Assembly: GCA_964059195.1 (NCBI GenBank) | Contig: CAXKWD010000003.1 | Coordinates: 14,986,606-15,050,605, forward strand | Direction of reading: 5' to 3' | Length of the DNA: 64,000 nucleotides | From: Ectobius pallidus | Lineage: Eukaryota; Arthropoda; Insecta; Blattodea; Ectobiidae | Shown here: one piece after another, positions 1 through 64,000 of the stretch | How positions within the stretch are numbered: position 1 is the stretch's first letter | Layout: every line of letters starts with the position of its first letter | The notes under the pieces: model-generated | Told to the model about the DNA's origin: nothing | Database searches by the model: none | The model's input: the letters and a program-made list of their open reading frames with translations, nothing else | Translations under genes and position numbers: made by a program

Positions 1-307
1 TAGAATAGTCAGCAGATACGAGGGAGTTATTCAAATTGCCAGTCCATTAATCTTGCTACACGTCACATTAGCAGCGAGGGTATTTCTCTTAATATTTATT
101 ACAGAAACCCTCCAAATCAATACCAACCTCTTTCAACAACAAGACTTTATTGATGACACAGGATATTAGAATCCTCGATCGTTAGGATAAGAATTTTGTT
201 TAAAATGACGGTAATATAACTCTTCAGACTGTAAAGTAATAAAATCATCCTCGTGATATAATATAGTTTAGGCGAAGTAGCAAAAACTGCTCATTATTTT
301 AAAAAAT
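1..307. other. AT-rich sequence, no feature recognised
   Basis: I see no open reading frame of note, no terminal repeat and no similarity to other parts of the window. It ends where the foldback repeat begins. Confidence 0.5.
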
Positions 308-666
308 TGGGTGCGTGGAACGCCACGCGACAGAAGTGAAACTTGGATTTTTAAATTTTTTGGATTTTTTCAATTTTGGATTATTGGATTTTTCAATTTT
401 GAATTGTTAGACTTCTTAAATTTTGGATTTTTAAAAATAATTTAAATTTTGGATCTTTGAATTTTTTATTTTCTGGATTTTTTAACTGGAATTGGAATTT
501 TTAATTTTGGATTTTTAGAGTTTTAAATTTTGAATTTTGAATTTTTTAAATTTGTGATTTTTTATTTTTTTAATTTTGGATTTTTTTATTTTTTAAATTT
601 TGGTCATGACGATTTTGTTCGTAACGCTCTCGATTTACTCCTAGCGCCCAAAAAGTTTCACTTCAA
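308..666. repeat. Foldback repeat, short copy (GGGTGCGTGG family)
   Basis: The left part reads GGGTGCGTGGAACGCC and runs into GAAGTGAAACTT (333-344). The right side ends with the inverted word AAGTTTCACTTC (653-664). Between them (about 350-600) is a degenerate low-complexity tract built from ATTTTGGATTTTTAA-like units. The same left arm, low-complexity core and right-side sequence (ACTCCTAGCGC before the inverted word) recur at 57900-58671, so this is a dispersed family. No ORF is present. The class of element is unknown; it could be a MITE or a satellite-derived foldback. Confidence 0.6.
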
Positions 667-1903
667 AAAAATTGAAGTGGTCAATTCATTGACATATAGC
701 TTTAGGTGAAATTCATAGGTGAAAAATAGGTGAATTCCATTATTTTGTTCCTCAGCAGTGAACTGCTCCACAATCTTACAATCTGACATGCTCTTTATTG
801 ACTAATATACAATTGTATAATATTTTCAAAATTAAACTGTTATGGTTACGGGTAATTATCGTTACAAAATGGCAGCCACGTTTCGTGCACTAAAATGACG
901 TTTCCGTGATAATTTCCACAAATGGCAATATTTTTGAGTGATTCTTTTTCTATATATTTGTAAACATCATATAAACATCATCATATACAATAATAACACA
1001 ATAAGTATTTTAAAAAATATATTTTTTTAAATTTTAATTTTCACTAAAATATACATATTTAGAAAAATAAACTATTAATGTTAAATGAATGATTGTAGAT
1101 AGTCCTGTTCATATGATATTAACAAATACACAGAAAAATAATCACTCAGAAATCAAATTAAAGACATTCTTAAGAAGCTTACACTTGCAGTTTATTCACA
1201 GTTTTTGCTCCAGTAAGATACCAAAAGTAAAGTATTCTAAAAGTTGATTAATTGAAAAACGTTCTTGTTGTGATTGTGGCGGAGTTGGAAATGACAGGGG
1301 TAGTTCTAAAATTAATCTAAAAGTATTCCTAAAGTTTTGTACTTCATAGCCATGGAAAATTAAGTAAAAATAAAATAAATGAAAAAATCGTCTGAAAATA
1401 GTAAAAAACTAAAAATCAACTATTTTAATATAACTTATTTAAAAACTACAACCTAAAAATCCGAGCCCTATATATAATCAATGAAATTAGCCGTTTTATC
1501 TTACCAGGAAATCAGGTTCCTAGAACACAGAAGGGAAGCTCTGAGGAACTATTTCGTGGGTGAGATTTCAAAGCAAACTACTTGTAGGTAATTGATAGAG
1601 ACATGCCTTGCTTTGTGTATGCACATATTGTTACTGTCAAGTAACACAAAGGAATTTACTGCGATGATATCCTGTGAATCACCACAGAACAATCAAACGG
1701 AATAATGCATTAAACTTATTCGTAGTGTGACGAAGTAGGGCGTCCGTTTACGTCATTAACTTATAAGTTTAGTTACGTACAAGTGATTATGGAGTTAGTG
1801 GGTAATATTTCGCCTTATACCCTCAAAATGATATCGATAAACTAAGATCAGCAGTAGCCTCAGATATTTATTGTTAATATAGTATAACCATTTTTTTATA
1901 TTT
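667..1903. other. No gene; one hAT-like terminus near 1450-1470
   Basis: Plain AT-rich sequence. At 1452-1470 the reading CCTAAAAATCCGAGCCCTA resembles the right end of the hAT MITEs at 4417, 49260 and 50480. I could not find a matching left end, so it may be a truncated copy. Confidence 0.4.
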
Positions 1904-2932
1904 ATTATTATTATTATTATCTTTATTAAACAACATGCTCCATTGCAATGCAGCAATACTACATGCATTCCTTTTATCTTAACTACTCAAAAATATCTAC
2001 ATATGTACACTTATAAATATTATCCTGAATTATGTATTTGGTTTGTTTGTAGAGCTTCAAAATTTATTTTGTTCACAAATTGTACGAATTGCTTTAGATT
2101 TTTTTGTATCAGTTCACTTTTCTCAACGGGCCAACACTTAAAAGTTTCCAAGATGTGCTTTCTGAATTGAGCTCTTTCCGAGTTCAGTAGTTCACACTCC
2201 CACAGTAAGTGGTCCACTGATTGCGAATTTCTGGTACACACGCAAGTTGAATCTTCCTTAATTTTAAAACGGTGAAAATATTCGCCAAACCTACCATGCC
2301 CTGTCAACATAACTGTGATATTGTTGTTTAACCTCAGGGATTTGTTTATTTGTTTAGTCTGTGTTTCACGATTTTGTTGTTCTTCCATTTACCGTTTTAT
2401 GCCACTCGGTTTCCCATGCCTGAACACTTTCTTCACACAGTTCGCGTTTTATTGTGCTTATCGGTATTGAAGTGTACACTATTTCCAGTTCTAAGTCTGT
2501 TGTTGCTTGTTTGGCCAACGTATCCGCAAGTTCGTTTCCTGCAAACCCTGCATGCGCTTTAATCCATGTAAAATGAATTTCCCAACCACTGTGGGTTAGC
2601 GTCTCTACGTGCATTTTTATCTCTTCTATGAGGTTAATATGTTTGGCATTATTTTGCAGGAGATCCATGGTTATTTTACTCTCCGTGTGTACAGCTACTG
2701 ATTTCTCAGTTGCGTTGTCTATGGTGCTTAGAACTTCAAGACCTTTTAGTATGGCTAGCTGTTCGGCCTGATTGTTTGAGCATCTTGAATCTAGCCTGTA
2801 ACGTAATTGATGTGTTAATTCTGTGTTAATGTAAACTGCGACTCCGCTTCCCACTCCTGATTCCGTTTTGCTTCCGTCTGTATAGATTTGGACGCAGTAG
2901 TTTTTCAATTCTGAGTTGTGAATCATCTAAAA
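1904..2932 (-). pseudogene. I-like non-LTR retrotransposon 3' end: RNase H plus C-terminal zinc-knuckle region, frameshifted
   Basis: Two minus-strand frames cover one LINE ORF2 end. The upstream frame (2926-2366, 186 codons) is an RNase H domain: YTDGS near residue 15, NNQAEQ near 52, and a WIKAHAGFAGNELADTLAKQA-type C-terminal motif. The downstream frame (2388-2020) holds the cysteine-histidine pattern CVC...H...C common after RNase H in I/R1-group LINEs. The overlap shows a frameshift at about 2366-2388. On the element strand the 3' end runs into an (ATA/TAA)n tail at 1904-1921, as in I elements. The reverse transcriptase is absent, so the copy is 5' truncated. The central acidic position reads TES where TDS is usual. 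RNase H processes RNA-DNA hybrids during retrotransposition. It is not functional here. Confidence 0.85.
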
Positions 2933-3339
2933 TATTTGAAAACAATATTTTTAATTCCTAATGACAAAATTAAATTGCTAAAAGATACACATATATACAT
3001 AATCAATTAAAAGATACCTATTTACATTGTCATAGAATCAAGTACTTTACAGATTCAGTAAAATGTCTATTTACATTCAAAACATACACTTTTTATCTTG
3101 TTGATGTGTGCTGCAATTACTAATAGTAGTATTTAATCGTACATGTGTGTAACCTGTTAAAAACAGAAGTTATTATTGAATATAAACTTATTTTAGATTG
3201 TAGTATTTATTTTAACTGCTAACTGCAGTAGTCACGTTGGTAAAATTTAGGTTGTTAATGTAGAAGTAGTATTGTTTTAGTAGTATGATTACAGTATATA
3301 CAAATGTAGTATACACTTTACAGAAATTTATTTTTTTAC
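2933..3339. other. No feature recognised
   Basis: AT-rich sequence between two retrotransposon remnants. I see no credible ORF or repeat boundary. Confidence 0.4.
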
Positions 3340-3870
3340 TTCTTCTGTGCTCAGTCCATTTTATCCTCAGTGATTTAATTACCCTTACTACATCCGGTGT
3401 CGGCCGCGGTGGTCTAGAGGTAGCGTGCCCGCCTCTAGATCCGCGGTCGATGGATTTTTCAGGACGTAAAAATCCTGGGCACGGAGTCCTCCGGGAGGGA
3501 CTTTAAGCTGGGGGTCCCGTGTCGTAGATTTACGGCACGTAAAAGAACTCAAAGCCTAAATTAGAGCCTCTGGACAAAATTTCTCGGCCCTTTCACGTCC
3601 AAGAAATACTTAGTTTCCAGAGGGGGGTTGCGAGGCGATGGGCTTACCACCTGTCCCTCTACCCTCTCTCGGAAAATAAGAATATCAAAATTAGTATAGG
3701 TAATGAAACCTCCATTGGAGGCCCCTTCGCCCCACCTGGGGATCATAGGGTACCAGATACTACATCCGGCGACGAGTACAGGTTATGAAGCTAGTCGTTA
3801 TGCAGTTTTCTCCAGTCCCCATTTTCATCTCTCTTAGGCCCCAAAATTTTCCTAAGTACCCTCTATCAGT
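3340..3870 (-). pseudogene. RTE-like LINE C-terminal fragment, split by a SINE
   Basis: The two pieces 3340-3397 and 3770-3870 read continuously on the minus strand if the SINE and one target duplication are ignored. They match the LINE fragments at 31648-31912 (minus) and 47925-47995 plus 48940-49010 (plus), including the segment that reads NGDWRKL in the better copies. In that family the region follows the reverse transcriptase and leads to a MKWAGHVAR motif. Both ends are truncated and the frame is not intact. Confidence 0.65.
3398..3758 (+). mobile_element. tRNA-derived SINE (family B) with 11-bp target duplication
   Basis: The head GGCCGCGGTGGTCTAGAGG followed by TAGCGTGC is an A-box-like RNA polymerase III promoter. 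The B box is degraded in this copy but is clearer in the sibling at 10075-10426 (minus). The body is about 360 bp with no coding potential and ends near GGGTACCAG. The flanks carry an 11-bp direct repeat, ACTACATCCGG, at 3387-3397 and 3759-3769. Because the flanks together form an RTE-like LINE fragment, this SINE inserted after that LINE. It would need LINE enzymes in trans. Confidence 0.85.
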
Positions 3871-4408
3871 GAATCGATTATCATTTTAAAAAAGCATTAT
3901 TTCTAGATTCAAGAACCCTCAAAACGTGCATTAATGCTCCAAACACGACATCACAGAATGCTCCTACTTAATAAATGGTACGGAGCTTGTATCAAGTAAC
4001 TTAGATAGAAGTTAATGTTCACAACTGTCTCAGCTCTGACTCTCTTTCCAGACATCGCAGGCATGCCAACATATCGAGTTATTTGTACCACGGCGGTAGA
4101 CAATGGAGGGTAAAGACAATTGGGTCCTATTATCGTTAGTACGAAGGAGATCCACAAGACGTCAAAATGAATAATAGAGGGCTGAGGAGGAAAGAATTCG
4201 CGACAACTGGCGCTCAATGGCTACCTAAAATAAACTCCATGGCAACGTGCTCGACTCTCAACTGTTTCGCCCGTCGTGGTTGTGTGTTAATTAGACTCTT
4301 TCTTTCTGATGTTCAATTGTTATATGCAATGCATCTCACTTCTCTAATTCTTTCAGCTTCAAGTTTAGTGCAAGTGGATTTAAGATGTAAACACCCTGAT
4401 TAACACGT
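3871..4408. other. No feature recognised
   Basis: The short ORFs on both strands overlap one another and show no domain. I see no terminal repeats. Confidence 0.4.
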
Positions 4409-4416
4409 CTTATTAA

Positions 4417-5566
4417 TAGACTTCGGACTTTTAGGTCGTTAAAAATGCTGTTTTAGGTATCTAAAATAGGATCTAAAAACGGATCGAGGAAAGAGTTTGA
4501 AAAACCGAGGCCGAGTTTTTTTTCAATTTCCGATCCGTTATGCGCTTACGGCACGAGTATTGCATGCTATTTTTTGCACGATGATTATTTATATCAATTT
4601 AATTATATTAATTGTGATATTACCTGAAAATATTATGTATATACATTCTTGAAGATAGATGTTTATTTCAGAAAGTGATTCGCATGTGTTTGTTGTTATG
4701 GGAACCGAATATTTGTCATGGGGGCCCTTGTCCATAAAGCCTTGTATTATGATGTGCCGTAAGTAAATTCTTACCGCACATAGCAACAAGGTTGCGTGTG
4801 GGAATGTCAACTTACGATCCACGGCAACAACATTCGTAAGTACCACTAACTAGTTAAGTCGTGCAAAAAAATCGTCAAATAGTCTCTTATAAAATCGTTA
4901 AGTTGCTAACTTTCTGAAATATCTCAATTGCAATGCAGAATATTATATTTATTGAAGTCACCATTAATCAATAATCATGATAAAATACAGATATAGGCCT
5001 ATGGTACACAGAATTATATAGACCTATTACTAGGGCCTGTATTACTACCATAACAGTGAAAACCAAATCCCTGCGAGCAAAGGCTACGCACGCTAGCATT
5101 CAACCCTGTGTATCCCTCAGTGATTCAGAGAACTGCTCGTACGTTTTTTTTTTTTGTTTTTTGTTTGTTTGTTTGTTTGTTTTTGTTTTTTTTTTCTGGA
5201 TGTGGGAATCGGGAGAAAAACTCTACATTTTATTGGGAATTCCAATGAACTTTTCTACTGAAGACGAAACATTCCTTACTATTTAACCACGTCACAAATG
5301 TGACATGTACTGCACATTTCGAGCTAAAAATTTAGTACGAACTGAAAATAAATGCTATAATTTATAACAAAAAATAACTTATTTTGAACTTTAGACGAAA
5401 AACAAGCAAAAAGGCAATATTAGGCTCTAACGTAAAAATAGGCTCTTTTAGGTCCTATAAAAGTATCAGTTTTAGGCATAGTCACTTATGAAACATGCAT
5501 ATACAAGTTTTCGTCCATATATCACTTAAGGATTAAAATAGGTTGTTACCTGAAATCCGAAGTTTA
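4417..5566. mobile_element. hAT-type MITE, family TAGACTTCGGA, with nested repeat
   Basis: The left end is TAGACTTCGGACTTTTAGG and the right end reads the inverse, CCGAAGTTTA. An 8-bp target duplication flanks it: CTTATTAA at 4409-4416 and CTTATTAC at 5567-5574 (7 of 8 identical), fitting the hAT consensus nTnnnnAn. Subterminal iterations of TAGGTxCTAAAA occur at both ends. It is homologous along its length to 49260-49996 and 50480-51206, except for an insert at about 4480-4866. A T/G-rich tract lies at 5145-5192. No transposase is encoded, so it would need a hAT transposase in trans. Confidence 0.85.
4480..4866 (+). repeat. Hairpin-headed dispersed repeat (family Z), nested in the hAT MITE
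   Basis: Comparison with the sibling MITE at 50480-51206 shows foreign sequence from GGATCGAGG to CGTGCA, replacing about 16 bp of host. The head is a foldback (GGATCGAGGAAAGAG...GATCCGTTATGCGC). The body carries inverted TTGCACGA (about 4574) and TCGTGCAA (about 4859). Copies with the same body are at 18626-19125 and 59597-60025. A short minus-strand ORF (4846-4589) is shared with the 59.7-kb copy but has no recognisable domain. Superfamily unknown. Confidence 0.7.
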
Positions 5567-5589
5567 CTTATTACATAGGCCTAATACCC

Positions 5590-5700
5590 TCGGGGTACTT
5601 ACCGTATATTTCCGCAGATATAAGATTATAGTTGAATAATAAAAAAGGCCCCGAAAATTGGGGTTCGTTTTATAGGTAAGATAAAAATTAGATTGAAATT
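5590..5700 (+). repeat. Dispersed repeat with TACCGTATATTTCCGCAG head
   Basis: A head TACCGTATATTTCCGCAGAT is followed by an AAAAAAGGC...CCT/GGG hairpin and a TTTTATAGG/CTTATAGG segment. The same order occurs at 43190-43330. The head resembles the common mariner-type MITE end (CCGTATTTTCCCGCGTATAAGACG class), but I could not find the matching right end here. Probably a truncated copy. Confidence 0.5.
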
Positions 5701-6074
5701 TATATAAATTAAAAACATTACAAAATGATATATTCCGATCTCAAATTTATATTATCTTGATGCATTAAGATGTTAGGTATCTTTTGGGGGCAAACGTAAG
5801 CCGCGAAATAACGCCAATTTCGTAAATAAAACCAAAAAGGTCATAGTCAGCGAAATAAAACCTATTTTTGGTATTTTTAAAATTGTTCATTATATACCGG
5901 TACGTGTATCACATGACTCAGTCACAATGCGTACATCGTTCTCTTCCATTGTGGCACGACTGTGCTCAGCGACGCCATTTTGAAAAAAAAGGAGATCGAG
6001 GAAGCTTTGTTCCGATAAGGGTAGCCAACAGTTAGTTAAAAACTGCAGTTATTCTGCTCTGACTTCTATTACCC
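5701..6074. other. No feature recognised
   Basis: AT-rich sequence with no ORF or terminal repeat that I can support. Confidence 0.4.
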
Positions 6075-6597
6075 ACCCTAAGGATTATAATACTGTGACG
6101 GTTGGCAACATTTTTGCGATCAACCAGAAAACTGAGATGTCTATCCGTCTATCTGTCCGTGCGTCTGTACACGCGATAACTCGAATACGCTTTATCGGAT
6201 TTTCATGAAACTTGGTGTACGCATTTATAACGTTCATGGGACGAAGCCTATTGATTTTGAGCCAATCGGTTGACTGTTACCGGAGTAATGCTTAATTTAC
6301 TGCCTATTTTATGGTAATATATTAGAAAGAATTTATCAAATGCAAATCAGTTCTCGTGATAACAATGTTTTACAGTGTTCATATACGGCTTTGGAAGTTG
6401 CATTACCGTTTTCTTCGACAAATAACACTACCCACACATTCCTCCACATATGCTTATCAAACTAGACCTTTGTTCTTCCTTAAGCCCTGCTTAATGAATC
6501 GATCTGGAGCTTAACTCGGAAATCGATTAAAAATAACTTATCTTCTGCATATCATAATTGCAATTATCACTGATTAAACAAAAGCATTCTGGCACTT
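6075..6597 (+). mobile_element. Dispersed element, family T (TGCCAGAATG ends)
   Basis: This is the longest of several copies of one family: an arm rich in CTGTCCGT, then CGCGATAACTC and CTTTATCGGATTTTCATG, a middle with TATTAGAAAG and CATATACGGCTTTGG, and the right end GCATTCTGGCAC (about 6583-6595). Other copies are at 19683-19897, 20998-21436, 21467-22660, 25486-25830, 48717-48815 and 56640-57080. Several end with TGCCAGAATG or its inverse, so the family probably has short inverted termini. Peptides rich in T, R, D and Q read from the CTGTCTGTC tract are artefacts. Superfamily not assigned. Confidence 0.7.
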
Positions 6598-7224
6598 TGT
6601 TACCTTATACCTTATAATATTTTTATCACGAAAATGATAGAATTTACAATTTAATGAGAACATAATGAGTAGCCTATTTGTATTGTCAAAATCAATTAAA
6701 TTTTAGTTTATTACAAGACGTATATAAAAATATCTTTACATTACGTTAGTTACATGTATTTTACATGTAAAATTACTCGCCCAACCAAGCTTAGTTCCTT
6801 TATTCACTCATTTCAAAATACCTGGATATTTTACTTCTGACTAAGACCCTTCTTACAGTAATGTACTACTCAGATTACTGGGATTCTTTAATCATACTAA
6901 AGTAGAACACACAACACACCATTAAAAATCTGGTTGATGGGAGAAAACATCACTAAGAGGAAGTAAGAAAAAAGCATTTCCACCAGCGATATAAGAAGTA
7001 GCGGAATCAATGTCAATAAATCTAGCTTTTCCTCTTTCCTCTCCACCACATTTCTAAACCGCCCACCACTACCAGCACTACATTTTTGTTTGCTAGTACA
7101 AAAAACTTCTTAGACATCTTAAAAAGTTTCTTCGTCGATACCTGGCTTCCAGTGGCGGAAACATGCGGGCGCCTGGAGAAAAAAATATGGCTCAGTGGTA
7201 AAATTAGAGTCTTATTTTATACTT
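6598..7224. other. No feature recognised
   Basis: AT-rich sequence. The small ORF beginning at 7086 runs straight into the TAG microsatellite and looks non-coding. Confidence 0.4.
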
Positions 7225-7310
7225 TAGTAGTAGTAGTAGTAGTAGTAAATGATTTATTTTGCCTGGCAGAATTAAGGCCATAAGGCCTTCTCTTCCAATC
7301 AACCAGGTTA
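7225..7310. repeat. (TAG)n microsatellite next to a LINE-3'-end-like segment
   Basis: About eight TAG units (7225-7247) lead into GATTTATTTTGCCTGGCAG and AAGGCCATAAGGCC. A related CCAGGCAAAATAAAATA precedes the ATT tract at 16799. I read this as a LINE 3' end beside its simple-repeat tail, at low confidence. Confidence 0.4.
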
Positions 7311-7320
7311 AATATATATA

Positions 7321-8314
7321 CAGGGTGTTAATTAGGGATGGGTCCTCGATACTTTCGATACCTCGATACTCTCGATACTCACATGGTATCGGCATCGAAC
7401 GATACTTCAGAAAACTCGCTCGATACTTTTTCGATACTTTTGTAATTCTGCAATTAAGTGATTATGCTAGTATTTTTTAACAAAAACTTGTAAGTGGACT
7501 GTTTAAAAAACTAATTTTAGTTTTAATGTAGAGTTTAAAAATAATTATAGGCTACTGATGATATTAAATTTTGTCTCATTAAATATGCAGACTTAACTAA
7601 TTTAGTTGGTATTACACAGTTCTCTCAAATTTAAATTTTTAATGTACCTATTTATTGAAACTGGAAATGTTGAAGGTATCGAGTATCGAAGTAAGTTATC
7701 GAGTATCGAGGAAAAAAATAATGTATCGATATCGAGTATCGAGTATCGAGAAAATCTGGTATCGACCCATCCCTAGTGTTAATAAATAACACCGAAATAT
7801 TCTACCTGTATATAGAGGGGACTTAGACAAGCAACTTTTATTAGGAGATTTTTGCTGTATGACGTAAAATGTGTATGCTACAGGTCATAAAAGTCATTAT
7901 AATTTGGTGCTCATAAATAAAAAATTACGCGAAATAGGGTTAAAATGTTCATTAAATTGACTTCATGCATTCTTAGTGATCGATAAAAAAATTCATTCTT
8001 AGTCATTCATCAACAGCTGTATCATAATTTAGTGTTTACATAATCTGCAAAATTTACAGACTAATCACATGACTGGTCGCCACTGCATTAGTATTTTTTT
8101 TTATTCATAATACTGACTACAGTGTTAACAACGAAGTTCCATTGTTTTGCATTTTCTCTAATGTTAGAAGTCAGTGGCGGCCATGCCCTGGGAGATTTCA
8201 TGCTGTAACAGGAAAAATTGAATCCATAGATCAAAAATCTCCTAATAAAAGTTGCTTGTCTATGTTCCCTCTATACACAGGTAAAATATTTCGATGTTAT
8301 TCATGAACACCCTG
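7321..8314. mobile_element. Tc1/mariner-like MITE (CAGGGTGTT ends, TA target) interrupted by a hAT MITE
   Basis: The left end CAGGGTGTTAAT continues after the nested element as AAATAACACCGAAATATT and ACCTGTATATAGAGG. The right end is the inverse, CCTCTATACACAGG...AATATTTCGATG...AACACCCTG. TA flanks both ends (7319-7320 and 8315-8316). Near both ends the words TCTCCTAATAAAAGTTGC or their inverse add to a long imperfect inverted repeat. Without the nested hAT MITE and one TSD copy the element is about 540 bp. There is no transposase ORF. Confidence 0.8.
7333..7775. mobile_element. hAT MITE (TAGGGATGGG ends, CGATAC-rich), nested
   Basis: Ends are TAGGGATGGGTCCTCGATAC and the inverse CGACCCATCCCTA. 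An exact 8-bp target duplication, GTGTTAAT, lies at 7325-7332 and 7776-7783 and fits nTnnnnAn. Both subterminal regions are built of repeated TATCGA/TCGATA words. A second, inverted copy is at 53826-54513. There is no ORF of significance; the frames across CGATACTCG repeats give arginine/serine/tyrosine-rich artefacts. Confidence 0.9.
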
Positions 8315-8365
8315 TATAATGTAGATTTATATTAATAACAAAGTAATGCATAAGAGACTAATGAC

Positions 8366-9108
8366 CAGGGCCCGGATTCTAATGACATGTCATCTTTTTA
8401 TTGATGCGGCATAGACATTGCCAACTTGTGGATAAATCCTAATCATGGCCTCTAGATTAAAGAAATGTATTTTTATTCGGTCATTTTTTGTCATGTTATG
8501 CAATTTTATACTTTTAGGGCATTTATTTCGATTTTACGTCATTATTTTGTCATTTTCGTGGCATTTGCTTCCTTATTTAGTCATTTTCATGTATTTACTA
8601 TGAGTGTATTAACTTTTTTTCGTCGCTAGCGGTGCTATCTTTGAAGTATTGTTTGTTTAATGCAAGAAGGAAAAATTCGGCGATGAAGTGTTGACATGTC
8701 TCAGTCGGAAGTGAGAATCAAAGAAACGCCAAAACGTTGTATTATATTACTAGTCTGCCACCTGCTTGGATTTGAGAGTGCAAACTACTGTTTACCTTCA
8801 ATAAACAACAATATAATCCGGCAGACCACAAAAGGATGTGCCGAATTTTGACCAATGCCAGTATAAATTTCCGTGAGAAAAGAACATTCACAACATTATA
8901 GTTACTGGGTCTCAATGGCCTGTATAGGATTCACTTTACTTCACTTTTTACAATTAGGCCTATGTACAAACTACTCTATAACTTTGTGTGTACAATAATA
9001 ATTTTTTACACCGGTCATTTTTTATAATTAAGTAATTTTCTTTAAAATTTAGGGTCATTTTATAGGTCATTTTTCAAACAATTTTAGGTCATCAGAATCC
9101 GGGCCCTG
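8366..9108. mobile_element. hAT MITE (CAGGGCCCGGATTCT ends)
   Basis: Terminal inverted repeats are CAGGGCCCGGATTCTAATGA and the inverse, AGAATCCGGGCCCTG. Target duplication is CTAATGAC (8358-8365) against CTAATGAT (9109-9116), 7 of 8. Subterminal TCATTTT words, several as GGTCATTTT, are iterated on both sides. The length is 743 bp with no ORF. The GGGCCCGGAT core is shared with the hAT elements at 13587-15894 and 28042-29295. Confidence 0.88.
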
Positions 9109-9149
9109 CTAATGATATATTAGGCTACTGAATAGGCTACGTAATGCCT

Positions 9150-9245
9150 TCCATAAGGCTTTCTTATTCTATATCAGAATTTGAATTAAGAAAGTTTTAT
9201 TGCCATGCTTAGCAAAAAGAAAAGCTTGTGTACATATTAGATTTT
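9150..9245 (+). repeat. Dispersed repeat W, short copy
   Basis: The stretch TTCTATATCAGAATTTGAA followed by ATTGCCATGCTTAG matches 60240-60310 and 53325-53395. It is a fragment with no coding content. Confidence 0.5.
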
Positions 9246-10074
9246 TTTAAATATATCTGATTTAGTGCATTTTTGCACTTAACTTTTGTGTTAATGTAAT
9301 TGGAAGAGACCTGCTGAAGTTGATTTGAAATGCGTATTGTTCCATACGGCATTTAGTTTCATCGGTTCTCCGTATTCATTTGTTTAATTGCTATTCCACT
9401 CATACACGTGAACGGCTTAGTAATCTGCTTCGATGTTCAGTTTTTACTGTATTTTACTGATGCATTCCAAATACGTGGGTTAGAAGTTGCAACACATCTA
9501 TAAAATTAAAGTGAATTACAGGAAGTTCAAATCGTTTTTGTTGGATGTTGGTTGGATATCCAGCATACCTCAGAGCAAGTAGGAGCCTTCTATCAATACG
9601 AAAGAAATTCAGCTGGCTCTATCAACCTGTCTGAAATGAATTTTGCATCTGACAGAAAGCCAATGATTAAAATTAATCCAATACTTTAAAAATATTCTTG
9701 ATCCACAATATTATGCAATAAGATAATGGACTGTTTCAAGATTCGTTAAACAATTTTACTCATTAAGATGAATGATCGAGAGTAACACAGTTGATCGAAC
9801 CTCCGCCGGAAGGAAGTGAAGAACAAGTGACAAACTTTGATCCATCTTCCTCCTTTTCGTTATGGAATTATTGTGAATCAAGAATAACATTAAATTATTT
9901 TAATATAACTTTATTTTTTTTAATCAAGAAAATGGGCGTGTCTTTATCACTTTTATAGGAGGTGATAAAGCAAATTTCGATAAAGACTGAGTAAATCAGG
10001 TCAATAATTGGCTGATTTCAGACACATATATAATTGATCCTAATCGAAAGAAAACTGTATCTGTTATCCTATAT
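9246..10074. other. No gene recognised
   Basis: AT-rich sequence. A small hairpin (TTATCAC...GGTGATAA) occurs near 9945-9967. No ORF or element boundary is supported. Confidence 0.4.
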
Positions 10075-10426
10075 TTCCTATGTTGGGGCGAAGGGGCCTC
10101 CAAGTGGAGGTTTCTGTTACCTATGTGAATTTTGTTACGCTTATTTTCCGAGAGAGGGCAGAGGGACAGGTGGTAAGCCCATCGCCTCGCAACCCCCTCC
10201 GGAAACTAAGGTATTACTGGGACGTGAAAGGGCAGAGAAATTTTGTCCACAGGCTCTAATTTAGGCTTGGAGTTCTTTTACGTGCCGTAAATCTACGACA
10301 CGGCCATCCAGCTTAAAATCCCTCCCGGAGGACTCCGTGCCCAGGATTTTTACGTCTTGAGAAGTCTATCTACCGCGGCCGGGTTTGATCTCGCGACCTT
10401 CAATCTAGAGGCGAGCACGCTAATAA
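10075..10426 (-). mobile_element. tRNA-derived SINE family B, minus strand
   Basis: Read on the minus strand this matches 3398-3758 nearly end to end: TAGCGTGCTCGCCTCTAGAT head, a good B box (GGTCGCGAGATCAAACCC), then the TTTTTACGTC...GGACTCCGTGCCC hairpin-like body and the CGAAGGGG...GGAGG 3' part. The first bases of the head are displaced: the word ACCACCGCGGCCG, complementary to the expected start, lies about 300 bp further on at 10727-10739. Confidence 0.75.
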
Positions 10427-10726
10427 TAATACTTTAATAATAATAACAATAATAATAATAATATTTATTTAACCATTAAGCATACAATGCAATAGGTTTC
10501 ATCAGCTGGTCATTAAATAGAATCTATCTCCAAATATTCCTGTACAGGATAAAAGTTTAGTTCATTGATAAAATTTTTAACTCTGTAGCCTATTTAAAAT
10601 TATTAAAATTGTCAATTCGTCTTAAGTATAAAGGTAATTTATTATAAAGTTTCACACCAAAAATATAAGTGGGAATCCAGAGATTTCTGCAAGTGGAATT
10701 TTGGAGGCACAAAATTATTTCTTCAC
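10427..10726 (-). mobile_element. Probable LINE 3' fragment inserted in the SINE head
   Basis: An (ATA/TAA)n-rich stretch is followed by TTTATTTAACCATTAAGC and AATGCAATAGG. This resembles the order at 1904-1960, where the I-like LINE tail is followed by TTTATTAAACAACATG and CCATTGCAATG. Its two flanks together hold the split SINE-B head. No protein similarity is visible, so the LINE call is inference. Confidence 0.4.
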
Positions 10727-10784
10727 CACCGCGGCCGCACAAATCGAAAGAAAGGTATAAATTACATTTTTAAAAAAAGTTAAA

Positions 10785-11066
10785 GTGATCCCCATGGAGG
10801 CCATGGAGGCCCAGAGGGTTCCAGGTGGTTGAGGCTCCAAGATTTTTGGACATTCGGCACATTAAGGTGGTAAGGTTGTCAGCCTTACGCACCGGCCGCC
10901 TTTACCCCCAGGATTGGTCCTGGCACTCATTTCTGTTAGAGGCTGACTCGACCCCAGTGCCACTACAATGATTAGGCCAATTGAAACATCTCATCGACCT
11001 CATCGGAAATCGAACCCGCGACCTTCCGGTTTGTAGCGCAGCGGCTCAACCACTACGCTACGGCAT
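10785..11066 (-). mobile_element. tRNA-derived SINE family C, minus strand
   Basis: On the minus strand the head reads GCCGTAGCGTAGTGGTTGAG (A box), then AAGGTCGCGGGTTCGATTTC (B box), spaced as in a tRNA. The body continues with GATGAGGTCGATGAGATG and a CCACCTTAATGTGCCG segment. The head ends at the Helitron that starts at 11068. I saw one copy in the window. No clear target duplication was found. Confidence 0.75.
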
Positions 11067-11067
11067 A

Positions 11068-11674
11068 TCTCTTATATATATAAAAGGCTTTGTCTGACTG
11101 ACCGACTGACTTGACTGACAGGAATCAACGTAGAGCCTAAACTATAACAGGTAGAGACTTGGAATTTTGACAGTAACTTCGTTTCATAATGTAGGTGCTC
11201 ACTAAGAAAGGATTTTGAAAAATTCTGATCCTAAATGCCAAAAATAAAGTGTTTTTGAGAATACTTAATCCCTTTTTACACAGAATTATCGAATCCGAAT
11301 CAAATTTGACATTAAAACATATTGTTGCCAGTGGGTTTCAGATGGGTTTGGAATTACATTAAATGGAAGTTTGACAAATACAGTTGGCTTTGACTATTTT
11401 TGTCATACCTTGGAAATTAAACTTTCGCGATCGCTTGAATGTTGTAAGCCCTAATATGGTCAAACATTGTTTTATTTGTACGAAACTCACTATACAGGGG
11501 TTTTCTGGACCAAGGAACTCGAATCTGAGGTCGCTTTTACCAGGTGACGCTATCTAATCGTGGTATGTAGTCCACGTGATTTAGGTGTTAATAAATATAA
11601 TGATTTAACTATTATGCTCTTAATTTTTAATTTTTGAAATAATTATCGCGGGTGAAGCCGCGGGCACATGCTAG
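11068..11674 (+). mobile_element. Non-autonomous Helitron, type 1
   Basis: The element begins A|TCTCTTATATATATAAAAGG, continues with TGACTGAC repeats and GGAATCAACGTAGAGCC, and ends with the hairpin CGCGG-GTGAAG-CCGCG, eight bases, then CTAG|T. A 5' TC, a 3' CTAG after a short GC hairpin, insertion between A and T, and no target duplication are the diagnostic Helitron features. At 607 bp it encodes no Rep/helicase. Full-length or partial relatives are at 14735, 21901, 24364, 34589, 43363, 55452, 60732 and 62324. Confidence 0.88.
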
Positions 11675-13520
11675 TCCCTTATAAATTAAATAGGCCTAGT
11701 CAAGAAAATTTCCAATACACTGTGTTTAGAGCAGAAGTTTGAAACGCCACTGGTATATCATGATGGAATTGAGTTAGTAAGTTTGGGTTATATCTTTGCC
11801 AGGCAGAGGAGCTGAGAACGTGGAAAAGCTTTTGATTTGTGGCTCAGGATTAGTGCAGCAAGAAAAATAACATGGCGGCACAACTGAACCCATCCATTCC
11901 GTCGGCATGGCAACGCATGAATTTAAATAAAAGTATCAGAATTCCTACACGCTTACACGCGAATTTAACAGGCAGTGGGACCTGTGTAAAGCTGTTAGTC
12001 ATGTCAGTTCTACCTTTAGTGAGGTAGAAGTGGATCATATTTATGATATTTATATAACAGTAGGCCTACTAACTACAGTCCTCACGAAGTAGATAATGCT
12101 AAAATAAATGTAAAATCTATTTTTCGTTTTGTGATCAAGTCCACGGTTGAAGAGACAAATAAATAAAATAAAATAAATTCTGAAAATAATATGCAATAAA
12201 TTGTAGAAGTAGTCAATGTAGAGCATGCCAGATTACAAGGCTACAGAAGAATTCATTGATGAGAAAAAAAATGAAACCACCTATTTTTCAGCATCGAAAG
12301 CTGTATGTACCCCTTAAAAAAAACTATTTTTCGGCTCTAAAAAAACCGAGCATAACCTAAAGCGTAACTCTATATAACTTTATGCCATTTGGGCGCACGG
12401 AAAGATGTAGTAGACGCTATATTTAAAGTAGTGTGCCCTTCAAACTCTCACTTTATGCAAAGTTTAATAGCTTTTTGTTTTCAATTTCAATTATCATGTT
12501 ATTTAGATCAATTCAAACTCTATAGTCTATTCTCCCACAAATTTTAGGAAACTACTTTGAAACTTTTTCTCAATGTATGCCCCTACTTCATAATCAGTAC
12601 AACAAATTCACAAATGTGTTTTCTTGTATATGCCTTAGTTTGGCCTATTTTTAAAAATGGAGATAGACTTAAATTTTTAATTTAAAAGTAATTTCCCATA
12701 TAGAAGCTGAAATACGAAACTAAAATTTGAAACTGCAATTTATGTTGAGGTCTTAATTGCATCAAATTTTAAGTTTAGGCCTACAGGACAAATACTTTGG
12801 AAATTGGAGTTACTGCTCTGAAATTTTTCACAGTGTGTTTAACAATGAGTGCAACAAAATTAGTAATACGATTTTTGTACAGGCCTTAGTTATTTTCATT
12901 TTCATATGTAAAATATTTTTTAAAGCAGAAAGTATAAACATCTGTCATCCATTAAGTTGCTAATCAGAATGGCAACTGCGCATAGCCAGATCGCTCTTTC
13001 GCTGGCAATGAAAACAAACCCACTTCGTAATAAATACACATATTTTGACGTTACCATGTTTCGTGGAGTATGTTGTCCACGAATTAATTTTGTATTTAAT
13101 TTCTTCAAAAACTACGAAGATTATAGGAAAACCGGAAAAAATGTATTCCTTAATATAGTAGAGCCACACCCTAATACATGAGAACCCAGCTGCCTTTACG
13201 AGAATGTCTGTCTTAACAACGACAGGCAAGTTGTCACGAAACGTCACGGAAGGTCGTGTGACAGACTGCAATTTGTGCTGAAAGAACGATGACAATTCTG
13301 ATTTAACTGTAATAAAGTATTCATGAAAGCCCTAGCAAGAACAATCCAACTGTAGTTATAAACTCTTTATATCGTGAAATATGTAATAGGCCAGTTCATA
13401 TTTTAAATTTAGATGAAGTGAAAACGACGTAATATAGTTGTTGTAACCCGCTCCGCTCTGCCCTCCCCTCCCCCCCCAAACCCCCAGTAAGTTTCACGGG
13501 AAAGACTTTTTTTTTTAACT
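11675..13520. other. No gene recognised
   Basis: About 1.8 kb of AT-rich DNA. The longest frame (13295-12960, minus, 111 codons) overlaps others on both strands and has no domain I recognise. A C-rich run lies at 13457-13488. No element boundaries were found. Confidence 0.4.
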
Positions 13521-13521
13521 G

Positions 13522-14512
13522 ACACCGATCGGAGATAGAGTCTGTGTATTTAATCTGCCGTTTGACCTATTACGTTTAGCTATAATTAGAACCCTGATTT
13601 ATATTCATAATCAAATACTAAAATATGCATGAATAATTAAAAAATATGCACCATAATATGCAAAAACTAATTAACAAAAAATCAAATAAACCATTTTTGG
13701 GGGCATAATCTTACTACGTCTGTCAGTGAAGAAGGTTTTATAAGACTTCTTTTTATGAACTAACACCGCATTCGAGATAAGACTCCATGTATTTAGACTG
13801 CCGTTTGGCCTATTACGTAAAGCTATAATTAGAGCCCGGATTTGTATGCATAATCAAATAATAAAATATGCATGCAGGTACGCATGAATAATTTTAAAAA
13901 TATACACAATAATATGCAAAAACAAATTAATAAAAAATCAAATAAACCATTTTTGGGGGATAATTTTGCTACTTCTGTCAGTGAAGAAGGTTTTATACGA
14001 CTTTTTTTAATGAACTAACACCGCATTCGAGATAGACTCCATGTATTTAGACTGCCGTTTGGCCTATTACGTTTAGCTATAATTAGAGCCCGGATTTATA
14101 TGCATAATCAAATAATAAATTATGCATGCAAATATGCATGAATAATTTTAAAAATATTCACCATAATATGCAAAACAAATTAACAAAAAATCAAATAAAC
14201 CATTTTTGAGGGATAGCCTATTCTTACTACATCTGTCAGAGAAGAAGGTTTTATACGACTTTTTTTTATGAACTAACACCGCATTCGAGATAGACTCCAT
14301 GTATTTAGACTGCCGTTTCGCCTATTACGTTTAGCTATAATTAGAGCCCGGATTTGTATGCATAATCAAATAATAAAATATGTATGCAAATATTCGTGGA
14401 TGATTTTAAAAATATGCACCGTAATATGCAAAAACAAATTAACAAAAAACCAAATAAGCCATTTTTGGGGGATAATCTTACTACGTCTGTCAGTGAAGAA
14501 GGTTTTATACAA
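13522..14512 (+). repeat. Tandem array: four units of about 241-258 bp carrying hAT left ends
   Basis: Units begin at ACACCG 13522, 13763, 14018 and 14276. Each holds CTGCCGTTTGRCC, then TAGCTATAAT, then the inverted-repeat start TAGARCCC(G/T)GATTT and a TATGCAT-rich subterminal tract, ending with GTCAGTGAAGAAGG. The unit therefore joins flanking DNA, the 8-bp target word GCTATAAT and the left end of the hAT element that finishes at 15894. The later units are most alike. No coding potential. Confidence 0.85.
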
Positions 14513-15894
14513 TGAAAATGCCCTTTCTACATCGCATGATGTCACATGTGCATGTGAAAAACACCACAACTCTTCTTGAGTGAATCCTGAAAACACTGTG
14601 GTACATAGTTTATGCGCAACGTAGACCCATCCGGGAATGTTTTGTTTGAGTTTTTTTTCTAAGAAACTCCGAGGCTGCACATTATTCAGTTTCAGCTTCA
14701 GGGGTTCTAGAGTACATATCCACCCACCCATCCATCTCTATAAAAGGCTTTGTCCTGACTGACTGACTGAATGACTGACTGACTGACTGACTGACAGGAA
14801 TCAACGTAGACCCTAAACTATAACAGGTAGAGACTTAGAATTTTGACTGTACCTTCGTTTCATAATGTAGGTGCTCACTAAGAAAGGAATTTACAAAATT
14901 TTGATTTTAAATGCCAAAAATTAATTGTTTTTGAGAAAACTTAGGCTAATCCCTTTTTACACAGAATTATAAAACCCCAATCACAGAATATATTGTTGCC
15001 AAATGGTATCAGATGGGCTTGGAAAAAACAAATGAAATGCACTTTTGACAAATAAGAGAAGTTATCAAAATAATTCATGTTATAAATAAATATTACAGAA
15101 TGAAATTCACTAAAATAATGGAATCACATAACTTTCTCTACCCTGGACATAGAGAAAACAAAACGAGGTATGGTAATGTGTATATTATTATATTATATCG
15201 CAGGTATTTGGAGAGAAAAGTATAAAAGTGATAATGCTTTCTGTTTAATTTCATCCCCAAAACGATTTTATGGTAACATAAGAGTGGGAAATTTCCCGCC
15301 TCGATATTACAATTTTATGTTACAGGAATTTCTGTTTCTTCTTATTTGAACCCCTACCAGGCTTGCTGTGCAAGCGATGGGATGCAAAATTCTACATCTT
15401 CTATGAGCCATAAAAAAACTATATCAAGCGTTTTCTGAGGGAATAGTTTGAGTGTAATAAGTCGTTCTTCCTATTTCAAATTATAAATGCCTATATAAGG
15501 ACCTAGAATTTAAAATTTAAAATCCTTCATAAGTTAATTTCCAATTACAAAATACAAAACCCGGGCGACACCGGGTCTTTTAAGCTAGTTTATAAATAAA
15601 TAAATACATAAATAAAAAATATATATAGATTGGTTGCACAGATTTTATTAAGTACCAGTAATTATTAACTATCTAAAGGGGAAAATATAATTTAATACCA
15701 CATTTAAGAGTAAAACATGCACTTTTTTCATTTAAAACTTAAAATATGCATTTTCCTCTGGAATATAGCCTACATTTATGCAATAACAATTCCGGTCAAA
15801 TTATCTGGAAAAGTTTTACTTACAAAATATATCATTTACGCATATTTTTAATATGTAAAAAGGAACATACCATTTGCATACATTCCGGGCTCTA
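13587..15894. mobile_element. hAT element (TAGAGCCCGGATT ends) with amplified left end and nested Helitron
   Basis: The right end (GCATACATTCCGGGCTCTA, ending at 15894) is the inverse of the left ends at 13587, 13830, 14084 and 14342. The left ends are each preceded by GCTATAAT, and the right end is followed by TCTATAAT at 15895-15902 (7 of 8). TATGCA-type words fill both subterminal regions. The Helitron at 14735-15588 accounts for much of the interior. No transposase is present. Confidence 0.8.
14735..15588 (+). mobile_element. Non-autonomous Helitron, type 2, nested in hAT element
   Basis: It starts A|TCTCTATAAAAGGCTTTG with seven TGAC-type units and ends with the hairpin CCGGGCGACACCGG, then TCTTTTAAG-CTAG|T. 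The first about 300 bp match type 1; the 3' half differs and contains the conserved tract TTTCATCCCCAAAACG...TTTTATGGTAAC. Length is 854 bp. A frame across that tract resembles ones in other type-2 copies but is broken here. Mobilisation would need an autonomous Helitron. Confidence 0.88.
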
Positions 15895-16088
15895 TCTATA
15901 ATAAACCTAAAAAAGTGCAGAACGACTTAAGGAGTTTTAGGGGGTAAAAAATAAAAAAATCTGAGCTTCCTTAAATTTTCTCGTTGGCTACAGATATGAC
16001 TTGAAAGAAATAACAAAAAATTGATGGAATGGCATACAAGGATATGTGATTTGATTGGAGAATTTAGTGCTGTACCTGCACGTTGGTA

Positions 16089-16157
16089 TGGTAGCTCAAT
16101 AGTAGAGCATCGGCAGGGAGAGCCGAAGATCCTGGTTCAAATCCCGCCTATGGCATT
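16089..16157 (+). other. tRNA-like sequence (pseudogene or SINE head)
   Basis: GGTAGCTCAATAGTAGAGCA matches a D-arm/A box. TCGGC-AGGGAGA-GCCGA forms a perfect 5-bp anticodon stem with a 7-base loop. GGTTCAAATCC is a B box. The T stem pairs poorly (CCTGG against CCCGC) and the loop lacks U33, so this is not a working tRNA. A related TGGTAGAGCATCGGCA lies on the minus strand near 24232-24262, suggesting a repeated tRNA-derived unit. Confidence 0.6.
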
Positions 16158-16814
16158 GAATTTTTCAGTCTGACTCAACCTTTCCAGAAATTTGGTGGTT
16201 TCATTTTGAATATTGTTGAGTATTTTGTTAGTTTTGGGATAATGCATCATATTTGGTTGATATTAAATTATTTGTGCCTATTTTTAATGCAACATTTTAA
16301 CGGCATATTTCTGACAGATTTTACATATTGTCAATATATCTGTTATTCCAAACATTTACACCACATTGTCGACTGTAAAGTAATTGACAGAACTAAGATA
16401 TGTGACAGGGATTTAGTATTGCCTTTGGCAATTGCAGTACGCAGACTTTATTTGTACAGTTTTTAAACAAATTCTGTTGGCGAGTTTTAGGATGTAATAT
16501 TATCAAGATGATTTCTCGTTTAAAATTTTGGAAATTGCTACACTATGTCACACATAATATAACAACCGTCACCACATAAGAAAAAAAAAGTCAGTATTTA
16601 GGTAGGCTAACTCACTTGCCAGTTCACACGAAACGATATTAATATTCATTACGAGATGCAAGATCCTTGAATGAGGGTTCGTTTTAATAGTTTCATTTCG
16701 AATCTGTATGCCCAAATGGCAGCATAAGATTCGTTTAGTTACACTTACTACATAAAATAATATAACTAAAAATAAAACTAAAAATAAAATTACTTAATGC
16801 CAGGCAAAATAAAA

Positions 16815-16815
<1 letters not shown>
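16158..16815. other. No gene recognised
   Basis: The plus frame from 16206 (86 codons) is hydrophobic and tyrosine/cysteine rich, as AT-rich random frames often are. I do not support it as coding. Confidence 0.4.

Positions 16816-16864
<49 letters not shown>
16816..16864. repeat. (ATT)n microsatellite
   Basis: About sixteen perfect ATT units, directly abutting the TA target of the next element. They are preceded by CCAGGCAAAATAAAAT, which may be a LINE 3' end with this tract as tail. Confidence 0.9.
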
Positions 16865-16865
<1 letters not shown>

Positions 16866-17568
16866 AGTAGAACCCCGATAATTCGAGCTAATTGGGGCTG
16901 AGGCTACCTCGAATTACAAAAAACTCGGATTATACGGAAATATCACTAAATCAATGAGTAAATCGCAAATAAATGTTTAATGAGCACAATAATGGTTTAA
17001 ATAATAAATAAATAAACAATATAGTAGGTCTACATACCTGTGTTACGCCTGTATGTATATAGTCAAACATTTCTAATTTGCTAAATCGGCATCCTATAAG
17101 GATTAAGTCATTGTCTGACCCTTAATGGAGTGGAACGGGAAAGCGGCGCCACTAGAAAAACACTTTTAATTACCATTGTAGGGATTACTGTAACAATACA
17201 GTATTCTTTTCTGAAAGGATGATATGCACTGTACAATTGATTGACACGAGGTCCCGACAAAGAAAGATCGAAAACGGTTTCTGTCATTCTGTAATAGAAA
17301 TGCATTAGCACTCTGAAGCCAAGGTATTTTTCTGTGTATTATGAACGAAACCCCTAAGTGGGACAGTTTTACCTGCATTTTTGTGCATGGAAAAATTGAA
17401 AGAAAGCTCAAAATGTAACACATTCGGAAGTGCGTAAAAATTTACATGCGGACCCCGTATAAAAACGGGATTTTACTCTAGTTTTATGGAAAATTTAATT
17501 TTCTTAAGACCAGCTCGAATTACACGGAACCTCGAAATACCGGGGCTCGAATTACCGAGGCTCTACTG
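16865..17568. mobile_element. pogo/Tigger-like MITE
   Basis: Left end CAGTAGAACCCCGATAATTC, then GAGCTAATTGGGG; right end is the inverse, CCGGGGCTCGAATTACC then GAGGCTCTACTG. TA flanks both sides (16863-16864 and 17569-17570). CAGTAGAACC with ATAATTCGA-type ends is typical of the pogo/Tigger branch of Tc1/mariner. The interior (704 bp in all) has only short unrelated frames, including overlapping minus frames at 17108-17423. It is non-autonomous. Confidence 0.82.
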
Positions 17569-17732
17569 TATTAATATTATTAATCGTGTAATTTATGTAA
17601 ATACGATGTCAGTGTTAATAAATATATTATTTAATTACTGTCTATTAAATAAATTATTTAAATAAATATCTAGTAGTTGAGTAAATAATCGCAATCGATC
17701 TCACCCCTGCTAGCAGATAATACTTTGATAAT

Positions 17733-18372
17733 GACTATTCCACTCATACGCCGCGTGTTTGATATTACCAATTATAATGTTTAGCAATTCCTCGAATATA
17801 GAAGAATCACGATCGTTTATCTTATAAAATGCTTGCTATCAATATAAGGATGGGATTTTATCCGATAAAATGGTCAGCTCGTTACGGGACACGTAAGCAT
17901 CAATGTGCAGTGATTAATATGTCATACGCTGCCATTAAACAGCACGAAAGCAGATTATTTTATACAAAGCAGCTTGTTTGGAAAATGAAATAATATAAAT
18001 GTACTTTGATTAAAAACACAATTTTGATTCGGTGCAAGCCGTGTGTTTCTATTCTGTTCTGCTATTAGCTTAGGCCTACCTGAATTAAGTGAACTATGTA
18101 TTGTATGCACCATTGGTAGCACTGGTCACAAAATGGTAACTCGAATCGATTCATGGATGGTTGATTCACAGTAGGCCGCGATCTCGCAACTGTTAGTTTT
18201 GTTTTTATACAACAAAGCACGAAAGTAATTATTATTTGTATAATGCGATGGTTTTTTATTCATGGAATAGTCTTAATAAATCCAACTCGAGTTGACGAGT
18301 TTCATCAGTCGCGAATCTATCGATAAACTCGTAAACTCTCGTGGAATTACCTATGATAAAATCACCAGGAAT
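17733..18372 (+). repeat. Dispersed repeat P with inverted termini and hairpin tail
   Basis: It starts GACTATTCCACTCATACGCC and contains the inverse (TTCATGGAATAGTC) at 18262-18275, then a tail with CCAACTCGAGTTGACGAG and, inverted, AAACTCGTAAACTCTCG. Copies are at 41325-41985 (plus) and 63770-64000 (minus, running off the window). Length is about 640 bp. No ORF. The inverted ends suggest a MITE whose 3' flank was carried along; superfamily not assigned. Confidence 0.65.
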
Positions 18373-18625
18373 CATCCGGTATGTCATCATTTGTTAAAAT
18401 TCAAGATATGTACAAAATTATAATTTACAATAGGCCTATTTAGAAATTGTTAAATGTCCTGAAGAAAAGAATAGGCGACAATTAAATTGGCAAGACTTAA
18501 TTTCTCACGCAATTTATAATCCCCTGACGGACTGCTAAGTAAACTGTTATAGCAATGACGTTGACGTCGTGGGATTACCTTTGATAAAGTAATACTAAAT
18601 ACTAAACCAACCAATAGTAGCCTAT

Positions 18626-19125
18626 ATTGCGATACAAGGGCCGTAAGCGGTGCATAAGGATCGAGGAAAGAGTTTGAAAAAACGAGGCGCTTGAGCCGAG
18701 TTTTTTCAATTTTCGAGATCCGTTATGCTCTTACGGCACGAATATTGCATGCTATTTTTTGCACGATGATTATTTATATCAATTTAATTATATTAATAGA
18801 GATAGGCTATTACCTGAAAATATTATGTATATAGGCCTACACTATTGAAGATAGATGTTTATTTCAGAAAGTGATTCGCATGTGTTTGTTGTTATGAGAA
18901 CCGAACATTTGTCCTGTTAAAGTCGCCACAAACTGGGGGGCCTTGGTCCATAAAGGCTTGTATTATGATTTTACTTACGGCACAGTGTGCTTTTTGTAAT
19001 TTTTACCGCACGGAAATTTGTTTTGTTTCCTTAGCAACAAGATTGCATGCGGGAATGTCAAGTTACGATCCACGGTAACAATATTCGTAAGCAGGCCTAC
19101 CACTAATTAGTTACGTCGTGCAAAA
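18626..19125 (+). repeat. Hairpin-headed dispersed repeat Z, full copy
   Basis: After TATTGCGATACAAG the sequence folds on itself: GGGCCGTAAGCG, GCATAAGGATCGAGG and GAAAAAACGAGGC on one arm pair with GCCGAGTTTTTTC, GAGATCCGTTATGC and CTTACGGCAC on the other (18640-18738). The body matches 4560-4866 and 59690-60025. Two internal steps differ by TAGGCTA (18803) and TAGGCCTA (18832) insertions relative to those copies. It ends at GTCGTGCAAAAA before an AAT microsatellite (19135-19171). Confidence 0.72.
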
Positions 19126-19133
19126 AAAAAAAA

Positions 19134-19134
<1 letters not shown>

Positions 19135-19171
<37 letters not shown>
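19135..19171. repeat. (AAT)n microsatellite
   Basis: Twelve AAT units following the poly-A end of repeat Z. Confidence 0.9.
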
Positions 19172-19173
<2 letters not shown>

Positions 19174-19682
19174 GAAAGTAAAATCAAAGTAATTTCTCTT
19201 CATCCGCACGAATAATCGTAGGAGTAACATTTATAAAACTATGACATCTGCATAAATGTGTCAGGACCTTACTTAACTAACTATCATGGCTGCTTGGATC
19301 AATGCACGGGATGAAAAATCTTTTTCTTGGCCGACTGTGATAGACAGGTGGGAACCCGGTATAAATAGCTCTTGAGAATACGTCATGAGGCGGAACTGGT
19401 ATATGTCTCTTTTCCATGAGCAAAAACTGCTCTCGAGCTATTTAATACAAGGTCAAGACATGTGTGCATCCGTTTTTATTATGCAACCCAAATGCATAAG
19501 TCCGTGGCAAAAGGCGCTAAAACCAATAGCAAATCTTAAGCTGGCCAAACGAAAATGTTAATTTCGCATTAATCAATTTTAGTCATTAGCCCCAAAAGCA
19601 AGCACGTGCTTAAGGTAGCCTATCAAGAGAAGGGAGGGCACCAGACAAATTTTTGAATAGCCAAATTTACCAATTAAATTAT
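19172..19682. other. No gene recognised
   Basis: Unremarkable AT-rich sequence with no repeat similarity noticed. Confidence 0.4.
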
Positions 19683-19897
19683 TTAGTGCCAGAATGGTAC
19701 TTAGTTATATGAGATTTTTTTTTGGAGGGGGGGGGGAAATATCTATCCATCTGTTTTTCTATCCGTGTGTCTGTACGCGCGATAACTCAGATACGCTTTG
19801 TAGGATTTTCATTAAACTTGGTATACGCATTTATAACATCCATGGGAAGGAGCCTATTGACATTGGACAAAATCGGTTCACCGGTACCGTTTAAACA
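19683..19897 (+). mobile_element. Family T element, 5' part
   Basis: It begins AGTGCCAGAATGGTACTTAG, has a G run (19726-19737), then the CTGTACGCGCGATAACTC and CATTAAACTTGGTATACG segments typical of the family. It stops at the A|TC junction with the next Helitron. I do not find the rest of this copy after the Helitron. Confidence 0.7.
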
Positions 19898-20571
19898 TCT
19901 ATAATAATAAAAGGAAGTGTTTGCCTGTCTGTCCGCGATGCCCAGCGAAATCCACTGCATGCAGAGATACGAAATTTTAAACAAAGATGGACTGAAGGGT
20001 GGGCGAAAGCACCTAGAAGCCGGATTTTTAATTTTAGCTTTCGTTTGCGAGTTATGAGTGAAAAACTGGCAGAAAACGTGATTTTAGCGCTATCGAAGCA
20101 TCGGTTTTCAATAATAAATTTCAATTGTAAAATCAATTGCAGAGGGCTTTGCCTAATTCTGTCATGATTTGGAAATAAAGACTCGCTTCATTTTATAAGC
20201 GCCTCCTGGTCGATTCACTTGTTTATAACGCCAAGGCCCACAGACATCTGAAATTTTCAACATAGGCTAGTTGGAAGAGGCATAATGAATATAAATGGAC
20301 AAACATTGATCAATTTGGACGGAACTCACTATGCAGGGGTTTTCTGAGCCAGAAAACTCGAATATGAGGTCTTTTTTTTTCCAGACGGCGCTTTCTAATC
20401 ATGGAATTCACTTCAAAACCGGATTTTTAGCTGTTTCATTAATCATATTAATCGTTATGTTTAAGGTTATGATGTTTCCAAGTGTTATTAAATATAATGT
20501 TTTAATTATTTTGCTCTTAATTTTTAATCATCCAATTAATTATCGTGGGCGATGCCGCGAGTATCTGCTAT
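19898..20571 (+). mobile_element. Non-autonomous Helitron, type 3
   Basis: It begins A|TCTATAATAATAAAAGGAAG followed by GTTTGCCTGTCTGTCCGCG. It ends with hairpin CGTGG-GCGATG-CCGCG, eight bases, then CTAT|T, a likely decayed CTAG|T. The 3' half (GGAACTCACTATGCAGGGG onward) is shared with type 1 Helitrons; the 5' half is different, so ends and middles are mixed in this family. A minus-strand fragment of the same type is at 26655-26960. Confidence 0.7.
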
Positions 20572-20876
20572 TAACGATAAAAATAAGGCCGTGGTGATTG
20601 TTGAAATTTGTACATATTATCCTTACACCAAATTGCTCATTGATCCATAACCTAAATGGTCAAGTAATAATTATCTTTTCATCGCGTGACTTCTACTTCA
20701 AAGATGCAGTTTATTTCTATTTTAATGAAATGTGCGTTTCTCTTCGTAACCCTTAATCGTCTACAAAATAAATTGAGCCACAAGTTCATAACTCACCCTA
20801 TAATACTGCCAAGTAAGATCTGAAGTCGGGTACTCACCTGTAACAAGAATAAAAAGAGATCAGTGAACCTTTCTGC

Positions 20877-20916
<40 letters not shown>

Positions 20917-20997
20917 GTAATAATAATAATAATAATAATAATAGCAAAAGTAATAATAATAATAATAATAAAAAGAATCAGTTAAATGATATAACAA
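20572..20997. repeat. (AAT)n microsatellite in otherwise unannotated DNA
   Basis: An interrupted AAT tract fills about 20877-20972. The stretch before it (20572-20876) holds nothing I recognise. Confidence 0.7.
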
Positions 20998-21436
20998 ACT
21001 GCCAGAATGCTTTTGGTTAATCAGTGATAGGGCCTAATTGCAATTAGGCTATGATATGCAGAAGATAAGTTATTTTTGTAATCGATTTCCCAGATCGATT
21101 CATTAAGCAGGGATTACGGAAGAACAAAGATTTAGTTTGATAAGCGTATGTGAAGGAATATGTGGGTAGTGTTATTTGTCAAAGCTAACTGTATTGCAAC
21201 TTCCAAAGCCGTATATGAACACTGTAAAACAATATGTTGCCATGAGAACCGATTTGCCTTTGATAAATTCTTTCTAATATATTGCCATATACCCAAAATA
21301 GGCACTAAATTGGGCATTACTCCTGTATCGGTCAATCGATTTGATCCAATATAAATAGGCTTCTTCCCATGGTTGTTGAACAGACAGACATTTTCCCGTC
21401 CGCCACAAATCTCAAATTACCATTCTGGCACTTAAT
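20998..21436 (-). mobile_element. Family T element, minus strand, near complete
   Basis: This copy is bounded by TGCCAGAATGC on the left and GCATTCTGGCA-type sequence (ACCATTCTGGCACTT) on the right, supporting short inverted ends. It matches 6200-6597 inverted. Two steps carry inserted TAGGGCCTA (about 21028) and TAGGCTA (21045-21051) relative to the 6.5-kb copy. Frames on both strands are shadows. Confidence 0.7.
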
Positions 21437-21466
21437 AACGTCAGGCACACTGACAAAATAAAGTGC

Positions 21467-22660
21467 CAGATGGAGTTAATAGGTCATATTTCAGAAACTA
21501 CGATTTCTTGAGAAAGTTTGATCAAACGTATGTGAAGGAATAACTAGTACATTAACAGAATGAATCCTCAACAAATTCGTCGCGTCAAAAAGATTCCTTT
21601 ATATTTGTCAAAACATCTGAAGGCATTAAAACACGCAGACAAAATCTCTCATTTTTTTTGGAGGGTAAAAAATTTTAAAAATAAAACTTTTTGAATTTTT
21701 GCATAAGACATAGGCTAAAATCTATAAGTATGCCAAATTTCAAGCTTCTGGCTCATCTGGAAGAGGACAAACAATTACGTCAGTGAGTTAGCAACGCGGC
21801 TTTGTAGTATAGTCATGATTTGCTATTGTTAAATCGTTAATTGATCGTTACTCCGATACCAATCAACATATTTGGTCCAAAATCAATAGTGTTCATCTAA
21901 TCTCTCTATGGGTATATATAAAAGGCTTTGTCCTGACTGACTGACTGACTGACTGACAGGAATCAACGTAGAGCCTAAACTATAACAGGTAGAGACTTGG
22001 CATTTTGACAGTACCTTCGTTTCATAATGTAGGTGCTCACTAAGAAAGGATTTTGAAAAATTCTGATTTTAAATGCCAAAAATCAAATGTTTTGAGAATA
22101 CTTAATCCCTTCTTACACAGAATTATCGAATCCGAATCACATTTGACATTAAAACATATTGTTGCCAGCGGGTTTCAGATGGGTTTGGAATTAAATTAAA
22201 TGGAAGTTTGACAATTACAGTTGGCTTTGTCTATTTTTGTCATACCTTGGAAATAAAACTTTCGCGATCGTTTGAATGTTGTAAGCTTTAATATGGTCAA
22301 ACATTGTTTTATTTGGACGAAACTCACTATACAGGGGTTTTCTGGACCAAGGAACTCGAATCTGAGGTCGCTTTTACCAGGCGACGCTATCTAATCGTGG
22401 TATGTTGTCCACGTGATTTAGGCGTTAATAAATATAATGATTTAACTATTATGCTCTTAATTTTTAATTTTTTAAATAATTATCGCGGGCGAAGCCGCGG
22501 GCACATGCTAGTAGAAGTTATAAATGGGTATACCAAGTTTCATGAAAATCTGATAAAGGGTATTCGAGTTATCGCGTGTACAGACACATGGACGGACAGA
22601 CAGACGGACAGACATTTTTCCCGTTTACCACACAAACTAAGAAAGTACCATTCTGGCACT
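21467..22660 (-). mobile_element. Second family T copy (minus), split by a Helitron
   Basis: The piece before 21900 contains CAAACGTATGTGAAGG and GGTCCAAAATCAATAG. The piece after 22511 continues GTTATAAATGGG-TATACC through CGAGTTATCGCGTG to ACCATTCTGGCACTT. Together they form the middle and 5' end of a family T element, interrupted precisely by the Helitron at 21901-22511. Confidence 0.65.
21901..22511 (+). mobile_element. Non-autonomous Helitron, type 1, inside a family T element
   Basis: Start A|TCTCTCTATGGGTATATATA; TGACTGAC repeats; end hairpin CGCGG-GCGAAG-CCGCG, eight bases, CTAG|T. Because the flanks are halves of another repeat, the A|T insertion point can be read directly with no target duplication. 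The 119-codon frame at 22304-22663 crosses from the Helitron into the flank and is not a gene. Length 611 bp. Confidence 0.9.
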
Positions 22661-23284
22661 TAATAATACTGAAACACAGGGGATGTGCCATAAAGAATCG
22701 CGTAGGCCTAATTGATAATACTGAAATACCACAGCAATAGACTCTGATTTGGATCCGAAATCTAACAGCCAGATAGGCCTACATTTTCTGTTATCTGTGT
22801 TGGCTCTAAATACTGGAGGGAAAACACAAATTGAAGCAATGAGTGCAAAACACACAGTGATTATATGACGAAGTCATCTTTTCATGGCCAAATTTCCCAC
22901 GCAGGGATATTCCGTTAATAAAATTGTCAAAATGGTCGAGAAAGAATGCTTTCAAATCCTCTGCATTTGTTAGAACGTGGCGTCATTCAACATAGCTGTT
23001 GTTTTTCTCTACCTTTTTTTTATGATTTTTGGCAACGGCGACTCAATTGAATCTGGCATGTGATGCCATAAAAGAGAAGAAGATAATGGAAGGAGCCGGT
23101 AGAAAAAAGAAATTAATGATTATTGCGACCTAATTCATTAGTGTATACTCATTCCCAGACTGTATCTTTCTTATGGTTACGAAAGTTTCTCTTTTTCACA
23201 ACTGAAGGATGGACTTGGTTTATTTTTTATGTCTGGGTGAACGTTTCTGCATCCACGTCTACCACCACAGAGACCAGACATCTC
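22661..23284. other. No gene recognised
   Basis: No domain or element end. Two TAGGCCTA words are at 22703 and 22774. Confidence 0.4.
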
Positions 23285-24145
23285 CAAGTTATTGCTCTCT
23301 TGGGCTTCCTCGTCTGCTCTTTGCATTTGAAAGTATTCAGCATGGAGAAACATACAAGTTCTAATATAAACTAAACTCCGTGGCGCTACATCCCTGGAGG
23401 GACTTGGCCTACCACCCGACCGCTGCGTCATCTACCACAGGTAGACAGCAGGATTGGGTCATCATTCCGACACCCACGGCCGTTAATCGTGGTTTTCATG
23501 ACCGGAGCCGATACTTCTCTATCAAGTAGCTCCTCATTTTGAATCACGAGGCTGAGTGCACCCCTACCAGACCTCCCTACCTCAGAAAAATCCGAGGAGG
23601 TACCGGGAATCGAACCCGGGCCTACGGATCTGTAGTCAGCAATGCTAACCACAAGACCACGCCGGCGGTCTACAAGTACTAATATCCAGAAGTACAACAA
23701 AAAATCCCTTTAGGCAGGCCTACAGGCTGAGGTAGATTTCGAAGTTCTTTTGGTTGAATTTATTGTCGCTGCGCAGCACTCTTCTTCTTTAGCTTTGGCA
23801 TGACAAACCCGCTATAATAACTGGAAAAAGAGGAAAGAGCACTTTTTCAAACATTCAAATCTCGTCTTATATGAGAGCTGTCGAGAAACTAGTTATTGAT
23901 TTGTAGAGTACTCATCAAGAGCTTTTCAGCGATACCCCACAAAACGTGGTTTCAAAAATTTCGAATTTCCATCCCCCCACCCCCACTCGTACCCCCAAAA
24001 ACCCCGAATAGTTGGTGTCATTGTGAACTCCATAGGGAGTACTCTTAAGTTATTGCTCTCTTGGGCTTCCGCGTCTGCTCTTTCATTTGCAAGTATTCAG
24101 CATGTAGAAACATTCAATTACTAATATCCAGAAGTATTCATGAAA
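23285..24145. repeat. Local direct duplication, one arm carrying a SINE
   Basis: AAGTTATTGCTCTCTTGGGC onward (23289-23367 plus 23686-23697) is repeated at 24050-24140, ending TACTAATATCCAGAAGTA in both. The first arm is split by the SINE at 23368-23670; the second is uninterrupted. The spacer (23698-24049) has a C-rich stretch near 23972-24003 and no gene. Confidence 0.75.
23368..23670 (-). mobile_element. tRNA-derived SINE family A, minus strand
   Basis: Minus-strand head GGCGTGGTCTTGTGGTTAGC (A box) and GGCCCGGGTTCGATTCCCGG (B box) are spaced as in a tRNA. The body ends with GGGATGTAGCGCCACGGAGT and a TTTAG-type tail. Target duplication is TACAAGTTCTAATAT (23353-23367) against TACAAGTACTAATAT (23671-23685), 14 of 15. 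Frames reading through it in any direction (for example the plus-strand NRTRADGSVVSD peptide in sibling copies) are SINE sequence, not genes. Siblings: 30145, 31315, 32788, 36605. Confidence 0.92.
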
Positions 24146-24363
24146 CCAGACAATGCGATTTCTGTTGAACGTTACATGATAATATTTTAGGGGGAAAAAA
24201 TTATGTGGCACTAGCGTCCAAAGCTTCGTTTTCCGTGCCGATGCTCTACCAACTGATATAGCCAGGGTTCAATTCACAGGGGTAAATGGAATCTCTCTCC
24301 TATGATTGATTACTAGGGCAAGACATTTCATGATTTTACATCTTTTTATATGAATATAAAAGA
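24146..24363. other. Short spacer with tRNA-like A box on the minus strand
   Basis: On the minus strand near 24232-24262, ATCAGTTGGTAGAGCATCGG resembles a tRNA D-arm. A GGTTCAATTC word lies on the opposite strand, so the two boxes do not form one promoter. No SINE body could be defined. Confidence 0.35.
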
Positions 24364-25195
24364 CTAGCTTAAAAAGACCCGGCGTCGCCCGGGTTTTTTA
24401 TTTTGTAATTGGAAATTAACTTATGAAGGACTTTCGATTTTTAAATTATAGGTCTTTATATAGGTATTTATAATCTGAAATAGGAAGAACGACTTATTAC
24501 ACTAAAACTATTCCCTCAGAAAACGCTTGATATAGTTTTTTATGACTCATAGAGGATGTAGAATTCTTCATTGCATCGCATCGCTTGTACACAGCAAGCC
24601 TGGTAAGGGTTCAAATAAGAAGAAACAGAAATTCCTGTAGGCCTAATATAAAATTGTAATACCGAGGCGGAAAATTTTATTTCTCCCTCTCATGTTACCA
24701 TAAAACTGTTTTGGGGATGAAATTAAACAGAAAGCAATATCACTTTCATACTTCTCTCTCCAAAAACCTGCGATATAATAATATACCATATTACCATACC
24801 TCGTATTGTTTTCTCTGTGTCCAGGGTAGAGAAAAGTTATGTGACTGCATTATTTTCATGGATTACATGCTTTAGTATTTATTTATAACATGAATTATAA
24901 ATTGGTACCTTCTCTTATTTGTCAAACTTGCATTTTTTTTCCAAAGCCATCAGATACCATTAGCAACAATATGTTCTGTGATTTGGGTTTTATAATTCTG
25001 TGTAAAAAGGGATTAAGTATTCTAAAAAAAATTAATTTTTGGCATTTAAAATCAAAATTTTTTAAATTCCTTTCTTAGTGAGCACCTACATTATGAAACG
25101 AAGGTACTATCAAAATTCCAAGTATCTATCTGTTATAGTTTAAGCTCTACGTTGATTCCTGTCAGTCAGTCAGTCAGGACAAAGCCTTTTAGAGA
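24364..25195 (-). mobile_element. Non-autonomous Helitron, type 2, minus strand
   Basis: On the minus strand it begins A|TCTCTAAAAGGCTTTGTCC and ends with hairpin CCCGG-GCGACG-CCGGG, then TCTTTTTAAG-CTAG|T. Internal tract TTTCATCCCCAAAACAG (inverse at 24710) marks type 2. One internal step carries an added TAGGCCTA (24638-24645) relative to the copies at 29.7 and 55.7 kb. 832 bp, non-coding. Confidence 0.88.
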
Positions 25196-25485
25196 TAGCT
25201 CAAATATATATATGTGTGTGCGTGTGTGTATCATTAACTAATTTATTAATTAAGGGTAATTTGTTTTTGCATTTTTCGCTTTATTTTCCATTTTCAAGTG
25301 ATAGGTAATTTTTTTGGCAATTTTTAGTTTATTTTCGGCATTTTTAGGTCATGTTTCACTGGAGGTAAAGAGGAGCTTTTCCATGTACAAACGTTTCATG
25401 TGACAAATGTGTTTCGATTGTCAGCTCTTTCGTATCGGGACATTTATCCGTGTAGGTAAGCTTCATATTGCTTCTTCCACGCTTT
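25196..25485. other. No feature recognised
   Basis: A short TATATATGTGTGTGCG tract (25205-25230) lies just beyond the Helitron; otherwise plain. Confidence 0.4.
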
Positions 25486-25830
25486 TTAAGTGCCAGAATG
25501 GTACTTCATGAGATTGTGTGAGGAATGGGAAAATGTCTGTCTGTCCGTCCGTGTGTCTGCACGCGCGGTAACTCAAATACGCTTTATCGGATATTCATGA
25601 AACTTGGTACACGCATTTATAACGTCCATGGGAAGACGTCTATTGATATTAGACCAAATCGGCTGACTGGTGGCGGAGTAATGCCCAGTTTAGTGACTGA
25701 TTTATGGTAATATATTAGAAAGTATTTATCAAATGCAAATCAGTTCTCATGGCAACATATTGTTTTACAGTGTTCATATACGGCTTTGGACGCTGCAATA
25801 CAGTTATCTTCTCCTCATGAAAATCGGTTG
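25486..25830 (+). mobile_element. Family T element, 3' truncated
   Basis: It starts TTAAGTGCCAGAATGGTACT and runs through CACGCGCGGTAACTC, CGGATATTCATGAAAC and CATATACGGCTTTGG before diverging near 25815. Confidence 0.7.
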
Positions 25831-26058
25831 GATGGTGTATAGAACTATACAGTCTATATAGTCTGCAATGAATCCATCAAATTTTCTGTAAAAATTCCCC
25901 TTGTCATCTGAGTTCTCTGTTACACGCCGCGTTCGCATAGTGTCAGGATGAAAGGGTAAATTAAATTTATAGCTGTCTCTGAGAATATAAATTAGTGTTA
26001 CAAGTCAAATAAATGATGCATCACTCTAGATTGTCCTGTGTCATAAAAATAGTATAAT

Positions 26059-26292
26059 ATGGCTTCTTGTAGGTGCTGCCAAAAGAACAAAAGATGCGGA
26101 ATAATAAATGGACGGTTTGCATATAGCGGAAGGGTTGTTATAAAACATGCCAAACTCTGTTACGAGTGTTCACAGCAAAAAAGTCAGATTAACTACACTC
26201 CAGAGTGTGATAGTTACAAAACTACCCGCCAGGTTTCCTCACACGAGTCATCGGTTATTCTACATCCAACCAGCAAGAATAGTTACAACTAG
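26059..26292 (+). other. Small cysteine-rich ORF, uncertain
   Basis: A 77-codon frame starts ATGGCTTCTTGTAGG with an acceptable start context (A at -3). Cysteines pattern as CRCC...C near residues 4-12 and CYEC near 34-37, with lysines between. I recognise no family. It is in a gap between repeats, has no visible signal peptide and no second copy in the window. Codon bias cannot be judged at this length. It may be an exon fragment or a chance frame. Confidence 0.2.
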
Positions 26293-26367
26293 ATATGAAA
26301 CTGAAAGAAAAAAATATTCAGTCAACTCTATTAGGCCTACATGCTAGTGTTTTTTATATTAAATTCA

Positions 26368-26640
26368 GCTGTGTTTACACTCCTTTTAGCTGCGAGGCCA
26401 TATCAGGAGTTCGGGATCTGTATCTGTACAGTAGGGTAGGCCATGGAGCTATTTACTGTCTATTATTGGTGTATTTTTATGGAGTAAATTTCAACTGATA
26501 TTAATTTAAATGGACATCATACAGGATGAAAGGGTGAGGATGATTCATGGTATGTAAATATCCAAATCGGCATTTGCCTTTACGACTGAAAAAAACCCCA
26601 TGTCAAATTGGACGGCCACGGGATTTGAACCTGGGACCTC
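26368..26640 (-). mobile_element. tRNA-derived SINE family D, minus strand
   Basis: On the minus strand GGGAGGTCCCAGGTTCAAATCCC carries the B box; the A-box part is truncated here but present in the sibling at 52427-52752 (GAGCGAGGTGGCCGAGG). The body includes CAGTCGTAAAGGCAAATGCC and GAATCATCCTCACCC, ending near GGAGTGTAAACACAGCTG. Retrotransposed with LINE help; non-coding. Confidence 0.75.
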
Positions 26641-26654
26641 CCGAATGATCTCGT

Positions 26655-26960
26655 CTGAGTGAATTCCACGGTTAGAAAGCGCCGCCTAGAAAGAAAAAAA
26701 AACTCATTAGAGTTCTTTGGCTCAGAAAACCCTTGCATAGTGAGTTCCGTCCAAACGGAACAATGCTTGTCCATTTAAGCCTATATCCATTATCCCTCTT
26801 CCGCATAATGTTTAAATTTTCAGATGTCTATGGGCCTTGGCATTATAAAAAAATGAATTGACCAGAGTGAGGTTACCAAATTCAAGCGATCGCGATGTTT
26901 TTATTTCCAAGGGATGAGAAAAGTAGACAAAGCCACCTGCAATTTAAATGTATTATTGAT
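26655..26960 (-). mobile_element. Helitron type 3 fragment, minus strand
   Basis: It matches the middle of 19898-20571 inverted: CGCCGCCTAG, AGAGTTCTTTGGCTCAG, GCATAGTGAGTTCCGTCC, GATGTCTATGGGCCTTGG. Both Helitron ends are missing, so this is a truncated copy next to SINE D. Confidence 0.6.
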
Positions 26961-28033
26961 AACTGATGCTTCGAAAGCGCAAAAAAAATTGAAGTTTTCT
27001 GCAAGTTCTGCCCATGTAATTCTGAATTTAAAATGAACATTACCTTCGTTGTTAAAATAAAATAAAGCAGCCGTGTATATTAAAATTCCAGTTCCTGTTA
27101 AAATCTTGTTATTTTTAAAAATCATTCTTAAATACTCCCTTGATGCCAAGTTAAAAATAAGTCCAATAAAACTCTGGAGTAGAAGGAATCACCACTTTTA
27201 CGGGAGGTCATCCATAAAACACTAGAAGTTGGATCCAATAACCCACATTATCTGGTGATTTGGATACTGTATTTATTAGGTGGTTTCCATGGACATAGAA
27301 ATTATTGATCCCTATACACTCTGCGAGAAGGATCCAGAAAGAGGATAGGGGATGTTTATACCCGTGGTGTAAATTGAGAACAAATTTTATATACGGGTAT
27401 ACGCCATAAAGTAGAATATTTCAGAACCCCCGAATTGATTAAAGGTTTAATGCTTTTAATGCGGTATGGAAAGAGGGTTGGGGGGAGGCGCTGATAGATA
27501 GAGGGAGGATGTGATAAAATAGAGGGTAACTGACTCCGTAACGCATAAACAAAGCCTCTTAGCCTGCTTTATGGCGCCAATAAAATGTATACCAAAGACA
27601 CAACCAGCAGCTAAATGTAACGTAAAATTATTGATGGCTATGTTAATTGTTGTATGGCCATGTATGGATGTAACTTTCAATGCTCAACAGAGAGGAATAG
27701 GGGGCTGTGTATATCTGCGTTTGTAGTAATACTCCATTAAATAGATATCACGTTGTATACGAAGCCCGATAAATTGCTTTTGGCATTGTAGTCTGAAATG
27801 GAGATCTGTAGCACTAGAAGGCGTATCAGCACATGAGACTGAATGATCATTTATCAATTTAAACGATCGTACTTATTAATCATTAAAATAGAATCTAACA
27901 AGAATAAGTGTCGAACATATGTTGTCCTTTGTACACTGGGATCATTATTGACCCCATTGTTAATACACCACTTCCCATTTTAACAATTAGTATTATGCTA
28001 TGTCTGACATTCTCTTCATGTAGGCCTAAATTG
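26961..28033. other. No gene recognised
   Basis: About 1 kb without domain, terminal repeat or paralogue in the window. Two minus frames (27149-26901 and 27680-27456) have no recognisable features. Confidence 0.4.
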
Positions 28034-28041
28034 GTTATAAA

Positions 28042-29295
28042 TAGGGCCCGGATTTTTAAGCTTTTATAAAAGATATTTTACAGCCTTTTATTTTCGTGGA
28101 ATAGCCCTTTTCAGGCTTTAAACCAGAGATGGGCAAACCCCTATCCATTGACACGCAACCCGCAAACTTTTGTCAACTTACACATAGTTCGAAAAGAACG
28201 GATAGATGGAGACACAAGCAGACAATAGGCCTAAGTGCAGTGACGGTTGCTCATTCTTAGGGAAACACTAATTTCAATTTATAATGTACACTACAACAAA
28301 CAAACAATACAAACAATTTTGTATGTGCAATTATACAATTGTTTCATTATACGAAGGCTTAGAATGTGCCATAACGCCTTTCAATCGGAACTGTTTCGCG
28401 ATCCGTCACTGCTTGCAAAGAGATTATGACTCGTACATGGGAATAATCCACCACGTGCACCAAATGTCCGCAATGCCATCTTGTGTCTTATGCGGGAAGG
28501 TGAAGAACCACAAGTGGTTCGCGAACCAGTAAATGCCCATGTATGCTTTAAACAAACGATTTTAGCTTCTTAATAAAATATACATTGAACACTAATATTA
28601 ACACCGAAAACTGTATTATAATTTTGACACACAGTTATTCTAGGATTTTTTAATTTTTACAAAATAAACAATTAACTAGTCCTTATATCGGCACAAAAAA
28701 TAGCATAAACAATTGAGATATTTACCATTTTATGATACAATTAGGCCTACTCAATACACCACTCAATTCACGTCCGATCTACAATAATAAGTAGATTCGA
28801 GTGTCACGAATTTGTTCCTTAATACACTTCTCTGTCGTTGGTCGCAGCTTGTTATTTTAAAGTTAAATTTAATTGGATTAGTAGCAGATTTCAAAGTATT
28901 GCAGACGGTTCACGTTTCATTTCCCGCGACGGCGAGGCGGCACATTTTCGAGTTACAAAGAAAAGCGACAAAGCGACATATACAACGTTAATTTCAGTGC
29001 GTTGTATAATTTATTTTTATTATGTCTTTTCTTATCACATCACTTATTTTCCTTTGCATTAATTGGAAAATGTATTTAAAACCCGTGTTTTTCTGCAAAA
29101 ATCCTCTTTAGCCCCTAATTTTCAGCAAACGCCCTCTTTAGCCCCCTTTAGGCCCTTCAGTCCGATTTAGCCCTTTATAGGTTCTATAAGATTCATATAT
29201 TCGGAAGCAAGGGGCATGAAACGGAAAAATACGTTTAAATGTTCTAATTAGGAAGTTGGGGAAAAATAGGTTAAAACCTTCAAATCCGGGCCCTA
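28042..29295. mobile_element. hAT element (TAGGGCCCGGATTT ends) with a nested hAT
   Basis: Ends TAGGGCCCGGATTTTTAAGC and the inverse AAATCCGGGCCCTA, flanked by an exact 8-bp duplication GTTATAAA (28034-28041, 29296-29303) that fits nTnnnnAn. Subterminal iterations of CTTTTA/CCCTTT (for example CCTCTTTAGCCCC twice near 29105-29150) occur at both sides. No transposase. 1254 bp including the insert at 28124-28545. Confidence 0.88.
28124..28545. mobile_element. Nested hAT MITE (CAGAGATGGGCAAAC end)
   Basis: The left end CAGAGATGGGCAAACC is a classic hAT start. The right end (TGCCCATGTATG) is its imperfect inverse. The duplication CTTTAAAC is exact at 28116-28123 and 28546-28553 and fits nTnnnnAn. 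Near the right end GGTTCGCGAACC is a perfect palindrome. The 82-codon plus frame 28284-28532 lies wholly inside; it has several cysteines (MCNY, CVLCG) but no hAT transposase motif I recognise. Confidence 0.82.
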
Positions 29296-29463
29296 GTTAT
29301 AAAAATGAAAAAAATGTCGTTACCCCATCACATCCCCGAAGGATACACAACCCAAATAAAATCTGATTAATGCACTTCCATAACTTTCATGGCCATAACT
29401 TTCATGGCCATAACTTAATTGCATGGCCAATACATCTTTCTCACTTCGTAGTCTCATATAGAA

Positions 29464-29838
29464 CTACTTGCTTAAAAGGCCCGGCGTCGCCCGGGTTATG
29501 TATTTTGTAATTCGAAATTAACTTATGAAGGACTTTCGATTGTCAAATTCTATATAGGTTCTTATATGGGTATTTGGAATTTGAAATGAAGAAGAACGAC
29601 TTATCACACTCAAACTATTCCCTCAGAAGACGCTTGATATAGCTTTTTATGGCTCATAGAGGATGTAGAATTTTGCATCCCATCGCTTCTACACACCAAG
29701 CCTGGTAAGAGTTCAAATAAGAAGAAACAGAAATTCCGGTAACATAAAATTGTATTGTCTGTGCGTAATATTTATTTCTCACTCTCATGTTACCATACAA
29801 CCGTTTCGGGGATGAAATTAAAAAGTAAAATCTCGGCA
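29464..29838 (-). mobile_element. Helitron type 2, 5'-truncated, minus strand
   Basis: The minus-strand 3' end has hairpin CCCGG-GCGACG-CCGGG then CCTTTTAAG and a decayed end (CAAGTAG instead of CTAG). It continues inward to the TTTCATCCCCGAAACGG tract and stops near 29838, so the 5' half is missing. A minus frame here (29890-29654) overlaps the open tract shared by type-2 copies. Confidence 0.72.
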
Positions 29839-30130
29839 GCAGTAGACTATGAGAAAGAATATAGCCTATGGCGATTAAATGCTGGTGCATCCATGGTAAG
29901 CAATGTTTCTCTTGTCAACCAAGATGTGAAAAGTTGTTGGATTAGGCCTATATTTGTTGTTATATGACGAAGTAGGCTACCGTGTTTTGCGAGAAAAAAA
30001 AACTGGTAAAGTTTCTGATTATCATAAAGAAATATGTTGGCTTAAATTTGATATTTTATGACCAAATATATGCTTAAATCCACGTTAAAGTTGGTGTGAC
30101 TGGTCAATGCCATCTGGATTTTGTTTATAG
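29839..30130. other. No feature recognised
   Basis: Short spacer; TAGGCCTA at 29943. Confidence 0.4.
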
Positions 30131-30144
30131 ATCGCAATGGCGAC

Positions 30145-30455
30145 CACCGGCGTGGTCTTGTAGTAAGCGTCGCTGACTACAAATCCGTCGGCCCGGGTTC
30201 GATCCCCGATACTTCATCAGATTTTCCGAAGTAAGAAGGTCTGGAACGGGGTGCACTCAGCCTCGTGATACAAATTGAGGAGCTACTTGATAGAGAAGTA
30301 GCGGCTCCGGTCATGGAAACCACCATTAACGGCTGTGGGTGTCGGCATGCTGACCACATGCCCCCCAATCCTGCCATCTACCTATGGTAGAAGACGCAGC
30401 GGTCGGGTGGTAGGCGTAGTCCCTTCAGGAGTGTAGCGCCATGGATTTTTAGTAT
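30145..30455 (+). mobile_element. tRNA-derived SINE family A, plus strand
   Basis: Head CACCGGCGTGGTCTTGTAGT then GGCCCGGGTTCGATCCCC; end GTGTAGCGCCATGGATTTTT. Target duplication ATCGCAATGGCGAC (30131-30144) against ATCGCAATGACGAC (30456-30469), 13 of 14. The minus frame at 30377-30177 is SINE sequence. Confidence 0.9.
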
Positions 30456-30469
30456 ATCGCAATGACGAC

Positions 30470-31152
30470 TTTAGCGTCATACGCCGATAAAATTGCATTT
30501 AAAGTGCTTTTTTTTTGCAATTTTAGCGGTCTCGGTCGCTAAAATGCAATTTTTAGGTGTGTTACCAGTCCGAAAAGAAACTTTTTTAGAGTAACTTATT
30601 AATGAATTTCATTCCACTAGTGCTGAATTATATGAAAAGTAGAGTAGATATTCAGCCCCAAGCACTATAGTATAAGCTTATTAAAATCTATCAGAAAATC
30701 TGATAAATTAGAGCGTGTACTAAAAATAATTAGGTTATTTCTGTTATTATAGTTGGCATCCAGCATGGGCGCAGAAAGACTCTGTAAGGGAAGTTCTCCT
30801 TGAAGGCGAGGAGAGGTCGGTAGGCCATAAATTGCCACCCCACGGCCACCCCACAATATTAACGTAAGAATGAAAGTCGGGCGGGGTGGTTGGGACGTAC
30901 TATTGTAAACATAATGCAATTTTAATTCAGCTGACGGCGGCACAGCTCTGAAATGAGGAATTGATCGCAAGCTCGGAAAATGCTCCCTCTATCAATCACG
31001 CCGCAGATATCTTGCTTCCTCAAGTCCTGAGATCACTGTAAACTCCATCATCAAACAAACATCTATTTTATTCAAACTTCTCCCACCCACAGTAGATGTC
31101 ACTGCGTATCTATGAGACCAAAGCTCGTAATTAGGGTTTGGATATTTCTGAC
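30470..31152. other. No gene; small hairpin near 30520
   Basis: GCAATTTTAGCG...CGCTAAAATGC (about 30517-30547) forms a strong stem-loop with loop GTCTCGGT. The 101-codon minus frame (30970-30665) is proline/serine rich and unrecognised. Confidence 0.4.
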
Positions 31153-31912
31153 ATAACTTACTTACTTACTTAATGGCAATAGACAATTCCTCAGCAAGCT
31201 AAAGGAATATTATCTATTCTATGGAACCCGAAGGTCCATTGCTGCGCTTACCTGAGCCCGCCGTTCAAATCTATTCTGTGCTAAACTCCATCCAACCATC
31301 ACTCGCAAATCCTAAAACTAAACTAAACTCCGTGGCGCTACATCCCTGGAGGGACTTGGCCTACCACCCGACCGCTGCGTCATCTCCCGTAGGCAGACGG
31401 CAGGATTGAGGGGCATGTGGTCAACATGCCGACACCCACGGCCGTTATTGGTGGTTTTCATGACCGGAGCCGCTACTTCTCTATCAAGTAGCTCCTCAAT
31501 TTGGAATCACGAGGCTGAGTGCACCCCTACCAGACCTCCCTACCTCAGAAAAATCCGAGGAGGTACCGGGAATCGAACCCGGGCCGACGGATCTGTAGTC
31601 AGCGACGCTAACCACAAGACCACGCCGGCGGACACTCGCAAATCCTACTTCCCTTAAATATATCCTAGTAGTGTCCTCCCACCTACGTCTAGGTCTTTCA
31701 AGTGGTCTTTTTCCTTCGGGTCTTTAAGTCAATACTTTTGAGATAAGTCTTTCCTCCCCAATGAGCGCAACATGTCCAGCCCATTTCATCCAACGTGATT
31801 TAATTACCCTCACTATATCCGGTGAAGAGTACAGGGCATGAAGCTCGTCGTTAGGCAGTTTTCTCCAGTCCCCATTTTTTCTCTCTTAGGACCAAACATT
31901 TTCCTAGGCACC
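31153..31912 (-). pseudogene. RTE-like LINE 3' end, split by SINE A
   Basis: On the minus strand the DNA reads through segments equivalent to RKLPNDELHALYSSPDIVRV, MKWAGHVA and RRRWED, which follow the reverse transcriptase in RTE-type LINEs. Stops and frame breaks are present. The 3' end is a (TAAG)n tail (31153-31174 on the plus strand as CTTACTTACTTACTTAA). The SINE at 31315-31632 interrupts it. Related fragments: 3340-3870, 46805-48050, 48922-49250. Confidence 0.72.
31315..31632 (-). mobile_element. tRNA-derived SINE family A, minus strand, in LINE
   Basis: A perfect 15-bp target duplication CACTCGCAAATCCTA lies at 31300-31314 and 31633-31647. The head is GGCGTGGTCTTGTGGTTAGC on the minus strand; the tail is a TTTAG repeat. 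Plus-strand frame 31406-31657 reads through it and is not a gene. Confidence 0.93.
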
Positions 31913-32325
31913 CAGTTTTCAAACACTCTCAGATTATGTGTTTAACTTAACTTATGACCTAAAAAAGCGAAAAATATGACTGCAAATATGCCCTTAAAAT
32001 GACTAAATATGACACAAAAATCCTAAATATGACATAAAATAATGTATTTTCTAAAAATAAATATTCCAAATTAATACGTTTAAAAACACTAAATCCTTAC
32101 ATCACATGAATTATATCAGATAGTCTAATCATTTTTTAACCATTATGGCGATTTACAGTTTTAATTGCAATGAACCGCTATTTTTAAAGAATTTGCTGCT
32201 CTTTGCTCGCTTCATCAGCTCCAAAGCTCGTAATATTTTGTAGATCTTGCGTGTCCCTATAAAATATGAAGAATTGCATTAATTTTAAAATTTAAGGTTA
32301 GGCCTACCTACTAATTTGGCATAAC
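31913..32325. other. No gene; hAT-subterminal-like words
   Basis: AAATATGAC/TATGACxxAAAA words are iterated at 31965-32040, as in the hAT MITE at 37406-37875, but no termini are present. Possibly a decayed fragment. Confidence 0.35.
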
Positions 32326-32700
32326 CATTTAAATTCGCTGCCCGTTTTAAAAAGACCTCACATTCGAGTATCTTCGCCCCAAAATACCTGCATAGTGAGT
32401 TTCGTCCAAATCATTCAATGTTTTCCCATTTAGGCGTAGTTTTAATATCCCTTTCTGACCATCTACGTAAAAAAAAGTCAGATCTCTGCGTGACGTAGTG
32501 TTATAAACGAAATAATCAAGCAGAGCGGGCTAACATAATCGATACGATCGACAAATTGGTGTGTTGAATTACAAAAAATCTATTTCAGAGATGCTATTTT
32601 TTCCCCGGTTGCCGTAGTAACCGAGGAAGGCCATCTTCAATTAATTAAAACATTGAGTACGGTCTTATTAACAGGTGGCGTTGGGTCTATACGGAAAACA
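32326..32700 (-). mobile_element. Helitron-related fragment, minus strand
   Basis: GCATAGTGAGTTTCGTCCAA and CCGAGGAAGGCCATCTTC with AACAGGTGGCGTTGGG match 40958-41268. The first part is also shared with type 1 Helitrons. Neither TC nor CTAG end is found. Confidence 0.5.
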
Positions 32701-32787
32701 CCAGCTAAAATATTATATTAAATGCTTTGTATCATAGGCCTTTTCAATTTTTGTCAGTGTGAGGGATAACTAAAAACAAAAAACAAA

Positions 32788-33035
32788 AAACTAAACTCCG
32801 TGGCGCTACATCCCTGAAGGGACTTGGCCTAACACCCGACCGCTGGGGATTGGGGGCATGTGGTCAGCATGATGACACCCAAGACCTTTACTAATTTTTT
32901 CTGTGACCGGAGCCGTTACTTCTCTATCAAGTAGCTCCTCATTTTGATCACGAGGGTGAGTGCAGCCCGTTCCAGAACACCCTACCTGAGAAAAACCCGA
33001 GGAGGTACCGGGGATCGAACCTGGGCCTGCGGATC
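32788..33035 (-). mobile_element. SINE family A, head-truncated copy
   Basis: The body from GGAGTTTAG tail to the B-box region (GGTTCGATCCCCGG on minus) is present; the A-box head is lost and replaced by unrelated sequence after about 33035. Its tail on the plus strand is an AAAAACAAAAAACTAAAC run. It is more diverged than its siblings. Confidence 0.8.
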
Positions 33036-33932
33036 TGTAGCCAGAGACAAGACAACGAAGAGGGTCGAGGGCTAACTAACATCCAGAATATTTCTATTCT
33101 TAAATTTAAGCCTAATGCATTTCTCTTGTTAACATCAAATGTATAACTTAAGAATAAATTTATTTCCATAGTATCAAGGGCGCTTTCCTGCTAATGTATA
33201 AACTTCTGTTAACTTTTTATATGCCCACCCACTTGTGTGAATTTTTTACGATCAAAATGTTCTTCGTTGTCATGGGGACAACAACAAAAAATTGCCAAAC
33301 CGACAAGTCACATTTCTCTACTGTCATAACGTGTGTTGTATTTAGAGCTTCGTGTCTCATAGTTAGAAGCTCTGCTAAGTAATAATAACGCCTACATCCT
33401 TTATCTCTTAAGAGGTGTGTTGCCAACTATAGCACAATAAATTTCTATTTTGCAGCTTTTGTTAGCCATTGTCAAGAGAAAAAAAAGGAGACAAGAGTAG
33501 TTTCTCGCCAAAACAAAAATAGGTGAAGTATTTGGGTCACTTTACACAAGGTTAGTAATTTATTTTGTTGGTATCACTGGTCACTGCTTTTCATTACGAA
33601 CTGTCCAATTTGTAAAATCCCCATCATTACTTTTTTCTGCATTAAGATTTTCGGGGAGTATTCATTTGATACTCTGCGGAAACCTATTAGATGATATGGA
33701 CCATAACAACTAGAAAATAGCCCGTGGCTAAAATGATGCTTAAATACGAAACTTACAGGTATAGAATCCTGAAGGCACTGACAATACATTTAGGCCTACA
33801 GAAGTCAGCGCTGGCTTCATCAATTTTTATTTAAAATATCTCATCATATACTATCGCTTTTTCCTTTAGAATATAATTCGTTCCTACCAGTACGTAGATT
33901 TCAGAAATTAATTATATCGTAAGTTTTATGCA
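33036..33932. other. No gene recognised
   Basis: Overlapping short frames on both strands (33194-33426) share one stretch and are mutually exclusive; none has a domain. Confidence 0.4.
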
Positions 33933-34440
33933 GTTCCAAAGCTACCTGTGAACACTGATAATACGTATTGTATCTCAACTGTTTGCTGACAGATGAATAT
34001 GATTTGATAAATTCAATGTAATTTTCATAAACTATACAATTTAACACGGGAAGGAGTGGTTTGTTTGGATTTTTATTGTCCCCGATACTTCCAGAGTTAA
34101 ACTATCAATATATTACAGCTGCCTCGCGGTTTCGCTCGCCATTATTAATTGACTCCAGGATTTTTAAGAAATTTACACTGGCAGTTTATTAAAAATGTTT
34201 GTGGTTCAGAGCTATGATAATTGTAAGTAAAAATAAAATTAGTATATTTGTTCACTGTGCTCATTTCACTTAGGCCTTAAAATAATAAAGAAACGGTTTT
34301 CCTAATTTTGTACTCTTCCTGAAAGTTTAGATTGCGAGAGACGAACATCGCCGAGTATACCCGATGTCTCACGAAGTGAGGGAGTGAGCACGCTGTTTAG
34401 GGCCGTTGAATTGTAGCCTATACGAGTAGATTTTCATAAT
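33933..34440. repeat. Dispersed repeat Q with Helitron-like GC hairpin
   Basis: AGTTCCAAAGCTACCTGTGA, AACTGTTTGCTGACAGATGA, CTCGCGGTTTCGCTCGCC, GACTCCAGGATTTTTAAG and CGAGTATACCCGATGTCTC occur in this order and again at 42263-42830. The GC segment on the minus strand forms a stem like a Helitron 3' hairpin. Likely two old elements side by side, duplicated together. Confidence 0.6.
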
Positions 34441-34588
34441 AATCAAATTGAGAACATATGACTGCCCTTAGGCTGTTCGCACATATAAAATTATCTGCAT
34501 TAATCGGTCAAGCCGTGCAGGTATAGATTCTCACGCTATCGCTTTGAGGTAGGGATTTCATTGTGAAAAAAGCGCATTTATTTATTTA

Positions 34589-35277
34589 CTAGCATGTGCC
34601 CGCGGCTTCGCCCGCGATAATTATTTCAAAAATTAAAAATCAAGAGCATAATAGTTATATCATTATATTTATTAACTCCTTAATCACGTGGACTACATAC
34701 CACGATTAGATAGTATCGTCTGGTAAAAGCGTCCTCAGATTCGAGGTCCTTGGCCCAGAAAACCCCTGCACAGTGAGTTTCGTCCAAATCGAACAACGTT
34801 TGACCATATTTAGGCCTATGTTGATTATCCCACTTATAATAATAATAATAATAAGAAGAAGAAGAAGAATCCTCTTCGGGATTAGGTTGAAAATTTCATA
34901 TGTATGCGTGCCTTGACATTAAAAACAAATGAATCGACCAGCGTGAGCTACAACATTCAAGCGATCGCGAAAGTTTCATTTCCAAGGTTTGACAAAAATA
35001 GCCAAAGCCAGCTGTAATTGATTTGACATTGAAATATATTACGCTTCGGAAACGCAAAAAATGCACGTTTTCTGCCCGTTTTCCACTCATTTTTGGCATT
35101 TAGAATCAGAATTTTTCAAAATCCTCTCTTAGTGAGCATCTACATTAGGAAACGAAGGCACTGTCAAAATTCCAAGTCTCTACCTGTTATAGTTTAGGCT
35201 GTACGTTGATTCCTGTCATTCAGTCAGTCAGTCATTCATTCAGTCAGTCAGGACAAAGCCTTTTATATATATAGAGA
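34589..35277 (-). mobile_element. Non-autonomous Helitron, type 1, minus strand
   Basis: Minus strand: start A|TCTCTATATATATAAAAGGC, TGACTGAC and TGAATGAA repeats, end hairpin CGCGG-GCGAAG-CCGCG, eight bases, CTAG|T. An AAT/AAG microsatellite (34836-34869) has arisen inside. 689 bp. The minus frame 35099-34896 is not conserved. Confidence 0.88.
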
Positions 35278-35540
35278 TTTATTTATTCACTCTGACGTCA
35301 TCGCTTAGTTACAGAAATGCATTAGAAAACAATAGTTCGCAGAATTCCACTTAGCACATTAGTAACCTAATATATAGTTCCTGTTTAATCTAAAGCATCC
35401 CAGAAAATGAACGACAACAGTTATATAAGTTAAGATGTAACACCTAACGTTCTAAGGGATTATGCATTTTAAGGATTTTGAGAAACTATCTTCTCCTAGA
35501 ATGTTTACTTACAGTTTATTACGCTCATATACAGTGCGTT

Positions 35541-35896
35541 TCACGTAAGAGTGGGCCAATCGTGCAGGTTTCTGCATCTCGACGGCCATAGCTCTAATTC
35601 CCTTGCATTGTGTGAAATATCTACGCAAATAAAGCCGCTAACGGTGTAATGATTCAGGTTCTCACATTTACAGTTAAAGTCACAATGAAAATAACCATGT
35701 ACCTTATCACATGAGATGCTGGAAATGTCCTCCTCTTGTACCCACACAACACTGGCACCTTCTTAGGAAAATTTTTTTTCAAGCATATAAATTCAGCTTC
35801 CAAGGTAGAGTTAATTTCTCTTCTGATATTGTCTTTAAATTCTTCTAACAGTATATGACTATTATTTATGGCGGAAATTGAAAAATAAAGTGTCAA
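35541..35896 (-). other. Two overlapping minus-strand ORFs, possibly one broken frame
   Basis: Frames 35896-35654 (80 codons) and 35747-35541 (68 codons) overlap. If joined by a frameshift near 35740 they give a charged N-terminal half (EEFKDNIRREIN) and a cysteine-rich C-terminal half (CDKVHGYFHCDFNCKCENL). I recognise no family. It lies partly in the palindrome at 35793-36050. It may be a fragment of an unknown transposon protein or a chance frame. Confidence 0.25.
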
Positions 35897-36050
35897 GTTA
35901 AAACCCCCTTACATTAAAAGAACTTAAAACACAGAACTTAAAGAACACAGTTCTTTTATTGTATGGGGTTTGAACTTGACACTTTATTTTTCAAGTTTCC
36001 CCATACATGATAGTCACATAGGCTACTGGAAGCTGAACTTACATTTTTAC
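35793..36050. repeat. Long imperfect palindrome
   Basis: The left arm ATTCAGCTTCC...CCGGAAATTG-like...AATAAAGTGTCAAGT (35793-35900) reappears inverted as ACTTGACACTTTATTTTTCA...GGAAGCTGAACTT (35964-36040), with a deletion of some 40 bp in the right arm. The centre also pairs (AAAGAACT...AGTTCTTTTA near 35919-35958). No target duplication was found. Confidence 0.65.
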
Positions 36051-36591
36051 ATTGAAAACATTGATAGTTGGGTGCGTCTAATGGTTCGAAGTAAACTAAA
36101 AAATTAAAATTATAGTAAATATTGCAGGAGTACCATAAGTATAAATAAGGTGTTGTAAACGACAAAATAGTTACACATTTTGGTACAGACTGTACATCAG
36201 TGCACTAGTCACAATAGTAAAATGAGGGTAGTTGGAAGCCAGCTATACAATGCGAAAAGAAAGGAATGTTGAGTTCTTTAATACGAAAGGAGTTGTCTCC
36301 GCCGGCTGGTTTAAATGATGGCAATGACCTCTAAACAGCTTTGTCCCGTTACACTTACCGTATGCTGAATTGAGGGTTAGAGAGTGTAAAGGTATTTCCA
36401 GTCTTTCATGAGAAATCAGTTCAGTTGTTAAAATTTACGCGATTTCACCTGTACAGAAGAGATTTTCGTGCAACGCAGGTTTTAAGTTAGAAGTGATTTA
36501 CACTGATTCCATTGTACAAGGTTATAATTTGTTTATTCAATGAAATATATTATTCCCTTTAAAATTTTTTGTTTAGAATATATTATTTTTA
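36051..36591. other. No gene recognised
   Basis: GGTGCGTCTAATGGTTCG (36071) and, beyond the SINE, GGTGCGTCTTATGGTCCG (36952) resemble mariner-MITE internal sequence, but no ends are found. Confidence 0.35.
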
Positions 36592-36604
36592 TTTTCCTTT
36601 AAAT

Positions 36605-36921
36605 AACTAACTAACTCCGTGGCGCTACATCCCTGGAGGGACTTGGCCTACCACCCGACCGCTGCGTCATCTCCCGTAGGCAGATGGCAGGATTGGGGGG
36701 CATGTGGTCAGCATGCCGACACCCACGGCCGTTAATGGTGGTTTTCTTGACCGGAGCCGCTACTTCTCTATCAAGTAGCTCCTCAATTTTGAATCACGAG
36801 GCTGAGTGCACCCCTACCAGACCTCCCTACCTCAGAAAAATCCGAGGAGGTACCGGGAATCGAACCCGGGCCGACGGCTCTGTAGTCAGCGACGCTAACC
36901 ACAAGACCACGCCGGCGGACT
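36605..36921 (-). mobile_element. tRNA-derived SINE family A, minus strand
   Basis: Target duplication TTTTCCTTTAAAT is exact at 36592-36604 and 36922-36934 (13 bp). The tail reads (GTTA)n on the minus strand. The head and B box are well preserved. The plus-strand 82-codon frame here is SINE sequence. Confidence 0.93.
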
Positions 36922-36934
36922 TTTTCCTTTAAAT

Positions 36935-37397
36935 TTCCATCCTAAAATCAAGGTGCGTCTTATGGTCCGGAGCGTTTTATAGTTTTATTCTTGCAATATG
37001 CAGTCAGAACTTGAGAAAAATGCTCCTGATTCGAAGTACGTAATAAATTTCATTCATACTGCGAGTTGTTTTATCTGCTTGATAAAATTTATAGACTTCC
37101 TGCTTGTAGTAGCCCCTTGAGACAGTTTAGACGCCACCGGGTCTCGATCTGGTGATCTTCGGAATGTCAAGCAGATGGTAAGAGCGATTCAGTTACATCA
37201 GAACGAATGAAGTCTGCAGAGATAGTTTTATTTATGTTCGTAACCGTAACTTTAAATATTATTTCTGGATAGTGATGCAATAAGGAGGGACTGCTTTTGA
37301 AAGCGTCACCGTATAGAATTATGACAGCTGAGATGGATCAGTGGAGAACTGTTCACTACAGAAAGCGATTCTAAGAAATCCTCCAGGATGAGAGAAT
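36935..37397. other. No gene recognised
   Basis: No ORF, repeat end or paralogue noticed. Confidence 0.4.
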
Positions 37398-37405
37398 ATT
37401 ATTAC

Positions 37406-37875
37406 TAGGGGGCTGAGTTCTATGACCTAAAAAATAGGATACATGCATGCATTTATGACCTAAAAAAACATTAAAATATGACCAATAAAATTTAAAATAC
37501 GAGTTTACCACCTACACATTATGTATATTTTTTTAAAGTTTCATTACAATTCATTTCATTAAAATATAATGTTAATTATTTAAAATACCTGTAAATTCTC
37601 AAAAAGTCATCAGTATAATGCAAAATTTACAAAATATGACATGAAACTTCAAAATTTCTTTAATATGCACACAAATATGCCGAAAATATGACCTAAATAT
37701 GCATATTCATACTAAATATGCTACAATAGTTGAAAATTTCCTAAATATGCAGTTATAAGCACAATAAAGGCCGTTCCATTTTCACCATGATGCTTGGAAT
37801 CGGGTTTAAATTAGTCGGAAACCTGAAATAATGCAAAGGGGAAAAATATGACATGTCATAGAAATCCGCCCCCTA
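37406..37875. mobile_element. hAT MITE (TAGGGGGCTGA ends, TATGAC-rich)
   Basis: Ends TAGGGGGCTGAGTTCTATGAC and the imperfect inverse GTCATAGAAATCCGCCCCCTA, with TATGACCTAAAA words repeated inside both. The flanks ATTATTAC (37398-37405) and ATTATAAG (37876-37883) agree at 6 of 8, a decayed duplication. 470 bp, no ORF. Confidence 0.75.
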
Positions 37876-37883
37876 ATTATAAG

Positions 37884-38880
37884 TCTATATTTTTTTAAAA
37901 ATCAAGAGAATAAATATTGCGAAATTTTATTTTCTAAATATAGTGAAACATCCATACAGGCCTAACGATATCTGTGGGTCCTAGTAGAATGCATTATTAT
38001 ATGAGGGTTATTGTTATATTGAACTGTTGTGATTTACAATTCATTAGAAAGAACTTTCAGGTGGTGTACATGTTACTTCTATGTGAGCATTCACGCCGAA
38101 GTAGCATAGCATGCGAATCGCACTACCTGGATGAAGGTTGCACATCGAGTTGCATGGTTCACAGTTTTGCATTAATACCGAAGTAGCATATATGCGATCT
38201 GCAGTGTAACGTACATTATATATTTTCACTTGAACCTTTGAGAAACCCATTTAAAATAATGTCATTTACCTAAAGAGGATATAGCCTAGTTTCAGCAATT
38301 TTAATCCAGGCTTTTTTTCCTACTAGTTTCGATTGCCATATCGTATAGCCTACGCATGTACAAATTGTAGCTATCTTTCCAGCAGTTTTCGTGACATCTT
38401 TGCCATAATCTACCGCTACACAAGCGAATATTTGTTGAATTTTCTTAACAATTAGAAAACAGCTGAAAAGGCAACTGGACGCATCCGTCATCCCGAGTAG
38501 CGTCGCAAGAAATAAGTCCAGATCTTTCTGAAGAAATTAATGTCGCAGTCTGCGATATTCATTATTGCCACGCTATTTCGGTATGAAGATTAGAACTTGT
38601 GTATTTGGGATTTAAAATGAGAAGCGCACAACCTGCATTCAACTATTGCGATTCGGTTGCTACGCTATTTCGGTGTGAATGCTCCCTTTTACACCTCAAA
38701 TTGGTTCGCTTCTCTGATACACTCGGCGATCTAAACTATGAGCCTAATCATTGCTTTCACTGTTTTCTCCGCAGTCCGGCATGGGTTTGTATAAGAACTT
38801 ATTCCTTTCTTTAAAGAGAAATACTGGAAGAGTTTTGGCTATCGGCACACTGGATAGGCCTACAATATGAATTTTAGAAT
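37884..38880. other. No gene recognised
   Basis: Overlapping frames on both strands (37974-38250, 38270-38491, 38599-38814) show no domain. The phrases AAGTAGCATAGCATGCGAAT and AAGTAGCATATATGCGATCT (38099, 38181) are a short local repeat. GCTACGCTATTTCGGTGTGAATG (38658) echoes GCCACGCTATTTCGGTATGAAG (38567), another local duplication. Confidence 0.4.
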
Positions 38881-38883
38881 TAA

Positions 38884-39278
38884 AGGCTAGTTTACACGAT
38901 GACACTAGGTTTCGTAACCACTTTCATGAAAGTGATTTCGTGAAACTAATTACACACATTTTCTTTCCAATGCAACCGCACATTTCATGTTATTTCTGAA
39001 GTTCAAGTTGTTAAAAGACCATATAAACGTTTGAAACACGTATGAATACAGACATTCACAATTTCCTCTCTTCCCCATTTCATTTTACGAAATGCGAACA
39101 AGCTAAATAAGCGTATAATCTCAAAATTACGATTATAGTTTCGTGAAAAGTTGGAATCAGCCGAAACTGCGTAGTGTCGTAACTCATTGTCGCAAGTACA
39201 TCTAGCGCTTGCGCATTCAAGTAAAAAACAGTTGCGAAACTCAGTTACGAAACCTAATTTCGTCGTGTAAACTAGCCT
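38884..39278. mobile_element. PIF/Harbinger-like MITE (TAA target)
   Basis: Inverted ends AGGCTAGTTTACACGATGAC and GTCGTGTAAACTAGCCT, with inner CTAGGTTTCG/CGAAACCTAA also inverted, flanked by TAA at 38881-38883 and 39279-39281. A 3-bp TWA-type duplication is usual for PIF/Harbinger. The alternative TTAA (piggyBac) reading is asymmetric, so I prefer TAA. 395 bp. The 157-codon minus frame 39476-39003 runs half in, half out of it and is rejected. Confidence 0.75.
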
Positions 39279-39281
39279 TAA

Positions 39282-40122
39282 GATAGGATACATTAATATA
39301 ACAAGTATATTATAGGGATTTAATAGGCTCATAATATTTATCATCTTCATTCGCTGCCTATTTTTTCTTTTCACATCGCCTTCTTTTGGGCCTATATTAT
39401 ATCCCAAGTAAGTTTGATCCTGTTCAAAACAAAGGGAAGGAGAACTCACAGAGAGTTCGCGGAAAATTCGCATCATGTGACAAAGCGTGATTGGTTAATG
39501 TCATTAGCATGCGCCATTACCAGGGTGTGGCTTGCTAGTGGAGAAGTAGTGTTCGCAAGTTCATGCAACAATAATATCAACATTTACACGTGAAATAACA
39601 AACTCTCACTGGCATCGTCATCATTATAGTGTATCAATTAGCAAACAAAACAAAGGATTCATTGTTCACGACGACCCTGCGGGACACCCACGCATATCTT
39701 ACTCTCTATCAGTACTTGTATTTCCCTCTCGTGTTTGTTTGTTGAAGGGACAGTGGAAGTGAGTTGTACTGAGAATAAAAAAAAAAACTACCATTATCAC
39801 GGTGATGACATGCGTTCTCACGTGCGGTCTATGACAGCCACGCCTCTTTGTTTAGAACAGGATCATTCTTAATTGGGATAACTTCCTCTGTACTTTCCTA
39901 GGCAGCTCATGGCTTCATGGCTTGTCGATTTTTTTTCCCTGATTTAAAAAGGATGCACATACGATTTAAATGTATTCTTAAGCCTGCAAAACATTGCGTA
40001 ATAGTAACTTACAAAATTATATAATTATTAGCAGGCTTCACTTAAATAATTTTACAGAAAAATAATGGAAACAATATTTATTAGCACTGACTTCGATTTT
40101 ACATAAATTGAAGGAGTTATAT
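39282..40122. other. No gene recognised
   Basis: No element ends or domains. An A run lies at 39777-39788. Confidence 0.4.
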
Positions 40123-40843
40123 AATTGAAGAGCTTTTAGCAAAAACAACCTTAGTCCAAAAATTTGAAAATTGAGTTTTCTGTGTCATTGGGTGCTACAA
40201 CCTACTGGTCATTGTTTAAACTACATGATATGGTAAAATCTGCCATAGTCCCTCAAATATAGGATTACAAAGTTTACCAAGTTTAGCAAAAACAACCATT
40301 GTCCATTCAGTTTTTTGCAAATACCTAATGAATTTTTTTATAGAAGGTGGCTATCATGCAGAAATCTGTTTCTTAGAATCAGCTGTTTCATTGTTGTGCA
40401 AAGCATTGTCTCCTCTGATGATAACAGCAGTGGAATCGAGGATCCATAAACATCCTAACTCATACAATAGCTAACATTGATATTTTTCAGTAACATGAAT
40501 AGTGTGACGTGTAATTAAGAATTTGAATAACATTTTTCTTGTTTATTATTTGATATTATATTTTTTCTTTGCATTCTTAAACATTTTTTAGATAGTGGAT
40601 TAAAATTTGTTGGCAAAAACAGCCATAGTCCATGTGTCTTCAGCTTTCAGGTCTGGTTTCAGGGCACTGAAGTTACATATGAAGGAAAATTATTATATCA
40701 AAATATTTCTATATATGTTTACTTAATTATACAATGAATTTTAAATTCATGAAGTAATAATTGCCAAAGGGAGAACGTTTTTTGCTTCTACTGAAAAATT
40801 TTGTTTTTGGACTATGGTTGTTTTTGCTAAAAGCTCTTCAATT
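40123..40843. mobile_element. 721-bp inverted-repeat element with four internal copies of a 22-bp motif
   Basis: The ends AATTGAAGAGCTTTTAGC and GCTAAAAGCTCTTCAATT are perfect inverses over at least 18 bp, and similarity continues through AAAAACAACCwTAGTCCAAA. The 22-bp subterminal motif (TAGCAAAAACAACC followed by wTwGTCCA) is at 40137-40158, again at 40284-40305 and 40611-40632 in the same orientation, and inverted at 40808-40829. Flanks contain TATA on the left and TGTA on the right, so the target duplication is unclear. No ORF. It is a non-autonomous DNA transposon of undetermined superfamily. Confidence 0.72.
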
Positions 40844-40957
40844 GTATTCTTAATTATATTGTTTTAAATAATCATAATAAATATAAATATAAATTAATCA
40901 TGTGCTGCCATATGGGCATACAGATTCCAATGTAACGATTAAAATGAACCATAGATC

Positions 40958-41268
40958 CATAAAATAATGCATAAGCAATTAAACTTGATAATTAAAAAAC
41001 TAAAAGTTCGGCTTTCACGACTAAAGTTCGCCGCCCGGAGGAAAAACGACCTCAGATTCGAGTTCTCTAGCACAAAAAACCCCCACATATTGAGTTTCGT
41101 CCAAATCATTAAACGTGCATTCATCTTCCCCTTCTGTCCACCTACTATACGTACAAAAATCAGATCTTTGCGAGTAGAAAACAAATGAATCAAGGTAGCA
41201 ACCGAGCAAGGCCATCTTGAATTAATTTCACAATTGAAAACAGTTTTGTTAATAGGTGGCGTTGAACA
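40958..41268 (-). mobile_element. Helitron-related fragment, minus strand
   Basis: It contains CCTCAGATTCGAGTTCTC, ATTGAGTTTCGTCCAAATC and AACCGAGCAAGGCCATCTTG with AATAGGTGGCGTTGAAC, as in 32326-32700. No TC or CTAG terminus. The 112-codon minus frame across it is not a gene. Confidence 0.5.
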
Positions 41269-41324
41269 CAAGTTCATGTATTAAATTAGATATTGTTGTT
41301 CTGGAAGATTCAAAGGATTTTTTC

Positions 41325-41985
41325 CGACTATTCAACTCATACGCCCCCTGTTTGATATTGACCAATAACGTTTAGCAATTCCTCGGATATATACCAATCA
41401 CAGCCGTTTATCTTACAATATTCTTGTAGGAATCGCGAGGATGGTATTTTATCGGGTAAACTCGTCTGCTCGTTGCTGGACACGAAAGCATCAGTGTGCA
41501 GTGATTAATACGTCACATGTTGCCATTAAGCAGCACGGAAACAGATTAGGCTATTTTATACAACTTAACTTGTTTGGAAATTGAAATAATAGAAATGTAC
41601 ATTGATTAAGAACACAATTTCGATTCTGTGTAAGCCAGTTCGTATGCGTTTATTTTGTTCTGCTTGTAGCTTAATTGAATGAAGTTAACTATGTCTTATA
41701 TGCTCTGGTGGTAGCACTGATTACACCAAAACAGCTCGAATCGATTCATGGACGGTTGATTCATAGTATGCCGTGATCTCGCAGCTGTTAGTTTTGTTTT
41801 TGTAGAACAAAGCACGAAAGTTATTATTATTTGTATAATCTGGTGGATTTTTATTCATTGAATAGTCTTAATAAATCCAACTCGAGTTGACGAGTTGCAT
41901 CAGATAAATTCGCTCTTGCTGCGCAGTCGCGAATCTATCGATAAACTCGTCAACTCTCGTGGGATTACCTATGATAAAAATAAAA
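41325..41985 (+). repeat. Dispersed repeat P, second copy
   Basis: It matches 17733-18372 from CGACTATTCAACTCATACGC to the GTTGACGAG...CTCGTCAACTC hairpin (41886-41960), which here has a longer loop. Compared with that copy it has TAGGCTA for TA at 41547. Confidence 0.7.
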
Positions 41986-42036
41986 TGTTATTTTTGACCA
42001 TCTCAGAGTATCTTGTTCCTTTATTTTGTATTCTTA

Positions 42037-42262
42037 CTAGGATGTGCCCGCGGCTTCGCCCACGATAATTAATTGAAAAATTAGAAATTAATAGTAAGCT
42101 TATAATAATTATTAAAGCATTATATTTATTAACACTTGCACGCGAATCATTCTTAAACTAAACCATTAATAATTAATGAAACAGCTAAAATTCCGGCTTT
42201 AGAGTACATTCCACGATTAGAAATTGCCACCTGGGAAAACGATCTCATATTCGATTATGTAG
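42037..42262 (-). mobile_element. Helitron 3' fragment (types 1/3), minus strand
   Basis: Minus-strand end: CGTGG-GCGAAG-CCGCG hairpin, GGCACATC, CTAG|T. Sequence diverges after about 225 bp, so it is 5' truncated. Confidence 0.7.
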
Positions 42263-42830
42263 TTCCAAAGATAACTGTGATCCACTGCCTTCTAAACTGT
42301 ATAGGCTAATTCTCGTGCGTAATTCTCGAGACGGCGGTGGATAATGGCGTTTTTCAACTGTTTGTTGACAGATGAATGAGATGTGATTTTTTTTTTTATA
42401 AATTCAGTGTAATTTTAAGAAATTATATAATTTTTCAAGAGAAGGAGTGATTGATTTGGATTATTATTATCAGCGATATTTCAAGAGTTATATCATCAAT
42501 ATTTTACTGCTGGTGCCCCCGGCTTCGCCCGCCATTATTCATTGACTCCAGGATTTTTAAGAAAATTACACTGGTAGATTATTAAAAATGTTTGTGGTTC
42601 AGAGCTATGAAAATTGTAAGTAAAAATAAAATTAGAATATTTGTTCATTGTGTTCATTTCACTTAGGCCTTATATAATAAAGAAACGGTTTTCCTTCCTA
42701 ATTTTGTAGTCGTCATGAAAGTTTAGACTGCGAGAGACGAACATCGCCGAGTATACCCGATGTCTCACGAAGCGGGCGAGCAAGCACGCTATTTAGGGCC
42801 GTTGAATTGTATAAGAGTAGATTGTTATGT
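42263..42830. repeat. Dispersed repeat Q, second copy
   Basis: It matches 33933-34440 in order and orientation. The central GC segment CCCCGGCTTCGCCCGCC is closer to a Helitron hairpin than in the other copy; the minus-strand end would be CAGCAG|T. Confidence 0.6.
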
Positions 42831-43189
42831 TGGATAAAACAGGAAGCCAGACTGGAGTGATGGAGTCAAGCAGCCTGGAGGAAGGATCAGTCATCGTCAC
42901 CTGAGACGACATCGTCACAAACAGACCGAATTAGCAACAAGCTGTCATGTCTCACAGGAACACCAACACTCACACCAAAAAAAAAATCCCTTCTTATATG
43001 GATCACAGGAAATGCCATCCGTACATATGCATTGGAGCTCATCTTTCGCATCTGGAAGCAGTTTGCGATTTGTGATTTTACTCTATGGTTTAACCGAATT
43101 TCGTCTGTTTGTCTGTAAAACTGTATGTTACGCAAATACGACACGTTGTTCATTTTTTCCCCTATTTGGCATGAATGTTCCTTTAAGTA
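42831..43189. other. No gene recognised
   Basis: Complementary short frames (118 codons minus, 65 plus) mutually exclude each other; no domain. Confidence 0.35.
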
Positions 43190-43330
43190 CCGTATATTTC
43201 CGCAGATAAGACGGTAGTTGAACCATAAAAAAGGCTCCCACAATCCTGGGTCGTCTTATAGGACAGATACAAAAATATTATATTATCTTGGCATATTAAA
43301 GTTATTAACAATAAAATTATTGAACAGGTA
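43190..43330 (+). repeat. Dispersed repeat with TACCGTATATTTCCGCAG head, second copy
   Basis: Same head and AAAAAAGGCTCC...GGTCGTCTTATAGG order as 5590-5700. It is a mariner-MITE-like left end without a right end. Confidence 0.5.
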
Positions 43331-43362
43331 AAAAAATTTAATTTTCTAGGCTATCATCTATA

Positions 43363-43956
43363 TCTCTTCTCTTCTATATATATATATATAAAAGGCTTTG
43401 TCCTGACTGACAGGAATCAACGTAGAGCCTAAACTATAATAGGTAGAGACTTGGAATTTTGACAGTACCTTCGTTTCACTAAGAAAGGATTTGGAAAAAT
43501 TCTGATTTTAAATGCCAAAAATCAAATGTTTTTGAGAATACTTAATCCCTTCTTACACAGAATTATCGAATCCGAATCACATTTGACATTAAAACATACA
43601 GTATTGTTGCCAGCGGGTTTCAGATGGGTTTGGAATTAAATTAAATGGAAGTTTGACAATTACAGTTGGCTTTGTCTATTTTTGTTATACCTTGGAAATT
43701 AAACTTTCGCGATCGAATGAATGTTGTAAGCCCTAATATGGTCAAACATTGTTTTGTTTGGACGAAACTTACTATACAGAGGTTTTCTGGACCAAGGAAC
43801 TCGAATCTGAGGTCGCTTTTACCAGGCGATGCTATCTAATCGTGGTATATAGTCCACGTGATTTAGGTGTTAATAAATACAATGATTTAACTATTATGCT
43901 CTTAATTTTTAATTTTTGAAATAATTATCGCGGGCGAAGCCGCGGGCACATGCTAG
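43363..43956 (+). mobile_element. Non-autonomous Helitron, type 1, inserted in another Helitron's TA head
   Basis: Start region TCTCTTCTCTTCTATATATA; AAAAGGCTTTG, shortened TGAC array, end hairpin CGCGG-GCGAAG-CCGCG, eight bases, CTAG|T. It is followed without a break by TATATATATAAAAGGC, the head of a second Helitron, which suggests insertion at A|T within that neighbour's TA run. Confidence 0.82.
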
Positions 43957-44597
43957 TATATATATATAAAAGGCTTTGTCCTGACTGACTGACTTAATGA
44001 CAGAGAATCAACGAAGAGCCTAAACTATAATAGGTAGGGACCTGGTATTTTGACAGTAGGCTACTTTCGTTTCATAATGTAAGTGCGCACTAAGAAAGGA
44101 CTTTGCAAAATTTTGATTTTAAATGCCAAAAATTAAATGTTTTTGAGAATCCCTTTTTACACAGAATTATCAAATCCAAATCACAGTTCACATGACAACA
44201 GTGTATTGTTGGCAGTCTTCACATAAGGATTTGGAAATGAATGAAACGGGACTTTGAAAATTAGAGGAGCTATTAAAATTTATAGCCTATTTGAATAAAT
44301 TATGTATCTCAAAATGTTGTAGATTATGCAAAATGATCATTAAATTCAACCTTTTAATCGAAATGTTCGAATTAATCAATATGATCCTTACAGCTTACAG
44401 GTTTCGCGGGTTAAGCCTTAATGAGAAAACATTGATCAATTTGGATGAAAAGCACTATGCGGGGGTTTTTTGGGCTTCAGTCCATATATGTTTAAATTTT
44501 AAGATTTCTGTGTGCATTAGATTTCGCTGGGCATCGCGCACAGACAGACAGACAGACAGAAGAAAAACTCTTCCTCTTATTATTATAGAATCAAGAT
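43957..44597 (+). mobile_element. Helitron with chimeric end
   Basis: The 5' half is a type 1/2 Helitron (AAAAGGCTTTGTCC, TGACTGAC, CAGTTCACATGAC). From about 44500 it turns into TTTCGCTGGGCATCGCGC, CAGACAGACAGACAG and CTTATTATTATAG, which is the inverse of the 5' end of the type 3 Helitron at 19898. No CTAG end. The 102-codon frame through it is not a gene. Confidence 0.6.
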
Positions 44598-45450
44598 AAG
44601 TATGAAATAGTGTAAATGATTGTGGTGCATACAGTATAGAAATATTTGATCAATATACCTTCACAATGTGAGGCAACGTTATGTCCATTATTGATGGATT
44701 CACCCTTTCATAGGCTCCTGGTACATGAAAAATGTTTTAAGCAGGCCTGATGTCGTAAACAGCTTTGATGTTCGCGTGTTGAAAGAGTGGGAAATTATAA
44801 TCAGGAGAAATGCAAGCAACGAAACAAAATCGAAAAGGAAAAAGATAGAAACTGAAGGCTCAAATAGGTAGAAAACGCAAACCCGATAACATAATTTACT
44901 TGCCCTACTGATGTGATAGGTGCCAATTTATATGGGCTCGTGGGGCTCAATACCCCTAATAATTGCAGTGCATTATAACTAAGTAATATATCGAGAGGTC
45001 CCGAATTATCTTGGTAATTTCATATGTAGCGAAATTCAGGAACTTTTTGTTGGCAACAGTTTCTTTGAAACAAATCACGAAATGAAAAAGTTGATTGCTA
45101 AAAAACTAAATCCTGATCTATTCGTAAATAAATTTATATCTCCCTTGAAGTTATAGAAAAGTCAAATAATACTGAAAAATCCTTCGCTGTGATAAGAAAT
45201 TAAATACTTTTATGGGGGTTTTCAGGGCACACATCTGAGTCGCTGCATCACAAATGCAATGAATTGCACAGTTTCGAAGAAATTATAATTTTATTTTAAT
45301 GAACAGCTAATATACACAAAACCGTATTTAGAGTTTCGCTCAAAATATTACTTACGAACTTCATTTCTCTCCATGCATTAAAAGTCCGATGAGACAAATC
45401 TGGATGACTTGGTGTTTTAATAGTTCTAAAATGTTTAGGCCTATATTGAT
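44598..45450. other. No gene recognised
   Basis: No domain or repeat boundary. The minus frame 45484-45296 enters the next element's inverted repeat. Confidence 0.4.
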
Positions 45451-45456
45451 GATGTA

Positions 45457-46236
45457 CAGGGTGTAAACAAAAATCCGTATACAAACTTGGAGAGTTCTGA
45501 CAGGTTCTCTGTTTCCCCGCTAGGGGCCCTTAAAGGGTTTGACAGTGGATGGTGTGACTGTATTCAACCTGCTGTGTGATGAATGTTTTACTGATTTTGT
45601 TGTACATCTTATTGGGCCGTATCTTCTGCCTAACCGACTCTGTGGAGGAAATTACCTTACTTTTCTTTGTGACGTAGGCCTACTACCGGAAATGTTGGAG
45701 AACGTCCCGCTACCACTCCGACAACGATTATGGTTCCAGCATGATGGGGCCCCAGCACACTTTTCCCTTGATGTCAGACAATACCTAAGCAATGTTTTCC
45801 CCAATCGTTGGATTGGGAGGAGTAGGCCAGTACAGTGGCCACCACGTTCTCCTGATCTCAGTCCTGTGGATTTCTTTTTGTGTGGGGAGATGAAGCGTTT
45901 GGTGTACGAAACACCAGTAGATACTCCAGAAGAGCTGGTTGCCCGTGTGGCTGAAGCTGCCAGCAATTATTCGTGAGACACCTGGTTGTTTTGAACGTGT
46001 GAGACAATCATTTGCACGCAGATGCCAGCTGTGCATTAATGTAAACGGACGACATTTTCAAGAAAATCTAAAACATTCAGGTTAAATACAGTCACACGAT
46101 CCACTGTCAGACCCTTTAAGGACCCCTAGCGGGGAAACGGAGAACCTGTCAGATCTTTGTCACATAAAAAAAAGGGTTTCATTTAATCATCTCTACAAAC
46201 CCTCCAAGTTTGTATACGGAATTTTTTTACACCCTA
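45457..46236 (+). mobile_element. Internally deleted Tc1/mariner-type transposon with long inverted repeats
   Basis: Left repeat CAGGGTGTAAACAAAAATCC, GTATACAAACTTGGAG, TGACAGGTTCTC, CCCCGCTAGGGGCCCTTAAAG, GACAGTGGAT and GTGTGACTGTATTCAACCTG (45457-45575) reappears inverted at 46079-46236, where about 40 bp of extra sequence splits it. TA precedes the left end (45455-45456); the right end is slightly decayed. Between the repeats lies only the 3' part of a transposase gene. It is a deletion derivative of a larger autonomous element. Confidence 0.85.
45539..46085 (+). pseudogene. Mariner-type transposase, C-terminal half, frameshifted
   Basis: The 145-codon frame (45539-45976) contains WFQHDGAPAH (second catalytic Asp at residue 69) and RSPDLSPVDFFLCGEMK (third Asp at 111), giving 41 residues between them: a DD41D-type spacing as described for rosa/Visitor mariners, not the DD34D of classical mariner. 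The first Met lies in the inverted repeat, so it is not the true start; the DNA-binding domain and first catalytic Asp are missing. After ASN near 45970 a one-base change shifts the frame; the expected C-terminus continues to a stop at 46083-46085. An extra Gly-Leu near residues 47-48 comes from a TAGGCCTA at 45675-45682. It is not functional. Confidence 0.88.
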
Positions 46237-46804
46237 TATATTACTTTGTATAGGTTTAATGACAGATATAATTATTATTATTGTTAATATTATTAAGATA
46301 AGCTAAAACTTAAAGTAATATTGTCCAGTAAGTATGACCACAATAGTTTGTTCCCTTAAGCCATGAGAGTGCTGCATTTGCCTGCAGCACTGCAGAGTAA
46401 TCTGACAGACACAGTAATGTAGCTAATGAATTGTTTGTACTAATAATAGAGAGGAAGGTACTGCACGTGTGACTGCAGACCATTACGTAAAGATTCCATT
46501 ATCTAGGTCGCTCATTGTAATGCTCTAAAATTAACCCGACAGATAGAAATGGGAATTCGCAGACTGAGAGATGAATTTTACTACTAATCCATGCGTAAAG
46601 GTTAAATAAACAAGTCCTTGCCAGATTTCACAAATCTTATTCCTAATGTCTAGCACATGTATTTATGAGCATTGTATAGTGAAGATTTACAGCACGAAGC
46701 TGTCTATACAATTAGCTAATATATTTGTCTACAAGCACTTAAGGGATTTAAATATAAATGAATATACGAGACGGTTGTCGCAGATAATTTTTTTTTTTCG
46801 GTAT
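46237..46804. other. No gene recognised
   Basis: AT-rich; a short ATT tract at 46273-46300. Coding similarity begins only just before the YADD motif. Confidence 0.4.
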
Positions 46805-48050
46805 GAATGCCACATCTGCTTATGCAGATGACGTTTGCTTGTTGGGCGATGACTAGACCTGGGAATTTAGGCTCTAAAAATTAGTTTTAGGCACCTAAAA
46901 TAGACTTTTAAAACAAGTAAATAGGGTTTTAAAAGAAAAAATAGGCACTTAAAATATGCTTTAAAAATATGTAAATAGATAGAGTAATAGACTTTAAAAT
47001 ATTATAATATACACTTAAACTGTAACATGGTCTTTTTTACTGCAAGAAACGTGGTATAACAGCAAAATTAGGCATCATGAACTATATTCACTTAAACAGA
47101 TGTTCTTTCACTGGTGACTTGACATAGTAGTCCTTCCTCCTTAATCCACCCCCTCCCCTGTCGGTCAGCGTTCCTTTAGCGACAATTGTTTGGAATAATC
47201 AAATTTCTGTGAAAAACCCACCTCTGCTGTTCTGCTTTTTATTTAGGGATGTATATTATAAGATTGTAAAAATTACAGAAGTTGAATTTATTTTAAATGT
47301 ACAAAATAGGCATTTCAGGCACTAAAATAGTAAATTAGGTTCTAAAGGTCCAAAAAGGCAATTTAGGGCACTATAAAACTATCTAATTGTAAGTGATTTA
47401 TCATGAAAGTCCACATATTTAAAAATGTTCATGTTATTTCATAAGGAACAAAACAGGCATTCGCCTTAAAATCCCAGGTCTAGCGATGACATATACACAA
47501 TCGAGAGAAATGCAGAAAGTATTTTCTATGCCTGCAGGAATGTTGGATTGGAAATTAATACAGAAAAAAACTAAGTAGGCCTATATGGTCATGAAACGTC
47601 AAAATAATGCGCTAAAAAATATTAGAATAGTCGGTAGCCTAAATCGAACAAGTGGAGAAATTCAAATATCTGGGAGCAATAATTACAGACAGAAATAATA
47701 TTAAGGCAGAAGTTAAGTGTAGACTCAAATGTGGAAATGCCTGCTTTTATGCAGTTCAGAAACTCTTTTATCTTCTCGTCTTCTGTCGAGAAATCTAAAT
47801 CTAAAAACTTATAAGACAATTATCCTACCGGTTGTATTATCTGGATGTGAGACATGGTCGCTTACTCTTCGGGAAGAACATAATTTGAGAGTGTTCGAAA
47901 ACAGGGGGCTTGGAAAATATTTGGACCTAAGAGAGATGAAAATGGGGACTGGAGAAAACTACATAACGACGAGCTTCATAACCTGTACTGATGAGATTTA
48001 TGCATTATTGAGCTCGGCTAGTCTTTATCTTTCGTAGACTAAAAGTGCCA
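46805..48050 (+). pseudogene. RTE-like LINE reverse transcriptase fragment, split by a hAT MITE
   Basis: The catalytic YADDVCLLGDD motif of the reverse transcriptase is at about 46819-46853. After the MITE (46854-47482) and one target duplication the same frame continues with an ERNAESIFYACRNVGLEIN-type thumb region, then KFKYLGAIITDRNN near 47660 and LPVVLSGCETWSL with LREEHNLRVFENR at 47823-47906. Frameshifts and stops occur between these blocks; one stop is made by a TAGGCCTA at 47576. The enzyme would copy LINE RNA at a nicked target. 5' and 3' ends are missing and the copy is dead. Confidence 0.85.
46854..47482. mobile_element. hAT MITE (TAGACCTGGGA ends) inside the LINE
   Basis: Ends TAGACCTGGGAATTTAGG and the inverse AAAATCCCAGGTCTA; exact 8-bp duplication GCGATGAC (46846-46853, 47483-47490). 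Subterminal CTAAAAATAG/GGCACTTAAAATA words repeat at both ends. 629 bp, no ORF. A truncated inverted sibling is at 51215-51625. Confidence 0.9.
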
Positions 48051-48700
48051 ATGACAGTTGCTATTAATAGACATAATACAGAAACCTTAGAGGCCAATTT
48101 CGGAAGTTGTCAGCAAAAAATGTTACTTGTATAAAGGCTTCGAAGTCAGTTATCTGAAAAGCAAATTTTATGACATTGGCCCTTTTAGAACCAAGTCACA
48201 GATAACTCTGTATAATATACAGGCTTTAAAACTTAGTGCCCGAACCCACAGAGGGAGTTGATTCCGGTTACCAACAACCTGAGTATAGGGGGTGGAGGGT
48301 GATTGCGTAGGCTGATAAGACAGTCATTGATAGAACTACCGAGAAGGGAATGCGCTCGTAGTATGGTGCCTCTCAAATTGGTCAACAGTGTACCTTGTCA
48401 TTGTGCGTGTTTAATTTTATAATACGTGTTCGGCATGCCCAAAGTAAAATGTTCTAAAACGCAAACATATTATTGAAACATTTGGGAGGGACAAACAGGA
48501 GAAAGTATCGTTTTGCGTGCTTGTAATGTGAGTTTAGATAATGAGACGTTATTTTGTGGTCTTCCTATATCTGTATTCAAGGTTTGTTTACTATCACGTG
48601 AACTAGCATATGGTAGCTAGGGCATACGCCGAGCAAAGTCTGTACAGTTCGGTTGCTGTTAACATATTCGATCGGGCACTAAGTTTTAAAGCCTGTAATA
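48051..48700. other. No gene recognised
   Basis: No domain or element end. Confidence 0.35.
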
Positions 48701-48716
48701 TATTACCATTACATAG

Positions 48717-48815
48717 CCATCCCATGAGCTTTATAAATGCGTATACCAAGTTTAATGAAAATCCGACAAAGCATATTAGAGTTATCGCACGTACAGACAC
48801 ACGGACAGAGAGAGA
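48717..48815 (-). mobile_element. Family T element, short fragment
   Basis: TATACCAAGTTTAATGAAAA and GAGTTATCGCACGTACAG match family T inverted. Frames here rich in T, R and D are artefacts of the CTGTC tract. Confidence 0.6.
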
Positions 48816-48921
48816 CAGACTGATCAAAATTCATTTTTATAGCTTCAGGGATTAGGTTCGACGAAGATGAATCAGACAGTCAGTCAGGACATGCTCTTTC
48901 TTATATATAGGCCTAGCCTAC

Positions 48922-49250
48922 ATGAATTATCATTTGTACTCTTCACTGGATATAGTAAGAGTAAATAAATCGTGGATGAAATGGGCTGGACATGTTGCGC
49001 GTATGGGGGAGGAAAGACATGTCTTAAAAATATTAACTGGGAGACTCGAAGGGAAAATACCACTTCGAAGAACTAGACGTAGGTGGGAGGACATTATTAT
49101 GATAGATTTAAGAAAAGTCGGATTTGCGAGGGATTTTAATTTTGGAAGTAGGTATACTTGCTCAAGTGTTACAGAAAAATTTCACTGGGGTCTGAAATTC
49201 AACCCGAAGGGTTATAGCACGAAAAAGGAAGGAAATGTCTTTTGAAAATC
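48922..49250 (+). pseudogene. RTE-like LINE C-terminal fragment
   Basis: A 107-codon open frame with YSSLDIVRVN, SWMKWAGHVARMGEERHVLK and RRTRRRWEDIIMIDLRKVGF, the conserved region C-terminal to the reverse transcriptase in RTE-group LINEs. It probably belongs to the same insertion as 46805-48050, about 900 bp upstream, after rearrangement. It ends just before the MITE at 49260. Confidence 0.8.
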
Positions 49251-49259
49251 AGTTATAAC

Positions 49260-49996
49260 TAGACTCCGGATTTTTAGGTCGCTAAAAATGTTGTTTTAGG
49301 TACCTAAAATAGGCTCTAAAAATTGGAAAATAGGTTCTAAAAATCGTAAAATAGTTTCTTATAAAATCGTTTAAGTTTCCAATTTTTTAAAATATCTCAA
49401 TTGCAATGCAGAATATTATATTTATTGAAGTCACCATTAATCAATAATCATGATAAAACACAAGTATAGGGCTATGGTACACAGAATTACATAGACCTAT
49501 TACTAGGGGCTGTATTACTACCATAACAGTGAAAACCTAATCCTAAACCTACGCATAAACTATCATACTAGCATATTCAACCCCTTGTATCCCTCAGTGA
49601 TTCAGAGAACTACTTTTTTTTGTTACTGGATGTGGGAGTCGGGAGAAAAACACTACATTTTGTTGGGAATTCCAAGGAATTTTTCTACTGAAAACGAAAC
49701 ATTCCTTACTATTTAACCACGTCACAAATGTGCCATGTACTGCACATTCCGAGCTAAAAAAGTAGTATGAACTGAAAATAAATGCTAGAATTTATAACAA
49801 TAAATAACTAATTTTGAACTTTAGAGAGAAAACAAGGAAAAAGGCAATATTAGGCTCTAACTTAAAAAAAGGCTGTTTTAGGTCCTATAAAAGTATCAGT
49901 TTTAGGCATAGTCACTTATGAAACATGTATATACAAGTTTTCGTCTGTATATCACTTAAGGATTAAAATAGGTTTTCACCTAAAATCCGAAGTCTA
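49260..49996. mobile_element. hAT MITE family TAGACTTCGGA, copy 2
   Basis: Ends TAGACTCCGGATTTTTAGG and the inverse AAAATCCGAAGTCTA. Exact duplication GTTATAAC at 49252-49259 and 49997-50004. 737 bp, no ORF. It matches 4417-5566 minus that copy's nested repeat. Confidence 0.92.
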
Positions 49997-50004
49997 GTTA
50001 TAAC

Positions 50005-50471
50005 TGTGAAGTTTCACAGAATTCTTCTGAGAAGACAGCCAGTTGGGCGGATAAAGGATTTTAGTGACAGAACGTTCTGCATTATCAGAATTTTCTAAAC
50101 AAGAGAATGTAGGAAGGGGGGGGCGAGACGTCATAAAAGCCAGCAAGTGGCAGAACATTGTTCTGTTCACACGAGAAACCGCTAATTTACTGACTGACGA
50201 GCATATAGACTCGCTCCCTCCCTTCCTTTCCTTCCTCTGCAATAGATGTCGTTCGCACACTCGAATCTCCCATTGTCACATTCGTCTCTGACACTAATGG
50301 GCCGTAAAATTTCACAAACTCAGACTTCCTTGTCGCTAATAACTTATGACAAAAGATCGGTCACAAACGAAGGTGAATGCATGTCTAATACATAAATCAC
50401 TTTTCTTTGCTGTGGGGTGTTCTCTTCTGTTATTTTCAAGAATTTATGTTAGATATGGATGCCATATGTAT
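50005..50471. other. Spacer between two sibling MITEs
   Basis: Overlapping frames on opposite strands (50064-50291 plus, 50260-49994 minus). No domain recognised. Confidence 0.4.
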
Positions 50472-50479
50472 GTTATAAC

Positions 50480-51206
50480 TAGACTTCGGACTTTTAGGTC
50501 GCTAAAAATACTGTTTTAGGTGCCTAAAATAGGATCTAAAAATTGGAAAATAGGTTCTAAAAATGGTAAAATAGTCTCTTATAAAATCGTTAAGTTGCCA
50601 ATTTTCTGAAATATATCAATTGCAATGCAGAATATTATATGTATTGAAGTCACCATTAATCAATAATCATGATAAAACACAGATATAGGCCTATGGTACA
50701 CAGAATTATATAGACCTATTACTAGGGCCTGTATTACTACCGTAACAGTGAAAACCTAAGCACGCTAGCATATTCAACCCCTTATATCCCTCAGTGATTC
50801 AGAGAACTACTTTTTTTGTTGTTGTTTTTTGTTTTGTTTTTGTTTGTTTGTTACTGGATGTGGGAGTCTTTTCTTGGGAATTCCAAGGAATTTTTCTACT
50901 GAAGACGAAACATTCCTTACTATTTAACCACGTCACAAACGTGTCATATACTGCACATTCCGAGATAAAAATTTAGTACGAACTGAAAATAAATGCTAGA
51001 TTTATAACAAAAAATAACTTATTTTGAACTTTAGAGGAAAAACAAGCAAAAAGGCAATATTAGGCTCTAACGTAAAAATAGGGTGTTTTAGGTCCTTTAA
51101 AAGTATCAGTTTTAGGCATAGTTACGTATGAAACATGCATATACAAGTTTTTGTCCATATATCACTTAAGGATTAAAATAGGTTTTTACCTAAAATCCGA
51201 AGTCTA
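50480..51206. mobile_element. hAT MITE family TAGACTTCGGA, copy 3
   Basis: Ends TAGACTTCGGACTTTTAGG and AAAATCCGAAGTCTA. Exact duplication GTTATAAC at 50472-50479 and 51207-51214, the same 8-mer as copy 2. 727 bp. A T/G tract lies at 50811-50853. Confidence 0.92.
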
Positions 51207-51214
51207 GTTATAAC

Positions 51215-51625
51215 TAGACCTGGGATTTTAAGGCAAATACCTATTTTGTTCCTTATGAAATAACATGAATTTTTTTTAAATATGTGGACGTTTCATGATA
51301 AATCACTTATATTTATAGAGTTTTATAGTGCCCTAAAATACCTATTTGGACCTTTAGAAGCCTATCTTACTATTTTAGTGCCTAAAGTGCCTATTTTATA
51401 TATTTAAAATAAAATTCAATATAATGGACATTCTTCAATGAAAAGCAGAACAGCAGAGGTGGGTTTTTCATAGAAACTTGATTATTCCAAACAAGTGTCG
51501 CTAAAGGAATGCTGACTGACAGGGGAGGGGGAGAATTAAGGAGGAAGGACTTCTGCGTCAAGTCACCAGTGAAAGAACATCTGTTTAAGTGATTATAGTT
51601 CGTGATGCCTAACTTTGCAGTTAAT
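51215..51625. mobile_element. hAT MITE family TAGACCTGGG, truncated, abutting copy 3
   Basis: It starts TAGACCTGGGATTTTAAGG directly after GTTATAAC and matches the right half of 46854-47482 inverted, up to about 51625 (AGTGATTATAGTTCGTGATGCC region). The other end is missing. Confidence 0.78.
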
Positions 51626-52426
51626 TCTGTTAAGAATATTTACTTACGCTTAATCGTCAGGACACAACTAATGGTTTGACAACACATTTTAAAAATTTGT
51701 AAGTTTATGCAACATATAAGACAATATAATTTTAATGGTTTTATATTTTTAAATTGAATGCATTCAGCAATGTACTATTTAAGGTGTAAATGTGTACTAT
51801 ATGAATAGCATAATATATACTACCATATATTTTAGGACAATAGCTAAACATTTACAAGTCAGCTTCATCAGCTCCATAACATTATTGAAGAATATGTAAC
51901 AGTATGTATGAAATTGTATACATGAGTGCTATATATGTAAGTATTCAAATAATATTACACTATTGTGGAATGAAGGGCTAAGTAAACATGGCACACATTG
52001 AACTTTGGTTAAATTTATTTTGTGGTCAGGTGGACAATTCTCTTTATAATAAATATTTACCACAAACGGAAAAAGAATGAAATTTATCAATACCTTAATG
52101 GATGTGTTTAAGATACTGCTACGCCCCATATAGGCTAATAAGCATATTATAGTATGGTCGTAAAAATAGATTTAAATGGCAAAGGGGCACTGAAAAAGAA
52201 AAGAAACAAAATTATCACCAGGGACAGGAAGAATATACCAACGGGAAAACTAGAATGAGATTGAAAGAACGTTTGAAGAATGACAGGTATATTAGCCAAA
52301 CGATAAAAATTCATTCAATTTCCCATGTAAATTAAAAACCTGTGTCGGACTGCAAAGAAAACAGGCATTGAAAAGATGTTAAAAAATTCATTTTTCTGTA
52401 ACTTTTTATTTTATTTTTATTATTTC
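51626..52426. other. No gene recognised
   Basis: AT-rich, no repeats noticed. Confidence 0.4.
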
Positions 52427-52752
52427 AGCTGTGTTTATACTCCTTTTAGCTTCGATGTTGTCAGGCGTTCGGGATCTGTGTCTAAAATATAGTAGGCTAT
52501 GGAACTATTGCTTGTCAATTGTTTCTACTGTCGGTTTATTTAATGGAGTAAATTTCAACTGATATTAATTTAAATGGATATGATACAGGATGAAATGGTG
52601 AGGATGATTCATGGTATGTAAAAATCCAATTCGGCTTTTGCCTTTACGACTGGGGGAAACCATGAAAAATCCCATGTCAAATTGGTCGGCCACGGGATTT
52701 GAACCTGGGACCTCCCGAATGCGAGTCTACCTCGGCCACCTCGCTCGGTTTT
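52427..52752 (-). mobile_element. tRNA-derived SINE family D, minus strand, complete head
   Basis: Minus strand: ACCGAGCGAGGTGGCCGAGG (A box), GAGGTCCCAGGTTCAAATCC (B box), GACTGGGGGAAACC inverse and GTAAAGGCAAAAGCC body, ending near GGAGTATAAACACAGCTG. It matches 26368-26640. About 325 bp. Confidence 0.82.
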
Positions 52753-53324
52753 GTGTAACGTATGTTTTCTCTTATTATTTTTCCATTTTTAAGGTACCTT
52801 TCTCCGATGGTATTTTACTTCCTCTGCCCGTACCATAGGTACTATAGGTAGAGAAAGTATTGTTTTCGACCCCAAAATTCGAAGTTGAGTTTTTAGCATA
52901 TATACACGTTTCAAGGCCCCCTGAATCCAAAAATACTATTTTTGGAAACATGTCTGTGTGTCTGTGTGGAAAATATCTGTGAACAAGCTAGCTCCAAAAC
53001 GGAAAATCGTATGAAAACAAAATTTCGTATTTGGGTCAGGTACCTTCTGAAGATGTGAGGATAAGATTGGCGACTATTTTCTCTTATTTTTAAGGGGACT
53101 TTACATGAAGAAATTTTCGTTTTTCGCGATTTTCTCGAAAACGGCTCTAACGATTTTCTTTAAATTTTGCACATAGGTTGCTTATACTAAGAGCTAAAAC
53201 TTTTAATTGAAACATTTTTTCGAGAAAATTCTCTGAGGGTAGTTACAAGCCACCCACTGTTCACCCACTGTTTGTAGAAAGTTTGTCTTACTCGATGAAC
53301 AACTGAATTCACGCTCTTTCACGG
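52753..53324. other. No gene recognised
   Basis: No domain. GTGTGTCTGTGTGG near 52963 is a brief simple repeat. Confidence 0.4.
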
Positions 53325-53465
53325 CCTCTTATTTTATATAAGAATGTGAAGTGAGAAAGATGTATTGTTGGCCATGCATAGAGTAAAGATGTATCTGAGG
53401 GAAATATTCGATAAATTTCGGAAATTATATTTTACGGCAGAAAGTTCAATAAACGTCTGCAGTCA

Positions 53466-53496
<31 letters not shown>

Positions 53497-53640
53497 TTTG
53501 TTATATAGACTGCGCTTTTAGTCGCATCATTGAAAGAAGAGGTATTTATAGGATAATTAGCGTAAAATTGTGTCTTGCGATTCTGTACAAGGATATGTGA
53601 ATACTGCTAACTTTTATTTGGGCAGAGGAAGTTATGTGAC
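53325..53640 (+). repeat. Dispersed repeat W with internal poly-T
   Basis: AAGAATGTGAAGTGAGAAAG, TTGGCCATGCATAG and AACTTTTATTTGGGCAGAGG match 60240-60490 in order. A T28 run (53466-53493) interrupts it. Confidence 0.6.
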
Positions 53641-53825
53641 TTTCACATCAGATTTTCTTTTTATTTGTGTAAATTGGAGAACAAAGATGACTGTGTACAA
53701 TTGAAGAGCGTTTTTTCAAAGCGCACAAATTTTGAGAAAATGAGATATACATTTATGTGAAAGGTAGGCTACGCTCGTTAATATAAGGCACTCTGAGGGA
53801 TTTATATATATATATATTTATTTAT

Positions 53826-54513
53826 TAGGGATGGGTCGATACCAGAATTTCTCGATACTCGATACCGATACATGATTTTTTCCTCGATACTCGATACCGT
53901 CAACATTTCCAGTTTCAATAAATAGGTAGGCCTACATTAAAAATTAATAGTTGAGAGAACTGTGTAATACCAACAAAATTAATTAAATGTGCATATCTAA
54001 TGAGACAACGTTTAATATCATCAGTAGCCTATAATTATTTTTAAACTCTACATTAAAACTAAAATTAGTTTTTGAAACAGTCCACTTACAAATTTTTGTT
54101 CAAAAATCACAACTGGGGTTTGTACAGTCAGCTTGCTTGTTGGTTGTTATTGAAACGTTTGACAGGAAACGAAACAATTAAAAATCTCTTCTGTTTGGAT
54201 TTTAAAAGTCGGAAAGTCCTTATTTATTACTAGACAAAAGTCACAGAGTGGTTTTCTCCATTTCAAGGAGAAATAGAAGTATTTACTACATTTAGTAGAC
54301 CGTTAATCTAATAGGCTACTTAAAGCAGAAAGAGATACCGCATTTCCTTAAATTGCAGAATTACCAAAGTATCGAAAAAGTACCGATCGAGTTTTCTGAA
54401 GTAGGCCTATCGCTCGATGCCGATACCATGCAAGTATCGAGAGTATCGAGGTATCGAAAGTATCGAGGTATCGAAAGTATCGAGGTATCGAAAGTATCGA
54501 GGACCCATCCCTA
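53826..54513. mobile_element. hAT MITE (TAGGGATGGG ends), inverted copy
   Basis: Ends TAGGGATGGGTCGATACCAG and the inverse GGACCCATCCCTA; repeated TCGAAAGTA/TATCGAGG words at the right. It is homologous to 7333-7775 in opposite orientation. It lies in TA-rich sequence and no clear 8-bp duplication remains. Two plain TA steps of the other copy read TAGGCCTA here (53927, 54402). Confidence 0.85.
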
Positions 54514-55451
54514 ATATATATATATATATATATAATTATTGGCGAGGAAAGGCTTCAAAAATTGCCACAATACATGACGATGGCAATAGTTATTCAAAAA
54601 TAATAAATGCCTAATAACCAACTATGGTCCAAATGACAATAGTTATACCAAGGAAAGCAGTAAGGATTACTCCCTCTGACCTCTCTCTATTCTGTGACAT
54701 TCTAGTTTCCATAAAATTCCAGCATCAGGCGAAACGTGAAGACTTCTAAAGATCTCTTTGTGAACACCAGGATAAAATCACCCGGTTTCCAATCAAGCTG
54801 TGAATTTGATATCTCCATGGGAACGATTTGACAATTGAATGCTGTGAAATTTGAAGACGATCGGAGGAGGCCGTGATTTATTCGCAATAAGTTCCATTCC
54901 AGTAAGGAGAGATGGAGGAGGAAGAGGAGGAGAAGAAGAAGAAGACTCCACGTGCTGTAATCAAAATGTCGTTAACAGTTTAAAGCGGCCTCAGCGGAAC
55001 GAACGCTCACTCGAAATGATGGAACGCTTCACAACACTCCATTGATACTTTCTGAAATTACACTTTTTTCTCCTCTTCTTCTTCTTTCTATAACAAGAAA
55101 ATTGTGGGAGGATCTAATGATGTCTCCACGCTTCCTTCAATACTTCAACCACACAATATCTAGCGGGAATTATTTTCTTCTCCTTTTTCCATCATTTTTC
55201 AACGAGAGAATTAAACCTGCAGGTCTGCCAACCGCTTACAAAAAAATCACGATCATTCAAAAAATCTGTTCTGCTTATCTAACAATAGAAATCATCCGAC
55301 TGAAGACCCATTCTCAATGAAAACGAGGTTTTCATCAAAACAAACTCTTTACAATGATTGAAGTAATTAATAGATACCAACTACATATTCTTGAAATGAA
55401 ACACACAACTTCTCTGCCCAAATACAAGTATAGGCTCTTAGTATAATATGA
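54514..55451. other. No gene; GA-rich tract
   Basis: A (TA)n run at 54515-54535 and a GGA/GAA-rich stretch at 54908-54946. Plus frames at 54851 and 55042 run through it without a domain. Confidence 0.4.
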
Positions 55452-56281
55452 CTAGCTTAAAAGGCCCGGCGTCGCCCGGGTTTTTTATTTTGTAATTGGA
55501 AATTAACTTATGAAGGACTTTCGATTTTTAAATTCTGGGTCCTTATATAGGTATTTATAAATTGAAATAGGAAGAACGACTTATCACACTCAAACTATTC
55601 CCTCAGAAAACGCTTCATATAGCTTTTTATGGCTCATAGAGGTTGTAGAATGTTGCTTCCCATCGCTTGTACAATACACAGCAAATAAGAAAAAACAGAA
55701 ATTTCGGCAACATAAAATTGTCTTTGCGGAATATTTATTTCTCACTCTCATGTTACCATAAAACTGTTTTGGGGATGAAATTAAACAGAAATGCAATATC
55801 ACTTTCATACTTCTCCCCCCAAAAAACCTGCGATATAATAACATACACATTAAAATTCCTCGTATTGTATTCTCTATGTCCAGGGTAGAGAAAGTTATGT
55901 GACTGCATTATTTTCGTGGATTTAATTCTTTAATAATTATTTATAACATGAATTATATTGATAGCTTCTCTAATTTCTCAAAGTCCCATTTCATTTATTT
56001 CCAAACCCATCTGAGACCACTGGCAACAATATGTTGTGATGTGAACTGTGATTTGGATTTGATAATTCTGTGTAAAAAGGGATTAAGTATACTCAAAAAC
56101 ATTTGATTTTTGGCATTTAAAATTTAAAAAAATAAAAATCCTTTCTTAGTGAGCACCTACATTATGAAACGAAGGTACTGTCAAAATTCCAAGTCTGTAC
56201 CTGTTATAGTTTAGGCTCTACGTTGATTCTGTCAGTCAGTCAGTTAGTCAGGACAAAGCCTTTTATATATATATATATAGA
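55452..56281 (-). mobile_element. Non-autonomous Helitron, type 2, minus strand
   Basis: Minus strand: A|TCTATATATATATATATAAA start, TGACTAACTGAC array, TTTCATCCCCAAAACAG tract, hairpin CCCGG-GCGACG-CCGGG, CCTTTTAAG, CTAG|T. 830 bp. An 86-codon minus frame (55850-55590) overlaps the tract that is open in several type-2 copies. Confidence 0.9.
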
Positions 56282-56575
56282 TATTATCCCGCGATCGTCC
56301 GCGCCCATGGTTGTCACACCATCACTCATGCGTTAGATTTGATCTAACATGCATTTTTCCTTTTATAGCTATTAAATGCAACTCAAACGCATGGGCTAAA
56401 CTTACAATAAGTTTCTATTTAACCATTTAACATTTGTAAAATCAAATACTGTTCTATTTCCTTTTTCAAAACATAATAATAATAATAATAATAATAATAA
56501 TTGTCAAAGCCGGCAAACGAACAAGACACAGACACTAAGAACATTGTTAACACACAGTACATGGAGGCTCAAGTC

Positions 56576-56618
<43 letters not shown>

Positions 56619-56639
56619 CATCTCAGGTAAACTGATGTT
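56282..56639. repeat. Two (AAT)n microsatellites in unannotated DNA
   Basis: AAT tracts at 56473-56501 and 56577-56618; nothing else recognised. Confidence 0.8.
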
Positions 56640-57080
56640 ACAAAGTGCCAAAATGTTTTTTTTTTTAAATAAGTGATAACTGCAATTATGATATGCAGAA
56701 AAAAGCTATAATTGTAATCGATTTCCGAGTCAAGCTCGATTCATTAGGCAGGGCATACGGAAGAACGAAGGTCTAGTTTGATAAGCATATGTGAAGGAAT
56801 ATGTGGGTAGTGTTATTTGTCAAAGCTAACTGTATTTCAACTTCCAAAGCCGTATATGTACACTCTAAAACAATTTGTTGTCATGAAAACTGATTTGCAC
56901 TTGATTCTTACTACTATATTACCATAAAATAGGCACTAAATTGGGATTTACTCCAGTAGCCTACTCAAATACGCTTTATCGGATTTTCATTAAACGTGGT
57001 ATACGCATTTATAACGTCGATGTGAATAAGCCTATTGATTTTGGACCAACTCGATTGATCGATACTGGAGTTATGCCCAC
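56640..57080. mobile_element. Family T element, internally inverted copy
   Basis: 56645-56955 matches the 3' half of family T on the minus strand (AGTGCCAAAATG, GATTCATTAGGCAGGGC, GTGAAGGAATATGTGGG). 56972-57080 matches its 5' half on the plus strand (CAAATACGCTTTATCGG, GTATACGCATTTATAACG). The two halves meet near 56960 at a TAGCCTA. Confidence 0.65.
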
Positions 57081-57899
57081 TAATATTGTCTGAAAAAAAT
57101 TAACAAGCTCTGTTTTCTTAATTTACTTTAATTTTATTAAATTTAGTTTAATTTACTGTAATATCGCTACAATGTTTAAAATACACAGATAAATCATATA
57201 TAGGCCTAATGTGACATTTATGCAAAGGACTTTTTTCAACTAAAATTACCGAAAATATTTCACCCCTGTTTATCAAAGTTTATAGTCGAGTGGTTGCATT
57301 ATTTCATTTGCCTGTACAACGTGTAAAACCTTTTTGCACCGGTCCATCGACTTGTTGGAGTTTGAAATGGCCACAAAGATGAGGTTGACAGTTGTTGTGG
57401 TTAACCATCTACCAGCTGGTCAGATCATGAGGTTCTGTGGTCTTGATTGAATGTGATATTGTACGTGACGTGAGTTATCTTCCATTGTGACAATGTTTTA
57501 TCAGTTCTTAACACCTCGTTGCAGCCCTCACAGGAGGCGTGAAAGGAAAGAATATGACCCAGCGGGTGAAATTTAATGTCCTTTTTTTATGAGGAGTTAT
57601 AAAATGGATGGAAATTGATTTTTCTAGGGGCGAACGGGTTCTGATGTAAAAAACGAAACTTCCTCTACCGAATTAAAAGATTTGGGTCATAGTATACTAT
57701 ATTATAATTCATAATATTTATTTTATATATTATAGGCCTATATTTTTAGTATTATATTAATCATATGATAGATGTGTTTATTGAGAAATCAAGTTCCCTT
57801 GGAATAACTTACACTATAATATTCAATATTGTCATTTAGCAATAGACATAAACACAAAGTAGACCTATAGTACAAGGTTTGAGATAAATTTATAAAAAA
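57081..57899. other. No gene recognised
   Basis: No domain or repeat; TAGGCCTA at 57201 and 57733. Confidence 0.4.
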
Positions 57900-58671
57900 T
57901 CGGGTGCGTGGAACGCCACGCGATAGAAGTGAAACTTGTTTTAATTTTTAATTTTTTTTTTTTAATTTTAGATGTTCGATTTTTTTAATTTTGGATTTTT
58001 AGATTTTTTAGATTTTTTAAATTTTGGATTTTTAATTTTGGATTATTTTATTTTTTAATGTTGTATTGTTTTAATGGTGAAGGGCTCAACACTCCACTAG
58101 CTCGAAGCAGTAATAGCCCCCCACTCAATGCCTAATAGCTTTCCCCCGCGCGCTCCCGTAATTTTTATTTTAATAATTTTTTAATTTTAGACTTTTTTAT
58201 TTTTAATTTTAGTTTTTTTTTTTAATTTTAGATTTTTAATTTAGGAAGTTTTTGATTTTTTAAATTTTGAATAAGCCTAATCATTGAGTTCATTGTTTTC
58301 TGTGCAGTCCGTTCCGTCACAGCCCTACTAATTTCGTGACGATTTTGAGTGTAACAATTTAGTGACGATTTCGTCCGTAACGCAAGTTTGGGTTAGCTCT
58401 CTATTTACTCCTAGCGCGGCTAAAGAAGTTTCACTTCTAAAAAGGAGTCTGGAGTTATTCATTAATGTTATTTTCCATCAACCCCTTCTGAATAGTTTTT
58501 GAAGTGAAACTTCTTTAGGCGCGCTAGGAATATGCCGAAAGAGTGAATTTCTTATTTTATTTTTTATTGAGATGATTTCCTTCTTCCGTTCGATATAATT
58601 ATATGTATTCCTCTATTTCACTCTCAACGTTGCCAAAGAAGTTTCATTTCTGTCGCGTTCCACGCACCCGA
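57900..58671. repeat. Foldback element (TCGGGTGCGTGG ends), long copy
   Basis: Left arm TCGGGTGCGTGGAACGCCAC...GAAGTGAAACTT (57900-57937) pairs with right arm AAGTTTCATTTCTGTCGCG...CACGCACCCGA (58635-58671). A second inner pair, GCTAAAGAAGTTTCACTTC (58421-58439) and GAAGTGAAACTTCTTTAGGC (58501-58520), is also inverted. Between them is the ATTTTGGATTTTTAA low-complexity tract. A shorter relative is at 308-666. No ORF. Confidence 0.7.
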
Positions 58672-59596
58672 TTTTTTTGAAAACATATTGATTCAATTGG
58701 GTTACAGTGTGTTGCCTTTCATTAGAGGGTATAAGGAGAAAACTATTCGGAATTTTAAAACTAAGTTTGCTTCAAAATAAAACCAATTTCGCGGATCTCC
58801 ACTTATAGGGCACAGCTCTAATATTATCGACTCCTCCATTCTAGAATCACGGTATCAGTTCAGTGCCTGAGGACACCTAAGAATGTAAGGGTAGTTGAAC
58901 TTGTTAAAATAGTGAAGTAGCTAACAGAGCTCTCCACTAATGATGAGTCCCTAGCTTAAAAAACATTTGCATTCCAGGAACATAAAGATTCAGTAAAGAT
59001 GAAAGTATGCTCTCATATTTTTATACACTTTTAATGAAACTGGGGGAGAGAGAGAGGGTAGAAATGCAAATTGCCAGGAGGGTTCCCTCCCCATTCAAGT
59101 ACAGAAGAACTGCCCCTACACACAACGTTGCCTCAACTTTAAGGGAACATTCATTTCATGCTCAGACGGTTTCTAAAATTAATATAAAAACACACACACA
59201 CACAATGAATGCCACACTGTCAGTATATCTACTTGGTTTTTTATATTATGTAAATTCATCATGAGAACGCCAAATGGACAGTTGTTTACTGCCAGTGTTT
59301 TAAAGTCTAAATGAAATTCAAAACTCTTGTGTTATTAAATGCTATTTAGTCTTCAAGTCTGTAATTGCTCGGGAGTTTTATATATACCAACGTTGCCAAC
59401 TCTGTGAGCTGAAACTATGCTAGGTGCAACTATACTTGATCCAAGATGTGTATTACGGATCAAAAGTAAACAACAGACTTGCCTTGATTAACTGCGTCCT
59501 GTCGTTTCATTGGTTAATCACACCAGCGCATACTTCAAAATAGTGCGACAAGCTCAGTCAGATGTTTACTTCCATCCGCACACATCGTAATAGTAT
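58672..59596. other. No gene recognised
   Basis: The plus frame 59007-59264 (85 codons) includes a CACACA run; no domain. No element ends seen. Confidence 0.4.
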
Positions 59597-60025
59597 ATTG
59601 CGATACAAGTGCCTTAAGGCACGTTTACGGGTCGGGTTTTCAAGTTTTCGAGACCCGTAAATGCCTTTACGGCCCGTGTGTTGCATGCTATTTTTTGCAC
59701 GATGATTATTTATATCAATTTAATTATATTAATTGTGATATTACCTGAAAATATTATGTAAATACATTCTTGAAAATAGATGTTTATTTCAGAAAGTGAT
59801 TCGCATGTGTTTGTTGTTATGGGAACCGAATATTTGTCCTGGGGGCCGTGCCCATAAAGGCTTGTATTATGAAGTGTATCGTAATGAATTATGACGTAGC
59901 GCTTGGACCGTAAGTAATTTAACCTCATCGCAACCGTCCTTAGTAACAAGACTGTGTGGGAATGTCGACTTACGATCCATGTAAACAACGTTCGTAAGTA
60001 CCACTTACTAGCTAAGGAGTGCAAA
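59597..60025 (+). repeat. Hairpin-headed dispersed repeat Z, third copy
   Basis: After TTGCGATACAAG, GTGCCTTAAGGCACG and TTTACGGGTC pair with GACCCGTAAATGCC and TTTACGGCCC (59610-59680). The stem matches in position the 18.6-kb copy but with different bases on both arms. The body through GAGTGCAAAAAA is conserved. The 104-codon minus frame is not supported. Confidence 0.7.
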
Positions 60026-60234
60026 AAATAATATTATTTATAAGCTTATCTTATGTAATTGTGAAAACATAAGTTCTCTTAAGTGAGTCGCTTACTTTCA
60101 TATTTGTATCACAGGCTTACATGTTTAAAACATATATCTATCAAATGAGATTTCATTTGTTTTTATAACGGCCTTAGGAAATTTGTTGATTCTGAAGAAA
60201 AAACAAGTCACATAAGTTACGTGCTCTTTGCAAT

Positions 60235-60540
60235 ATGGTCTCTTGTTCTATATCAGAATGTGAAGTGAGAAAAATGTATTGGCCATGCTTAAAGTAAAGA
60301 AAGGTAAGAGAGTACATTAAGAAGATTTTATTTGGATTGTGTATCCCTCGGGGATGCGGTGTGATGTGATAACGAATTTCTCTTCATTTTTACAACCAAT
60401 TTACATGAAGAGAACGTCATATATAATAATTATATTATAACTTACTAAGAGGCTAACTTTTATTTGGGCAGAGGAAGTCATTTGAATTTCACATAATATT
60501 TTTTTTACATTAATAACTAATACATATTACTGATACATAT
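60235..60540 (+). repeat. Dispersed repeat W
   Basis: It matches 53325-53640 and in part 9150-9245: TTCTATATCAGAATGTGAAG, ATTGGCCATGCTTAAAG, CTTTTATTTGGGCAGAGG. Confidence 0.6.
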
Positions 60541-60731
60541 TCGATATTTCCAATATTATCCCACGTAATATTTTGCATTCAGAAAGACTAAATAAAACCT
60601 AATGTAGACTAATCTAAAAACAAATGGCAGTGACATTCTCATTGGCCGATATCATGCCATTGTCAAGCCGGTGTTACAATATCCAACATTAATAGGGTAT
60701 TCAATTACCGATATATTATGATATACTATAA

Positions 60732-61555
60732 CTAGCTTAAAAGGCCCGGCGTCGTCCGGGTTTTGTATTTTGTAAATTCAAAATTAACTTATGAAGGGCT
60801 TTCGATTTTCAAATTCTAGGTCCTTATAGGCTATAGCCTTCGTATTAAAAATCTGAAATGAAGAAGAACGACTTATCACACTCAAACTATTTCCTCAGAA
60901 AACGCTTGATATAGCTTTTTATGGCTCATAGAGGATGTGGAACTTTGCATCCCATCGTTTCTACACACCAAGCCTAGTAGGCGTTCAAATAAGAAGAAAC
61001 AGATAGGCCTAATTCGGTAACATAAAATTGTATTATCTTTGCGGGATATTTTATTTCTCACTATCATGTTACCATACAACCGTTTCGGGGATGAAATTAA
61101 AAAGTAATTCAATGCGATATAATAATATACATATTACCATACCTCGTAGGGTATTCTCTATGTCCAGGGTAGAGAAAGTTATGTGACTGCATCACATTGT
61201 GCATTATTTTAGTAGATTTCATCTTCAATATTTATTTACAGCAATTAATTATATTGATAGATTCTCTAATTTATCAAAGTGCCGTATCATTTATTTCCAA
61301 ACCTACCTGAGATCACTGTCAACACTACACGGAATTTGATTTGGATTTTATAATTCTGTGTAAAAAGGTATTAAGTATTTTAAAAATATTTGATTTTTTC
61401 ATTTAAATCAGAATTTTTCAAAACCATTTCTTAGTGAGTACTTACATTATGAAACGAAGGTACTGTCAAAATTCCAAGTCTCTAATTTGATTCTGTCAGT
61501 TATACGTTCATTCAGTCGATCAGGACAAAGCCTATTATAATTATATAGAGAGAGA
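60732..61555 (-). mobile_element. Non-autonomous Helitron, type 2, minus strand
   Basis: Minus strand: A|TCTCTCTATATAATTATAAT start; CCCGG-ACGACG-CCGGG hairpin, CCTTTTAAG, CTAG|T end. 824 bp. TAGGCCTA (61004) and a TAGGCTATAGCC double word (60830) are additions relative to siblings. Confidence 0.88.
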
Positions 61556-62000
61556 TTTATGTTTTTAAAAGTAGCCAAGAACGCGTATATTCGTGAAAGA
61601 CATTTTTCATCCAAATAAATGCGGATAATTCTTACAACGTTGAATTTATACACTGCTAATAAGGCAGTCATCACATTAAAACATCAGTGAGCTCTAAGTT
61701 TGAAATCGATATGGAACATTTAAATAAAATAGCCGGTTTCCGTGCATGACAAATATAACATGTCAATAAAAATGCTCAAATTTTACATAAAACATAACTC
61801 TATTAATCTTACATATCTCCATTTACAAACCTTGAAGCGACGAATTGATACGGAAGTATCAGTAAAACGGCCAAGAATGCATGCTACATTAACATATGTT
61901 TCTGGGTATTGAATTGAGATTTTTCAGCATACGTTTAGCCCTACACGGCCTAAAATAAGATGTTGATAGAAATTTCCTGATATATTACCATAAAAATAGA
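61546..62000 (+). repeat. Duplicated segment, arm 1
   Basis: AGAGAGATTTATGTTTTTAA, AAAGTAGCCAAGAACGCG, AAATCGATATGGA and CATGTCAATAAAAATGCTC match 63088-63500 in order. Arm 1 starts inside the 5' terminus of the Helitron at 60732-61555. Confidence 0.75.
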
Positions 62001-62260
62001 TATAAATTTATTTCCTTCAGTCATTGTCAAAATACAAGAAGAAACGCCTATTTTCGTTTCGCTGAATCAAAATGTAAGACGACCAAGGGGCAATTGCATG
62101 GTCAAAATTATGGTTTGAAATTGTATAACACGTTTATTGCTAAGCATCCAGAATATATAAATTACAATCTCAAACATTTTAAGAGGAAAATAAAAAACAA
62201 ATTATATAATATTAATAGCACAACTTTAATTTTTTTTTGTTTTTCAATGTTTCAAACCAA

Positions 62261-62268
<8 letters not shown>
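62001..62268. other. No gene recognised
   Basis: The plus frame from 62094 ends in the TA tract (poly Tyr-Ile), an artefact. Confidence 0.4.

Positions 62269-62317
<49 letters not shown>
62269..62317. repeat. (TA)n microsatellite
   Basis: About 24 TA units just upstream of a Helitron start. Confidence 0.95.
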
Positions 62318-62321
<4 letters not shown>

Positions 62322-62323
62322 AA

Positions 62324-63081
62324 TCTCTATATATAAGAGGCTTTGTCCTGACTGACTGAATGAATGATTGACTTATTGACAGAGAATCAACGTAGAGCCT
62401 AAACTATAATAGGCAGAGACTTGGAATTTTGACAGTACCTTCGTTTCATAAGAAAGGATTTTGAAAAATTTTGATTTTAAATGCCAAAAATCAAATGTTT
62501 TTGAGAATACTTAACCCCTTTTTACACAGAATTATCAAATCCAAATCACAGTTCACATGACTAGATATTGTTGTCAGTTTTCTCAGATGGGTATGGAAAT
62601 AAACGAAACGAGAATTTGACAAATTCATAACTTTCTCTACCCTGGACATAGAGAAAACAATACGTGGTATGTATATTATTATATCGCAGGTTTTTGGGGA
62701 GAGAAGTATGAAAGTGATATTGCATTTCTGTTTAATTTCATCCCCAAAACGGTTTTATGGTAACATGAGAGTGAGAAATAAATATTCCGCAAAGACAATA
62801 CAATTTTATGTTACCAGAATTTCTGTTTCTTCTTATTTGGACTCCTACCAGGTTTGCTGTGTACAAGCGATGGAATGCAGAATTCTACATCCTCTATGAG
62901 CCATAAAAAGCTATACCAAGCGTTTTCTGAGGGAATAGTTTGAGTGTGATAAGTCGTTCTTCATATTTCAAATTCTAAATACCTATATAAGGACCTAGAA
63001 TTCAAAAATTGAAAGTCCTTCATAAGTTAATTTTCAATTACAAAATAGAAAACCCGGGCGACGCCGGGCCATGTAAGCTAG
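62324..63081 (+). mobile_element. Non-autonomous Helitron, type 2
   Basis: A|TCTCTATATATAAGAGGC start, TGACTGAATGAATGATTGAC array, TTTCATCCCCAAAACGG tract, hairpin CCCGG-GCGACG-CCGGG, CCATGTAAG, CTAG|T. 758 bp. A 76-codon plus frame (62669-62899) across the shared tract is open here but has no known domain. Confidence 0.9.
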
Positions 63082-63500
63082 TATATTATATAGAGAGATT
63101 TATGTTTTTAAAAGTAGCCAACAACGCGAAAATTCGCAGAGCACAACAATCTTATAAATCTAAATTAAATAAAACTGAATTTATACACTGCTAATAAAGC
63201 AGTCATCACATGAAAACATCATTGAGCTCTTAGTTTAAAATCGATATGGAAAATTTAAATAGAATATCTGGTTTCCGTACATGAGAAATATAACATGTCA
63301 ATAAAAATTCTACAATTTTACATAAAACATAAATCTAATCATCTTACATCTCTCCTTTTACAATCCTTGAAGCTACGAACTGATACGTAAATACCAATGC
63401 CAAGAATAGTCGGTAGGTTACTTTAACACGAGTCTTTTCAGCAGAAGTTTAGCCTACACGGCCTAAAATAAGATGTTAATAGAAATATCCTGAAATGAAA
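63082..63500 (+). repeat. Duplicated segment, arm 2
   Basis: It matches 61546-62000. It begins TATATTATATAGAGAGATTT, which includes what looks like the terminal bases of a Helitron 5' end, directly after the CTAG|T of the Helitron at 62324-63081. Confidence 0.75.
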
Positions 63501-63769
63501 GAAGGGTTTCTTTAGATAAGTTGGTATAACCCCTGACCTTCAACAGAAAAGCTGAAGTATGGAAAAGAGAAGATACCTGAGATCAGATGTACGCTTGTTC
63601 AATCTCTGAAAGATTCCCCAAAGGGACGGAAACTGCCTTTCGCATATATAAAACATCGAATCGCACATGTCACCTGCTAGGTCTGTTTGTACAGAGTCTT
63701 ATCCAACAGCATTTGTTCCTCACATATTAGTAGCCTATGTATAATTCACTGATGATGTTATTGCTGAAT
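63501..63769. other. No gene recognised
   Basis: No domain or repeat boundary. Confidence 0.4.
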
Positions 63770-64000
63770 TTATGTTGGGTAACCCAACGAGAGTTGACGA
63801 GTTTATCGATAGATTCGTGACTCCGCAGCAGGAGTGAATTTATCTGATGCAACTCGTCAACTCGAGTTGGATTTATTAGGACTATTCCATGAATAAAAAT
63901 CCACCAGATTATACAAATAATAATAACTTTCGTTCTTTGTTGTATAAAAACAAAACTAACAGCTGCGAGATCACGGCCTACTATGAATAAACCATCCATG
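63770..64000 (-). repeat. Dispersed repeat P, partial, runs off the window
   Basis: On the minus strand it matches 18170-18360 and 41755-41975: the GAGTTGACGAG/CTCGTCAACTC hairpin (63788-63867), AATAGTCxTAATAAATCC and the CATCCATGG... part. The 90-codon minus frame is repeat sequence. Confidence 0.7.

Follow-up and report, generated by a model that had tools for sequence, protein, structure and literature searches.

The 64,000-nucleotide stretch analysed here (the window) raises the question of why the palindrome TAGGCCTA and the 7-mers TAGGCTA and TAGCCTA recur in it so often, and what process placed them there. TAGGCCTA, the 8-mer with the top excess in the window, was counted 31 times against expectations of 0.65 (order-1) and 1.94 (order-3 Markov), in agreement with the original prediction of about 30 copies where about one was expected; the eleven positions that it named were all exact. 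In 100 dinucleotide shuffles of the window, TAGGCCTA occurred 0.66 times on average (maximum 3), and the two 7-mers, observed 37 times (20 TAGGCTA and 17 TAGCCTA), together occurred 7.0 times (maximum 13). The 2.12-Gb genome contained 520,230 copies of TAGGCCTA versus 14,707 of the reversed string, a density of 0.245/kb, about half the 0.48/kb of the window. Genome-wide the 8-mers come to about half a million, and by extrapolation the 7-mers would be similar in number. Furthermore, 200 kb of genome outside the window held 39 copies of TAGGCCTA (3.0 expected) and 58 7-mers (18.4 expected, both order-3). As only two pairs among 68 sites had flanks common by descent (4994/50686 and 7548/54025), the signal is not restricted to a few families; confinement to a few high-copy families, named beforehand as a finding that would speak against the prediction, was not observed in these sites or in the 200-kb replication. 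The sites are listed below in window coordinates (strand. throughout; lines without a remark are word matches); about 7 of the 37 listed 7-mers are expected by chance.

4994..5001, TAGGCCTA, filled in 5/5 classified paralogues, including 50686
5576..5583, TAGGCCTA
6670..6676, TAGCCTA
7548..7554, TAGGCTA, paralogue 54025 filled too
8955..8962, TAGGCCTA, paralogues: 2 TA, 0 filled
9121..9127, TAGGCTA
9133..9139, TAGGCTA
10586..10592, TAGCCTA
11691..11698, TAGGCCTA
12061..12068, TAGGCCTA
12776..12783, TAGGCCTA
14214..14220, TAGCCTA, one paralogue TA; two others align 3 and 4 letters
14942..14948, TAGGCTA, paralogues: 16 TA, 0 filled; alignment A1
15766..15772, TAGCCTA
16603..16609, TAGGCTA
18071..18078, TAGGCCTA, paralogues: 1 empty, 0 filled
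18431..18438, TAGGCCTA
18618..18624, TAGCCTA, missing in paralogue 59580-60035
18803..18809, TAGGCTA, paralogues: 3 TA, 0 filled
18832..18839, TAGGCCTA, paralogues: 3 TA, 0 filled
19092..19099, CAGGCCTA, taken to be a decayed footprint; 6-bp insertion, two paralogues without it
19616..19622, TAGCCTA
20263..20269, TAGGCTA, aligned paralogues retain 3 letters, unclassified
21028..21036, TAGGGCCTA, 5-nt variant; 7-bp insertion, two paralogues without it
21045..21051, TAGGCTA, paralogues: 8 TA, 1 TG, 0 filled, 2 unclassified
21711..21717, TAGGCTA
22703..22710, TAGGCCTA
22774..22781, TAGGCCTA
24638..24645, TAGGCCTA, paralogues: 8 TA, 0 filled, 2 unclassified; alignment A2
26332..26339, TAGGCCTA
26776..26783, TAAGCCTA, possibly a decayed footprint; 6-bp insertion duplicating TA
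28021..28028, TAGGCCTA
28226..28233, TAGGCCTA
28742..28749, TAGGCCTA
29862..29868, TAGCCTA
29943..29950, TAGGCCTA
29973..29979, TAGGCTA, paralogues: 1 filled
32299..32306, TAGGCCTA
33791..33798, TAGGCCTA, paralogues: 1 empty, 0 filled
34414..34420, TAGCCTA, paralogues: 1 empty, 0 filled
34811..34818, TAGGCCTA, paralogues: 1 TA, 5 filled; sole deletion-pattern site
36019..36025, TAGGCTA
38282..38288, TAGCCTA
38346..38352, TAGCCTA
38855..38862, TAGGCCTA
41547..41553, TAGGCTA, paralogues: 2 TA, 0 filled, 1 unclassified
42302..42308, TAGGCTA
43347..43353, TAGGCTA
43597..43603, TACAGTA, CAG-type footprint-like insertion (comparison, other source); 5-bp TACAG in 1/10 copies of A1
44057..44063, TAGGCTA, paralogues: 14 TA, 1 TG, 0 filled, 2 unclassified; alignment A1
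44283..44289, TAGCCTA, one paralogue, unclassified
45436..45443, TAGGCCTA
45675..45682, TAGGCCTA, within open frame 45524-45976
47576..47583, TAGGCCTA, one paralogue, unclassified
47635..47641, TAGCCTA, one paralogue, unclassified
48908..48920, TAGGCCTAGCCTA, two overlapping footprints
50686..50693, TAGGCCTA, filled in 5/5 classified paralogues
52131..52137, TAGGCTA
52493..52499, TAGGCTA
53765..53771, TAGGCTA
53927..53934, TAGGCCTA, paralogues: 1 empty, 0 filled
54025..54031, TAGCCTA, paralogue 7548 filled too
54312..54318, TAGGCTA
54402..54409, TAGGCCTA, paralogues: 1 empty, 0 filled
56957..56963, TAGCCTA
57201..57208, TAGGCCTA
57733..57740, TAGGCCTA
60827..60833, TAGGCTA, in a double (two adjacent events) or complex insertion (alignment)
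61004..61011, TAGGCCTA, exception: five aligned relatives read CAGAAATT, without TA
63450..63456, TAGCCTA, sole aligned paralogue reads TAGCCCTA
63731..63737, TAGCCTA

The ancestral state was read from repeat copies in 304 kb (the window plus sampled genome), where 27 sites each had at least two classified paralogues. Seventeen were filled in a single copy, which faced as many as 16 TA paralogues, three were mixed and mostly empty, six were filled in all classified copies and are uninformative on polarity, and one showed a deletion pattern. Among all aligned paralogues, empty copies that retained two letters at the site read TA in 148 of 154 cases. TAGGC- or TAGGCC-type content was found in 29 of the 159 5- and 6-base indels in the compared repeats, and 28 of the 29 rotations of these strings lay at a duplicated TA, the 29th being a second alignment of 24638. 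The alignments, which placed insertions at TA across unrelated repeat families, support plain TA as the ancestral state and the events as insertions of 3–4 G/C bases with TA duplication. That the long form is ancestral and TA arose by deletion, the other finding named beforehand as adverse, is suggested by 34811, with one empty and five filled copies, but runs against the single-copy and mostly empty sites and can be given almost no weight. All ten insertion sites proposed earlier have at least one plain-TA paralogue in the window (checked by site, with any partner). The accompanying claim that TA is always duplicated describes nearly all empty copies, but the relatives of 61004 lack TA and 60827 involves adjacent or complex events. 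Retention of TAGGCCTA as a selected binding site, or its origin from base composition, would suit the strong palindrome and high count; it is nevertheless very improbable, given that gapped alignments yield 5- and 6-bp insertions and no point changes, that the reversed string is 35-fold rarer, and that many unrelated repeats carry sites.

The inserted content was narrow. TA-duplicating 5-bp indels carried GGC/GCC in 18 cases, with CAG (3) as the next class, and 10 of 13 TA-duplicating 6-bp indels carried GGCC. Inserts were 3 or 4 nt long and weakly 5 nt, the 1-, 2- and 6-nt forms being at background level; the predicted size of 3–4 G/C bases thus holds for the main classes but not for 21028, where five were added. 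One-mismatch words numbered 129, versus 54 for reversed controls.

The target also extends beyond TA. Flanks at 183 sites were RTAY in 97, mixed in 77 and YTAR in 9 (P 2e-20), whereas all TAs gave 24.4%, 52.8% and 22.9%, and control words (TA-NN-TA plus TACCGGTA) 30, 49 and 21%, respectively. R-TA-Y targets are favoured and Y-TA-R is nearly excluded. This bears on a telomeric origin, in which head-to-head TTAGG/CCTAA units were added at breaks. TTAGG is the insect telomere repeat, and TAGG and CCTA are parts of it; however, of the 74 eight-mers in the 304 kb one had the required Y-TA-R context, the junction TTAGGCCTAA occurred 0 times in the window, and the 7-mers with GGC/GCC are non-telomeric, making this origin scarcely credible.

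Chance matches apart, the sites are probably germline excision footprints of a Tc1/mariner-type cut-and-paste element. Such an element would insert at TA, preferably R-TA-Y, duplicate it and later leave, the cut leaving both sides with a 3′ overhang made of its three end bases, GGC. If GGC annealed to GGC over its whole length, a central G:G mismatch would form and be resolved as TAGGCTA or TAGCCTA, and annealing of the two terminal bases (GC:GC) with one base filled in per side would give TAGGCCTA, so that one 3-nt overhang in two registers would yield all three forms. For CAG ends the analogous form is TACAG, found inserted in one of the ten A1 copies, and at 7317-8318 there is an element flanked by TA whose ends are CAGGGTGTT. 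According to PMC7827188, the transposases of Sleeping Beauty (SB) and mariner make their cut three bases within the element, leaving 3-nt 3′ overhangs with which end-joining (NHEJ) footprints are identical, and PMC7913693 gives Tc1/mariner footprints as 2–4 bp. The flanks of 8-mers and 7-mers differ somewhat (P 0.01), which counts against one common source, since such a source does not predict a difference.

The element itself was sought in several ways, as the original prediction had proposed. In the 304 kb, a sample in which up to ~21,000 copies genome-wide could be missed (95%), no recognisable GGC...GCC element flanked by TA turned up. A search of 328 kb for TAGG...CCTA pairs (at least 12/16 matching, 40-4000 bp, judged by eye) gave 50 pairs, and none of these, six of which were inspected by letters, was recognised as an element. 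A second search of 362 kb left 72 filtered TA-flanked pairs, three with a GGC start: two inverted copies of a repeat that matched in their outer flanks as well, a pair built on a word present 8–11 times in the sample, and a pair whose match fades after 10 bases. Half-sites TAGGC/TAGG had no shared continuation with differing flanks, save hAT ends and repeat families, and no 8-150 bp insertions with GG...CC ends at duplicated TA were seen inside alignments, where gaps that long are rarely bridged. PF13358 gave at least 150 matches (150 scored of 6,152 candidates); the one DDE_3 family with readable ends (6/10 loci) ended in TACCTTTTCAACTT, not GGC. From these negative searches, footprints outnumber recognisable elements by ~40:1 or more, and the source may be rare, hit-and-run, or no element at all. 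The earlier excision-footprint reading thus stands for TA insertion, polarity and content; as the searches yielded no intact element whose ends read TA-GGC...GCC-TA, its transposon part is what we infer.

That no resident transposon exists, and that GGC/GCC/GGCC has long been written at R-TA-Y in the germline by a TA-specific activity, either dedicated or escaped, is doubtful. Its specific form, a TA-specific cutter such as a domesticated transposase that seals cuts with a constant GGC/GGCC addition, is unlikely: it draws on the lack of any recognised element or long remnant, on the very narrow product spectrum and on the single scatter of sites, which showed no significant clustering (gaps <100 bp 9 vs 7.1, P 0.28), but inverted-repeat ends account for the palindrome and two 7-mer orientations at no cost, and no enzyme is known to us that places a constant sequence of 3-4 nt at TA.

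Seven footprints and 1,058 substitutions were found in 9,653 aligned bases, or about one footprint per 150 substitutions, so the earlier objection that the density is too high for ordinary transposition is weak; if the mutation rate is ~3e-9, events would arise at a few hundredths per haploid genome and generation. The process is not solely recent, some scars being older than the amplification of their host repeat family and many being decayed. Decayed forms (19092 and the one-mismatch words) and paralogue-shared footprints indicate an old, inherited origin for many scars. A real element missing from the assembly, whether one acting hit-and-run from a virus or from extrachromosomal or germline-restricted DNA, or one removed from the soma, would explain very many footprints beside no recognised resident copies; yet with old, inherited scars, somatic removal alone is insufficient, and we regard this explanation as rather improbable.

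Excision footprints are usually studied singly, after one transposon hop. By extrapolation, this genome seems to have kept legible traces of perhaps a million excisions, each scar preserving which target was preferred, how the break was repaired and how old the event is relative to others. From such traces the transpositions of a lineage over its lifetime could be counted at the molecular level, and the joining of overhangs in the germline could be observed directly. The case also cautions that a genome can be shaped (10/13 six-base TA-duplicating indels) by a hit-and-run element of which repeat finders would meet hardly any copies. Should there be no element, sequence-specific micro-insertion would represent a mutational process of a new kind. 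The literature searched, partly on neighbouring topics, yielded no description of such scars, as the original prediction had supposed.

Among known systems, piggyBac targets TTAA and excises precisely, whereas TTAA flanks are depleted here (1 vs 7.7 and 3 vs 10.5) and a footprint is present. The window's hAT-like elements, with TAGGGCCCGG ends, resemble the scars in their tip letters, but the one at 28042-29295 has an 8-bp target duplication, GTTATAAA, unlike the 2-bp TA of the scars, and hAT footprints would lack TA specificity. Stowaway-type MITEs persist as abundant copies, whereas here the scars alone were seen. Moved by mariner-like transposases, they resemble the scars in their 2-bp target duplication and leave footprints derived from element ends, and Tourist/PIF excision is generally precise, as stated in PMC4561436. 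PIF/Harbinger and ISL2EU (PHIS) include GG-starting ends in part of the group (Pangu), but their targets are TWA and AT according to PMC4482050, as opposed to TA with an R-TA-Y preference. As regards Tc1/mariner elements, GGC is not among the ends known to us, inverted GG(C) ends adjoining TA were not found (40-4000 bp, 328-362 kb), and the 8-mer scars, about half a million in a single genome, set this case apart. The closest likeness is nevertheless to this group (IS630-Tc1-mariner, e.g. Sleeping Beauty): the TA target is duplicated (except at 61004) around a few bases that would derive from element ends, plain TA is ancestral, the content is constant and within 2-4 nt (PMC7913693 and PMC7827188), and 3-nt overhangs account for the forms seen here.

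The enrichment of short G/C words between two TAs is a real, specific, genome-wide and directional phenomenon. In the window, the palindromic 8-mer TAGGCCTA, in which GGCC stands between the TAs, was counted 31 times where the original prediction had claimed about 30, together with the 7-mers TAGGCTA (20 copies) and TAGCCTA (17 copies). Dinucleotide shuffles of the window gave 0.66 expected 8-mers (maximum 3) and, for both 7-mers pooled, 7.0 (maximum 13). The count was extended, as had been proposed, to the whole genome of 2,124,618,226 bases in 410 contigs (the window being C3:14986606-15050605), and yielded 520,230 copies of TAGGCCTA versus 14,707 of the reversed string. Twenty stretches outside the window (200 kb) contained 39 8-mers and 58 7-mers, where an order-3 background predicts 3.0 and 18.4. 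The 304 kb referred to below are the window and 24 stretches whose places were hand-picked at round numbers and were not strictly random; 19 of the first 20 lay no more than 9.1 Mb from the start of a contig.

The window is repeat-rich throughout, and its TAGGCCTA density is about twice the genome average. Its features include:

11075-11709, 21913-22549, 43373-43973 and others: Helitron-like family, TATATATAAAAGGCTTTGTCC ... GCGGGCGAAGCCGCGGGCACATGCTAGT, whose TGAC repeats vary
28042-29295 and 8366-9108: hAT-like elements, ends TAGGGCCCGGATT / CAGGGCCCGGATT
45418-46277: element with long inverted repeats surrounding the open frame 45524-45976
2020-2926, minus strand: apparent non-LTR retrotransposon remnant with an RNase H domain
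16085-16155, plus strand: tRNA-like sequence (Rfam, 33.7 bits; none by ARAGORN)

The open frame 45524-45976, which carries TAGGCCTA at 45675, looks like the end of a mariner transposase; a Pfam search of it returned no match. The RNase H (PF00075) lies in an open frame at 2366-2926 on the minus strand, whose best match was a Periplaneta americana protein with 56% identity, which points to a cockroach or a close relative as the source.

Self-alignment of the window repeats placed TAGGC-class sequence at 8 of 25 distinct 5-bp indel sites and TAGGCC-class sequence at 4 of 19 distinct 6-bp sites; low-complexity alignments were excluded here and from the substitution-rate, indel-content, long-insertion and polarity analyses. 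Among ten copies of the Helitron-like family, the TAGGCTA at 44057 and that at 14942 each occurred in a single copy, and the footprint at 24638 was confined to one of six copies of a second family. One copy of a third family carried four insertions (18618, 18803, 18832 and a decayed one at 19092), the last three absent from two relatives and the first from the sole relative aligning there. Of the 185 sites examined across the 304 kb, a paralogue could be aligned at 51, and at least two classified paralogues were available for 27. Seventeen of these 27 were filled in a single copy, six were filled throughout and three were mostly empty with one or two further filled copies, and a deletion pattern appeared at one (34811). 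The reading in which the long form is ancestral was rejected. Empty copies read plain TA in 148 of 154 cases, which, with the single-copy fills, indicates that plain TA is ancestral wherever polarity is readable, except at one site. Sites filled across paralogues indicate that some insertions are older than the amplification of their repeat family. The family alignments and indel tabulation originally called for therefore gave insertions at TA, with polarity from TA to filled. The polarity table rests on pairwise BLAST alignments with a flank filter of 7/10 bases on each side, and counts twice the inverted duplicate pair L138:2285/L138:4313 (in a sampled stretch) and likewise 4994/50686. A first pass called a copy empty when two letters were left at the site; a second read the letters and merged places within 40 bp, leaving the totals unchanged.

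The target also showed a preference. By the bases flanking TA (R, purine; Y, pyrimidine), 183 sites, two identical-flank duplicates being left out, comprised 97 RTAY, 77 mixed and 9 YTAR, compared with 24.4, 52.8 and 22.9% of all TAs (P 2e-20) and 30, 49 and 21% for control words; in the window alone, YTAR accounted for 1 of 68 sites. The pattern is symmetric about TA, as a TA-acting enzyme would make it, and it argues against a telomere origin, a reading that was rejected. The RTAY share was 45% for 8-mers versus 59% for 7-mers (P 0.01). Some footprints lie close together (9121/9133, 18803/18832, and four in one 530-bp repeat copy); when compared with random sampling in which flank class served as the weight, clustering in bursts was not significant (66 sites after removal of two duplicates).

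The inserted bases were restricted. In the 304 kb, GGCC stood between TAs 75 times (5.2 expected), GGC/GCC 110 times (31 expected) and GGGCC/GGCCC 8 times (1.9 expected), and C, CC, GC, CG and CCC were at background level. CCGG (13 versus 2.9) and CCG (32 versus 20) also exceeded expectation, for which the repeat word CCGGTACC may be responsible. Indels made up of TAGGC or TAGGCC lay at a duplicated TA in 28 of 29 cases. Among TA-duplicating indels, the GCC class led those of five bases with 18 (next CAG, 3), and GGCC made up 10 of 13 of those of six bases. In the window, TACCATA/TATGGTA (26 versus 11.9) was set aside as a further footprint, its repeat context being common to many copies, and TAGAGCCTA (10 versus 0.5) is at least partly a word of the Helitron-like family.

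In the account given in PMC7827188, the transposases of Sleeping Beauty and mariner cleave at a position three bases within the element, leaving 3-nt 3' overhangs whose end joining produces a footprint of the same bases. GGC overhangs paired in full, with a G:G mismatch, would yield TAGGCTA or TAGCCTA, and pairing of just the two terminal bases, with a single-base fill-in per side, would yield TAGGCCTA; the single assumption of GGC ends would thus account for all three forms. Such pairing in two registers predicts about equal numbers of 8-mers and 7-mers; the excess above order-3 expectation in the 304 kb was 70 and 79, respectively. This scheme, a model and not a result, is the most likely one; trimming of an overhang of 2 nt (GG) or 4 nt (GGCC) is a possible alternative. 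A CAG counterpart was seen as a TACAG insertion in one of ten copies in the Helitron-like family alignment. At 7317-8318 the window contains a mariner-like element, TA-flanked and about 1 kb long, with CAGGGTGTT ends. The hAT-like elements with TAGGGCCCGG ends were ruled out as the footprint source by their 8-bp target duplication (GTTATAAA at 28042-29295).

The intact TA-flanked GGC...GCC elements for which a search had been proposed were not recognised at 40-4000 bp in the 304 kb, which bounds recognisable copies below about 21,000 at 95%, beside some 0.9 million footprints (520,230 counted 8-mers plus 7-mers extrapolated from the 200 kb outside the window). The inverted-end search spanned 328 kb, including 8 motif-picked loci, and that for TA-flanked pairs 362 kb, including 8 motif-picked and 10 DDE_3-picked loci. 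TAGGC half-sites in the window and sampled genome showed no shared continuation, and no insertions of 8-150 bp with GG...CC ends were seen inside alignments. PF13358 gave 6,152 candidates in the genome, of which 150 were scored, with 150 matches; among these, the one transposase family with readable ends (loci L153-L162, outside the window) has ends that differ from GGC (TACCTTTTCAACTT in 6 of 10 loci, with inside-end repeats spaced 21 bp and multiples). Seven DDE_3 matches (C1:94605783, C7:128850037 and five more) with identical scores and the same stop kinds (one TGA, one TAA) may represent a non-autonomous family that has spread recently. Known mariner families leave numerous copies that can still be seen. 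The source element might be scarce and highly active, might have been lost, might lie outside the assembly, or might not exist.

Non-redundant repeat pairs contained 7 footprints beside 1,058 substitutions. If the mutation rate is taken as about 3e-9, footprints would arise at a rate on the order of 0.04 per haploid genome and generation, which is modest for an active transposon and does not support the earlier impression that the density is too high for ordinary transposition. Words with one changed base numbered 129 versus 54 reversed controls, beside 75 perfect ones in the 304 kb, an excess suggesting that many footprints are old.

Beyond this genome, a scan of viral contigs for two TAGGCCTA within 30 bp gave at least 120 stretches, most of them with long open frames as in phages, and a contig search of other organisms with two repeat probes gave no matching contigs. 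Anecdotally, a passage of a cockroach paper (PMC7650587) lists a Blattella germanica primer containing GTAGGCCTAT. Among the papers listed for the 8-mer and neighbouring topics, titles, abstract openings and cited passages gave no description of it. Membership in Tc1/mariner is not established, as matching element ends were sought and none found; in their behaviour, the sites resemble Tc1/mariner excision footprints.
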